The notes below the pieces were generated by a model. The model saw only the letters and a program-made list of their open reading frames with translations. It made no database searches and was not told the origin of the DNA. Source: Auricularia sp. M13 (taxonomy: Eukaryota > Basidiomycota > Agaricomycetes > Auriculariales > Auriculariaceae). Taken from it: DNA of 64,000 bases. The DNA is taken from the NCBI GenBank assembly GCA_037042915.1, contig CM073195.1, positions 4,258,240-4,322,239 of the forward strand, given 5' to 3'. Positions 1-64,000 of this stretch are shown one piece after another; position 1 is the first letter of the stretch, and each line of letters starts with the position of its first letter. The translations under genes and the position numbers were made by a program.

Positions 1-2
1 TG

Positions 3-257
3 TTCGCATCTTACACCTACGACTGGATAGCCAAGATATACATTTTGGACGCCTGTCATCCGTGGCCCATCAGCACATCTGAGACCGTGCTGGTTTAATT
101 CGACACGTCTATCAACGGTATACACTGCGCCGAAGCTAACTGTTTTATGTCTCTTCTCTCCGGTGTCAAATACTGCGAACCTTCGCTCCCCATCAAAGAG
201 TATCTACGGAGTTCGGATATCATTGAGAGCATCAAAGGCGGAGTTGTTTTCAAGTAA
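3..257 (+). pseudogene. Possible coding relic, family not recognised
   Basis: One frame reads with a protein-like composition for 84 codons (for example DWIAKIYILDACHPW, then SLLSGVKYCEPSLPIKEYL) and is broken by a single in-frame TAA at 96-98 before ending at TAA 255-257. There is no start codon, because the frame enters from the window edge. It could be the 3' end of a decayed gene, or an exon end with an unrecognised intron near position 96. No family is recognised and the call rests only on amino-acid texture. Confidence 0.25.
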
Positions 258-470
258 AGTACAGCGATGACCGTGCAACTCGCTTTGGGCCTGGGACTGA
301 CTCCGTTGGTGGCTAGTTCATGCAGCAGAACAGCAATGAGCGTGTACCCTGGAATTTTAATGCCACCTCGAGGGGTACGGGGCGGCGGATCAGAAGGAAT
401 ATATTTGAGAGTCAGTAAATTGGCAGTAATCCTGCATACCCAATTCTGGACAAACGGATTGAAAATGAGA

Positions 471-949
471 TACTGTAAAGCTAATAATTATTACCGCGTC
501 ACGCGTCACGGAGGACGCGCGGCCCGGTAATAATCGTGTTTTGTAGCATGTCACGGGCTGCTCAAGGTAATAAGATGTCACGCCGTTCGAAGGCCCAATT
601 GCTCAGTTATTACCGTCGGGAGCAGCGCACCTTCGGCGCGCATGATATAGGATTACATGAAGAAGGGTTTTACATAGTATGTCTCAAATTAGAGCAATTA
701 GTGCCTTATTTCTCGATGAATTACCTGGTTGAAGCGTTGGGGAACCTGGAAAGGTCCAGAACTCAAATAATCCGGCACAACATTGTCCAATTGGGCCACT
801 GCATCTCCTCCTGGTGAGAAATACCAGTACACCTATCAGTTATTTTTGTCAGTCATATGGCCATGGTCACGTGTCACGGGAGACCCAAGGTAATGTCTCT
901 GACGTGTCACGGTACAGAGGCCCCAGTAATAATAATTAGCTTTACAGTA
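471..949. mobile_element. MITE, about 475 bp, with TA target duplication
   Basis: The element has terminal inverted repeats of about 24 bp that match at 22 positions. The left end is 473-496, beginning CTGTAAAGCTAAT; the right end is 924-947, the same sequence reversed. Both termini are flanked by TA (471-472 and 948-949), as for Tc1/mariner-type or Stowaway-like insertion. Copies of a TCACG-containing word (for example gtcacgg) are clustered near both ends, a common arrangement of subterminal transposase-binding repeats. No transposase is encoded, so it is non-autonomous. An open frame on the left flank runs straight into the left end. Confidence 0.78.
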
Positions 950-2294
950 GTTATGATTCTGTTTGCAGCACAGTAGAAGATGCCAGCACCGTCGCCTCTG
1001 ATAACGACGTCGCAGCGCGGCTCCCGGCGGCGTCGCACACCCCGCGGCTAGGACACTGAGTCCCTTTCCAAATGTAGGCCGTTCAGCACGCGCGCTGAAC
1101 ACCCCTGCATTCGGCGTCCCTAGAGTCGTCATGCTAGTAAAATTCATGCCGATGCTCGGAAGGATGCTGCGGGTCTGCAAATGCAGCGATGGAATCGCGA
1201 GCTTATATGAGGTGCAGGATGGCGGGAGGTTGTGTCTGGACCAGAAAGAAGAAGCAGCTAGACAACGGGGAGCGAGAGGCGATGGTGGGGTGTATTACGA
1301 GCCTGCGCGCGCACCGCCACGGTCAACTCTACATCAGGCGCGGGCGCAGCGTCGCGTACTAACGGGAGCGAGCGAGTCGTCCACACCGTGTGAGCGCCAG
1401 CAGGGCAGCGAGCATGAGTCTTGGCTGTGGGAGCCCGGTTGACGGTCAGGTCGACCGCCGTGCCCATGTGCCAAGCACACAAAGTTGCAGAGGGATTGGA
1501 GGGTAGAAATTAGATGCAGTTGTCAAATCAGGGACCCGAGTGCACGCTGAGTTGCGGTCGACGCGCAATTAGACAACAGTGACCAGAATGGTGTCGCGCC
1601 CTTGGCAGTGCGATGCAGCCGGATTACACGCGGCGTGTACACGGTACAGATGCGCGCAGTCCAGCATGCAATAAGCTGGGCCAATTCTGCGCTGGGGCGT
1701 GCGGATCTAGCGAGACGTCGTCCAGAACTTGCACACAACCTAAGCTGCCGCAAAAAAAAGATGTCCGCAGCAACAATACAGAGCATCTCGGACGACAGGC
1801 TTGGTGCCCGAGCGCGAAGCCCGCGAAGTAGCGCTTCAGCATGAATCGTCCGCATGATTCAGACGAGATAGCAGGGGGCTTGCAGACTGCACTCCGAAAC
1901 ATGGCGCAAAGCAAAATCAATGCATTCAGCACGCTCCGCAGCCAGTGAAAGAGGAGAACGGGAACCAGAGATGGTGTGCAGGTTCAATGACAGACAGGAC
2001 TTGTACCGCCGGCCAATGTGACATCGGCGACAGCGTCACGCATCGCACGGAAGTTCCAGTTCAAAGCAGCCCAGAGCGTCAAGCAAGCAACGGTGGGTAC
2101 TGGACATCGCGAACGAAAAGCAAGGAGGGTAAGACACATCGTCGGAGTTTCGGACCGAAGTGCCCGAACACGCGTGCTCCCTCCCACAACACGTTCAGCG
2201 TCTTCCCTAGCGTAGACCCGCTTAAAGAGTCCGGAATAAATACAGATAAGTTTCTCTCACATGTTTCCAGATAGAAGCCTGGCTGAACTGGCGG
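950..2294. other. No gene supported
   Basis: GC-rich sequence with short overlapping open frames on both strands and no recognisable domain. A frame starting at ATG 1131 (103 codons) is open but its composition becomes low-complexity after about 45 residues, so I do not call it. The stretch nearest 2294 is the upstream region of the BTB gene. Confidence 0.4.
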
Positions 2295-2358
2295 TATAAA
2301 AGGTGCGGCACGGCGCGACTTTCTCCTCACTCGGCCCGACTCGCCCTCATCATCTGCT
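2295..2358 (+). promoter_or_regulatory. TATA box plus CTCATCATCTGCT module of the BTB gene
   Basis: TATAAAA lies at 2295-2301 and the 13-bp word CTCATCATCTGCT at 2346-2358, 51 bp downstream. This places the word where a fungal transcription start or initiator would be expected. It precedes the first ATG of the BTB/POZ gene by 113 bp. The same pairing recurs elsewhere in the window, which is the main reason to treat it as functional. Confidence 0.6.
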
Positions 2359-2470
2359 TCTACGCCATAAGACAGTAATGAAAACTAAATTCACAGAGAA
2401 AGAGTCAAGGCACGTACAGGACAAAGTGTTCTGGTCATAACGGCCGTGGGAGGATTCCAGTGGAAATAAG

Positions 2471-3710
2471 ATGATTGTGGACACTAGTTTCGTGGTCGAA
2501 TACTCAGGCGCTTCATGTCAGTGTTGCTCCGCAGCGGTGGTTAACTGCCAGAAGACATTGACCAAGCAAACTCGAGTGACCCGCTTAGCGTGTGTCTTGT
2601 CACCGAAGAAGCCGAAGGTTTCGAGACAGACGCTCAGACGCCACTCAACACGCACTTGCCTGCAGTCCGGTCGATCGGGAGCAGAACCACCTCAGCATCG
2701 TCCCACTACCACCCAGCATCGATCAAAACTGATGTATACCGAAGCTGCCAATTCCGTCGCCAAGAGACACGACGCTCTCTGGGTTGACGATGGAAACATC
2801 GTCTTGCAGGTGCACATGCGTGTGACTTTATCATCGCAGTGCGCGGCCTCACACGCTGCATGTCAGGCTGACAGGATGCTGTTCTGCGTCCACCGATCAA
2901 TCTTGAAGCGGGAGAGCCAACTAGACAGCGACATGTTCATGGTTCCCCAACCAAACAGCGACAATTCATCTGATCACGCCGATGGAACCGAAGCAAATCC
3001 TCTGCCAGTCCATCAAGTCAGCGCCGAGGCTATGTCCAACATTTTGACAATGCTGACGCTGTATACTACATAAGCAAACACTCATCCTCCCGTCACGTAT
3101 TGTTTAACTTTTATGTATATTCAGGGCCGGCGTACACCTTGAGCTAGACAACGCCGCTTGCATGGCGGTTTTGCGCGCTGCACACAGGCTCCTGTTTCAC
3201 AACGTTCAAGACGGTTTGGCCCTGCTTCTTCCAAAACAACTCTCCGCTGAAGAAAGGCTGTATCTTGGGCTGTCGGACTGTGGAGTGGATGACTGGGCGC
3301 CACCTGCCTTTAAAGAGCTCGTCTTCGGCTCTGATGTCCATGGCACCAGCGGCCTTGACGGGATACTGCTCCTCGGTCATGCCTCATGGAATACGATATA
3401 CAGCACGTGCGTGCAGGCCCATCGTCGATGCATCCAAGCTATCTCAAGCCGAAACTCTGCTCGATACTGCGCAAAGCACCTCCATGAGTCGTGGGAGGTG
3501 ATGTGCAGCAATTCTGATACTTCATCTATTCAAGAAAGGTTTCCGCGCCCAATGATCCAAGGAGTGTGGGGCGGTCTCCCGCCTACTTGCGATGCTGGAA
3601 ACAGTGGTTGCCATTTCAGGGACATTGCCGTGGAGCTGAGCCCATGCCTCGTGGAGGAGACAATGGTTGCAGCTGCATGGACAAAGCTGCAGAACGAGTA
3701 TTGCCCGTGA
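2471..3710 (+). CDS. BTB/POZ domain protein, three exons
   Basis: My model joins 2471-2809, 2867-3060 and 3125-3710 (372 aa). Intron 1 (57 nt) is GTGCAC...CAG and intron 2 (64 nt) is GTATAC...CAG; removing both gives one continuous frame. Exon 1 ends with DDGNIVLQ (106-113) and exon 2 begins ADRMLFCVHRSILKRES followed by DMFMVPQP, the hydrophobic core of agaricomycete BTB proteins, in which a D-G-N-x-V-L-Q strand precedes F-x-V-H-R-x-I-L. Exon 3 supplies the helical part, with LPKQLSAEERLYLG (213-226) and VDDWAPPAF after it. BTB domains mediate dimerisation and often link substrates to Cullin-3 ligases; which role applies here is unknown. The N-terminal 100 residues are low-complexity, so the start (ATG 2471, or ATG 2730 in the same frame) is uncertain. 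A TATA module lies directly upstream. Confidence 0.72.
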
Positions 3711-4196
3711 TATGTTTTCGAGTCTAATTCAGCGCCTCGTCGACATGTATGAATGCTGTGTCCACGGTTAGAATGGATCTTGTGCTACATATATGTATGC
3801 GGCGGGCGCCAAATCTTGGTGAGCATCATTGCTAAACATACACGAGACAGGTAGAACTGCACGTCAGGCCAAAGATCAAACGGAACGCGGTTGAATGGGC
3901 GTGCCGCAGTATGACCAGATCGCGCGAGGCTGACAGCGTGGCCGTGAAACAGCAGATAAACAACTCCGGGCCTGCAGCGCACTCGCACTGCCATTGAGTG
4001 GAGGTCAGAGAAGTCGCAGATAGAACGTCGCCACTGGAGCCATGGGTGCAGGAAGATGAGCTTCCGCGCGAGCGAGGCTGTTGGACTGAGATACCGGTAC
4101 TAGGCTGTGATGTTGGCAGTAGCAGACAAAACAGAAACGTGCAGCGCGGTGAAACTACGATCACTGTCAGAACTCACCCGTACTGTCATTAGTACC
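3711..4196. other. No gene supported
   Basis: Short overlapping frames on both strands, none with a recognisable domain. The first part is presumably the 3' flank of the BTB gene and the last part is the upstream flank of the next promoter-like module. Confidence 0.4.
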
Positions 4197-4270
4197 TATA
4201 AAGGACCTCCTTTCGATCACGCTGCCAGTATGAAGCACCACTGACTTGACTTGCACTCTCATCATCTGCT
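4197..4270 (+). promoter_or_regulatory. TATA box plus CTCATCATCTGCT module
   Basis: TATAAAG is at 4197-4203 and the 13-bp word at 4258-4270, 61 bp downstream. About 20 further bases after the word closely match the minus-strand module at 31587-31684 (both continue AAG-R-AT-Y-TCCCTGCTAC), so these two share more than the core. No recognisable gene follows. The solo LTR at 4716 lies about 450 bp downstream and may have replaced or split whatever was transcribed. Confidence 0.5.
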
Positions 4271-4710
4271 AAGGATTTCCCTGCTACGCCCGACAGTCCT
4301 TTGACACTGTAACACCTGAAATCAGCTCATTTGACACACGCGAAGCAGAACAGCCTGCGACTCGCTGCCTTGATTGCTCACCCAGAACGCCGCGACTAGA
4401 GCGTGCAATAGCACGAGCGGTCAGAACGTACTGAATTGGAGATGAGGATACACAGGCGTAACATTCACCCAGAGCGTTGCGCGTCGTACAGCGAGCCTGC
4501 ACGACGGTGCCCTTGCGACGCGGGACAACGGCCACACTCACTCACTTTCGCGCTCTTGAAGTCGCTCATAAACACGCACGAATCAACTCGAGGAAAAGAA
4601 ACACATAAACAAGCAACGAATTCATCAAACACAACAGTGAGATAGAGGAGAGGCGTGAGTCAAGGCGCAGCGTGATGTAGCAGCGCAGGACCGCCGGCTC
4701 ATGACTCATG
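4271..4710. other. No gene supported downstream of the module
   Basis: No open frame with recognisable features follows the promoter-like module before the LTR insertion. If a transcript starts here it would run into the LTR. Confidence 0.4.
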
Positions 4711-4715
4711 ACAAG

Positions 4716-5197
4716 TGTTGCGGTCTTCGTTGGTTCCCTCCTCTCCCGCTGTCTCATTTCGCCGTCCCGTGGTCCTCGCACTTCATCTGGGCGCCCCAAA
4801 CTCCTTTCGCCCGGCCCCGCAGCCCCTCCGTCGGCCCGTCATATCGGTCTCCCCGCTCGGCGAGCGTTTTGGTCTCTTCCCAGGAGAAGGGTAATACGAC
4901 GGGATGTTTCTGGTTTGGTTGGGCTCTATTTATCCCGGGTTTCCTGTCTCGCCGAGGACACCCCGGCGGTCTCTCTCGGCTTGATCTGTGGCGCCCGCGT
5001 GACACCCGGTCGGTGGCGCAATTGGTCCGCGGGCCCCCTCGGCCTTGATTCCGTAGTATATATATCTGGGCCGGAGCCCCCTCTTGTACCTTAGGTTTGG
5101 TCTGGTCTATCATACCGCTTATCCGCTCCTCCCTCTCCTCACTCATCCCTACCCCTCGGGCGTCGTCTCGGAGAGTGATATAGCAGTCACCGTGACA
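4716..5197 (+). mobile_element. Solo LTR (482 bp) with 5-bp target duplication ACAAG
   Basis: The element begins TGTTGCGGTC and ends CACCGTGACA, so it has the TG...CA ends of an LTR, imperfectly inverted. It is flanked by exact copies of ACAAG at 4711-4715 and 5198-5202, the 5-bp duplication typical of Ty1/copia and Ty3/gypsy integration. A TATA-like run lies at about 5053-5066, and a block at 5086-5113 containing TCTGGTCTAT is shared with the second LTR at almost the same distance from the 3' end (84 versus 80 bp). No internal region or second LTR follows, so it is a solo LTR left by LTR-LTR recombination. Orientation is assigned by comparison with the second copy. Confidence 0.9.
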
Positions 5198-5202
5198 ACA
5201 AG

Positions 5203-6935
5203 GCCGGCAAGCGTTGGCTCAGTTCTGTGCGTACGGCAAGCGGTAAGTTCGCGTTAATAGTCGTCGTGGGCGACGACTGCGAGTATAAGGCGAACGAAAA
5301 GAGGTTGGGCACCCGCTCGCGCATGCAAGTCCTCTGTGAGGATGCTTCTGCAGAGCACCAGCGTGCGAGTGGCGGAGACAGCATGCGCGCCGCGCGCCAG
5401 CCATGAGCTGTTGCAAACGAGGCAGTCAGCGTGGAGCAGCAGCGTGGGCACCAACATCCTGCGCGCTCGCGCTCACGAGTCGTTGACCGGTACCGACGCG
5501 GGCTCGAAGCAACAACTTGAAATGAAAATGAAATAAAGACCAAAGATCGACCGTGCGGATGTGCGAGCCTCAAGACCGGGCGTGAGTGGGCGCGAGCCTC
5601 GATGCAAAGCGCTCAGGGTGCGCCAGAAGCTCGCGGTCCAGCGTCCAGCGCGCTGGAAGTCCCGAAGCTCGAAAGCAAGTGACCGGCATAATGGGAGACG
5701 GCGAGCGAATAGGGATAGAGGGAGGTGCGCATCGCACGCGAGCAGAGCGCCACCTTTGCGCGAGGGACGCAAGCTGGATGCGCGCCGTGTGCGCATCAGC
5801 TCGCGTTCGATCGCACACGACCCGCGCGCTCGACGCGGTACGTTCGCAGACTGCCGGGCGATGGCACACGGCGACGTCACAGGGCTGCGCTGGCCACGCA
5901 ACCCACTGCGTTCTCCGGGTAGTGCAGAGTGGCGGGGCCGTCTGCCCGCAGGCAGGACAAATGCCGCTACCGCCGCGGCGCGTAGTACAGCCTGCGCAGT
6001 TTGCGATGCACGGTGCACGGCCGCCGACGATGGCGCAAGCTCATGTAGCCGCCACGCGCAGCCATGTTCGACAGCGCAAGCTGTCGCGACTTCTGCGCAG
6101 CTCAGTGGGCCCATAACAAGGCGCGGCCATGTGCAGACAGCGCAAAGTTGAGGCCCGCGCGCTGCTTCGACGCTGGCGGCTGGCTCAACACCAACTTCGA
6201 CAGCGCAAGCTGCTTCGACATTTGCGTGCGCCCATAATAAAACGCGCACGCAGCAGGAGAACAGGGCTTCCTGCCGCGAGCATGACGGTGTACGAACGAA
6301 GCGGCGCCCGCGCCTGTCTCGCGTGCGGATCATCGCTGCGTCATCCAGCGAGCGCAACCACTGCCAGTGGGTTGCTGATTGTGGGGAGCGTTTGCGGTGC
6401 AGTGGAGTGGGAGGGTTCAGGAGTTGTGAATGGGACAGCGGGAGAGTCAAACGGTGGCAGGTCGAGCCAAAGGAAGCGAGATAGGTGCAGAAGGGCGGGA
6501 GGCACATGCAAGGGCATGCAACGCTGAGCAGACGTGCGCGGAGCGGGACTGGGCGGGATGGCGCAACGGAGGCTCTAGGACGAGCCAGGGCGACATCAGC
6601 AGCTCGCGCAGGCCACCGCCGTGATACAGCGCGTTTGGGGATGCACCAACGCTATCGACAAAGCGCCCGCCATAGCCAGCAGTCCAGGTGACCCCGCCGA
6701 AAGCGTACGAGTACCGCCCTGCCGGCGATGCTCTTTCACCACAGAATGCAGAATGGAATTGGCGAGCAGCAAGCACGGGTGCACGCACAGAGCCGCCGTC
6801 CATAGAGCCATGCGCCAAGCATGACAGCACTGCGACGGCTGCGGGATGTCGTGCATGCGTCATGAGGCCGCGCACCCCGTTCTGACCGTGTCATTAAAGA
6901 CCTGCTGGTCAGACGAACGAGCGCACAGGGCGCAG
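5203..6935. other. GC-rich region, no gene supported
   Basis: Open frames are long on both strands at once, including a 344-codon minus-strand frame at 5473-6507. They are arginine-, alanine- and serine-rich with no domain, as expected when high GC removes stop codons. I see no splice-consistent gene. Confidence 0.45.
6067..6246 (+). repeat. Short imperfect tandem duplication, period about 121-129 bp
   Basis: A 17-bp word beginning TTCGACAGCGC occurs at 6067-6083 and 6196-6212, and a related pair beginning CCCATAA occurs at 6110 and 6231. The order of the two words is the same in each half, indicating a local duplication that has since diverged. Confidence 0.55.
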
Positions 6936-7499
6936 CTACACTGGTCCTTCCAACAGCCAGACTAGATAGCAGAGTGTGGTGTGCGTGTGCAGGCAGATGA
7001 TCCCGGAGCAGATGGCGGTCGGGACTTGGAAGACAAGATGAGCGTCGGAGTTTCTTACGCGCGACGCTTCGCCTTGCCCCCGAACCGCTAATGGGCGAGC
7101 TTCCATAGCTGACGGTGACTTCATGCCGGAAATCAATGAAGCAACTCTTGGTTTACCAGCATAAGGGATGATGGCGAATCTGTAATCATCCTCGCCCTTC
7201 TGAGTTAAATGAATTCCGATTGGTGTACTGTTGTACTGTGGGAACAGTGACACAGACGCTGCAGCTGCCTGCAACCGTGTTCATCTGGAATTTAGCAGCC
7301 GACAAACAGACTGGTGGAAAGTTTGGGAACCCAAAGGGCCCGAGCCGTGGATCCTCCGGGAACGAGGTGGGACATTTGAAGACCACACAGTTACAGGAGA
7401 TGGCAGGTCTGTGAAATGCGAGCTGCTGCAAAGGCCATCTAGTGATGTCGAAGATGTGGTGCAGAAGCTGAGGATAAGCAGATGATGAGAGCAAAGCAT
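6936..7499 (-). pseudogene. Possible minus-strand gene or relic, not recognised
   Basis: A single minus-strand frame runs from 7499 to 6936 interrupted by one TGA near 7276. The distal part (for example GEDDYRFAIIPYAGKPRV) has plausible protein texture. An alternative is a short GT-AG intron of about 40 nt ending CCCACAG that joins an upstream frame to this one. It lies immediately downstream of the minus-strand promoter-like module at 7477-7540, which is the best argument for transcription. The plus strand is also open here, with a WWKVWEPKGPEPW segment at about 7300-7345, so even the strand is uncertain. Confidence 0.25.
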
Positions 7500-7540
7500 T
7501 GCAGTTTGAGGTTTCCCAGTGAGAACCTGTCTTCTTATAT
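7477..7540 (-). promoter_or_regulatory. Minus-strand TATA plus CTCATCATCTGCT module
   Basis: On the minus strand ATATAAG (7540-7534) is followed 51 bp later by CTCATCATCTGCT (7489-7477). It points toward the unrecognised minus-strand frame at 6936-7499 and is arranged back to back with a plus-strand module starting at 7637. Confidence 0.5.
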
Positions 7541-7636
7541 GTGTGGGAGACTGCGGATCAATGCCATCTGACCTGTCCCGTCGCTACCGGCCAGTCATTA
7601 CTGTCTCTGGAATTGAGCATACTGTATCCTAGACAG

Positions 7637-7700
7637 TATAAAGCCGCATCGGCACACAGGCTGAAGTAAAACACTGCATCCACTGTACTCAGCATCTGCC
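7637..7700 (+). promoter_or_regulatory. Plus-strand TATA with degenerate 13-bp module
   Basis: TATAAAG at 7637-7643 is followed 51 bp later by CTCAGCATCTGCC (7688-7700), 11 of 13 matches to the core word. The two TATA boxes face away from each other with about 97 bp between them, as in a divergent promoter. No recognisable plus-strand gene follows; the dispersed repeat begins about 140 bp downstream. Confidence 0.4.
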
Positions 7701-7840
7701 CTGTCTCTACAAACAAACACCTAGCACAGTACACTTATGCCCACATGAATGAAACAGCGCAAAGCGCAAACAGCTGGTATTGCACTGCGGCTGTTCTGAG
7801 CTGACACACTTCCTCATATCATCATTCATAGCAGCGTGAC

Positions 7841-9592
7841 GAGGTGGTGAGGGCCCAGCTACAGGCACTGCAGATACATCGTCATAGCGCACTTGAGCGT
7901 CGAGGTACCAATGTGCTGGGTTTGCTGAGATCCAGGTGATAGCAGCAGTCCACAGGTACTGCCATGAGGAATGGTCGTGAGAGTGCCGAGGGGAATTGAA
8001 TTTCCTGATATTACCCCCCTTTCAAGGTGCGACGCACGACTAAATGCGCGGGCAAAGCCAATGCGAGTTTAGGCCAGGGAAAAGTCTTTGTTAGAGTTGT
8101 CAAGACGCCGCAATGCCCATGCGTAGTGATATGCATTGAGGATACGAAAGCAAGCGCAGCTCCCTTGTGTGACAAGATACCAGCGGTGTGAGCCGCGGTT
8201 TGGGAGTCTTGGAGATCCCAATGACCGGTCAGGAAGTAAAGCATTGCATGAGATGAGCCCAGCAAGTCGCTCTAGATGTTGTGGCCGGTACTTGAACAAT
8301 GCAGCACGGACGGTGGCTGGGCCCCCAGTTGAATTGACAGCAAGGTGGAGCAAGCCACCCTGGAGAGCTTGGTGGCGGCTGGTAAACTGAGACGCAAGCC
8401 GCAAGACCACGGGACAGTGCGGCGAATGCGGATGAACCGTCCAGACTAAATCCAACCCAAGCATCAGCCCGGTAGGCCTGCAATTCACATGGATATGAGA
8501 GACATACGTCACACAGACACAGAAACATCGTATAGGCAGCATAGAGAAACAGTCAGGCAGCATCGGGCGCGCGGGATGGTGACGTTGGTAGTGGTGGTGC
8601 GAGGGCAAGGACATCCTCCGGCTTCGGCCCCCAGTGCTGAGCCGGACTGTACCCGGACTATGCCACGCCCACGCCTATCGCGACGGAACGCCCGAACGAA
8701 ACACGCCAACTACGCGAATACGGATGCCGAACTGCGACCGCGGCCGGCCCGTATATCTCTCACATATGCCGGATAACAGTGTTACCCACAGCCGCCCCTC
8801 CATATTCCATACAGCAGTGTGCACGGAATGGATGAGGTCTGCGGTCAGCAGTCCAGACATCATTGGCCATGCAACCTAGGACACAATCAGCAACATTATA
8901 TGCCGGGAAAAGCATTGCAGACGCACCTCCGAAGGATGCGCGCCCCGACTCGTCACGGCTCCTGTAAGCTGCACCGGACGGTCCCTGGCTTACGTACAGC
9001 TGTCGGGCTGCAGTGCGCTGAGCAATAAAGCTCGACAAATCTGTCCGTGCCACACGACGTAATGCCGGGCCGACGCTGGCCAGACCTGTACGCACAACGG
9101 GTCGCGAGCATTGGTAGCGTCGGATAGCTTCGCGTGTAGCACGCGAAGGCATCGGTCTCAGTCGTACGCGGGACCAGAGTCCGACGCACGTCCCGCTCAG
9201 CGCCGCAGTCATTCGTCTTGTCCGTATCGTCGTCACATCCCGCGGTGTCGTGCTCAAGGACAGCATCTTGAGCGCCGGAAAGATATTCTGCGCTCCAATC
9301 GCCGCCGCGCGTGGGAGTGTGTAGTTTACGGGAGCGGCGTTGAAGGACGTCCGAGACGGTTTTGAACCGCTTGAGCTCCACGACGCAGCGGAAACCGGGC
9401 TGGAGCGAGCTCCATCCGCGGCTCCGGCTTGCTGCTCGCGCGGCAGCCTTGACGTACGATCCGAATGTAAACGCAGTTCTTGAATCGCCAACGGCGACGG
9501 CGATGCCAGCAGTGGGGGCAGAACCGACGGGCCGGCTGTTGTCGTCGCCCACAGAGACGTGAAGACGTGATAGTGAAGCAATGATAACCTCG
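7841..9592 (+). repeat. Dispersed repeat, copy 1
   Basis: This copy aligns collinearly with 16592-18595. Shared blocks include GAGGTGGTGAGGGCC at the left end, a block around TTTCCTGATATTACCCCC, a GTTGTGGCCGGTACTTG block, a near-identical stretch of about 30 bp around GCGACCGCGGCCGG, and AGAGACGTG plus GCAATGAT near the right end. On the minus strand both copies preserve the peptide GPATVRAALFKYRPQ, so part may derive from a coding element, but frames are broken elsewhere. No LTR, TIR or recognisable transposase was found. The boundaries are where I stop seeing alignment. Confidence 0.7.
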
Positions 9593-11000
9593 GAGCAATA
9601 CAGTCTTCGTACCGTACATACCGCGGGTCGAAGAGCGCCATCCACGAGCTCATCTAGGACAGGCCAAGCACGGAGCAATAAGGGCGAGCGCGAGCCATAG
9701 CGCAGAAATGCGAGCCTCCCGCCCGCGTTGACAGAAGGTGCTGCTATCCATCGAGTCACATACATGCGCGCCAGCTATCGCACATGGACGATATCAATTG
9801 AGGCGGGCGATGTCGCGTTGCGAGAGCGACACATAGAGCACGCATAGCGCGGTGCGAACTGCGGCCGTACGCCAGCTACCGAGCGTGGCCTCCAGTCATG
9901 ATGCGCACAATTTCGACGTGGCGCGAGCGACAGACAGAGCGCGCAGAGCTTCAAGCAACGAACGGCAGCAGCAGCTGTAGTCCGTGCGCCAGTGACGGCG
10001 GGACTGGCCAGACACGACGAGGCAGAGTGTGGTTGACGGCGTTGGCAATGAAGTTTATGCTGCTGCGCGCAGATTGATGACGAAGAGTTCGCATGGTTGG
10101 TCACGGAGTCTACGCACGGGGTGCGTGCGATGAAGCAGTGCGATTTGCTCGTTCTGCGCCCGCTCGAGCAGCGCGAAGCGGAGACCTTTCGGTGCAACGG
10201 CGCTGCGTTGTAGAACTGCACCAAGCTGCATAGGAGCGCACGAGCTGCGCGCCACACCCCCCGGATCTCGAAGGTATGTGCCATGGTAACGGGAAGCCGT
10301 TGGTGAAGCCAGTGGCCCGCGGCCAGCGAGGGGGCACGGGACCGCGTGAGGCAGGGAGGGATGCGTTACGAAGCAGGCAGGGCCTATGTGGATGCTTGAA
10401 CCGGCCGGGGACGAAGCCAGTAGGAAAGACAGGACGCAGCGAAGAAGCAGAAGTTCACCGCAGACTGGGGAGAAGAATGCGCGCTCGATGTGGACACAGC
10501 GCCGGAGATTGCGCGCGCCGCGATGTCGTTCAACGTACGCTGTGGGAACCCGTACCTGCGCGCGCGACGAAGCGTGAGATTGAGCGACGCCGTCCACGTT
10601 ACGCAATCCGCAAGCTGGCGGCAAATCACGCGAAACGGCGGCTTAGAAGAGCGGGTCGCGGCGGTGTGAAGCGACGCTGGCGCTGGAGAAACATCTGCGT
10701 CGGCGCCGACACGGGCCACGCTGAATTGCAGAGGCACGACACATGCGTAGGCAGCGCGTGGCAGCACAACATGCGGCGCAAGGAAACGTCGTTGCAGGGC
10801 GACGTTTCTGCGTGATATGGCGCAAGCAGCGCTTGTCTCTTCCTCGCCCAGGAGCGCGCACTATAGACGGCGCGCGGTACGTGAGCGGAGAGCTCAACGC
10901 AGCTCGGACTCGGCGTGCTGAACAAGAGTAGCGGTCTGTTTGTGCGGCGGTAGCACGAGCTCTGGGCCGGCTTGACGCGTTGGCCGTGCATGCTCTATAA
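9593..11000. other. No gene supported
   Basis: GC-rich, open on both strands, no domain or splice-consistent gene seen. A TATAAAA at 10996-11002 lacks the 13-bp partner word, so I do not call it a promoter. Confidence 0.4.
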
Positions 11001-14000
11001 AACGAGTGGTCAGCGCCCAGATACTCACCAACTCGCCCTCCGCAAAGGCAAAGTTTAGACTTACGTTGTCAGGCAGTGAAAACCGAACATGAGCGGACGC
11101 GGATGTGCTATGTATTGCCGATAAAACGAGCATCTCGTACGCCCTGCGCTCCGTCACGCGTCGAGGCAAAATCTACAAGGCAAGATAGAGCGTCAGAGCA
11201 GAACGGATATGCTGAAGGCACGGCACGTACTGTCTGGCATGACTTAAGGCTACCAATACGGCGAGTGCGCCCGCGGCGTTACCTGCTCAAAATAAGTCAG
11301 GTTTGACTCAGAATATGGAATATGGAGCTCAAATAACGCGCACGGACAATAGAGTGAATAGTGTCGGCGCGGTCGACCAGGCTCATGGAGCACGGTGCAG
11401 TCCCCGCGCATCGCGGTCGAAAGCAGAAACGCGGAGCGCACAACGGAACCCACGGACGCTAGCATAAAGATACGCACTCGCGGGACAACGAGCCGGTACA
11501 GACGCTGCTCTGAGGATTGTCTAGCAGGACGCCGCGTTTCAGTCGCACGGCGCGCGCCGCGGCGTTGTCGCGAGGTCCTGCAACAAGCCAGAAAACAAGG
11601 CGTCAGATATAGCAGCCAGCATCGAGCAAAAATGCGCACCAATGCGTTCGCATAGCGAGAACCATGCGCGGTGGCCTGGGTGAAGACGGAAAGGATGGCT
11701 GGCAACATGCGCGTTGAGCAGCGCGGATGGCGGGAAGGCAAACGGCGGAGTCGCGGCCCGACGCGCGCTTCGCCGTTCCTTACGATGTGATATGTCGGTT
11801 TCTCACGATCAGCTCACGTTCAACGGAGAAAATACCAGACCATGCGTAACATTTGTACCGTACAGAAGGAACCCTCTAAGCTGACCGTGTCTTGTTTGCT
11901 GTCCTTTAATTAGTTCCTTGGAATGGGACGACGCATCGCTCGCAGTCGTCGACCCTTTCAGGTGTCAGTCCCTGAGCACATGGCCCACAAAATCATTCTA
12001 GCTATAAGAGTCTGTCTACAGTGTCTCGCTATTGTGCGCAGAATTTACGCTGTGCACTCGAAATCCTTCGTACGGGCGGCTTCTGCGCCGGAATTTGCAT
12101 ATTGAGTTTTACCATCCGGCCCAAAGACAGTAAAGAGAATGCACGAACGATCAACTGCATTTCATTCCGTATAGATGCTGAGAAAGCACAAACAGGTTGA
12201 CAGACACAGTACCGCTTCGGGTCCACTGGCCACGCATGTCCACGAGTCAGCGGCAGCCAGCATTTTCCACACTATCAGACACAGCTGCATACACGTTACG
12301 GCGAACGATAGACGAGGCCGCGACGCCCGAGCATGTGCGCGCTGTCGAGCGCGCACACGCACCTCGTGCAACCAGTCCATAGTCGCCGCATTGGCTAGGC
12401 TACGCGCAGACGCAGCAGACAACAGAGCGGCCCAAACGTGAACACCAGAAGCCCCACCAACGCATGCGCAACGGGGCCCGTTCGATGCACGACGCGGCGC
12501 CGATGCACGCTTGGTGCGGACGGCCAGCGACGGCGACGCACGGATGGTGTGGACAGCGAGTAGCGGGGTCGGCGGGCGCGTCGAGCCTGGTGACCCGGCG
12601 CCGGACGCAGAGGTGCGTGCGGGGGAGGAAGAGAGCGGGTACGCACCGGCATGAAGTGCGCGTATGAAGAACATGGACCTCGGGAACGAGATCGCGCGCA
12701 GAAACGCGCTCGCCCCAGACCCAGCGTTGGGGACCCCTGCCGAGCATGCTGCCCCCGTCGCGCAAGAAAGCAGCGCGAAGGAGCGCGTCGAGCGTGCAAT
12801 AGCTTGCAGTCAAGAAGAACGGCGGGTGGGCCAACACAGGAGGGTGGACGGCGCGCCTGCGAGCGCTGCAACGGGACGACAGAGAGTGCGCAAATATCGA
12901 GACTGAGGACGCGCGCGCGTAGATGCGCGAGCTCAATAACGCGCCCGACGCAGGCTCTCGAGCGCGACGCTCGTCATGGCGAGCGGAAAAGGGGAAGAGG
13001 GGAACAGGAACGCGCGCAGCGCAGGCGCGGATGACACGCGCGCGCTGGCGCCGGCGGCGACGAGCGCGAAGTTCAAGCGAAACTATGTGACGGGGCGCGT
13101 GCTGGGAAGGACGAACGAGCGCGATTGAGGGAAGGATGGTGGCGCATGAGGATGGCACTGCGCGCGGAACGTGGGGCCGAGTACGAAGCCGCGCAGGCGC
13201 GAGATCCCTGCGCACGCGCGGGCGGTAGAAATGGGTCGGGCGCGACCCAAGTCACGCGCGAAGACAGGCCGCAGGGAGGCTGGCATGCTCGGGCGGGCGG
13301 GCGGTGTGCATATTCGCACAGAAGTTTTGCGACAGCAAAGGATGGACGGAAGGGAACGAAAACATGACAGAGCTAAGGACGGTGGGATATCCGGCGCTCG
13401 CGTACCCGCAGCGAGTGTAGCATTCAGGCGGGGTTGCACGTCGCGCGCATGCTGAGCGGTTGAACGAGCTGCGCAGCGACGTGAGGGAATGGTAGGTCGT
13501 CGGGATAGAGCGCAGGCGCAACAGATGAGGGCCAGGTGCGAGGGAAGGGATGGATGGGGCGTGTATGACAGACCAGCGAAGAATTCTCGCGGCCCGACGT
13601 GCCCGGTACGTTGCGCGGGCAGATGCGTGGGTGTTGCGCTGACGGGCGTCTTGGAGAAATCTGGCCCTGGTCCAGGCGAGCACGACGCGGTGGCGTTATT
13701 GTTCAACGCGCTCTGGCACGAAGTGCTGGTAAAATCTGGTCAGCGCGCCAACGCGACGAGACGGCGGGCTTACTGGGTACCATGCGCCAGAGCGTGCTGA
13801 AGTGGCCGCAGCTTCCCAGGCGGCCTTGCGCGCAACGACGTAGTGCCCGTCGTCGAACGAACCGCCCGCTTTGTACCCGCGCTATTTGCCAACGCGTCAG
13901 TATCGCCCAGAACGCGTGCCCCGACGAGCAGCACGCACATCGACGTCATCCTCGTCCGCCGGCATAGACCACGGTCCGTCGTTGCGCTCGTCCTTTCCGT

Positions 14001-14737
14001 CCGCGCAGCCAGCATCAAAGTCCGCAGGCGCCGGCGGTGTCTGTTCAAGGGCGCGCCGAGCTCGCGAGAGTCAGAGATGTTTGCATCCGGCACGCGGTTA
14101 TTATCTCCGATCCGGAACAAGGAGTTCAGCCCGAGCTAAGATATACTCGTTTCCCTCAGTCCGTCATTTCGGAAAATATTTGGGCACGTTTAGAAACTTA
14201 TTATTACGCTGAATACAGAGTCTCAGGATTTCAAGACCAAAATGGCGCCCGCCCGAAGGAAACGCGTTCGCCGTGCGCCATGTCGCACTTCCGCCACTTT
14301 CATACGGCTGCTCACTAAACCCTCTGATGCTCTATATCTCCCAGTTTTAGCTGCAATTCCTTCCCCTTTTTGGAATCTCTCCCTGCTGTCAGACTCGCTC
14401 AAAGGTTGACCTTGACCAGGATCCATCTCGCAAGCGCCGCGGCGCTTTTCGCACCTGCGAGTCTCAGGTGTCAGAAATACGGTGGTCCTCCTCTCACTTG
14501 ACCAGATGATGGTGCAAGCTGGAAACTTTTGATGCATTAGGCTCTCGTGTGGGAACAACCAAGAATGTGACCAAACGCTGGTGTTTACTACAGCTGTGCG
14601 CAATGAGACGAATGAAGAGCCTCAGCCGATGCAGTGGGAGGTGTACAGGCTGTCGTGCATTACTGTTAGCATGCGTCATTGGACCGAATCCTGACTGTTG
14701 ATTCGATTCCATCATCTCACCGTGACGAAATGCAGCG
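11001..14737. other. No gene supported
   Basis: Mostly GC-rich sequence with long, arginine- and alanine-rich frames on both strands (largest 271 codons, minus, 12400-13215). Less GC-rich patches occur at about 11780-12200 and 14090-14600. A minus-strand frame at 14223-14603 and a short plus-strand segment near 14604-14660 have somewhat more protein-like texture but carry no motif I can name. The stretch ends at the target duplication of the second solo LTR. Confidence 0.4.
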
Positions 14738-14742
14738 AGATG

Positions 14743-15766
14743 TGTTACGGTGCGCGGCGATCTTGCCCATACGCCGCTTCCGTTGGATCTCTTTCGCCGC
14801 TTCACCCGCTCTGTCGGACCGATATACCCGTTCCGCATGCCTCTCCGGACCGCTGGCACCTCGGCTACCTTCTCTCGGCGTCACCGGACCCCTGTCAGCC
14901 TCGGTCCTTGGATGCGACGCGCTATTGCCATTGTTGTCGATCACCGCTGCGTTGGTTTCCAACCAGCGTGTAGCCGTTCGTCGGTCCGTCTCCTCGGCGC
15001 CACATTACGGCCTACACCTTCGGAGATGCCGCACACCACACCTCGGGTATTGCCCTGCATGGCCGGTGTGCACTGGGAGTACAGGTGAAGCTGCAACGAT
15101 CGTGCCGACGTACATCCTTCACCCTCTGTCCCCTGGATGCTCAACTGCTCCGGCACCTCGGACCTCGGCCGCCACACTCTCCTCGGTCCGCGCACGGCAT
15201 GGTCCATGGTCCGGAGGCTGTCCGGATGGAGTGGAAGTGTTGATTGTTGGGTGGTGCGCTCGTACCTCCCTCGCTGACGCGTTGCGCTCGCTGCTGCGCT
15301 CGCCATTGCGTCGGCGCCTTTCGCCCCCAGTGTCGGTGCATGCATACATGCAAGGACACCTCGGTCTGTCTCGGATACCCGCCCGATACCCTCCATAGGC
15401 ACGGACATCCTTTATCCCTTTCGTCCGGAGTCGTTCTGCGCCTTTGGCGCGACGCTTCACTCTTTCTTGACCCTCCCTTGACTCCCTTTACCCCCCATTG
15501 CTTCCACTGGCTCCCGATTACCCTCGGTGACTTCCCCGATGCCTTTCCCATCGCTTCCGGGCCTCTCTTTGGTGTTGGTTGGCTTCCTTTGTTGTCCGGA
15601 GCGTTCGGATCCGGTTTGCCTCCGATCGGACTATATGTACCGGCGATTGCCCTCGGATGTACCCTAGGTTGGATCTGGTCTATTATGTGTTCGACCTTCC
15701 CCTCCTGAGTACCCTTCCTGGTCGGCTACGCCTCCTGGTCGGTGGTGTATGCAGCACACCGTGACA
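14743..15766 (+). mobile_element. Solo LTR (1,024 bp) with 5-bp target duplication AGATG
   Basis: The element begins TGTTACGGTG and ends CACCGTGACA; these ends are inverted copies with 9 of 10 matches. Exact AGATG copies flank it at 14738-14742 and 15767-15771. It belongs to the same family as the LTR at 4716-5197, sharing the terminal sequence, a TATA-like CTATATGTAC near 15630 and the TCTGGTCTAT block at 15659-15686. It is twice as long, with a pyrimidine-rich interior. No internal retroelement coding region or partner LTR is present. The intact target duplication implies a fairly recent insertion, or at least no later rearrangement. Confidence 0.92.
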
Positions 15767-15777
15767 AGATGGCAACT

Positions 15778-15874
15778 TATAAAACACGACACCAAATTGG
15801 GCTGTTCCATCTTCAATCCATTCTCCCGTTAGCAGCCATCTCAAGACTCATCTCACGCGCTCTCATCATCTGCT
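15778..15874 (+). promoter_or_regulatory. TATA box plus CTCATCATCTGCT module next to the solo LTR
   Basis: TATAAAA is at 15778-15784 and the core word at 15862-15874, 84 bp downstream. The TATA box starts only 7 bp after the LTR's right target duplication, so the insertion separated this core promoter from its original upstream sequence. A plus-strand frame without ATG follows at about 15880-16045 (IALRYTLHFLGNPDNTVEAL) and looks protein-like but is not recognised. Confidence 0.5.
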
Positions 15875-16591
15875 ACTCGTGAAACGCAAGCATTGCATCA
15901 AAGAGCACACCATTTCCATCGCCTTGCGATACACCTTGCACTTTCTCGGAAACCCAGATAATACTGTAGAAGCTCTTCGTTTCACTTTTGGTGACGACAC
16001 ATACATAAACTATGCACTTCGCAGATGCATGGAGTGTGAACTTTGACTGTAGTGCTACGACAGACACAGACACGAACTACGGAGTGTACAGCCTGAGGGT
16101 CTCCCTGACATGACGAGGTCACAATGTCACAGTTGGCACACAGCTATTAAACGGTGTGCGCCAATCCTGAATATCCATATCCATTGTGGTGTCCGAATCA
16201 CAGCCTGAGTGGCAAAGAAGCAGAACCCGCAGACCCAGCGAATCGACTCACACAAGCGGTCAGCCAGGTCAAATGGGCGCAGTGCAGTAGAATGAGAAGC
16301 GTGCGAGTTTTCTAGTGCGAGTGCTTGATGGCAGTTTAGCCGGAGGTGAGCACAGGCAAGAGTAGCTGGTGCTTGGTGCTCTTCGGGTTTCGGGTGCATG
16401 ATCTGCTCCAAACGGCGCGCGCGGGCATGATAAGTAGCGGTGGGATTTGCATGGTGTATGAACAGCTGGGCGGTGAACCGGGCGTGATGTGAGGCTCGAT
16501 GCTGAGCGTGTCTTTACTGGCGGTGGAGGTGGCTTTTCACAGAATGAACAGGGCCTCCTGAGGGGCTACTCTTTGATGCTGTACCACACAA
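15875..16591. other. No confident gene downstream of the module
   Basis: One plus-strand frame is open and protein-like until a stop near 16046, but has no start codon and no recognised family. After that both strands carry several stops per 100 bp. The end abuts copy 2 of the dispersed repeat. Confidence 0.35.
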
Positions 16592-18595
16592 CAAGGTGGT
16601 GAGGGCCTGGCCAAAGGCACTAGATGTCCTGCTGGTACATTGTAGTAGCGCATGAGTGCCTCCAGGTACTGGTGTGGCGGGTTTTCCTAGATTGAGGAGA
16701 TAGCAGCCATTGTCATAGGCTCTGCCATGAGGAATGGTGTTGAGAGCGCTGAGGGCCACTGAATTTCCTGATATTACCCCCGCTTTCAACATGGGAGACA
16801 CAACCAAATGCGCGGGCAAAGAAAATGCGAGTTGAGGCCAGGGCAAAGCCATTGTCAGAGTTGTCAAGCCTTCGATGCGTGTGGATACCGATACAGGTCG
16901 AGCAGGCATGCACAGCACAGCTCCTGCGAGCAACAAGCAAACACAGCGGTGTGCAGCACGTTGTTGGAGTCTTGGAAGTCCCAGTGACCGGTCCGCTGGT
17001 AATCCATTGAGTGAGATGGGCCAACAAGTCGCTCTGTGATGGGTGTGAGAATACTGCAGCTGGATATGACTGGAAGTAAAGTACCTTTTGTACCGATAAT
17101 GAGCGACGAGCTAGGGAGTAGATCACCATAACATTTGAACATATAGCCCATAGCGATGCAACACAAACTCCCTGCAACACGTTGTGGCCGGTACTTGAAC
17201 AATGCAGCACGGACGGTGGCAGGGCCTATGATTGAGATGCAAGCGAGGTGGTGACAACCAGCCTGGGGAGCAAGGTGGCGGCTGGGAAACTGAGATGCAA
17301 GCAACAAGACCATGTGAAAGTGCGATGGTTGCGGATGGAACGTCGGGACTAGACAAAAGCCAATCGGCGTCAGCCCGGTATGCTTGCACTTCCCATTGCC
17401 ATGACGGACATACATCATGCAGAAACAGCAAAACGTGATGGGCAGCACAGAGAAACAATGAGACAACATCGGACGACAACGACGATGACGACGGCAGTGG
17501 TGATGGTATGAGGGCAAGGTCATTCACCGGCTCCGGCTCGCAGTGCTGAGCCGGAATGCCACGCCCACGTTTAACACATTAGACGCGACGGAACGCCCGA
17601 ACGGAACGCTCCAATTACACGAATGTGGATGCCGAACCGCGACCGCGGCCGGCCCGTATCAACATCTCTCACATGCCGGATAGTAGCGCTACTGTACCCA
17701 CGCTGAGCGACCCCTCCAGATTCCCTGCATAGGTGGGCACACAATGGGTTATCGCGACGAGCTCACCCCCCGAAATATGCGATAAGCTGTCCAGGGCCTG
17801 GCGGAACGACCATACAATCTAGGACAATTAGCAACATTCTATGCCGCAGGAATCACACGCACCTCTGCATGCGCGACCCGCAGCGGAAGCCGCGTGGCAC
17901 ATCCGCCGCTGACGCTCACACGTGAGAATGGGCGCCAGTCTGGCTTGTTCTTGGCACAGCAAGGCCCTAACGTGCAACGGGCAGCTGCGCCGCCGCGCGG
18001 CAGCCGGCCTCTTATAGCAGCGCCGCTCTTCACAGCGGTTAAGACGCGCCCGGGAAGTGTTTTCGGGCGACGCGACGCAATGCCAGGCGGACACTCGGTG
18101 TCTGCCAGCCTTGCGCGCAGGCGGACGCGTCGGTCGCAGAAGATTGCGCGACGGGTCCCACCCGCTCTGCGACCCGCTCGGCGCGCACTGCAGGGACAAT
18201 GACGCAAAGCCCAAGCTTTTCCTCGATATCGTTGATGTATTGGCCCTTTGCACGAAGGTCGTCCTCATGGAGAGCGTCTGGTGGGCTTGGGAATACTGTC
18301 TGCGCCCCGAACATCGACGCGCGTCGGAGTGAGTCGTTTGACGGGCGGCGTCAAAGGGTGAGTGGAGCCTGCCAGTGCTACGCCGCACGACGACGTCGAA
18401 GCTTCATGCTGCGTGGGGGTCCTTGAACGCGCAGCTCAGGGACCGCAATGACGCTGTGGGAACCGGGCAGGAGCGTGCCCTCGCCGACGTTATATCCGGA
18501 CGTGGAAAGAGAGCCAACAGCTGATAAGATGCGCGCAGGCTGGTGTCGTCGCCCGCAGAGACGTGGATACGAGCAATGATGACCTCAGGCGGGGA
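16592..18595 (+). repeat. Dispersed repeat, copy 2
   Basis: Collinear with copy 1 at 7841-9592 and in the same orientation. It is longer mainly because of a 145-bp block at 17036-17180 absent from copy 1. Minus-strand segments at 18620-18404 (EVIIARIHVSAGDDTS) and 18314-18200 (GQYINDIEEKLGLCVIVP) look like diverged coding sequence, and the first has a counterpart in copy 1 (RLHVSVGDDNS). The original element or gene is not identified. Confidence 0.7.
17036..17180. other. 145-bp block unique to repeat copy 2
   Basis: Copy 1 reads CAAGTCGCTCT, four bases, then GTTGTGGCCGG. Copy 2 has the same two words separated by 145 bp. Read on the minus strand the block starts GTGTTG and its end runs into CACAG, so it could be an intron-like GT-AG insertion or a small inserted element. 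I see no convincing terminal repeats. Confidence 0.5.
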
Positions 18596-20265
18596 ACGGA
18601 AGAGCGCCGCAACGTTCATCAGCGCCCGCGGGGCCCATCTGCAAGGTCGAAACAGAGCGGTAGCGACGGTGATATACAGCGAGGCAGGCGGGTGGCAGCC
18701 AGGGCGATGTCAATGCAGAGCTGGGGAATCCAGCGCGCCAGGTGCGCTGAGCTGATCGGGCCGTGGAGCGTCGCAGTCGTACGCGCCTGCGCACCGTTGT
18801 GCGATGTGAGCGGGGACGACAATGCGCGCATGTCAACGAGCCTGGCGCGGCTATGATGTCGCGCGCTGGTCGCGGAAGAGCGCTGCGGCGAGCCGATCCT
18901 GTCGCCGAGGCAGCAGAAGTCGATGCACCCGTGATTGCAGCGGCAGCGACTCCTCTTCTGACCTCAGCGAGCCCCGCATGAGGGAAGATTGCAACATTGA
19001 CGCTCCCGGGGCGCTCGGACGCGTATGGCGGGTGCGGCTGGGACCGCGAGGCGACTGCGTGTCGCGCTGGCGTGTTCGGCTTGGCCACGGCCTGGCTTGC
19101 GTCGGCGCTTGCGAAGCTCGCGCAACATGGAGTCCGTCGCCGGATTTCGCAGTGCCCCAATGCGCTTGCAGCCTGGAGTCCGTCGCCAAATTTATCCAAG
19201 GCGCTTGCTCCAGGTGCTGGCTTCAGCGCGAGCGTATCAGCGTATCGAGGTCGAGGACTCGTTCTTCAAGCACAACTGCAGGCAATGAATACACAAAGTC
19301 AGTTCCCTGCGACCTTCGAAGGTCAACCATATCGATTGCTTACTTTGACAGACTTTCAGAGCACCAGAGTGGTGTCATAGGACCACAGTTCGGGGAGAGT
19401 GGACGCCAGCAGCAAATCGGCGACGCGCGGGACCTTGCGCCCAGCTATGGGCGACCACAGATCGAGCCCGGGTCTACGACGCAAGAAAAGCATCAGGAAG
19501 ATATTTATATTCGTCAAAAAGTACAGCACGTACCTTCAAGGAGCGCAAGTGCATCAGCGGCGGCGACCGTGCAAAGACGAGGGAATGCCTGTGCTGCTAA
19601 GAAAATTCAGCCTTCGAAAGTAAGTGGAACGGCAAAATCGCACAGGGGAAGATAATCGAGTGAGGCCTGCACCGCGGAGTGCCTGGGTTTGTGGTCAACG
19701 GCGCGGTCGGCGCGGTCGTCGTGGTTTAAAGCAGAAACGCGGACGCTGATTTCTCGGCCGAACCCCGCGTTCCGCTATTGCAACATCCGCGACAGAGCGA
19801 AACAGTGCGTCGGGCAGCCCTTGGGCAAGTAAAATTGTGCCATGGTTCTTTATTAAAGGATGTCAAACCAAATTTCGAAAAAATTCGAAATCAACGGCCA
19901 TTCTCCCATTGATCTGGTGTCGGAACCCACACACAATCTCCCAGCACCCTCTGTCCTTCGCATAAACAGCAATACAAACTTTTGATTGTGGCTTCCTTTG
20001 CTGAGATTATAGGCGACTTATTTTATAGCTGTTCGTTTACGGTCTTTTGTCTCATCAGCACTTCCAGCCAGGCCGCGCAGACCACAACGAGACGAAATTT
20101 AAAAGTAGACGGCGCAACGAGCAAACTTTATCTCAGCTGCGACGAAATCAGTACGGTGAAGAGCGGCGCAGGAAAAGAGGCGCGGATCGGAGAAGTCCAA
20201 CCGAGCAGTCTTGACCTTCAAACCTCTTGCCTCCAGCTCCGCGACTGCTGCTGTCCGCAGCTCCA
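18596..20265. other. No gene supported; upstream region of the zinc-cluster gene
   Basis: GC-rich until about 19650, then progressively more AT-rich toward the Zn(2)-Cys(6) gene. A perfect inverted repeat, TTTCGAA with four spacer bases and TTCGAAA, lies at 19873-19890 within the AT-rich part, about 380 bp upstream of the gene's ATG; a regulatory role is possible but untested. No conserved frame was found. Confidence 0.4.
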
Positions 20266-21127
20266 ATGTCTTCACCTGCCCGTCCAAATATTTCCACGGT
20301 ACCCGCAGGGAGGAATGTCAGACACGCCTCGAGCGCCTGCGAAAGCCGCCGGACGAAGTACGTTCTCCGTTCGCGCCCATTATATGACTCTGACCACCGC
20401 GAACTCTGCTCTTCCAGGAAATTAAAATGCGACGAGAGGCGTCTGACCTGCGCGCAGTGTCTCAAACGGGGTATCACTGTACGCTGCACATATCACTCCC
20501 TGGTTTTGAGTCAATCTGACGCGTACGCAGTGCACCTGGAATGTCGAGAACGACCGCCGAACCGCGCGCGGGCGCAAGTGTCAAGATTGCGGCCCGCTGC
20601 GCGCAGAGAACACCAGATTGCGAGCAGAGAACGCGGCTCTGTGGTCCTGTCATTCGCGCGGAACGCCCGAGGAGGTGCGTTCAACCTGCCCGGCGCGCCG
20701 ACGCGACCATCCAAACTGAGCTCATCCATCCGCATAGCGTACTCAAGCTACATCGACAGCTGCATTCGAAGGCATGCCTTCCACGGCGCCAGAAGCACTC
20801 CTCGACGCTGCGGCACTCCTCGACCCCGTTAGCTCCAAGCCGTTCTTCACCCAGATTCCGCACGGCAACGCCGCCAGCTTCTACTTCCATCCGCCCTCCT
20901 TCGCCCCCGACCCATGTTTTCTGCAGCTCAATGAGCACACAGAGCTTCAGGAATCTCCTGCGGAGTCAGAGGCCCCGTATATCGCGCTCACCTCGAACGA
21001 CGCACCTGTGTTCATCGGAAACGGGTTCGGAGCGCAGCGCAACGAACAGCTGCGATCCATAGAAAAAAATACATGTCCGTTAGGTTCAGTATTCATTGCT
21101 CTCAATGAGCCTCGCAATCCCAAATGA
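20266..21127 (+). CDS. Zn(2)-Cys(6) fungal transcription factor, four exons
   Basis: Exons 20266-20357, 20418-20478, 20531-20674 and 20738-21127 give 228 aa. Introns of 60, 52 and 63 nt have GTACGT, GTACGC and GTGCGT donors; the first two carry CTGAC branch sequences, and intron 3 removes two in-frame stops. Residues 25-52 show the binuclear-cluster spacing C-x2-[R]-x6-C-x6-C-x2-C-x6-C, with Cys at 25, 35, 42, 45 and 52. The second cysteine, position 28, is Arg (CGC for TGC). A basic linker with an extra C-x2-C (68, 71) leads to a leucine-spaced helix (L74, L81, L88; LRAENTRLRAENAAL), the usual dimerisation segment. The C-terminal 130 residues are unremarkable. Members bind CGG-type DNA sites in the nucleus as dimers. 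With one zinc ligand missing it may be non-functional or altered. At 228 aa it is short for the family and lacks a fungal-specific regulatory domain. Confidence 0.82.
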
Positions 21128-23715
21128 AACGATACAGAAGTGAACTTGCAATGGGACGCGAATTGAGAAGCAGTACAAGACGAAGCGATAGATGCCTCGA
21201 CACAGCAATTTTAACAGCCCTCTTGCGCATTAACGCACGCGGCGGCGCTTTACACCTCCCGCGCGCGCCGAATACCTTCCCACCCGCAGCTGGACTCCTC
21301 GAGCCAGCCGCGACCCAGCATCGTGCACGCTCTGCGGGACCTAGGATGCCAGCCTACGGCGCGCACGCGTCCGCTACGAGCTGCGCGCGTCGTCTGAAGG
21401 ACACACGACAGCGCGCAGGTCGTGCGCTGCACGCTCGCGCACACTGACCCTATCCTACCCTTCGCGCAATGAGCATCGGAATACCGACGAGTGTCCCGAT
21501 CCCCGCACCTTTCACCACCTGCACAGCCTGTAGCGCCGATGATGCCGGGCAGCGCGCTCATCTTGCAGCGCAGAGCAAACGACCAGCCAGCGCTCCAGTT
21601 CGAGAAGCCGGGCAACGCGTCCATTCCAGCACGAGGGCTTTCGCGTGCTGGTGCTCGTCGTCGCGCGCCTGTACTCGTACACCGCTTCGATGCAATGCGC
21701 ATCGTGGGTCGTCGGAGCAGCGACCGCGGCTAGGTATGGAAGTCCAGCTGCCCGACTGCGCCGTGGAGTCTTGTGGCTGTCCCAGGCTGAACACAGCGAG
21801 AATATATCTGCACGAAGTTCAGTGATAGGCGCGCACGCGGCGGCGGAGAGGCGCACAATTAGACCGTGCCGCCGACTCCGCGTCCAGATGTCGGAGAACG
21901 GCGACTCCACGCGGCAGGAGAACCTACGCAACGACCGCCCGCACTCGACGCACTCGGCCAGTGGCCGATCCTGGCGCCATTGTCTGCGCTCGAGCTGCAG
22001 GCACTGTCGTCGGCGCCCGTCGCGCGTTCGAGGCGGCCGGGCATCCCGAAGCAATGCGCACACGAGAGCTGCTCGATTTTCAGCGACAGCCGGCGGGGCA
22101 GCGGCGGACAAGGGACGTACTCCGTCGTTATTGCGACAATCGACAAGCCGGGGTAGTGGAGAGAACAACTGCTCGAGCATCAGCGAGAATCGTGCGCCGA
22201 GCGACAGATGACGTACACTTCTTTGCGCGAGAGTCGAGCCGGGCTGGCCGGCAGGCCCACGACGGTGCTGCGCCGACAGCGCTTCACGACGACGCTGCGC
22301 GACCAACCGCTGTATCCATACAACGACCGGTCTTGCTCAGCGTCGGCCGCGTCTTACTGGAGCGCCGAGCACAGCGCGGAAGGGGCATTGCCAACGGACG
22401 CGTTTGCGTGGCGTTGCCGCGTGTCGGTGCTTCGTACAGCGCACGATGGGCGTCGCGCGTCCGGACTTCGTATAGCGCGCGATGCGCGTCGCGCCGCGAG
22501 CAGCGTAATCGTGCGAAAACCTGCGCGAAGTTCAGCGAAGTGTCAGCGCTGCTTTATAGGGACGTACGATGCGGCAATGTGGCGTCGGGTGGATGCGTCC
22601 AGTAGCTTGGTTCTCGAATGTGAGCACTCCAAGCAGCGCGTGCTGGTCCGGGACCTGGGCGACGTTCAGTGGGGAGAAGCTGGGGGCTGCATCCGCAAGG
22701 CGCACCGATTCTACCGAACACTTCCTCGCGTACCAGCAGATCGCAACGGACGCGCTGCGCAGTGACCGGCCCTGCCACGTCGAACTCGGCGGCGGGCTGG
22801 ACGCGCGGTGGTTCAGGTCCAAGGCGCGCGCGAGGGATCAGCGCGCCCCTGCAGCGAAAGTGAGCGCAAGAATTTGAACAATATGTAGACATACCTGAGC
22901 GACGCGGCGGGTTGGGATGCGACCCGCGCTGCGTATCGGCGCCGTGGACGAATCGTCATGTGCGCAGAGCACCTGCCCTGCAGCGCGAGCGTACTCTGCG
23001 TGCACTGACAGCTGCTTGTGGCCTCCTGGGCTGTCGCCCTGGTCGCCGCGTTCGGCGTCTTGACCCAGTTCGTGTTGGTGATCGCGGTGTTCCTGCCGCT
23101 GCCCGTCGCTCTGGCCTCAGCGCGGCCACCTTGGGCTAGTGCAGGTTGCGCGGCATGCGGAACGGGTTGTAACACCCATTGTCGACAAGCGCGTCCAACG
23201 ACGGTTTGGCGCGTTCACGGCGTCGATGGTTGGGCATGCGCGGGAGTCGACGAGCGTATGGCTTGATACTGTATCCTTCTGCACGCACAGTCGTGTTGTG
23301 CAGGTGTGCAAGCCCGCCGCACGCAACGCAGAGAGAGCGAGGATGCAACCGGTTCGGACCGTTCAAGCAAGGTGCAGGAAAAGCTCTGGAAAAACGTCAG
23401 TCTGCGACTTGCAATCGAGTCATAACGTACAGACAACATCCGATAATTTATTGCCTAGCTTTACGCTGGCACGCTTCGAGTAGCGCAGTGCCATATTCGC
23501 GGCTATCGCGTCGTCGCGAGTTGCTGGAAGCCTTGAGCATCGAGCGTCAATAAGAAGCTCCAGTATAGGCTGAGGCTGCGCACCGCGTCTCCAATCACAA
23601 GAACGCTGCAGTGAGCCGTAGCGGGCGCGGGGCTGCCGAACTCGCCAGCGAGCGCGATGGTGGAAGTCAAGAGCATGCAGGCGGAGTTTGGGGCCCTTGT
23701 CCCGTGCAAACGCGA
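21128..23715. other. No confident gene
   Basis: Long frames occur on both strands because of GC richness (for example minus 21512-22306). Two plus-strand segments look more protein-like: about 23010-23160, which encodes a strongly hydrophobic stretch (VALVAAFGVLTQFVLVIAVF) suggesting a membrane span, and about 23140-23400. They are in different frames, have no clear start and match no family I know, so I record them only as possible exons. Confidence 0.35.
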
Positions 23716-23898
23716 CCTCGATCACAAAATGTTAATTATCCTGCGCACCTTCTGCATTCTCGTTATGAGTAAGCCAAAAGAGGTCGTGCAGCGGTATCTT
23801 GAGACCTGGATCACTTTGCTTTGGTGAACCGGCAAGAAGGTGCTTGCAAGGATCTCATGCAAGGGGTCTTCACATTTTGCTTCCGGGATATCACGTTG

Positions 23899-24178
23899 GT
23901 TAGTTAGTCCAGCCGGTGGGCCCCTTACCAAAAAAAATATTTGAGCTGAAAATAAGCGAAATTACAACCCTTGGAAGTGCAGGCAGGAGTTTGAGATACT
24001 CCAGTGAGCAGAAACTCACTCAGGGGCCCAGCCAAGCACCTGAACATTATAGTTTACTGACCTCAGCCTCGGGACTGAGTCCTTCAGGTCCGGATCTGTC
24101 AGTATATAGATCCGGATATGCCAAATCAGGAAGTCCGGAAGCAAATCAGTTAGTTAGTCCTGGCTCAGAGGGCTTACA
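23899..24178. repeat. 250-bp segment between imperfect direct repeats, with hairpin
   Basis: GTTAGTTAGTCC occurs at 23899-23910 and 24149-24160. Each copy is followed by similar sequence ending in a GGGCxxxTTAC-like block and an A-run, so about 30-40 bp are directly repeated at 250-bp spacing. Inside lies a perfect 9-bp stem, TCCGGATCT (24089-24097) and AGATCCGGA (24108-24116), around a 10-nt loop. The segment is distinctly more AT-rich than its surroundings. An open plus-strand frame crosses it but starts at GTG and is not recognised. Confidence 0.5.
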
Positions 24179-24546
24179 AGAAAAAACGACGTAATATCCA
24201 TAATTCTAAATGTGCTGACCCCTTGATCTCATGTGCGCGAGCTGGCACTGCGATGCACGACCAAACCACCTGCATATGTGCGGTTACAAATCAGGTTAGG
24301 AGTTTAAAAACGCAGGTACTTTGTTGTGTCTCAGTAACAAGGTGACCGCTTGTCCTTGTGCCACCCCCGAGCCCATTTCGCACGCTCCCAAGCAGAGATA
24401 ACTTTCTTTTACAGCCACGTCATTGTTCTCGCACTCGCACAAAGGGAAATTTTACTTCTTGGGATGCCAAAATTGCAGCAGAACTCAGTTACTTTCTTAA
24501 TCGATGAAACAAACGCCCCAAACGCCACGCACCGACGCGGCTGGCA

Positions 24547-24634
24547 TATTTAAGGAGCTGCCGTCTCCAGCTCCCTCATCCCAATGCCTCATAATGCGAG
24601 AACACTCTCAGGCCCTCCGCTCTCATCATCTGCT
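24547..24634 (+). promoter_or_regulatory. TATA-like box plus CTCATCATCTGCT module
   Basis: TATTTAAG at 24547-24554 is followed 75 bp later by the exact 13-bp word at 24622-24634. It lies just upstream of a long open frame (24592-25521). The TATA element is weaker than in the other modules. Confidence 0.5.
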
Positions 24635-25521
24635 ACCTACCTCCCCTGCGCGCCACATCACGCTGCTGCTGCACTTCTACGTCGAGCTCACCACCCGCAC
24701 TGCAATGCGGTACACCTGCGCTGCTTCGGGGACAAGATGCCCAAAGAGAACTGGGAGTTTGCGGCCTTTATGCATCGCGCGCGCTCAGGAATCTCACCCC
24801 CACGGGCGATGAAAACGTTTTCAGTGTGCCACGGACTTTCACCGAACCTCCACACTTTGCTGTCGACCGGGTGGCTCGCCTGAAATCGCACCTGGAATCG
24901 CCTACAACACGTCTGTCTGAGGCGACCGAGCGGGGGGCTTGCGCACGTCCGGACTCGGGAGAAATGCAGGATGAATTGCTGGCCACTGCTGAGCTCGGAC
25001 AAAGGATGCGGATTACTCATTTCCGGCACAAGACAGAGTCCTGGAACTCATCTATACACAGCGCGGCGATGACTTCAAGTTCAGACAGCGTCTCCGAATC
25101 CATCGAGCGACGCGGACGAGGGATCAGATGCGAGGCCCATCCTTCAATCGGATCGCCGCAACCCAGTTCGAGGTGTGTTGCGGGCCGTCTTCCAGGGACC
25201 AGAAGCGCGCAATCGCCTGTGGCATATTATACAAGCAGAACTGCATATCCCATGTGTCTTTCTAGGCGTAGATTCAGCGGGATGGCAAAGAAAGGAAAGC
25301 TGCTCTTGCGAGTCTTGCGCCGGAAAGCCTTTGTCGGGAATGTAGGAGATGTTTGGCACGGTAACAATAAGTTTATAAGGACATCTACATATGAGCGCTT
25401 CGAGTGCCGACGGACTTGGAGAGACGAGGGCAGGCGCCCTTGCAACCGATTACGCACAATGAGCAAGTCCGGAATCGCAATATCAGCCGTTGAAAGCACC
25501 CAGAGTAAGCAGACAGTATGA
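24592..25521 (+). other. Long open frame, no ATG at its head, not recognised
   Basis: One frame is open from just after a TAA near 24592 to the TGA at 25521, about 309 codons, in sequence less GC-rich than most of the window, so it is less easily explained by stop-codon scarcity. It has no ATG until 25069. Other frames in the same region also show protein-like runs (VLRAVFQGPEARNRLWHIIQ at about 25180-25240), suggesting a spliced gene whose exons I could not join. It sits directly behind a promoter-like module. No domain is recognised. Confidence 0.28.
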
Positions 25522-26682
25522 ACCTGGGCGGTGGGTATGATGCGCAATGAGGTAATCCGAGAAGCCCAGGTTATCGGAAGTGGAAATAAATCGCTAGTGA
25601 CACGACGCGCAGAATAAGCAGAAGCAGCCGCAGCGCCGTCGAGATGTATGTGCTGAACGATGCGAGCCTATCGTGAGCAAGCGGCGCGTCGGATCTTTTC
25701 TTCCTCGTCCACCAGCCTGCAGGTCGCGCATCGTATACACCGCCTCGCGTCGACCGGTCATGGACTTGTTAAAGGCAACGGCCCTAAGGCGCGCTGCATA
25801 ATTTGACTGGGACGCGACAGGGCATCGCATGGAGGCGCAGTACTCTCTGTCGCTTCTGGTCGTCGCGGCCTCCAAACCCGCGCATGTCGGAGTGGGTGAT
25901 CACCAATTCATATCATGTTCTCCTCATCGACGGTGCGGAGTGTGGTCTGCCAGAAGAAATGACGGTGGAACGCAATGAATGACGGAACAGTGAGACGCCG
26001 GGCGGATCCGGAGAGAATACTCTGAGTATATGACGGTGGATGGGAAAGGGCTATGTAGGATATTCATCGAGGAAGAGAGCGTTCTGCTGATGAGGACGAT
26101 GGAGGGAGGAGCGTCGTATTGACACGGCACGCTGACCGAAGCCAGATGTGGACGTGAAACGGCGGCGATGAAATTGGCATGCGCACGGGGCGTCGTCTGG
26201 GAGCTAGATCAAGCGCCGGGGTGGTGGAGAGCCAGCGTGGGAGGCGAAGAGAGTGGATGGAGGAAGACATGACGCGAGCAGCTGGGACGGACAGTGCTCG
26301 CTAACCGTCCATTGCGAGAGACGGGCCTTAGTCGATGCAATCTGTGGCACAGGCACAACGGCGGGAGCTAGAGCAGCGAGAGTCAACGGTAAAAGTTAGA
26401 TTACCATACGCCCGGGGCAGGGCAAACGGATAGGGGCGTTGGCGGTACCGACGAATGACGGGGCTAGTAAAAGAAATCCGGCGGCGATAACGGCGGCAGC
26501 ATGAGAACAGCGATGGAGAGAAAGATGGGGAGGGCGAAGATGGGGGTGCGGGAGAGGAGGCGGTGCGGCAGTGCGGCGGAGAATCAAGAGTTGGAGTTTG
26601 GGTGTGCTTGGCCATCGATCCACTCCCCGCCGTCCGCTCCGTCAGTCGGCCAAGTTCTCTGTTCTCTCTGTCTTCTACAACC
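25522..26682. other. Intergenic region and rho1 upstream sequence
   Basis: No gene supported. From about 26480 to 26595 the plus strand is strongly purine-rich. It then becomes pyrimidine-rich (TCTGTTCTCTCTGTCTTC) just before the rho1 ATG, as is common in fungal 5' leaders. Minus-strand frames here are low in complexity. Confidence 0.45.
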
Positions 26683-29600
26683 ATGTCTGAAATCCGGAGG
26701 AAACTCGTCATCGGTGCGTTCGTCTTGCCCTGCTTTTTTTCCTGCCCCCCTGCCCCGTCCCCGTCTGCCATCATATCGCACCATGCACGCACCCTGGCGC
26801 CCGCCGTCCGTCCGTCCGCCCGCCGGACCACCGCTTTTTGCGCTGGCCGCCCAGCCCGGGGCCCGTGCTGCGCTCTATGGGCGTGGTGCGGGCGCGGGTG
26901 ACGTGCTGCTCGCTCGCTCGCTCGGCAGGCGCGGCTGCCGAGCAGGCCTCGTTGGCGCCATGCTGCACCCACCACCCAGCGCGGTACGCAAGGCGCTCGC
27001 CGCTGCGTGCAAGTCGCACGGTACCGCCGCTCGTGACCTGCTCGGGCCCGTGGCGGCGGTGCTCGCTGTTCTGCTCCGTCATCCCCATCCGTCGGCGCAC
27101 GCGGCCTGCTCGGCTAGCCTCTCACGCTGCCCGCCGCCTTCCTCGCTCCACGCACTGTGCGGGCCCAGAGCAGGTCTCGTGCAGCTGCGCTCGTTTGTGG
27201 GCGCTGTGAGTCGGGCGTGGCGGCGCTGCTCCGTCAGGCGTTGGCGCAGGCGGCCTGCTTGGCCAGCCGCTCGCCCCGCCCCTGCTAAGCTGCTGGGCGT
27301 TGGCGCAGGCCGGCGCAGGGCTTGTGCAGCTGCGCCTGTCCTCGCGTTCCGTCGGTCGTTGGTGGCGGCGCTGCTCCGTCAGGCGTCGGCATACGCGGCC
27401 TGCTCGGCTTGCCGCCTGCCGTGTCCGCCACGGTTTACGCTGTACGCTTTTGGAGAACCCAGAGCAGGCCTCGTGCGGCTGCGCTCGTTTCTAGGGCCTC
27501 TGGGTCGGCGGTGGCGGCGCTGCTCCGTTAGGCGTCACCGCGCGGCCCGCTCGGTGACTGCCCGCCACACTCTACGCTGTACGCTCTGCGTGGGTCCTCA
27601 TGAGGGCCCATGCAGCTGCGCTTGCCCCAGAGGCCCGCAAGTCGTTGACGCCGGCCCTGCTCCGTCCGGTGTCGGCGCACGCGGCCTGCTCCGCCTACCT
27701 GCTCCGGTGTACGCCCTGAGCTGGCGCGTTCGCTCCTGTGGCTCGCTTGGGGCCGTCCCAGTGCCAGGCCCTGTCCGTCTGACCAGCCGCTGCGCCGGCG
27801 GTCGAGCACGACGTCGTCTCCTCGTGTGACGACCGAGTCCAGCGCCAACGCCTCGTGGCCTATCCCCGAGGTCCTGCGCTCGTCACGGTGCTGCCCCGCG
27901 CGTCGTCGGGCAGAAGGCTCGGCGGCCGGCGCTCGGCCGCGCGTCCGCGTGCTCAGCGCTGATATCATCCTGCACCTTTGCATATGCACGAGGAATTCGG
28001 GCCGGCGCGCAGGTGCCTTTGCACGGCTTCGAGCTGTGGCGAGGGCCTGCTGCCTTCGTGCACTCCGGCTTGCGTAGCGGCTCGAAGATGGCTGATGCAG
28101 CTGTGCTCGGTCCCGGTAGCGCAGTCACTGACAGCGTCTGGGGCCGTTAGCTACTCGCGCTGGCTCAGCGCTCCTGCGTGGCTTGGGCGATGACGACGTC
28201 AGCGTCTGCGCGCTCGGCATCGTCGGCTCTTGCGGCGACTGCACCCGCCCCTTCCCGCGCTTCACCTCCATCCTTCTTCCGCCCGCCTTTGCATCTCGCT
28301 CCCGTTCCCGCTCCCTGAAACACCCACCCAATTCTTTCGTTTAACAAGTCGCCAACGCTCTTCTTTCATTTAACGAGTCGCCAACGCGCTTCCTTCGTTC
28401 AACGAGTCGCTAACGCTCCTCTCAGTCGGCGACGGCGCATGCGGCAAGACCTGTCTGCTCATCGTGTTCTCCAAGGGCACGTTCCCGGAGGTGTACGTGC
28501 CGACGGTGTTCGAGAACTACGTCGCGGACGTCGAGGTCGACGGGAAGCACGTCGAGCTCGCGCTGTGGGACACCGCCGGCCAGGAGGACTACGACCGCCT
28601 GCGGCCGCTGAGCTACCCCGACTCGCACGTCATCCTGATTTGCTTTGCCGTCGACTCGCCCGACTCGCTGGATAACGTGCAGGAGAAGGTGTGTTGCGCG
28701 TTTTTTTCTTCTTTCCTTTTCTTTCTGTTTGGTGGGCGGCGAGCGCCGACCGCAACGTGGGGAGACGAGTTGGCTGCGCGCGCGCTCGGTGTGCGCAGCT
28801 GGCGTCGATGCGCTCTGCGTCGTCCAGCGCGCGCGCGAGGCAGTTTCACGGCTGTCTTGCGCGGTGCGCGCTCCTGGTCGTGCGTCGCATGCGCCCGTGT
28901 GTGACGCGGGCGTCTGGCCGAGCTGGCGCAGACTTCCAAGCGAGCGCGCGCAGGTGTCACGGTGAGCGTGCGCAGACGACTGGGCGAGCGTGCTCAGGCG
29001 TCTGGACGAGCTGGCGCAGGCGTCATGGCGAGCGTGCGCAGACGTCCAGGCCAGCGTGCGCTGGTGGCAGGGCGAGCGTGCGCTGGTGGCAGGGCGAGCG
29101 TGCGCTGGTGGCAGGGCGAGCTGGCGCAGGCGACTGGGCGAGCGAGCGCTGGTGGCAGGGCCTGCTCGGCCAGTCTGCGCGCGGCCGTTGGGGCGCCCTG
29201 GCGCATGCTTCGAGCAGCGGTGTCAGAGCAGCGCGCGCGCGGCAGCGTTCGCACTGTCTACCCGCGGTGGCGTGTGCGCTCATACGCGCGCGCGTGGCAG
29301 CCCGCTGCGCCCGCTGGTCTGACAACGCGGCAAGCGCGTTCGTCGTTCATACCTCAGGTCCGCCGCGCGGCCCAGGCGCTGGTCTGCTTGCGCTGTCGAG
29401 CAACTGTCAGAGCAACGCAGGCGCTGCACCGTTCGCGCTGTCTACCCGCGGTGGCGTGGGCGCCGGCCGTGTGCTACCACGTGCCAGCCTTCGCATACGT
29501 TCGCGCTCTCCGTGTCTGCGCGGGCGTATGGCGCGTGCTCGTCGCGCGGAGCAGGCGCCGTTACGCATGCTCGCGTCGGGCAGCTTACCGGCGTGCCTGC

Positions 29601-30940
29601 TCGCCTGCTGCGTACTGCCGTCCGCCAAGGGTGCGGGGCACTGCGGGATGGCGGCGTCGCGCTAGCTTGCGCAGTCGACCGTGAACGTGCGTGAGCTTGT
29701 GCGGTCCAGCGTGTCACCGCACCTGGGCTGCGCGGGCTGCTCGCGGTTGCCGGCCTGGCGCGCCGCGGGCTTCGTCCTGCGTGCTTGCTCTCGGGCAGAC
29801 GTTGCGCGTCGGCGACCTTGCGTCGTCGAGTCGGGCTGCGGGCGCCATGAGCCGCGGAGTGCGAGCCGCCTGTCTTGGCCGGTGTGCTAAGCGTCGACCT
29901 CGCCCGTCGCGAAGACTTGGACGATCGCGGAGCGCGCGGTCGCGCACGAGCTACGACTCGGCGTGTAGCTTGCGCGTGTGACTGCGCGCAGGTTGGACGA
30001 GGACCCCGCGAGCCCTCGATGGCTCCCGCTCGCCGTTGCTGGGTGCCGTCCCGTCTGCGAGCACGCAGGACCTCGCGCGCCCGCGCTGCCCTCGTGCCTC
30101 CTCGCGCTTCTCCACTCACGCCCTACCCGCCCCGCCCTTCCTTCCTCTGTCTTCCCTTTCCGTCGTCGTTCGCTTGCTCACCCGCCTTTCCTCGCGTTGC
30201 AGTGGATCTCGGAGGTGATGCACTTCTGCCAGCAGCTGCCCATCATCCTCGTCGGGTGCAAGAAGGACCTGCGCCGCGACCCCAAGACGATCGAGGAGCT
30301 GCGCAAGACGAGCCAGCGCCCCGTCACGCCGGAGGAGGTGAGCAGTGTTTCTTTTAATCTCTCTTCCTTCGCCCGCGCAAGGCCTGCTTCGCGGTTGCCG
30401 TGCTGCGGTCCGCACGCGCATGGAGCGGTCGAACGTGCCTGCTTCGGCCGCGCGCTGTTCGCGCGCACGAGCTTGCGTTGACTGGTGACGTGCTCGTCGG
30501 TCGGCCGGCGGCAGGCACGCGCGACGCGAGGGGCTGTCTGCGTGCGCCCGCAGCGCGCGTCGTCCGCGATACACGCTGTGCGGTCGGTGTTGCCGTTGCC
30601 GCTGCCCGCGCTCTAGCGCTATGTGGTATATGCGCAAGTGCGAAGAGGCGCGCAACTTCTTACGTTCGCGGTACACGTTGAGCGTCGGTGCCCCGCCCGC
30701 TAGTCCCGTCGCGCCGTCTTCCCATTCCCCCGTCGCTATTCCAATCACTCGCGCGCGTGCTTGTGCTGACACAGTTTCCCTCCGCAGGGCATGGCGGTCG
30801 CGCAAAAGATCGGGGCGAAGCACTACCTCGAGTGCAGCGCCAAGACGGGCGAGGGCGTGCGCGAGGTGTTCCAATACGCGACGCGCGCCGCGCTCGTGCA
30901 CAAGCTGAACAGGAAGAAGAAGGGCTGCCTCGTCCTCTAG
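26683..30940 (+). CDS. rho1: Rho1-type small GTPase, four exons
   Basis: Exons 26683-26713, 28426-28688, 30203-30337 and 30788-30940 encode 193 aa, the usual length. Introns are 1,712, 1,514 and 450 nt with GTGCGT, GTGTGT and GTGAGC donors. All GTPase motifs are present: P-loop GDGACGKT (12-19), switch [10 protein letters not shown] with T37, DTAGQ (59-63), CKKD (117-120) and SAK (160-162). The Cys in place of Asn at 117 is normal for fungal Rho1. The C-terminus has a basic RKKK run (185-188) and the CaaX box CLVL (190-193), whose final Leu predicts geranylgeranylation and membrane attachment. Rho1 activates beta-1,3-glucan synthase and protein kinase C in the cell-wall integrity pathway (family knowledge). 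The start context is ACAACCATGTC. The intron lengths are exceptional for a fungus, while the coding sequence is intact. Confidence 0.97.
27050..27720 (+). repeat. Degenerate tandem repeats in rho1 intron 1
   Basis: Five diverged copies of a unit of roughly 140-165 bp are recognisable by the order of three words: GGCGGCGCTGCTCCGT, then GCGGCCTGCTCGG, then a GCAGGTCTCGTGCAGCTGCGC-like block. They begin near 27050, 27217, 27361, 27510 and 27650. A large part of the intron is therefore expanded tandem repeat. Confidence 0.65.
28336..28422 (+). repeat. Three 29-bp repeats abutting the intron 1 acceptor
   Basis: Units at 28336-28364, 28365-28393 and 28394-28422 are tandem and nearly identical, and the acceptor CAG (28423-28425) follows the third directly. 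The third unit contains CTAAC (28410-28414), 11 nt before the AG, matching the fungal branch-site consensus. At the same place the first two units read CCAAC. Confidence 0.85.
28916..29160 (+). repeat. 22-bp minisatellite in rho1 intron 2
   Basis: About eleven tandem units of 22 bp (one 23 bp) based on GGCGAGCGTGCGC and a variable tail. Three consecutive units at about 29049-29114 are almost identical, ending CTGGTGGCAG; outer units are more diverged. It begins about 230 bp after the donor site. Confidence 0.8.
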
Positions 30941-31180
30941 ACTCACTGCCGTCACCGTCCTCCGCGTCCACGCCCCATCCTGTCTCGATTCGTGTCGTGT
31001 GTCTGTCTGTCTGTCATGGTTTCTGTCACTCCCCCCCCTTTTCTTTTTCTAGTTTCATCTTCATTCCCATCCCGAGTGCGTCTCTGCCCCTCCGCGGAGT
31101 GCGTCCCTACCCAGTAGTGATAAGCTTCTGCTACATCCCGCCCGTGCCTCGTCGCCTCGCCTCGCCCCTCTCCTCTCCTC
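30941..31180 (+). other. rho1 3' flank
   Basis: Pyrimidine-rich sequence after the stop codon with a short TCTG microsatellite at about 31000-31015. This is probably the 3' UTR. I cannot place the poly(A) site. Confidence 0.4.
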
Positions 31181-31498
31181 TCACTGTTTGCCTCTAATGA
31201 ATCTCATGATTTTTTTGTTTGTTTGTCTTGTTCCGTTGGGTTGGGTTTGGTTCGCGTGTCTGCGAGAGGCCGTCGCGCCGAATAAGAAAGCGCTTGTGCG
31301 GCCCGCGACTGAGGGGGTGGTGTGGGTCGCCGTAGATGAACTGTGCATCAAGCGTGAGGTCGTGTCTCTTCGCACGAGGCAGCGGTTGACATTCGATAGT
31401 TCGTTCAGGAATATCTGTACAAGAAGACCTGTTTGTGTATCTTGGTCCCTAAGCCAGTAAGTGAACTGCCAACGACCTTCATTCGCTGCGCGGGCCAC
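31181..31498 (-). other. Minus-strand open frame convergent with rho1
   Basis: A 105-codon minus-strand frame without ATG (it would start at GTG) contains a plausible stretch, QTGLLVQIFLNELSNVNRCL. It lies downstream of the minus-strand promoter-like module at 31587-31684 and ends about 240 bp from the rho1 stop codon, so any transcript would converge on rho1. No family is recognised and it may be non-coding. Confidence 0.22.
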
Positions 31499-31586
31499 GA
31501 ATGCCTTGCACCACCGGCCACTCGTGTGCTTCGGATGGTGAAGAGACTATTTGTGTGCGTATCACCGGTGTAGCAGGGAGATTCTT

Positions 31587-31684
31587 AGCAGATGATGAGA
31601 GCGTGACTCGGAGGAGAGTCGGGGATGCTGAGAGTGTGAGCAGTGCGTGGTGCTGGGTGGGTGAGCGAACAGTTGTGCTTTATA
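31587..31684 (-). promoter_or_regulatory. Minus-strand TATA plus CTCATCATCTGCT module
   Basis: On the minus strand TATAAAG (31684-31678) precedes CTCATCATCTGCT (31599-31587) by 85 bp. About 20 bases after the core match the plus-strand module at 4197-4270 with only a few transitions, indicating shared ancestry rather than chance. It points toward rho1. Confidence 0.5.
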
Positions 31685-31699
31685 GCTGCACAGATGATA

Positions 31700-33165
31700 T
31701 CTCCCGGTCACAATACTACGACTACTGCTACGGTCTCATTGTCAATGTAAGTATGGCTCGAGCACCGGAATGCGACAGGATTGACTGAACTGGGTGTGGC
31801 ACGCCGACTCGATGTGGTGCTCTGTCGCCAGCTTCAACCAGCAGAGCGTACGCTCTTAACCAGCGGCTCGGCGCTGCTGCTGGCCATCGCTGCCACACGC
31901 GCCTATGTATCGTCGAACGTCCTTCAGGCGAAGCGCAGCGCGTCCGAGTAACGCCAAACTGCACAGCGGGCCGCGACGACATGCGAAGCACTTGCTGCAG
32001 CCACAGACGGCGTGGCCAGCTCGGGACTATCGCCGAGGGCGCGCGCCGCCCGTGGCAGCCCGCGCATGTACTCCGCGGACGCCAGAGGGAGGAGGATGGT
32101 GCGGGTGGGGATGTACACGGCGGTGTGACGGGGTCCGCGCTGTGCGAGAGTGCATGTGCAGCTCGACCTCGTCGGGCAAGTTACGAGCGATGCACGATGG
32201 GCGCGCGCGCGGAAGCCCGAGATGCATGGCACGCACCATGCGGGCAGGGGTGTGGCGAAGACGCCGCACGCGCAGGATGCAGACGAACCTCCAGTTCGTT
32301 GCCGTCTTGAAATTTGTAGCACAACAGCTGTGCTCCAGTCGCGTGGCAGAAGAAGAAGCGAGAGCCTGTCTGCCGGCCCTCGCTAGCGTACGACCTGCCC
32401 GGGAGTCGATGCGACAAGCCTGAGTCCCACGGCGTCGCCACTGCGCCTGTTGCGTCAGTCAAGTGTTGAAAGAACGCGAAAAACGGCGCACGTACGCGGC
32501 CCGACAGATGCTTGCATTCAGCGGCGCGTAGAGCATCACACAGTGCAGCCGAGCATACTTTGCACCGCGCGAAGGGTCCACGATGCGCGCTAGGTCGCGC
32601 CAGGTCGCCCGTGGTGTCCAGAGGCGACGAGGCACTTGCAACTCGTAGCTTGCGTGTTGGGGTGCCGGGACTGCGAATTGAACGTCGGTGAAGGGCGGGC
32701 AGGGCGAAAAAAACGCGCACGCGACCCGACACCGGACGCTGTCCGATGCACACCTGCACTGTGCGAGCGCGCAGAAGGGCCCGCCCTGCAGCCCTAACTC
32801 CAGCGCGACGCAATAGGACCACGCAGAGGAGCACGACCCGCTTAACGCCCATGCGAAGGCCCGTGACTGTCGACCTTGCACTGCGCTGTCTTCGTCGTAC
32901 GCAGTGCTGCGTAGCAGGCGCGTCGACGGCGGCTAGTCGCGCGCGAGGCGGAAGACCCGCTAGCAGCAGTTGGATCGGATCGGGCCTTGCGCGCGACGGT
33001 GACGGTGACCAGTCGGCAAGGAGCCCGCGTGCCAGCGCTGGCTGTACCGCAAAGTGCCAAGGCGCCATCGCTGCGAAATGCGCGTCAGAAAATTCTGGCC
33101 AGGGTGTGCAGGACGAAAGCAAGGCGCACCCGAGTTGGCACCGTGCGGCGCCCAATGCGCACCTC
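31700..33165. other. No gene supported; left flank of the satellite
   Basis: GC-rich, open on both strands. A 382-codon minus-strand frame (32181-33329) crosses into the first satellite unit and is therefore unlikely to be a gene. No partial satellite unit is visible to the left of 33166. Confidence 0.45.
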
Positions 33166-33170
33166 TTAAT

Positions 33171-34732
33171 ATGTCGCCTGGATCTCATGGTATGAGATCC
33201 AAAAGGTTCCTGCGCCACGGAAACGAGGAAGGGGGGCTTGGCGCTGACTCGCAAAATTATGTTGGGCCCGGCAGCTCGATTGAGGGTTGGTGCCGGAATT
33301 TTGCGAGCCCCACGGCACTCTGCGTGCAAAGCGCGTTTTGGCCTTGTCCATCACTTGCCCATCATTTGTCCATCACTTGTCCGCGATTTGTCCATCATTT
33401 GTCCGACAAGAGACCGTCAAGAGCTTCCAGGGACTCCAAATGAGAGCAGACACCCCGACAGCCATATATCTCCGGAAGGCTGACGATCGTGGCTACGCGA
33501 TGGTGTCGCTACCTCGGCCGTCCGTTGCCAAAGCAACCCGGAATACCTGCCGATGTCACGAAACCCGGACAAGGAGCCATATCTCCGCGAGGGGTGCAGC
33601 TAAACTCGCGGAACGACGAGCGCACGCATTCTGGACGAGAGCCCAACAAATCCCCGACAAATGATGGACAAATGATGGACAAGGCGTCGACAAGGAGCCG
33701 TATCTCGACGCGGAGTGCAGCCGAAACCGCGGGACGAAGACCAAACACGTTCCAGACGTGAGCCCAACCGATTGCCAACAAATGATGGACAAATGATGGA
33801 CAAGGGACCGACAAGAGCCAATTGCGACCCCAGTTGGACCCCGATCGTCGGACACCCATATATCTCCGTGGAGCTCTCGCCGAGGTCTACGCGATGGTAC
33901 CCTTCGCGATGCAGTGCGCCGTCATGGCAACGCGCAATTTCCGCCGACGCGACAAAATCCGAAATGGGCGACCGCAGACCCTGCCGAGGTTACCTTCCGG
34001 AGTCTTCCCGGCGTGCTGGACGACCATCCGATGGCCGGCGCCAAAATACGAACCCTGCCGATCGAGTTTTGACTGCGCTGTGAAGTGCCGAAGGCAGATC
34101 GTGAGACTTGTGGGACCGAGTCAGAGACATCCATATATGACCTGAGAGCTGCCGAAGACGCCGATCCGATGCACAGGAAGCCTTGGATCTGCAGGGACCG
34201 TGTCCAGACCTGATCGCACTCTGCCGCAGGATTTGCAGATGCCGAACTGGGTCTCGCTTTGTCCCTGGCGCTCGTCGAGGCCTGAAACTTCTCTGCGCAC
34301 CATGTCGGGACACTGGGGGCTCATATCCAGGGGAAAAGGCACAAAATCGCAGAATCCGAAGCCCGCCGACGCTGTCGGACTGGCCTCGATTTGGGGGTTT
34401 GGGGGTGCGCGGCTCAGGGAGCCTGTCGGTCTGCCCACCGATCGGCTGTGTTTGGCTGGCAGAAGGCAAAAGGACTCTGCCGATAGTCCGATCGTCCTCG
34501 ACCTTTGGCCAGGAGAAAGGAAGTCACACTCAACCGGGGCTGAATACGTTCTTCCGACTTGGTCTCGTCAGCTAAGCCGATTGGAAGCGTGCCCGTCTTT
34601 CTCGGCGATCGTGATGCCGCATGTCTGATCTGCGACGAGAAAAATTCCAGCTCCCCGGAACAGTTTCAACCGTGCGAATCGGTGCACCGGTCGCGCCGCT
34701 GCGAGTGGGCCGAGGTCCCGGAAGATATTAAT
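33171..34732 (+). repeat. Edge satellite unit, mosaic
   Basis: The first about 620 bp (to about 33790) carries roughly 25 substitutions relative to the other units, concentrated in the second 121-bp sub-repeat (33689-33809). The remaining about 940 bp is essentially identical to the array. In this unit the two 121-bp sub-repeats are more alike, for example both continue into GAGCCCAAC, so its left part may preserve an older state. Confidence 0.85.
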
Positions 34733-34741
34733 ATGTCGCCC

Positions 34742-34762
34742 GGATCTCATGGTATGAGATCC
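34742..34762. repeat. Hairpin at the start of each satellite unit (unit 2 shown)
   Basis: Perfect 9-bp arms GGATCTCAT and ATGAGATCC surround a 3-nt loop. The structure is conserved in all 20 units; in unit 1 it is at 33180-33200. It lies 9 bp after the unit anchor and 14 bp after the left junction of the array. Confidence 0.85.
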
Positions 34763-34903
34763 AAAAGGTTCCTGCGCCACGGAAACGAGGAAGGGGGCTT
34801 GGCGCTGACTCGCAAAGTTATGTTGGGCCCGGCAGTTCGATTGAGGGTTGGTGCCGGAATTTTGCGAGCCCCACGGCACTCTGCGTGCAAAGCGCGTTTT
34901 GGC

Positions 34904-35371
34904 CTTGTCCATCACTTGCCCATCATTTGTCCATCACTTGTCCGTGATTTGTCCATCATTTGTCCGACAAGAGACCGTCAAGAGCTTCCAGGGACTCCAA
35001 ATGAGAGCAGACACCCCGACACCCATATATCTCCGGAAGGCTGACGATCGTGGCTACGCGATGGTGTCGCTACCTCGGCCGTCCGTTGCCAAAGCAACCC
35101 GGAATACCTGCCGATGTCACGAAACCCGGACAAGGAGCCGTATCTCCGCGAGGGGAGCAGCTAAACTCGCGGGACGACGAGCGAACGCATTCTGGACGAG
35201 AGCCCAACAAATCCCCGACAAATGATGGACAAATGATGGACAAGGCGTCGACAAGGAGCCGTATCTCGACGAGGAGTGCAGCTGAAACCGCGGGACGAAG
35301 TGCAAACACATTCCACACCTGAAGGCCGACCGATCACCAACAAATGATGGACAAATGATGGACAAGGGACC
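34904..35371. repeat. Fold-back and nested sub-repeats inside the satellite unit (unit 2 shown)
   Basis: A left arm at 34904-34971 repeats TTGTCCATCA-type words. Two right arms, ending sub-repeats A (35129-35249) and B (35250-35371), repeat the inverted form ACAAATGATGGACAA. A and B are tandem, 121 and 122 bp, each beginning GACAAGGAGCCGTATCTC, and a third partial copy starts at 35372. The left arm can pair with either right arm, giving alternative stem-loops with loops of about 250 or 370 bp. Confidence 0.75.
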
Positions 35372-38300
35372 GACAAGAGCCAATTGCGACCCCAGTTGGA
35401 CCCCGATCGTCGGACACCCATATATCTCCGTGGAGCTCTCGCCGAGGTCTACGCGATGGTACCCTTCGCGATGCAGTGCGCCGTCATGGCAACGCGCAAT
35501 TTCCGCCGACGCGACAAAATCCGAAATGGGCGACCGCAGACCCTGCCGAGGTTACCTTCCGGAGTCTTCCCGGCGTGCTGGACGACCATCCGATGGCCGG
35601 CGCCAAAATACGAACCCTGCCGATCGAGTTTTGACTGCGCTGTGAAGTGCCGAAGGCAGATCGTGAGACTTGTGGGACCGAGTCAGAGACATCCATATAT
35701 GACCTGAGAGCTGCCGAAGACGCCGATCCGATGCACAGGAAGCCTTGGATCTGCAGGGACCGTGTCCAGACCTGATCGCACTCTGCCGCAGGATTTGCAG
35801 ATGCCGAACTGGGTCTCGCTTTGTCCCTGGCGCTCGTCGAGGCCTGAAACTTCTCTGCGCACCATGTCGGGACACTGGGGGCTCATATCCAGGGGAAAAG
35901 GCACAAAATCGCAGAATCCGAAGCCCCGCCGACGCTGTCGGACTGGCCTCGATTTGGGGGTTTGGGGGTGCGCGGCTCAGGGAGCCTGTCGGTCTGCCCA
36001 CCGATCGGCTGTGTTTGGCTGGCAGAAGGCAAAAGGACTCTGCCGATAGTCCGATCGTCCTCGACCTTTGGCCAGGAGAAAGGAAGTCACACTCAACCGG
36101 GGCTGAATACGTTCTTCCGACTTGGTCTCGTCAGCTAAGCCGATTGGAAGCGTGCCCGTCTTTCTCGGCGATCGTGATGCCGCATGTCTGATCTGCGACG
36201 AGAAAAATTCCAGCTCCCCGGAACAGTTTCAACCGTGCGAATCGGTGCACCGGTCGCGCCGCTGCGAGTGGGCCGAGGTCCCGGAAGATATTAATATGTC
36301 GCCCGGATCTCATGGTATGAGATCCAAAAGGTTCCTGCGCCACGGAAACGAGGAAGGGGGGCTTGGCGCTGACTCGCAAAGTTATGTTGGGCCCGGCAGT
36401 TCGATTGAGGGTTGGTGCCGGAATTTTGCGAGCCCCACGGCACTCTGCGTGCAAAGCGCGTTTTGGCCTTGTCCATCACTTGCCCATCATTTGTCCATCA
36501 CTTGTCCGTGATTTGTCCATCATTTGTCCGACAAGAGACCGTCAAGAGCTTCCAGGGACTCCAAATGAGAGCAGACACCCCGACACCCATATATCTCCGG
36601 AAGGCTGACGATCGTGGCTACGCGATGGTGTCGCTACCTCGGCCGTCCGTTGCCAAAGCAACCCGGAATACCTGCCGATGTCACGAAACCCGGACAAGGA
36701 GCCGTATCTCCGCGAGGGGAGCAGCTAAACTCGCGGGACGACGAGCGAACGCATTCTGGGCGAGAGCCCAACAAATCCCCGACAAATGATGGACAAATGA
36801 TGGACAAGGCGTCGACAAGGAGCCGTATCTCGACGAGGAGTGCAGCTGAAACCGCGGGACGAAGTGCAAACACATTCCACACCTGAAGGCCGACCGATCA
36901 CCAACAAATGATGGACAAATGATGGACAAGGGACCGACAAGAGCCAATTGCGACCCCAGTTGGACCCCGATCGTCGGACACCCATATATCTCCGTGGAGC
37001 TCTCGCCGAGGTCTACGCGATGGTACCCTTCGCGATGCAGTGCGCCGTCATGGCAACGCGCAATTTCCGCCGACGCGACAAAATCCGAAATGGGCGACCG
37101 CAGACCCTGCCGAGGTTACCTTCCGGAGTCTTCCCGGCGTGCTGGACGACCATCCGATGGCCGGCGCCAAAATACGAACCCTGCCGATCGAGTTTTGACT
37201 GCGCTGTGAAGTGCCGAAGGCAGATCGTGAGACTTGTGGGACCGAGTCAGAGACATCCATATATGACCTGAGAGCTGCCGAAGACGCCGATCCGATGCAC
37301 AGGAAGCCTTGGATCTGCAGGGACCGTGTCCAGACCTGATCGCACTCTGCCGCAGGATTTGCAGATGCCGAACTGGGTCTCGCTTTGTCCCTGGCGCTCG
37401 TCGAGGCCTGAAACTTCTCTGCGCACCATGTCGGGACACTGGGGGCTCATATCCAGGGGAAAAGGCACAAAATCGCAGAATCCGAAGCCCGCCGACGCTG
37501 TCGGACTGGCCTCGATTTGGGGGGTTTGGGGGTGCGCGGCTCAGGGAGCCTGTCGGTCTGCCCACCGATCGGCTGTGTTTGGCTGGCAGAAGGCAAAAGG
37601 ACTCTGCCGATAGTCCGATCGTCCTCGACCTTTGGCCAGGAGAAAGGAAGTCACACTCAACCGGGGCTGAATACGTTCTTCCGACTTGGTCTCGTCAGCT
37701 AAGCCGATTGGAAGCGTGCCCGTCTTTCTCGGCGATCGTGATGCCGCATGTCTGATCTGCGACGAGAAAAATTCCAGCTCCCGGAACAGTTTCAACCGTG
37801 CGAATCGGTGCACCGGTCGCGCCGCTGCGAGTGGGCCGAGGTCCCGGAAGATATTAATATGTCGCCCGGATCTCATGGTATGAGATCCAAAAGGTTCCTG
37901 CGCCACGGAAACGAGGAAGGGGGCTTGGCGCTGACTCGCAAAGTTATGTTGGGCCCGGCAGTTCGATTGAGGGTTGGTGCCGGAATTTTGCGAGCCCCAC
38001 GGCACTCTGCGTGCAAAGCGCGTTTTGGCCTTGTCCATCACTTGCCCATCATTTGTCCATCACTTGTCCGTGATTTGTCCATCATTTGTCCGACAAGAGA
38101 CCGTCAAGAGCTTCCAGGGACTCCAAATGAGAGCAGACACCCCGACACCCATATATCTCCGGAAGGCTGACGATCGTGGCTACGCGATGGTGTCGCTACC
38201 TCGGCCGTCCGTTGCCAAAGCAACCCGGAATACCTGCCGATGTCACGAAACCCGGACAAGGAGCCGTATCTCCGCGAGGGGAGCAGCTAAACTCGCGGGA

Positions 38301-41300
38301 CGACGAGCGAACGCATTCTGGACGAGAGCCCAACAAATCCCCGACAAATGATGGACAAATGATGGACAAGGCGTCGACAAGGAGCCGTATCTCGACGAGG
38401 AGTGCAGCTGAAACCGCGGGACGAAGTGCAAACACATTCCACACCTGAAGGCCGACCGATCACCAACAAATGATGGACAAATGATGGACAAGGGACCGAC
38501 AAGAGCCAATTGCGACCCCAGTTGGACCCCGATCGTCGGACACCCATATATCTCCGTGGAGCTCTCGCCGAGGTCTACGCGATGGTACCCTTCGCGATGC
38601 AGTGCGCCGTCATGGCAACGCGCAATTTCCGCCGACGCGACAAAATCCGAAATGGGCGACCGCAGACCCTGCCGAGGTTACCTTCCGGAGTCTTCCCGGC
38701 GTGCTGGACGACCATCCGATGGCCGGCGCCAAAATACGAACCCTGCCGATCGAGTTTTGACTGCGCTGTGAAGTGCCGAAGGCAGATCGTGAGACTTGTG
38801 GGACCGAGTCAGAGACATCCATATATGACCTGAGAGCTGCCGAAGACGCCGATCCGATGCACAGGAAGCCTTGGATCTGCAGGGACCGTGTCCAGACCTG
38901 ATCGCACTCTGCCGCAGGATTTGCAGATGCCGAACTGGGTCTCGCTTTGTCCCTGGCGCTCGTCGAGGCCTGAAACTTCTCTGCGCACCATGTCGGGACA
39001 CTGGGGGCTCATATCCAGGGAAAAGGCACAAAATCGCAGAATCCGAAGCCCGCCGACGCTGTCGGACTGGCCTCGATTTGGGGGTTTGGGGGTGCGCGGC
39101 TCAGGGAGCCTGTCGGTCTGCCCACCGATCGGCTGTGTTTGGCTGGCAGAAGGCAAAAGGACTCTGCCGATAGTCCGATCGTCCTCGACCTTTGGCCAGG
39201 AGAAAGGAAGTCACACTCAACCGGGGCTGAATACGTTCTTCCGACTTGGTCTCGTCAGCTAAGCCGATTGGAAGCGTGCCCGTCTTTCTCGGCGATCGTG
39301 ATGCCGCATGTCTGATCTGCGACGAGAAAAATTCCAGCTCCCCGGAACAGTTTCAACCGTGCGAATCGGTGCACCGGTCGCGCCGCTGCGAGTGGGCCGA
39401 GGTCCCGGAAGATATTAATATGTCGCCCGGATCTCATGGTATGAGATCCAAAAGGTTCCTGCGCCACGGAAACGAGGAAGGGGGCTTGGCGCTGACTCGC
39501 AAAGTTATGTTGGGCCCGGCAGTTCGATTGAGGGTTGGTGCCGGAATTTTGCGAGCCCCACGGCACTCTGCGTGCAAAGCGCGTTTTGGCCTTGTCCATC
39601 ACTTGCCCATCATTTGTCCATCACTTGTCCGTGATTTGTCCATCATTTGTCCGACAAGAGACCGTCAAGAGCTTCCAGGGACTCCAAATGAGAGCAGACA
39701 CCCCGACACCCATATATCTCCGGAAGGCTGACGATCGTGGCTACGCGATGGTGTCGCTACCTCGGCCGTCCGTTGCCAAAGCAACCCGGAATACCTGCCG
39801 ATGTCACGAAACCCGGACAAGGAGCCGTATCTCCGCGAGGGGAGCAGCTAAACTCGCGGGACGACGAGCGAACGCATTCTGGACGAGAGCCCAACAAATC
39901 CCCGACAAATGATGGACAAATGATGGACAAGGCGTCGACAAGGAGCCGTATCTCGACGAGGAGTGCAGCTGAAACCGCGGGACGAAGTGCAAACACATTC
40001 CACACCTGAAGGCCGACCGATCACCAACAAATGATGGACAAATGATGGACAAGGGACCGACAAGAGCCAATTGCGACCCCAGTTGGACCCCGATCGTCGG
40101 ACACCCATATATCTCCGTGGAGCTCTCGCCGAGGTCTACGCGATGGTACCCTTCGCGATGCAGTGCGCCGTCATGGCAACGCGCAATTTCCGCCGACGCG
40201 ACAAAATCCGAAATGGGCGACCGCAGACCCTGCCGAGGTTACCTTCCGGAGTCTTCCCGGCGTGCTGGACGACCATCCGATGGCCGGCGCCAAAATACGA
40301 ACCCTGCCGATCGAGTTTTGACTGCGCTGTGAAGTGCCGAAGGCAGATCGTGAGACTTGTGGGACCGAGTCAGAGACATCCATATATGACCTGAGAGCTG
40401 CCGAAGACGCCGATCCGATGCACAGGAAGCCTTGGATCTGCAGGGACCGTGTCCAGACCTGATCGCACTCTGCCGCAGGATTTGCAGATGCCGAACTGGG
40501 TCTCGCTTTGTCCCTGGCGCTCGTCGAGGCCTGAAACTTCTCTGCGCACCATGTCGGGACACTGGGGGCTCATATCCAGGGGAAAAGGCACAAAATCGCA
40601 GAATCCGAAGCCCGCCGACGCTGTCGGACTGGCCTCGATTTGGGGGTTTGGGGGTGCGCGGCTCAGGGAGCCTGTCGGTCTGCCCACCGATCGGCTGTGT
40701 TTGGCTGGCAGAAGGCAAAAGGACTCTGCCGATAGTCCGATCGTCCTCGACCTTTGGCCAGGAGAAAGGAAGTCACACTCAACCGGGGCTGAATACGTTC
40801 TTCCGACTTGGTCTCGTCAGCTAAGCCGATTGGAAGCGTGCCCGTCTTTCTCGGCGATCGTGATGCCGCATGTCTGATCTGCGACGAGAAAAATTCCAGC
40901 TCCCCGGAACAGTTTCAACCGTGCGAATCGGTGCACCGGTCGCGCCGCTGCGAGTGGGCCGAGGTCCCGGAAGATATTAATATGTCGCCCGGATCTCATG
41001 GTATGAGATCCAAAAGGTTCCTGCGCCACGGAAACGAGGAAGGGGGCTTGGCGCTGACTCGCAAAGTTATGTTGGGCCCGGCAGTTCGATTGAGGGTTGG
41101 TGCCGGAATTTTGCGAGCCCCACGGCACTCTGCGTGCAAAGCGCGTTTTGGCCTTGTCCATCACTTGCCCATCATTTGTCCATCACTTGTCCGTGATTTG
41201 TCCATCATTTGTCCGACAAGAGACCGTCAAGAGCTTCCAGGGACTCCAAATGAGAGCAGACACCCGACACACCCATATATCTCCGGAAGGCTGACGATCG

Positions 41301-44300
41301 TGGCTACGCGATGGTGTCGCTACCTCGGCCGTCCGTTGCCAAAGCAACCCGGAATACCTGCCGATGTCACGAAACCCGGACAAGGAGCCGTATCTCCGCG
41401 AGGGGAGCAGCTAAACTCGCGGGACGACGAGCGAACGCATTCTGGACGAGAGCCCAACAAATCCCCGACAAATGATGGACAAATGATGGACAAGGCGTCG
41501 ACAAGGAGCCGTATCTCGACGAGGAGTGCAGCTGAAACCGCGGGACGAAGTGCAAACACATTCCACACCTGAAGGCCGACCGATCACCAACAAATGATGG
41601 ACAAATGATGGACAAGGGACCGACAAGAGCCAATTGCGACCCCAGTTGGACCCCGATCGTCGGACACCCATATATCTCCGTGGAGCTCTCGCCGAGGTCT
41701 ACGCGATGGTACCCTTCGCGATGCAGTGCGCCGTCATGGCAACGCGCAATTTCCGCCGACGCGACAAAATCCGAAATGGGCGACCGCAGACCCTGCCGAG
41801 GTTACCTTCCGGAGTCTTCCCGGCGTGCTGGACGACCATCCGATGGCCGGCGCCAAAATACGAACCCTGCCGATCGAGTTTTGACTGCGCTGTGAAGTGC
41901 CGAAGGCAGATCGTGAGACTTGTGGGACCGAGTCAGAGACATCCATATATGACCTGAGAGCTGCCGAAGACGCCGATCCGATGCACAGGAAGCCTTGGAT
42001 CTGCAGGGACCGTGTCCAGACCTGATCGCACTCTGCCGCAGGATTTGCAGATGCCGAACTGGGTCTCGCTTTGTCCCTGGCGCTCGTCGAGGCCTGAAAC
42101 TTCTCTGCGCACCATGTCGGGACACTGGGGGCTCATATCCAGGGGAAAAGGCACAAAATCGCAGAATCCGAAGCCCGCCGACGCTGTCGGACTGGCCTCG
42201 ATTTGGGGGGTTTGGGGGTGCGCGGCTCAGGGAGCCTGTCGGTCTGCCCACCGATCGGCTGTGTTTGGCTGGCAGAAGGCAAAGGACTCTGCCGATAGTC
42301 CGATCGTCCTCGACCTTTGGCCAGGAGAAAGGAAGTCACACTCAACCGGGGCTGAATACGTTCTTCCGACTTGGTCTCGTCAGCTAAGCCGATTGGAAGC
42401 GTGCCCGTCTTTCTCGGCGATCGTGATGCCGCATGTCTGATCTGCGACGAGAAAAATTCCAGCTCCCCGGAACAGTTTCAACCGTGCGAATCGGTGCACC
42501 GGTCGCGCCGCTGCGAGTGGGCCGAGGTCCCGGAAGATATTAATATGTCGCCCGGATCTCATGGTATGAGATCCAAAAGGTTCCTGCGCCACGGAAACGA
42601 GGAAGGGGGCTTGGCGCTGACTCGCAAAGTTATGTTGGGCCCGGCAGTTCGATTGAGGGTTGGTGCCGGAATTTTGCGAGCCCCACGGCACTCTGCGTGC
42701 AAAGCGCGTTTTGGCCTTGTCCATCACTTGCCCATCATTTGTCCATCACTTGTCCGTGATTTGTCCATCATTTGTCCGACAAGAGACCGTCAAGAGCTTC
42801 CAGGGACTCCAAATGAGAGCAGACACCCCGACACCCATATATCTCCGGAAGGCTGACGATCGTGGCTACGCGATGGTGTCGCTACCTCGGCCGTCCGTTG
42901 CCAAAGCAACCCGGAATACCTGCCGATGTCACGAAACCCGGACAAGGAGCCGTATCTCCGCGAGGGGAGCAGCTAAACTCGCGGGACGACGAGCGAACGC
43001 ATTCTGGACGAGAGCCCAACAAATCCCCGACAAATGATGGACAAATGATGGACAAGGCGTCGACAAGGAGCCGTATCTCGACGAGGAGTGCAGCTGAAAC
43101 CGCGGGACGAAGTGCAAACACATTCCACACCTGAAGGCCGACCGATCACCAACAAATGATGGACAAATGATGGACAAGGGACCGACAAGAGCCAATTGCG
43201 ACCCCAGTTGGACCCCGATCGTCGGACACCCATATATCTCCGTGGAGCTCTCGCCGAGGTCTACGCGATGGTACCCTTCGCGATGCAGTGCGCCGTCATG
43301 GCAACGCGCAATTTCCGCCGACGCGACAAAATCCGAAATGGGCGACCGCAGACCCTGCCGAGGTTACCTTCCGGAGTCTTCCCGGCGTGCTGGACGACCA
43401 TCCGATGGCCGGCGCCAAAATACGAACCCTGCCGATCGAGTTTTGACTGCGCTGTGAAGTGCCGAAGGCAGATCGTGAGACTTGTGGGACCGAGTCAGAG
43501 ACATCCATATATGACCTGAGAGCTGCCGAAGACGCCGATCCGATGCACAGGAAGCCTTGGATCTGCAGGGACCGTGTCCAGACCTGATCGCACTCTGCCG
43601 CAGGATTTGCAGATGCCGAACTGGGTCTCGCTTTGTCCCTGGCGCTCGTCGAGGCCTGAAACTTCTCTGCGCACCATGTCGGGACACTGGGGGCTCATAT
43701 CCAGGGGAAAAGGCACAAAATCGCAGAATCCGAAGCCCGCCGACGCTGTCGGACTGGCCTCGATTTGGGGGGTTTGGGGGTGCGCGGCTCAGGGAGCCTG
43801 TCGGTCTGCCCACCGATCGGCTGTGTTTGGCTGGCAGAAGGCAAAGGACTCTGCCGATAGTCCGATCGTCCTCGACCTTTGGCCAGGAGAAAGGAAGTCA
43901 CACTCAACCGGGGCTGAATACGTTCTTCCGACTTGGTCTCGTCAGCTAAGCCGATTGGAAGCGTGCCCGTCTTTCTCGGCGATCGTGATGCCGCATGTCT
44001 GATCTGCGACGAGAAAAATTCCAGCTCCCGGAACAGTTTCAACCGTGCGAATCGGTGCACCGGTCGCGCCGCTGCGAGTGGGCCGAGGTCCCGGAAGATA
44101 TTAATATGTCGCCCGGATCTCATGGTATGAGATCCAAAAGGTTCCTGCGCCACGGAAACGAGGAAGGGGGCTTGGCGCTGACTCGCAAAGTTATGTTGGG
44201 CCCGGCAGTTCGATTGAGGGTTGGTGCCGGAATTTTGCGAGCCCCACGGCACTCTGCGTGCAAAGCGCGTTTTTGGCCTTGTCCATCACTTGCCCATCAT

Positions 44301-47300
44301 TTGTCCATCACTTGTCCGTGATTTGTCCATCATTTGTCCGACAAGAGACCGTCAAGAGCTTCCAGGGACTCCAAATGAGAGCAGACACCCCGACACCCAT
44401 ATATCTCCGGAAGGCTGACGATCGTGGCTACGCGATGGTGTCGCTACCTCGGCCGTCCGTTGCCAAAGCAACCCGGAATACCTGCCGATGTCACGAAACC
44501 CGGACAAGGAGCCGTATCTCCCGAGGGGAGCAGCTAAACTCGCGGGACGACGAGCGAACGCATTCTGGACGAGAGCCCAACAAATCCCCGACAAATGATG
44601 GACAAATGATGGACAAGGCGTCGACAAGGAGCCGTATCTCGACGAGGAGTGCAGCTGAAACCGCGGGACGAAGTGCAAACACATTCCACACCTGAAGGCC
44701 GACCGATCACCAACAAATGATGGACAAATGATGGACAAGGGACCGACAAGAGCCAATTGCGACCCCAGTTGGACCCCGATCGTCGGACACCCATATATCT
44801 CCGTGGAGCTCTCGCCGAGGTCTACGCGATGGTACCCTTCGCGATGCAGTGCGCCGTCATGGCAACGCGCAATTTCCGCCGACGCGACAAAATCCGAAAT
44901 GGGCGACCGCAGACCCTGCCGAGGTTACCTTCCGGAGTCTTCCCGGCGTGCTGGACGACCATCCGATGGCCGGCGCCAAAATACGAACCCTGCCGATCGA
45001 GTTTTGACTGCGCTGTGAAGTGCCGAAGGCAGATCGTGAGACTTGTGGGACCGAGTCAGAGACATCCATATATGACCTGAGAGCTGCCGAAGACGCCGAT
45101 CCGATGCACAGGAAGCCTTGGATCTGCAGGGACCGTGTCCAGACCTGATCGCACTCTGCCGCAGGATTTGCAGATGCCGAACTGGGTCTCGCTTTGTCCC
45201 TGGCGCTCGTCGAGGCCTGAAACTTCTCTGCGCACCATGTCGGGACACTGGGGGCTCATATCCAGGGGAAAAGGCACACAAAATCGCAGAATCCGAAGCC
45301 CGCCGACGCTGTCGGACTGGCCTCGATTTGGGGGGTTTGGGGGTGCGCGGCTCAGGGAGCCTGTCGGTCTGCCCACCGATCGGCTGTGTTTGGCTGGCAG
45401 AAGGCAAAAGGACTCTGCCGATAGTCCGATCGTCCTCGACCTTTGGCCAGGAGAAAGGAAGTCACACTCAACCGGGGCTGAATACGTTCTTCCGACTTGG
45501 TCTCGTCAGCTAAGCCGATTGGAAGCGTGCCCGTCTTTCTCGGCGATCGTGATGCCGCATGTCTGATCTGCGACGAGAAAAATTCCAGCTCCCGGAACAG
45601 TTTCAACCGTGCGAATCGGTGCACCGGTCGCGCCGCTGCGAGTGGGCCGAGGTCCCGGAAGATATTAATATGTCGCCCGGATCTCATGGTATGAGATCCA
45701 AAAGGTTCCTGCGCCACGGAAACGAGGAAGGGGGGCTTGGCGCTGACTCGCAAAGTTATGTTGGGCCCGGCAGTTCGATTGAGGGTTGGTGCCGGAATTT
45801 TGCGAGCCCCACGGCACTCTGCGTGCAAAGCGCGTTTTGGCCTTGTCCATCACTTGCCCATCATTTGTCCATCACTTGTCCGTGATTTGTCCATCATTTG
45901 TCCGACAAGAGACCGTCAAGAGCTTCCAGGGACTCCAAATGAGAGCAGACACCCCGACACCCATATATCTCCGGAAGGCTGACGATCGTGGCTACGCGAT
46001 GGTGTCGCTACCTCGGCCGTCCGTTGCCAAAGCAACCCGGAATACCTGCCGATGTCACGAAACCCGGACAAGGAGCCGTATCTCCGCGAGGGGAGCAGCT
46101 AAACTCGCGGGACGACGAGCGAACGCATTCTGGACGAGAGCCCAACAAATCCCGACAAATGATGGACAAATGATGGACAAGGCGTCGACAAGGAGCCGTA
46201 TCTCGACGAGGAGTGCAGCTGAAACCGCGGGACGAAGTGCAAACACATTCCACACCTGAAGGCCGACCGATCACCAACAAATGATGGACAAATGATGGAC
46301 AAGGGACCGACAAGAGCCAATTGCGACCCCAGTTGGACCCCGATCGTCGGACACCCATATATCTCCGTGGAGCTCTCGCCGAGGTCTACGCGATGGTACC
46401 CTTCGCGATGCAGTGCGCCGTCATGGCAACGCGCAATTTCCGCCGACGCGACAAAATCCGAAATGGGCGACCGCAGACCCTGCCGAGGTTACCTTCCGGA
46501 GTCTTCCCGGCGTGCTGGACGACCATCCGATGGCCGGCGCCAAAATACGAACCCTGCCGATCGAGTTTTGACTGCGCTGTGAAGTGCCGAAGGCAGATCG
46601 TGAGACTTGTGGGACCGAGTCAGAGACATCCATATATGACCTGAGAGCTGCCGAAGACGCCGATCCGATGCACAGGAAGCCTTGGATCTGCAGGGACCGT
46701 GTCCAGACCTGATCGCACTCTGCCGCAGGATTTGCAGATGCCGAACTGGGTCTCGCTTTGTCCCTGGCGCTCGTCGAGGCCTGAAACTTCTCTGCGCACC
46801 ATGTCGGGACACTGGGGGCTCATATCCAGGGGAAAAGGCACAAAATCGCAGAATCCGAAGCCCGCCGACGCTGTCGGACTGGCCTCGATTTGGGGGTTTG
46901 GGGGTGCGCGGCTCAGGGAGCCTGTCGGTCTGCCCACCGATCGGCTGTGTTTGGCTGGCAGAAGGCAAAAGGACTCTGCCGATAGTCCGATCGTCCTCGA
47001 CCTTTGGCCAGGAGAAAGGAAGTCACACTCAACCGGGGCTGAATACGTTCTTCCGACTTGGTCTCGTCAGCTAAGCCGATTGGAAGCGTGCCCGTCTTTC
47101 TCGGCGATCGTGATGCCGCATGTCTGATCTGCGACGAGAAAAATTCCAGCTCCCGGAACAGTTTCAACCGTGCGAATCGGTGCACCGGTCGCGCCGCTGC
47201 GAGTGGGCCGAGGTCCCGGAAGATATTAATATGTCGCCCGGATCTCATGGTATGAGATCCAAAAGGTTCCTGCGCCACGGAAACGAGGAAGGGGGGCTTG

Positions 47301-50300
47301 GCGCTGACTCGCAAAGTTATGTTGGGCCCGGCAGTTCGATTGAGGGTTGGTGCCGGAATTTTGCGAGCCCCACGGCACTCTGCGTGCAAAGCGCGTTTTG
47401 GCCTTGTCCATCACTTGCCCATCATTTGTCCATCACTTGTCCGCGATTTGTCCATCATTTGTCCGACAAGAGACCGTCAAGAGCTTCCAGGGACTCCAAA
47501 TGAGAGCAGACACCCCGACACCCATATATCTCCGGAAGGCTGACGATCGTGGCTACGCGATGGTGTCGCTACCTCGGCCGTCCGTTGCCAAAGCAACCCG
47601 GAATACCTGCCGATGTCACGAAACCCGGACAAGGAGCCGTATCTCCGCGAGGGGAGCAGCTAAACTCGCGGGACGACGAGCGAACGCATTCTGGACGAGA
47701 GCCCAACAAATCCCCGACAAATGATGGACAAATGATGGACAAGGCGTCGACAAGGAGCCGTATCTCGACGAGGAGTGCAGCTGAAACCGCGGGACGAAGT
47801 GCAAACACATTCCACACCTGAAGGCCGACCGATCACCAACAAATGATGGACAAATGATGGACAAGGGACCGACAAGAGCCAATTGCGACCCCAGTTGGAC
47901 CCCGATCGTCGGACACCCATATATCTCCGTGGAGCTCTCGCCGAGGTCTACGCGATGGTACCCTTCGCGATGCAGTGCGCCGTCATGGCAACGCGCAATT
48001 TCCGCCGACGCGACAAAATCCGAAATGGGCGACCGCAGACCCTGCCGAGGTTACCTTCCGGAGTCTTCCCGGCGTGCTGGACGACCATCCGATGGCCGGC
48101 GCCAAAATACGAACCCTGCCGATCGAGTTTTGACTGCGCTGTGAAGTGCCGAAGGCAGATCGTGAGACTTGTGGGACCGAGTCAGAGACATCCATATATG
48201 ACCTGAGAGCTGCCGAAGACGCCGATCCGATGCACAGGAAGCCTTGGATCTGCAGGGACCGTGTCCAGACCTGATCGCACTCTGCCGCAGGATTTGCAGA
48301 TGCCGAACTGGGTCTCGCTTTGTCCCTGGCGCTCGTCGAGGCCTGAAACTTCTCTGCGCACCATGTCGGGACACTGGGGGCTCATATCCAGGGGAAAAGG
48401 CACAAAATCGCAGAATCCGAAGCCCGCCGACGCTGTCGGACTGGCCTCGATTTGGGGGGTTTGGGGTGCGCGGCTCAGGGAGCCTGTCGGTCTGCCCACC
48501 GATCGGCTGTGTTTGGCTGGCAGAAGGCAAAGGACTCTGCCGATAGTCCGATCGTCCTCGACCTTTGGCCAGGAGAAAGGAAGTCACACTCAACCGGGGC
48601 TGAATACGTTCTTCCGACTTGGTCTCGTCAGCTAAGCCGATTGGAAGCGTGCCCGTCTTTCTCGGCGATCGTGATGCCGCATGTCTGATCTGCGACGAGA
48701 AAAATTCCAGCTCCCCGGAACAGTTTCAACCGTGCGAATCGGTGCACCGGTCGCGCCGCTGCGAGTGGGCCGAGGTCCCGGAAGATATTAATATGTCGCC
48801 CGGATCTCATGGTATGAGATCCAAAAGGTTCCTGCGCCACGGAAACGAGGAAGGGGGCTTGGCGCTGACTCGCAAAGTTATGTTGGGCCCGGCAGTTCGA
48901 TTGAGGGTTGGTGCCGGAATTTTGCGAGCCCCACGGCACTCTGCGTGCAAAGCGCGTTTTGGCCTTGTCCATCACTTGCCCATCATTTGTCCATCACTTG
49001 TCCGTGATTTGTCCATCATTTGTCCGACAAGAGACCGTCAAGAGCTTCCAGGGACTCCAAATGAGAGCAGACACCCCGACACCCATATATCTCCGGAAGG
49101 CTGACGATCGTGGCTACGCGATGGTGTCGCTACCTCGGCCGTCCGTTGCCAAAGCAACCCGGAATACCTGCCGATGTCACGAAACCCGGACAAGGAGCCG
49201 TATCTCCGCGAGGGGAGCAGCTAAACTCGCGGGACGACGAGCGAACGCATTCTGGACGAGAGCCCAACAAATCCCCCGACAAATGATGGACAAATGATGG
49301 ACAAGGCGTCGACAAGGAGCCGTATCTCGACGAGGAGTGCAGCTGAAACCGCGGGACGAAGTGCAAACACATTCCACACCTGAAGGCCGACCGATCACCA
49401 ACAAATGATGGACAAATGATGGACAAGGGACCGACAAGAGCCAATTGCGACCCCAGTTGGACCCCGATCGTCGGACACCCATATATCTCCGTGGAGCTCT
49501 CGCCGAGGTCTACGCGATGGTACCCTTCGCGATGCAGTGCGCCGTCATGGCAACGCGCAATTTCCGCCGACGCGACAAAATCCGAAATGGGCGACCGCAG
49601 ACCCTGCCGAGGTTACCTTCCGGAGTCTTCCCGGCGTGCTGGACGACCATCCGATGGCCGGCGCCAAAATACGAACCCTGCCGATCGAGTTTTGACTGCG
49701 CTGTGAAGTGCCGAAGGCAGATCGTGAGACTTGTGGGACCGAGTCAGAGACATCCATATATGACCTGAGAGCTGCCGAAGACGCCGATCCGATGCACAGG
49801 AAGCCTTGGATCTGCAGGGACCGTGTCCAGACCTGATCGCACTCTGCCGCAGGATTTGCAGATGCCGAACTGGGTCTCGCTTTGTCCCTGGCGCTCGTCG
49901 AGGCCTGAAACTTCTCTGCGCACCATGTCGGGACACTGGGGGCTCATATCCAGGGAAAAGGCACAAAATCGCAGAATCCGAAGCCCGCCGACGCTGTCGG
50001 ACTGGCCTCGATTTGGGGGGTTTGGGGGTGCGCGGCTCAGGGAGCCTGTCGGTCTGCCCACCGATCGGCTGTGTTTGGCTGGCAGAAGGCAAAGGACTCT
50101 GCCGATAGTCCGATCGTCCTCGACCTTTGGCCAGGAGAAAGGAAGTCACACTCAACCGGGGCTGAATACGTTCTTCCGACTTGGTCTCGTCAGCTAAGCC
50201 GATTGGAAGCGTGCCCGTCTTTCTCGGCGATCGTGATGCCGCATGTCTGATCTGCGACGAGAAAAATTCCAGCTCCCGGAACAGTTTCAACCGTGCGAAT

Positions 50301-53300
50301 CGGTGCACCGGTCGCGCCGCTGCGAGTGGGCCGAGGTCCCGGAAGATATTAATATGTCGCCCGGATCTCATGGTATGAGATCCAAAAGGTTCCTGCGCCA
50401 CGGAAACGAGGAAGGGGGGCTTGGCGCTGACTCGCAAAGTTATGTTGGGCCCGGCAGTTCGATTGAGGGTTGGTGCCGGAATTTTGCGAGCCCCACGGCA
50501 CTCTGCGTGCAAAGCGCGTTTTGGCCTTGTCCATCACTTGCCCATCATTTGTCCATCACTTGTCCGCGATTTGTCCATCATTTGTCCGACAAGAGACCGT
50601 CAAGAGCTTCCAGGGACTCCAAATGAGAGCAGACACCCCGACACCCATATATCTCCGGAAGGCTGACGATCGTGGCTACGCGATGGTGTCGCTACCTCGG
50701 CCGTCCGTTGCCAAAGCAACCCGGAATACCTGCCGATGTCACGAAACCCGGACAAGGAGCCGTATCTCCGCGAGGGGCAGCTAAACTCGCGGGACGACGA
50801 GCGAACGCATTCTGGACGAGAGCCCAACAAATCCCCGACAAATGATGGACAAATGATGGACAAGGCGTCGACAAGGAGCCGTATCTCGACGAGGAGTGCA
50901 GCTGAAACCGCGGGACGAAGTGCAAACACATTCCACACCTGAAGGCCGACCGATCACCAACAAATGATGGACAAATGATGGACAAGGGACCGACAAGAGC
51001 CAATTGCGACCCCAGTTGGACCCCGATCGTCGGACACCCATATATCTCCGTGGAGCTCTCGCCGAGGTCTACGCGATGGTACCCTTCGCGATGCAGTGCG
51101 CCGTCATGGCAACGCGCAATTTCCGCCGACGCGACAAAATCCGAAATGGGCGACCGCAGACCCTGCCGAGGTTACCTTCCGGAGTCTTCCCGGCGTGCTG
51201 GACGACCATCCGATGGCCGGCGCCAAAATACGAACCCTGCCGATCGAGTTTTGACTGCGCTGTGAAGTGCCGAAGGCAGATCGTGAGACTTGTGGGACCG
51301 AGTCAGAGACATCCATATATGACCTGAGAGCTGCCGAAGACGCCGATCCGATGCACAGGAAGCCTTGGATCTGCAGGGACCGTGTCCAGACCTGATCGCA
51401 CTCTGCCGCAGGATTTGCAGATGCCGAACTGGGTCTCGCTTTGTCCCTGGCGCTCGTCGAGGCCTGAAACTTCTCTGCGCACCATGTCGGGACACTGGGG
51501 GCTCATATCCAGGGGAAAAGGCACAAAATCGCAGAATCCGAAGCCCGCGACGCTGTCGGACTGGCCTCGATTTGGGGGTTTGGGGTGCGCGGCTCAGGGA
51601 GCCTGTCGGTCTGCCCACCGATCGGCTGTGTTTGGCTGGCAGAAGGCAAAAGGACTCTGCCGATAGTCCGATCGTCCTCGACCTTTGGCCAGGAGAAAGG
51701 AAGTCACACTCAACCGGGGCTGAATACGTTCTTCCGACTTGGTCTCGTCAGCTAAGCCGATTGGAAGCGTGCCCGTCTTTCTCGGCGATCGTGATGCCGC
51801 ATGTCTGATCTGCGACGAGAAAAATTCCAGCTCCCGGAACAGTTTCAACCGTGCGAATCGGTGCACCGGTCGCGCCGCTGCGAGTGGGCCGAGGTCCCGG
51901 AAGATATTAATATGTCGCCCGGATCTCATGGTATGAGATCCAAAAGGTTCCTGCGCCACGGAAACGAGGAAGGGGGGCTTGGCGCTGACTCGCAAAGTTA
52001 TGTTGGGCCCGGCAGTTCGATTGAGGGTTGGTGCCGGAATTTTGCGAGCCCCACGGCACTCTGCGTGCAAAGCGTTTTGGCCTTGTCCATCACTTGCCCA
52101 TCATTTGTCCATCACTTGTCCGCGATTTGTCCATCATTTGTCCGACAAGAGACCGTCAAGAGCTTCCAGGGACTCCAAATGAGAGCAGACACCCCGACAC
52201 CCATATATCTCCGGAAGGCTGACGATCGTGGCTACGCGATGGTGTCGCTACCTCGGCCGTCCGTTGCCAAAGCAACCCGGAATACCTGCCGATGTCACGA
52301 AACCCGGACAAGGAGCCGTATCTCCGCGAGGGGAGCAGCTAAACTCGCGGGACGACGAGCGAACGCATTCTGGACGAGAGCCCAACAAATCCCGACAAAT
52401 GATGGACAAATGATGGACAAGGCGTCGACAAGGAGCCGTATCTCGACGAGGAGTGCAGCTGAAACCGCGGGACGAAGTGCAAACACATTCCACACCTGAA
52501 GGCCGACCGATCACCAACAAATGATGGACAAATGATGGACAAGGGACCGACAAGAGCCAATTGCGACCCCAGTTGGACCCCGATCGTCGGACACCCATAT
52601 ATCTCCGTGGAGCTCTCGCCGAGGTCTACGCGATGGTACCCTTCGCGATGCAGTGCGCCGTCATGGCAACGCGCAATTTCCGCCGACGCGACAAAATCCG
52701 AAATGGGCGACCGCAGACCCTGCCGAGGTTACCTTCCGGAGTCTTCCCGGCGTGCTGGACGACCATCCGATGGCCGGCGCCAAAATACGAACCCTGCCGA
52801 TCGAGTTTTGACTGCGCTGTGAAGTGCCGAAGGCAGATCGTGAGACTTGTGGGACCGAGTCAGAGACATCCATATATGACCTGAGAGCTGCCGAAGACGC
52901 CGATCCGATGCACAGGAAGCCTTGGATCTGCAGGGACCGTGTCCAGACCTGATCGCACTCTGCCGCAGGATTTGCAGATGCCGAACTGGGTCTCGCTTTG
53001 TCCCTGGCGCTCGTCGAGGCCTGAAACTTCTCTGCGCACCATGTCGGGACACTGGGGGCTCATATCCAGGGGAAAAGGCACAAAATCGCAGAATCCGAAG
53101 CCCGCCGACGCTGTCGGACTGGCCTCGATTTGGGGGGTTTGGGGTGCGCGGCTCAGGGAGCCTGTCGGTCTGCCCACCGATCGGCTGTGTTTGGCTGGCA
53201 GAAGGCAAAAGGACTCTGCCGATAGTCCGATCGTCCTCGACCTTTGGCCAGGAGAAAGGAAGTCACACTCAACCGGGGCTGAATACGTTCTTCCGACTTG

Positions 53301-56300
53301 GTCTCGTCAGCTAAGCCGATTGGAAGCGTGCCCGTCTTTCTCGGCGATCGTGATGCCGCATGTCTGATCTGCGACGAGAAAAATTCCAGCTCCCGGAACA
53401 GTTTCAACCGTGCGAATCGGTGCACCGGTCGCGCCGCTGCGAGTGGGCCGAGGTCCCGGAAGATATTAATATGTCGCCCGGATCTCATGGTATGAGATCC
53501 AAAAGGTTCCTGCGCCACGGAAACGAGGAAGGGGGGCTTGGCGCTGACTCGCAAAGTTATGTTGGGCCCGGCAGTTCGATTGAGGGTTGGTGCCGGAATT
53601 TTGCGAGCCCCACGGCACTCTGCGTGCAAAGCGCGTTTTGGCCTTGTCCATCACTTGCCCATCATTTGTCCATCACTTGTCCGCGATTTGTCCATCATTT
53701 GTCCGACAAGAGACCGTCAAGAGCTTCCAGGGACTCCAAATGAGAGCAGACACCCCGACACCCATATATCTCCGGAAGGCTGACGATCGTGGCTACGCGA
53801 TGGTGTCGCTACCTCGGCCGTCCGTTGCCAAAGCAACCCGGAATACCTGCCGATGTCACGAAACCCGGACAAGGAGCCGTATCTCCGCGAGGGGAGCAGC
53901 TAAACTCGCGGGACGACGAGCGAACGCATTCTGGACGAGAGCCCAACAAATCCCCGACAAATGATGGACAAATGATGGACAAGGCGTCGACAAGGAGCCG
54001 TATCTCGACGAGGAGTGCAGCTGAAACCGCGGGACGAAGTGCAAACACATTCCACACCTGAAGGCCGACCGATCACCAACAAATGATGGACAAATGATGG
54101 ACAAGGGACCGACAAGAGCCAATTGCGACCCCAGTTGGACCCCGATCGTCGGACACCCATATATCTCCGTGGAGCTCTCGCCGAGGTCTACGCGATGGTA
54201 CCCTTCGCGATGCAGTGCGCCGTCATGGCAACGCGCAATTTCCGCCGACGCGACAAAATCCGAAATGGGCGACCGCAGACCCTGCCGAGGTTACCTTCCG
54301 GAGTCTTCCCGGCGTGCTGGACGACCATCCGATGGCCGGCGCCAAAATACGAACCCTGCCGATCGAGTTTTGACTGCGCTGTGAAGTGCCGAAGGCAGAT
54401 CGTGAGACTTGTGGGACCGAGTCAGAGACATCCATATATGACCTGAGAGCTGCCGAAGACGCCGATCCGATGCACAGGAAGCCTTGGATCTGCAGGGACC
54501 GTGTCCAGACCTGATCGCACTCTGCCGCAGGATTTGCAGATGCCGAACTGGGTCTCGCTTTGTCCCTGGCGCTCGTCGAGGCCTGAAACTTCTCTGCGCA
54601 CCATGTCGGGACACTGGGGGCTCATATCCAGGGAAAAGGCACAAAATCGCAGAATCCGAAGCCCGCCGACGCTGTCGGACTGGCCTCGATTTGGGGGGTT
54701 TGGGGGTGCGCGGCTCAGGGAGCCTGTCGGTCTGCCCACCGATCGGCTGTGTTTGGCTGGCAGAAGGCAAAGGACTCTGCCGATAGTCCGATCGTCCTCG
54801 ACCTTTGGCCAGGAGAAAGGAAGTCACACTCAACCGGGGCTGAATACGTTCTTCCGACTTGGTCTCGTCAGCTAAGCCGATTGGAAGCGTGCCCGTCTTT
54901 CTCGGCGATCGTGATGCCGCATGTCTGATCTGCGACGAGAAAAATTCCAGCTCCCGGAACAGTTTCAACCGTGCGAATCGGTGCACCGGTCGCGCCGCTG
55001 CGAGTGGGCCGAGGTCCCGGAAGATATTAATATGTCGCCCGGATCTCATGGTATGAGATCCAAAAGGTTCCTGCGCCACGGAAACGAGGAAGGGGGGCTT
55101 GGCGCTGACTCGCAAAGTTATGTTGGGCCCGGCAGTTCGATTGAGGGTTGGTGCCGGAATTTTGCGAGCCCCACGGCACTCTGCGTGCAAAGCGCGTTTG
55201 GCCTTGTCCATCACTTGCCCATCATTTGTCCATCACTTGTCCGCGATTTGTCCATCATTTGTCCGACAAGAGACCGTCAAGAGCTTCCAGGGACTCCAAA
55301 TGAGAGCAGACACCCCGACACCCATATATCTCCGGAAGGCTGACGATCGTGGCTACGCGATGGTGTCGCTACCTCGGCCGTCCGTTGCCAAAGCAACCCG
55401 GAATACCTGCCGATGTCACGAAACCCGGACAAGGAGCCGTATCTCCGCGAGGGAGCAGCTAAACTCGCGGGACGACGAGCGAACGCATTCTGGACGAGAG
55501 CCCAACAAATCCCGACAAATGATGGACAAATGATGGACAAGGCGTCGACAAGGAGCCGTATCTCGACGAGGAGTGCAGCTGAAACCGCGGGACGAAGTGC
55601 AAACACATTCCACACCTGAAGGCCGACCGATCACCAACAAATGATGGACAAATGATGGACAAGGGACCGACAAGAGCCAATTGCGACCCCAGTTGGACCC
55701 CGATCGTCGGACACCCATATATCTCCGTGGAGCTCTCGCCGAGGTCTACGCGATGGTACCCTTCGCGATGCAGTGCGCCGTCATGGCAACGCGCAATTTC
55801 CGCCGACGCGACAAAATCCGAAATGGGCGACCGCAGACCCTGCCGAGGTTACCTTCCGGAGTCTTCCCGGCGTGCTGGACGACCATCCGATGGCCGGCGC
55901 CAAAATACGAACCCTGCCGATCGAGTTTTGACTGCGCTGTGAAGTGCCGAAGGCAGATCGTGAGACTTGTGGGACCGAGTCAGAGACATCCATATATGAC
56001 CTGAGAGCTGCCGAAGACGCCGATCCGATGCACAGGAAGCCTTGGATCTGCAGGGACCGTGTCCAGACCTGATCGCACTCTGCCGCAGGATTTGCAGATG
56101 CCGAACTGGGTCTCGCTTTGTCCCTGGCGCTCGTCGAGGCCTGAAACTTCTCTGCGCACCATGTCGGGACACTGGGGGCTCATATCCAGGGGAAAAGGCA
56201 CAAAATCGCAGAATCCGAAGCCCGCCGACGCTGTCGGACTGGCCTCGATTTGGGGGGTTTGGGGTGCGCGGCTCAGGGAGCCTGTCGGTCTGCCCACCGA

Positions 56301-59300
56301 TCGGCTGTGTTTGGCTGGCAGAAGGCAAAAGGACTCTGCCGATAGTCCGATCGTCCTCGACCTTTGGCCAGGAGAAAGGAAGTCACACTCAACCGGGGCT
56401 GAATACGTTCTTCCGACTTGGTCTCGTCAGCTAAGCCGATTGGAAGCGTGCCCGTCTTTCTCGGCGATCGTGATGCCGCATGTCTGATCTGCGACGAGAA
56501 AAATTCCAGCTCCCCGGAACAGTTTCAACCGTGCGAATCGGTGCACCGGTCGCGCCGCTGCGAGTGGGCCGAGGTCCCGGAAGATATTAATATGTCGCCC
56601 GGATCTCATGGTATGAGATCCAAAAGGTTCCTGCGCCACGGAAACGAGGAAGGGGGGCTTGGCGCTGACTCGCAAAGTTATGTTGGGCCCGGCAGTTCGA
56701 TTGAGGGTTGGTGCCGGAATTTTGCGAGCCCCACGGCACTCTGCGTGCAAAGCGCGTTTTGGCCTTGTCCATCACTTGCCCATCATTTGTCCATCACTTG
56801 TCCGCGATTTGTCCATCATTTGTCCGACAAGAGACCGTCAAGAGCTTCCAGGGACTCCAAATGAGAGCAGACACCCCGACACCCATATATCTCCGGAAGG
56901 CTGACGATCGTGGCTACGCGATGGTGTCGCTACCTCGGCCGTCCGTTGCCAAAGCAACCCGGAATACCTGCCGATGTCACGAAACCCGGACAAGGAGCCG
57001 TATCTCCGCGAGGGGAGCAGCTAAACTCGCGGGACGACGAGCGAACGCATTCTGGACGAGAGCCCAACAAATCCCCGACAAATGATGGACAAATGATGGA
57101 CAAGGCGTCGACAAGGAGCCGTATCTCGACGAGGAGTGCAGCTGAAACCGCGGGACGAAGTGCAAACACATTCCACACCTGAAGGCCGACCGATCACCAA
57201 CAAATGATGGACAAATGATGGACAAGGGACCGACAAGAGCCAATTGCGACCCCAGTTGGACCCCGATCGTCGGACACCCATATATCTCCGTGGAGCTCTC
57301 GCCGAGGTCTACGCGATGGTACCCTTCGCGATGCAGTGCGCCGTCATGGCAACGCGCAATTTCCGCCGACGCGACAAAATCCGAAATGGGCGACCGCAGA
57401 CCCTGCCGAGGTTACCTTCCGGAGTCTTCCCGGCGTGCTGGACGACCATCCGATGGCCGGCGCCAAAATACGAACCCTGCCGATCGAGTTTTGACTGCGC
57501 TGTGAAGTGCCGAAGGCAGATCGTGAGACTTGTGGGACCGAGTCAGAGACATCCATATATGACCTGAGAGCTGCCGAAGACGCCGATCCGATGCACAGGA
57601 AGCCTTGGATCTGCAGGGACCGTGTCCAGACCTGATCGCACTCTGCCGCAGGATTTGCAGATGCCGAACTGGGTCTCGCTTTGTCCCTGGCGCTCGTCGA
57701 GGCCTGAAACTTCTCTGCGCACCATGTCGGGACACTGGGGGCTCATATCCAGGGGAAAAGGCACAAAATCGCAGAATCCGAAGCCCGCCGACGCTGTCGG
57801 ACTGGCCTCGATTTGGGGGTTTGGGGGTGCGCGGCTCAGGGAGCCTGTCGGTCTGCCCACCGATCGGCTGTGTTTGGCTGGCAGAAGGCAAAAGGACTCT
57901 GCCGATAGTCCGATCGTCCTCGACCTTTGGCCAGGAGAAAGGAAGTCACACTCAACCGGGGCTGAATACGTTCTTCCGACTTGGTCTCGTCAGCTAAGCC
58001 GATTGGAAGCGTGCCCGTCTTTCTCGGCGATCGTGATGCCGCATGTCTGATCTGCGACGAGAAAAATTCCAGCTCCCCGGAACAGTTTCAACCGTGCGAA
58101 TCGGTGCACCGGTCGCGCCGCTGCGAGTGGGCCGAGGTCCCGGAAGATATTAATATGTCGCCCGGATCTCATGGTATGAGATCCAAAAGGTTCCTGCGCC
58201 ACGGAAACGAGGAAGGGGGGCTTGGCGCTGACTCGCAAAGTTATGTTGGGCCCGGCAGTTCGATTGAGGGTTGGTGCCGGAATTTTGCGAGCCCCACGGC
58301 ACTCTGCGTGCAAAGCGCGTTTTGGCCTTGTCCATCACTTGCCCATCATTTGTCCATCACTTGTCCGCGATTTGTCCATCATTTGTCCGACAAGAGACCG
58401 TCAAGAGCTTCCAGGGACTCCAAATGAGAGCAGACACCCCGACACCCATATATCTCCGGAAGGCTGACGATCGTGGCTACGCGATGGTGTCGCTACCTCG
58501 GCCGTCCGTTGCCAAAGCAACCCGGAATACCTGCCGATGTCACGAAACCCGGACAAGGAGCCGTATCTCCGCGAGGGGAGCAGCTAAACTCGCGGGGACG
58601 ACGAGCGAACGCATTCTGGACGAGAGCCCAACAAATCCCGACAAATGATGGACAAATGATGGACAAGGCGTCGACAAGGAGCCGTATCTCGACGAGGAGT
58701 GCAGCTGAAACCGCGGGACGAAGTGCAAACACATTCCACACCTGAAGGCCGACCGATCACCAACAAATGATGGACAAATGATGGACAAGGGACCGACAAG
58801 AGCCAATTGCGACCCCAGTTGGACCCCGATCGTCGGACACCCATATATCTCCGTGGAGCTCTCGCCGAGGTCTACGCGATGGTACCCTTCGCGATGCAGT
58901 GCGCCGTCATGGCAACGCGCAATTTCCGCCGACGCGACAAAATCCGAAATGGGCGACCGCAGACCCTGCCGAGGTTACCTTCCGGAGTCTTCCCGGCGTG
59001 CTGGACGACCATCCGATGGCCGGCGCCAAAATACGAACCCTGCCGATCGAGTTTTGACTGCGCTGTGAAGTGCCGAAGGCAGATCGTGAGACTTGTGGGA
59101 CCGAGTCAGAGACATCCATATATGACCTGAGAGCTGCCGAAGACGCCGATCCGATGCACAGGAAGCCTTGGATCTGCAGGGACCGTGTCCAGACCTGATC
59201 GCACTCTGCCGCAGGATTTGCAGATGCCGAACTGGGTCTCGCTTTGTCCCTGGCGCTCGTCGAGGCCTGAAACTTCTCTGCGCACCATGTCGGGACACTG

Positions 59301-62300
59301 GGGGCTCATATCCAGGGGAAAAGGCACAAAATCGCAGAATCCGAAGCCCGCCGACGCTGTCGGACTGGCCTCGATTTGGGGGTTTGGGGTGCGCGGCTCA
59401 GGGAGCCTGTCGGTCTGCCCACCGATCGGCTGTGTTTGGCTGGCAGAAGGCAAAAGGACTCTGCCGATAGTCCGATCGTCCTCGACCTTTGGCCAGGAGA
59501 AAGGAAGTCACACTCAACCGGGGCTGAATACGTTCTTCCGACTTGGTCTCGTCAGCTAAGCCGATTGGAAGCGTGCCCGTCTTTCTCGGCGATCGTGATG
59601 CCGCATGTCTGATCTGCGACGAGAAAATTCCAGCTCCCCGGAACAGTTTCAACCGTGCGAATCGGTGCACCGGTCGCGCCGCTGCGAGTGGGCCGAGGTC
59701 CCGGAAGATATTAATATGTCGCCCGGATCTCATGGTATGAGATCCAAAAGGTTCCTGCGCCACGGAAACGAGGAAGGGGGCTTGGCGCTGACTCGCAAAG
59801 TTATGTTGGGCCCGGCAGTTCGATTGAGGGTTGGTGCCGGAATTTTGCGAGCCCCACGGCACTCTGCGTGCAAAGCGCGTTTTGGCCTTGTCCATCACTT
59901 GCCCATCATTTGTCCATCACTTGTCCGTGATTTGTCCATCATTTGTCCGACAAGAGACCGTCAAGAGCTTCCAGGGACTCCAAATGAGAGCAGACACCCC
60001 GACACCCATATATCTCCGGAAGGCTGACGATCGTGGCTACGCGATGGTGTCGCTACCTCGGCCGTCCGTTGCCAAAGCAACCCGGAATACCTGCCGATGT
60101 CACGAAACCCGGACAAGGAGCCGTATCTCCGCGAGGGGAGCAGCTAAACTCGCGGGACGACGAGCGAACGCATTCTGGACGAGAGCCCAACAAATCCCGA
60201 CAAATGATGGACAAATGATGGACAAGGCGTCGACAAGGAGCCGTATCTCGACGAGGAGTGCAGCTGAAACCGCGGGACGAAGTGCAAACACATTCCACAC
60301 CTGAAGGCCGACCGATCACCAACAAATGATGGACAAATGATGGACAAGGGACCGACAAGAGCCAATTGCGACCCCAGTTGGACCCCGATCGTCGGACACC
60401 CATATATCTCCGTGGAGCTCTCGCCGAGGTCTACGCGATGGTACCCTTCGCGATGCAGTGCGCCGTCATGGCAACGCGCAATTTCCGCCGACGCGACAAA
60501 ATCCGAAATGGGCGACCGCAGACCCTGCCGAGGTTACCTTCCGGAGTCTTCCCGGCGTGCTGGACGACCATCCGATGGCCGGCGCCAAAATACGAACCCT
60601 GCCGATCGAGTTTTGACTGCGCTGTGAAGTGCCGAAGGCAGATCGTGAGACTTGTGGGACCGAGTCAGAGACATCCATATATGACCTGAGAGCTGCCGAA
60701 GACGCCGATCCGATGCACAGGAAGCCTTGGATCTGCAGGGACCGTGTCCAGACCTGATCGCACTCTGCCGCAGGATTTGCAGATGCCGAACTGGGTCTCG
60801 CTTTGTCCCTGGCGCTCGTCGAGGCCTGAAACTTCTCTGCGCACCATGTCGGGACACTGGGGGCTCATATCCAGGGGAAAAGGCACAAAATCGCAGAATC
60901 CGAAGCCCGCCGACGCTGTCGGACTGGCCTCGATTTGGGGGGTTTGGGGGTGCGCGGCTCAGGGAGCCTGTCGGTCTGCCCACCGATCGGCTGTGTTTGG
61001 CTGGCAGAAGGCAAAAGGACTCTGCCGATAGTCCGATCGTCCTCGACCTTTGGCCAGGAGAAAGGAAGTCACACTCAACCGGGGCTGAATACGTTCTTCC
61101 GACTTGGTCTCGTCAGCTAAGCCGATTGGAAGCGTGCCCGTCTTTCTCGGCGATCGTGATGCCGCATGTCTGATCTGCGACGAGAAAAATTCCAGCTCCC
61201 GGAACAGTTTCAACCGTGCGAATCGGTGCACCGGTCGCGCCGCTGCGAGTGGGCCGAGGTCCCGGAAGATATTAATATGTCGCCCGGATCTCATGGTATG
61301 AGATCCAAAGGTTCCTGCGCCACGGAAACGAGGAAGGGGGGCTTGGCGCTGACTCGCAAAGTTATGTTGGGCCCGGCAGTTCGATTGAGGGTTGGTGCCG
61401 GAATTTTGCGAGCCCCACGGCACTCTGCGTGCAAAGCGCGTTTTGGCCTTGTCCATCACTTGCCCATCATTTGTCCATCACTTGTCCGCGATTTGTCCAT
61501 CATTTGTCCGACAAGAGACCGTCAAGAGCTTCCAGGGACTCCAAATGAGAGCAGACACCCCGACACCCATATATCTCCGGAAGGCTGACGATCGTGGCTA
61601 CGCGATGGTGTCGCTACCTCGGCCGTCCGTTGCCAAAGCAACCCGGAATACCTGCCGATGTCACGAAACCCGGACAAGGAGCCGTATCTCCGCGAGGGGA
61701 GCAGCTAAACTCGCGGGACGACGAGCGAACGCATTCTGGACGAGAGCCCAACAAATCCCGACAAATGATGGACAAATGATGGACAAGGCGTCGACAAGGA
61801 GCCGTATCTCGACGAGGAGTGCAGCTGAAACCGCGGGACGAAGTGCAAACACATTCCACACCTGAAGGCCGACCGATCACCAACAAATGATGGACAAATG
61901 ATGGACAAGGGACCGACAAGAGCCAATTGCGACCCCAGTTGGACCCCGATCGTCGGACACCCATATATCTCCGTGGAGCTCTCGCCGAGGTCTACGCGAT
62001 GGTACCCTTCGCGATGCAGTGCGCCGTCATGGCAACGCGCAATTTCCGCCGACGCGACAAAATCCGAAATGGGCGACCGCAGACCCTGCCGAGGTTACCT
62101 TCCGGAGTCTTCCCGGCGTGCTGGACGACCATCCGATGGCCGGCGCCAAAATACGAACCCTGCCGATCGAGTTTTGACTGCGCTGTGAAGTGCCGAAGGC
62201 AGATCGTGAGACTTGTGGGACCGAGTCAGAGACATCCATATATGACCTGAGAGCTGCCGAAGACGCCGATCCGATGCACAGGAAGCCTTGGATCTGCAGG

Positions 62301-62834
62301 GACCGTGTCCAGACCTGATCGCACTCTGCCGCAGGATTTGCAGATGCCGAACTGGGTCTCGCTTTGTCCCTGGCGCTCGTCGAGGCCTGAAACTTCTCTG
62401 CGCACCATGTCGGGACACTGGGGGCTCATATCCAGGGAAAAGGCACAAAATCGCAGAATCCGAAGCCCGCCGACGCTGTCGGACTGGCCTCGATTTGGGG
62501 GTTTGGGGTGCGCGGCTCAGGGAGCCTGTCGGTCTGCCCACCGATCGGCTGTGTTTGGCTGGCAGAAGGCAAAAGGACTCTGCCGATAGTCCGATCGTCC
62601 TCGACCTTTGGCCAGGAGAAAGGAAGTCACACTCAACCGGGGCTGAATACGTTCTTCCGACTTGGTCTCGTCAGCTAAGCCGATTGGAAGCGTGCCCGTC
62701 TTTCTCGGCGATCGTGATGCCGCATGTCTGATCTGCGACGAGAAAAATTCCAGCTCCCGGAACAGTTTCAACCGTGCGAATCGGTGCACCGGTCGCGCCG
62801 CTGCGAGTGGGCCGAGGTCCCGGAAGATATTAAT

Positions 62835-64000
62835 ATGTCGCCCGGATCTCATGGTATGAGATCCAAAAGGTTCCTGCGCCACGGAAACGAGGAAGGGGGG
62901 CTTGGCGCTGACTCGCAAAGTTATGTTGGGCCCGGCAGTTCGATTGAGGGTTGGTGCCGGAATTTTGCGAGCCCCACGGCACTCTGCGTGCAAAGCGCGT
63001 TTTGGCCTTGTCCATCACTTGCCCATCATTTGTCCATCACTTGTCCGCGATTTGTCCATCATTTGTCCGACAAGAGACCGTCAAGAGCTTCCAGGGACTC
63101 CAAATGAGAGCAGACACCCGACACCCATATATCTCCGGAAGGCTGACGATCGTGGCTACGCGATGGTGTCGCTACCTCGGCCGTCCGTTGCCAAAGCAAC
63201 CCGGAATACCTGCCGATGTCACGAAACCCGGACAAGGAGCCGTATCTCCGCGAGGGGAGCAGCTAAACTCGCGGGACGACGAGCGAACGCATTCTGGACG
63301 AGAGCCCAACAAATCCCCGACAAATGATGGACAAATGATGGACAAGGCGTCGACAAGGAGCCGTATCTCGACGAGGAGTGCAGCTGAAACCGCGGGACGA
63401 AGTGCAAACACATTCCACACCTGAAGGCCGACCGATCACCAACAAATGATGGACAAATGATGGACAAGGGACCGACAAGAGCCAATTGCGACCCCAGTTG
63501 GACCCCGATCGTCGGACACCCATATATCTCCGTGGAGCTCTCGCCGAGGTCTACGCGATGGTACCCTTCGCGATGCAGTGCGCCGTCATGGCAACGCGCA
63601 ATTTCCGCCGACGCGACAAAATCCGAAATGGGCGACCGCAGACCCTGCCGAGGTTACCTTCCGGAGTCTTCCCGGCGTGCTGGACGACCATCCGATGGCC
63701 GGCGCCAAAATACGAACCCTGCCGATCGAGTTTTGACTGCGCTGTGAAGTGCCGAAGGCAGATCGTGAGACTTGTGGGACCGAGTCAGAGACATCCATAT
63801 ATGACCTGAGAGCTGCCGAAGACGCCGATCCGATGCACAGGAAGCCTTGGATCTGCAGGGACCGTGTCCAGACCTGATCGCACTCTGCCGCAGGATTTGC
63901 AGATGCCGAACTGGGTCTCGCTTTGTCCCTGGCGCTCGTCGAGGCCTGAAACTTCTCTGCGCACCATGTCGGGACACTGGGGCTCATATCCAGGGAAAAG
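62835..64000 (+). repeat. Last satellite unit, truncated by the window end
   Basis: 1,166 bp of a unit with no sign of divergence toward the end, so the window stops inside the array and gives no information about its right boundary or total length. Confidence 0.95.

Follow-up and report, generated by a model that had tools for sequence, protein, structure and literature searches.

The window, the whole stretch of 64,000 nucleotides that was analysed, contains six exact copies of the 13-mer CTCATCATCTGCT and a seventh copy that matches it at 11 of 13 positions, all at the positions and on the strands claimed in the earlier note (Table 1). A TATA-like box lies upstream of every copy, at a distance of 50-85 bp (51-85 bp in the earlier note). 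When up to two mismatches are allowed, the window contains seven matches, as compared with a mean of 2.02 in shuffled sequences, and at least seven matches are found in none of 100 shuffles. The variant copy at 7688 scores below the profile cut-off of 9, and its membership rests on its TATA spacing and its pairing with the copy at 7489. The copies at 4258 and 31599, reported to share about 20 more bases, are identical at 17 of the next 20 bases, as counted by eye, and match at 68% over 140 bp further on.

Table 1. Copies of the 13-mer and their TATA boxes in the window
Feature	Position	Strand	Remark
TATA box TATAAAAG	2295..2302	+	51 bp before word
CGCC-CTCATCATCTGCT-TC	2342..2360	+	exact 13-mer 2346-2358
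TATA box TATAAAGG	4197..4204	+	61 bp before word
CACT-CTCATCATCTGCT-AA	4254..4272	+	exact 13-mer 4258-4270
TATA-like box TATAAGAA	7532..7539	-	50 bp before minus-strand word
TGCT-CTCATCATCTGCT-TA	7475..7493	-	exact 13-mer 7477-7489; left half of divergent pair with 7688
TATA box TATAAAGC	7637..7644	+	51 bp before variant word
Variant CTCAGCATCTGCC (11/13)	7688..7700	+	right half of divergent pair with 7489 copy
TATA box TATAAAAC	15778..15785	+	84 bp before word
CGCT-CTCATCATCTGCT-AC, consensus copy	15858..15876	+	13-mer 15862-15874
TATA-like box TATTTAAG	24547..24554	+	75 bp before word
CGCT-CTCATCATCTGCT-AC, consensus copy	24618..24636	+	13-mer 24622-24634
TATA box TATAAAGC	31677..31684	-	85 bp before minus-strand word
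CGCT-CTCATCATCTGCT-AA	31585..31603	-	exact 13-mer 31587-31599

The 52-Mb genome contains 74 exact copies of the 13-mer (reversed control, 0). With one mismatch it gives 241 matches versus 49 in the control, and the 18-mer with up to three mismatches gives 196 versus 44. From the counts of both words minus their controls, some 100-200 units are estimated to exist genome-wide. Removal of the segmental duplicates L020-L023 and L057 leaves 69 of the 74 exact sites, and removal of the tandem duplicate L044-2001 leaves 68. The logo of the 69 sites indicates that the 13-mer is the core of a longer, sharp-edged motif, CGCT-CTCATCATCTGCT-A[C/T]: C, G, C and T precede the word at 64, 56, 64 and 49 sites respectively, A follows it at 49 sites, and the composition is near background beyond these positions, except for a C-rich stretch at about -22 to -8 before the word. 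Invariance inside the word is a matter of construction, because the loci were picked by the exact word; this restriction is relaxed only in the variant profile scan and in the half-motif test described below. In a search for other upstream motifs, the scores obtained by EM exceed those of shuffled controls in every region tested, but from 30 versus 12 starts, and were not used alone. A literature search for the exact word gave no match in the papers searched, and one on fungal promoter elements and subtelomeric non-coding RNA gave nothing fitting among the matches listed. The recurrent combination of a TATA box and, about 60 bases further on, the same 20-letter word, in many cases in gene-poor DNA close to chromosome ends, has the appearance of a promoter or RNA-leader signal not described before, which would serve short transcripts without a protein product.

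A TATA-like box is located 40-110 bp upstream of the word on the same strand at 58 of the 68 non-redundant sites, as compared with 2-11 of 68 in 12 control windows, and is missing from this range at the other 10. The strict form TATAWA is found at 45 of 68 sites; in six control windows the count is 2-4 of 68. On the opposite strand, the same 40-110 bp interval contains a TATA-like box at 23 of 68 sites, more than the other intervals of that strand (3-12). The pattern TATAWA-N(40-70)-CTCATCNTCTGC gives 45 matches in the genome, in which two sites are listed twice, and none in the control. In the half-motif test, TATAAA-N(36-66)-ATCTGCTA has 31 matches in the genome, and the 5' half of the motif can be recognised in all of them, with CTCATC in 22; the reversed control, however, gives 15 matches. 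This number, the 10 sites lacking a box and the count on the opposite strand weigh against the reading that we prefer below. The orientation and spacing of the window copies thus hold genome-wide, and support the proposal that the word is a core-promoter or 5'-leader element.

The position of the word relative to the TATA box bears on whether the 20-mer is the initiator itself, in which case transcription would start inside it and no role at the RNA level would be needed. In scanning yeasts, the distance from TATA to the start is 40-120 bp (PMC11302930), and the TATA-to-word distance of 40-110 bp fits this range; the C-rich stretch before the word also speaks for an initiator. In Cryptococcus, which is a basidiomycete, the TATA box instead lies at -40 to -35 from the start (PMC11302930). 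A modest enrichment of CATCT is seen 20-40 bp past TATA, at the expected place of a classic start (11 occurrences in 58 sites, versus 0-8 in other bins), and 20 fixed nucleotides are very long for an initiator. We therefore regard an initiator as possible but doubtful. The sharp TATA promoters of Cryptococcus resemble the sites described here in TATA-directed initiation in a basidiomycete, but the available part of that report does not mention a 20-nt downstream element of this sequence (PMC11302930). E-box-like CAGATG/CATCTG is modestly enriched near TATA, at -60 to -20.

The sites are concentrated near contig ends. Half of the 102 located sites (51) are at most 75 kb away from a contig end, while 3.8 are expected over 13 contigs, an expectation that serves as a yardstick only, because clustered sites are not independent. 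These 102 sites include the window copy at 7688 and 27 non-exact places among the 100 listed of the 196 18-mer matches; no TATA filter was applied to the variants, which may include chance matches. Neighbouring sites form 11 divergent pairs, 179-504 bp apart, and 19 tandem pairs at 132-2843 bp, 12 of which are spaced by 495-888 bp. The contig ends examined were 20 of 28. At both ends of C1 and at the start of C10, two contigs with many sites, the 400 bp inspected contain no telomere repeat and no complete satellite match. A literature search on TTAGG telomeres in fungi and basidiomycetes listed a paper on an ant.

The other proposal of the earlier note, that the word marks the 5' end of a dispersed gene family or transposon, is opposed by the finding that most site pairs are without detectable similarity beyond the motif, and also by the TATA spacing, which varies over 40-110 bp. 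DNA similarity is confined to overlapping or duplicated loci and to some short or partial matches, such as L044/L056 downstream (67% over 439 bp), and L034/L051 (63% over 221 bp), L043/L058 (71% over 167 bp) and L014/L042 (70% over 87 bp) upstream. When a 6-kb query from the window was compared with the genome, only the query itself and a separate 482-bp repeat were found, although 40 of 194 candidates were scored and other similar places are possible. The divergent pairs resemble outward-facing inverted repeats, as would be expected for a transposon end or terminal inverted repeats, including those of an element that captures unrelated DNA. Many copies are, however, single or in tandem, the interiors are mostly unrelated, and domains of reverse transcriptase, integrase and transposase are absent from 148 downstream ORFs. 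Paired inverted ends with a shared interior or a transposase, which would mark a DNA transposon, are therefore not found, and a transposon origin is hardly credible.

Two pairs of loci are alike mainly on the upstream side. L009 and L010 match at 76% over 120 bp up to the word, and nothing is detected downstream, while L018 and L019 match at 68% over 835 bp upstream, in an alignment that ends just past the word, and their downstream homology lies at shifted positions. Together with the clustering near contig ends, these pairs are suggestive of a recombination or capture junction, in which the 20-mer links a promoter to downstream DNA that changes. The UCS/CRJE of the Pneumocystis msg genes is likewise a short conserved element that starts many subtelomeric units and is followed by variable sequence (PMC10622565). 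There, however, one single-copy promoter serves about 80 related protein genes of the msg-I type (PMC10622565), whereas here most sites have their own TATA box (58 of 68) and unrelated upstream DNA, and are followed by mostly unrelated, mostly non-coding sequence. Only two or three pairs show this pattern, and a fast decay of unconstrained transcript bodies gives the same one. A junction of this kind is therefore very unlikely.

Most of the downstream sequences look non-coding. The median 3-periodicity is 1.01 in 204 downstream windows, as compared with 9.64 in 67 exon windows and 0.88 in shuffled sequence. At thresholds of 0.25 and 0.15, respectively, 3.8% and 8.3% of sense bases downstream score as coding, versus 30% and 37% at the MFS loci; the codon model was trained on only 24 kinase and MFS exon stretches, so that orphan genes with odd codon use or tiny exons could escape it. 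The MFS loci L061, L063, L066, L067 and L068 were excluded from the training exons, as was the kinase stretch L083, the translation of which is not kinase-like, and the ten MFS loci compared represent nine places, because L067 and L068 overlap. Past the motif, many indels with lengths that are not multiples of three separate the members of the duplicate pairs L016/L020 and L040/L057, and one indel of 5 bp separates L017 from L021. The first ATG is located at +10 to +19 at 15 of 69 sites, and is spread to about +210 at the others. No enrichment of T-run terminators was seen. Inverted repeats scoring at least 13 are found downstream of 3 of 69 sites, upstream of 3 of 69 and in 0 of 40 shuffled sequences, and at the motif itself none of the 69 sites has a hairpin of this score. 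No window sequence matches Rfam at gathering scores.

A few sites precede coding-like sequence. The group L016-L023 lies close to coding sequence, and a long frame follows L019/L023, with a third-position substitution bias at +800 to +2000 (45 of 72) but not over +356 to +800 (5 of 15). Coding-like windows account for 11% at internal sites versus 2% at subtelomeric sites, and strongly periodic windows lie within 1.5 kb of some internal sites. From each site, the longest downstream ORFs with 75 or more amino acids were taken, three at most, and 148 of the resulting 191 were searched; seven Pfam families are matched, each in one ORF: DSPc (1.2e-28), five phosphatase relatives and DUF4684 (4.5e-4). 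The search also covered 20 of the 125 ORFs in the window that have 115 or more amino acids and 10 other ORFs, four of them in the window. A common downstream gene family was considered and, on these results, rejected. Among the matches listed from an all-versus-all blastp of the downstream proteins, the links join loci that overlap or are duplicates; exceptions such as L052/L053 are rare.

The real BTB gene that the earlier note placed after one copy was not found. The ORF through the copy at 24622 has no Pfam match. A BTB domain at E of 0.01 or less is found in none of the 148 downstream ORFs, and a genome search for BTB gives 17 matches, none of them on the contig of the window; these searches were done exon by exon, so that a BTB domain divided among very short exons may have been missed. 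The sites therefore do not look like promoters of a BTB gene family. The gaps between exon matches in this genome are about 40-75 bp, and these gaps and the look of the proteins are the basis for calling it fungal; a 5.8S rRNA was not found.

Orphan genes and genes for small secreted proteins often sit in subtelomeres. The sites might accordingly be promoters of ordinary, fast-evolving protein genes of these kinds that the coding tests have missed, and the constrained frame after L019/L023, the strong DSPc phosphatase match in one of 148 ORFs and the periodic windows near some internal sites point in this direction. At most sites, however, codon log-odds and 3-periodicity argue against it, as do the indels that break the frame between duplicates and the small number of Pfam matches, and we consider it unlikely.

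We favour, with a confidence only a little above even, the reading that the sites are promoter modules at which RNA polymerase II transcribes short non-coding units that have one leader element in common. New with respect to the earlier note are the extension of the motif beyond 13 bp, the non-coding appearance of most units, the concentration at contig ends and the divergent and tandem arrays. From the motif, its orientation, spacing and clustering, and the lack of a coding signal and of a shared body at most sites, we infer the following arrangement. Transcription, positioned by the TATA box, would begin about 30-40 bp past it. The 20-nt element CGCTCTCATCATCTGCTA[C/T] would then lie on the sense strand at the start of the transcript or within its first several tens of nucleotides, and a short, mostly non-coding transcript would follow it. 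The unit length is probably about 0.5-0.9 kb, to judge from the tandem spacing. Since the units are mostly without common body sequence, it is the promoter and leader tag, not the product, that seem to be kept. One sequence-specific factor most likely recognises the element, whether this is a downstream core-promoter element or a tag in the leader RNA, and some 100-200 units would thereby be under common control.

To our knowledge, work on fungal core promoters has dealt mainly with protein genes. If the promoter-module reading is true, a promoter class set aside for non-coding transcription exists in this organism, largely in gene-poor DNA near chromosome ends. A single motif and its presumed binding factor would then allow the function of subtelomeric non-coding transcription to be tested, and the motif would provide a sequence handle for finding such units in other genomes. 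Similarly long, oriented elements at fixed positions near the start are the Phytophthora INR+FPR (16-19 nt) and DPEP (about 25 nt past the start), which are likewise present in only a subset of promoters (PMC3599244). However, no TATA box was detected there and the promoters belong to protein genes (PMC3599244), whereas the element described here is tied to TATA and to gene-poor DNA. The DPEP pattern SAASMMS (PMC3599244), the one compared, differs from the 20-nt motif. The sites thus represent neither the TATA-less core promoter of oomycetes nor their DPEP motif.

A leader tag on the RNA might also be read in silencing. In rice, 529 of 892 loci of 21-nt phased siRNAs have a 22-nt miR2118 recognition site near one end (PMC4788661), and these PHAS loci are, like the sites described here, hundreds of clustered non-coding loci, many of them with a common site (PMC4788661). 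They belong to a plant system. The sites do form clustered loci with one motif of 20-22 nt that are non-coding in most cases, though not in all. In a fungal counterpart of PHAS loci or another leader-tag silencing system, the 100-200 mostly unrelated, clustered and largely subtelomeric non-coding units would be recognised by a small RNA or an RNA-binding protein that reads the 20-nt leader site and leads to RNA interference or heterochromatin. We consider such a system rather improbable. Close to the 74 exact sites, over 150-170 bp, no complementary arm of a trigger hairpin is found above the shuffled control, and the substitutions in 17 motif variants display no seed-like asymmetry. Divergent and convergent pairs of units could be a source of double-stranded RNA. 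The genome contains the Argonaute and RdRP components expected for PHAS-like loci, with 13 matches to the Piwi domain and 19 to the RdRP domain, counted exon by exon.

The TATA-like box and the motif around the 13-mer CTCATCATCTGCT appear, judged by sequence, to form a real promoter-plus-leader module, which is distributed genome-wide, mostly before non-coding DNA, is concentrated near contig ends, and is presumably transcribed. The window contains six exact copies and one 11/13 copy of this word, located where the earlier note had placed them, and seven matches at up to two mismatches are reached in 0 of 100 shuffles. The window represents the terminal 64 kb of contig C3 (4,258,240-4,322,239) of a 52.1 Mb genome in 14 contigs. 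The genome-wide search for the word proposed in that note gives 74 exact copies, as compared to none for the reversed control, and 241 matches, as compared to 49 for the control, when one mismatch is allowed. The flanks of the exact sites were fetched, and 74 sites were recovered, six of them inside the window. The logo was built from 69 sites, with five segmental duplicates dropped. The word, which is invariant by construction because the loci were picked by it, is preceded by C (64 sites), G (56), C (64) and T (49), and followed by A (49) and then C or T (54). The edges of the motif are sharp in this logo: apart from a run rich in C around -22 to -8, the flanking composition is close to background. 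When the fetched loci were scanned with a profile, further near-copies were detected beside the known sites; 17 of them were added to the alignment, and 13 of these have a TATA-like box in range.

TATA-like boxes are located on the same strand 51, 61, 50, 51, 84, 75 and 85 bp upstream of the seven window copies, and the spacing proposed from these copies is retained genome-wide, such that a TATA-like box is located 40-110 bp upstream of 58 of 68 sites (69 less one tandem duplicate), with a median distance of 60.5 bp. It is detected at 2-11 of the 68 sites in 12 other sense windows used as controls, and on the opposite strand at 3-12 sites in those 12 windows, yet at 23 in the focal window. The strict TATAWA sequence is detected at 45 of the 68 sites in the focal window versus 2-4 in six control windows. 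When the genome is searched for TATAAA, a spacer of 36-66 bases and ATCTGCTA, with the 5' half of the motif left free, 31 places are found, and a 5' half is recognisable by reading in all of them: CTCATC in 22, CTCGTC in four (two of them identical stretches), CTCACC, CCCATC, TTCATC and ATCATC in one each, and a form with 3 bp missing in one. The reversed control of this pattern gives 15 hits. An E-box-like CAGATG/CATCTG sequence is modestly enriched 20-60 bp upstream of the TATA box of the module, and CATCTG is also contained in the motif core.

According to one source (PMC11302930), the TATA box of the basidiomycete Cryptococcus is located 35-40 bp upstream of the start, with classic initiation, and the TATA-to-start distance in scanning yeasts is 40-120 bp. 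In the classic model, transcription of the module would start 20-40 bp after the TATA box, at the interval in which CATCT is modestly enriched, and the 20-mer would occupy a position between the start and some tens of nucleotides further along the transcript. Because of this spacing and the CATCT enrichment, the core-promoter or 5'-leader role suggested by the earlier note is narrowed with moderate confidence: the 20-mer is a putative downstream core-promoter element or leader tag, and is less favoured as an initiator. A small-RNA reading of the motif is improbable. Genome matches to the Piwi domain number 13, and those to the RdRP domain 19. A complementary arm is not found above the shuffled control near the 74 sites, and no seed-like bias is observed among 17 substitutions in 17 variant copies. 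In predicted openness, the motif (0.56) is level with the leader before it and slightly higher than the sequence after it (0.49 and 0.46).

The oomycete INR+FPR and DPEP core promoter elements, rice phased-siRNA loci and the Pneumocystis msg-I junction element CRJE are the nearest known elements. The oomycete elements are also long and position-fixed, but function without a TATA box; the rice loci are likewise numerous, clustered and non-coding around one short motif; and CRJE is located at subtelomeric gene starts. Identity with the oomycete elements or with CRJE was rejected, since the defining feature of each fails here. None of the published papers searched contains the exact word, and a promoter-plus-leader module of this kind is not met in the literature searched.

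Among the fetched loci, L018 and L019 are 68% alike for 835 bp upstream, and the alignment ends just past the word, with downstream homology returning at shifted positions. L009 and L010 are 76% alike over 120 bp upstream, and similarity past the word is not detected. This loss of likeness at the word would reflect either an unconstrained transcript body or exchange of sequence at the word. A downstream gene family shared by the sites, as envisaged earlier, is not supported by all-against-all blastp and blastn of the 2 kb downstream of each site, in which strong similarity is limited to overlapping or duplicated loci (for blastp, among the matches listed). Partial matches also exist, such as that between L044 and L056 (67% over 439 bp, blastn).

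A Pfam scan of 148 downstream ORFs gives a single strong match, to dual-specificity phosphatase. A codon log-odds model trained with 24 kinase and MFS exon stretches classes 3.8% (threshold 0.25) and 8.3% (0.15) of the downstream sense bases as coding. These shares do not exceed those of the antisense bases (5.7% and 10.6%); the values for sense bases of the MFS loci are 30% and 37%. The median of the model-free 3-periodicity is 1.01 for 204 downstream windows and 1.06 for the first 33 kb of the window, with reference values of 9.64 (67 exon windows), 2.22 (MFS loci) and 0.88 (shuffled). Downstream of the motif, the L016/L020 and L040/L057 duplicates have many frame-breaking indels, and L017/L021 has one, of 5 bp. 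The L019/L023 duplicates have a long downstream frame, in which 45 of 72 substitutions are at third positions over +800 to +2000, and this bias is absent over +356 to +800 (5/15). This frame looks F-box/LRR-like by eye, and L019 has no Pfam match. Windows passing the periodicity cut-off account for 11% at internal sites versus 2% at subtelomeric sites. Most units therefore look non-coding, above all near contig ends, because the coding tests are low, but the L019/L023 frame and the internal periodic windows point to some exceptions.

In total, 102 sites were located: 74 exact ones, 27 variants among the matches listed (100 of 196), and the copy at window position 7688. Neighbours less than 3 kb apart form 11 divergent pairs (179-504 bp), 19 tandem pairs (132-2843 bp, 12 of them at 495-888) and three convergent pairs (595, 696 and 2383). 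Half of the sites (51/102) are located no more than 75 kb from a contig end versus 3.8 expected (13 contigs), a contig end not always being a chromosome end. At the 20 ends examined, telomere repeats of the (TTAGG)n type are present at three, and the satellite in the right half of the window at seven; an eighth end matches this satellite over a short length. Neither is present in the 400 bp examined at both C1 ends and the C10 start, which have many sites. The window is likely subtelomeric, because its satellite is common to other contig ends. The telomere repeat at L092, L096 and L097 (ends of C2, C4 and C5) is (TTAGG)n/(CCTAA)n, with five bases. The usual fungal telomere repeat is TTAGGG.

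Locations of additional features in the window and in other fetched loci
Location	Feature	Details
Window, ~4716-5198	482-bp dispersed repeat between two module copies	At least 40 further genome copies, 91-97% identity; perhaps a solo LTR
Window, 20215-20829	ORF with Zn2Cys6 match	E 8.2e-5, above curated cut-off; sole match over its own cut-off among 20 window ORFs scanned
Window, 28351-28800	Only windows in the first 33 kb with 3-periodicity >6	Adjoin 22- and 29-bp tandem repeats
Window, 33232-64000	Tandem array of a 1.56-kb unit, ~20 copies	Identity between 300-base pieces 69-100%, for many of them 99-100%; unit also matches the start of C4 and of C13, the end of C5 and of C10, and both ends of C7, and is therefore a shared chromosome-end satellite
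C2, 171-298 kb and 509-556 kb (L016-L023)	Two copies of one duplicated region, four motif sites in each	Per 50-bp bin, L018/L022 80-100% and L019/L023 64-100% identical; two remaining pairs more broken
C4, 750-811 kb (L036, L037)	Three motif copies without TATA-like box	Two copies 132 bp apart, ~100 bp after the word 69% similar; perhaps a separate subclass
C11, 2.44 Mb (L069) and 6 kb (L074)	Kinase exons with identical first 50 residues	L069 internal, L074 6 kb from contig end; perhaps a recent copy
L032, 2305-2358	Perfect 21-bp inverted repeat, 12-base loop	~640 bp past a motif copy
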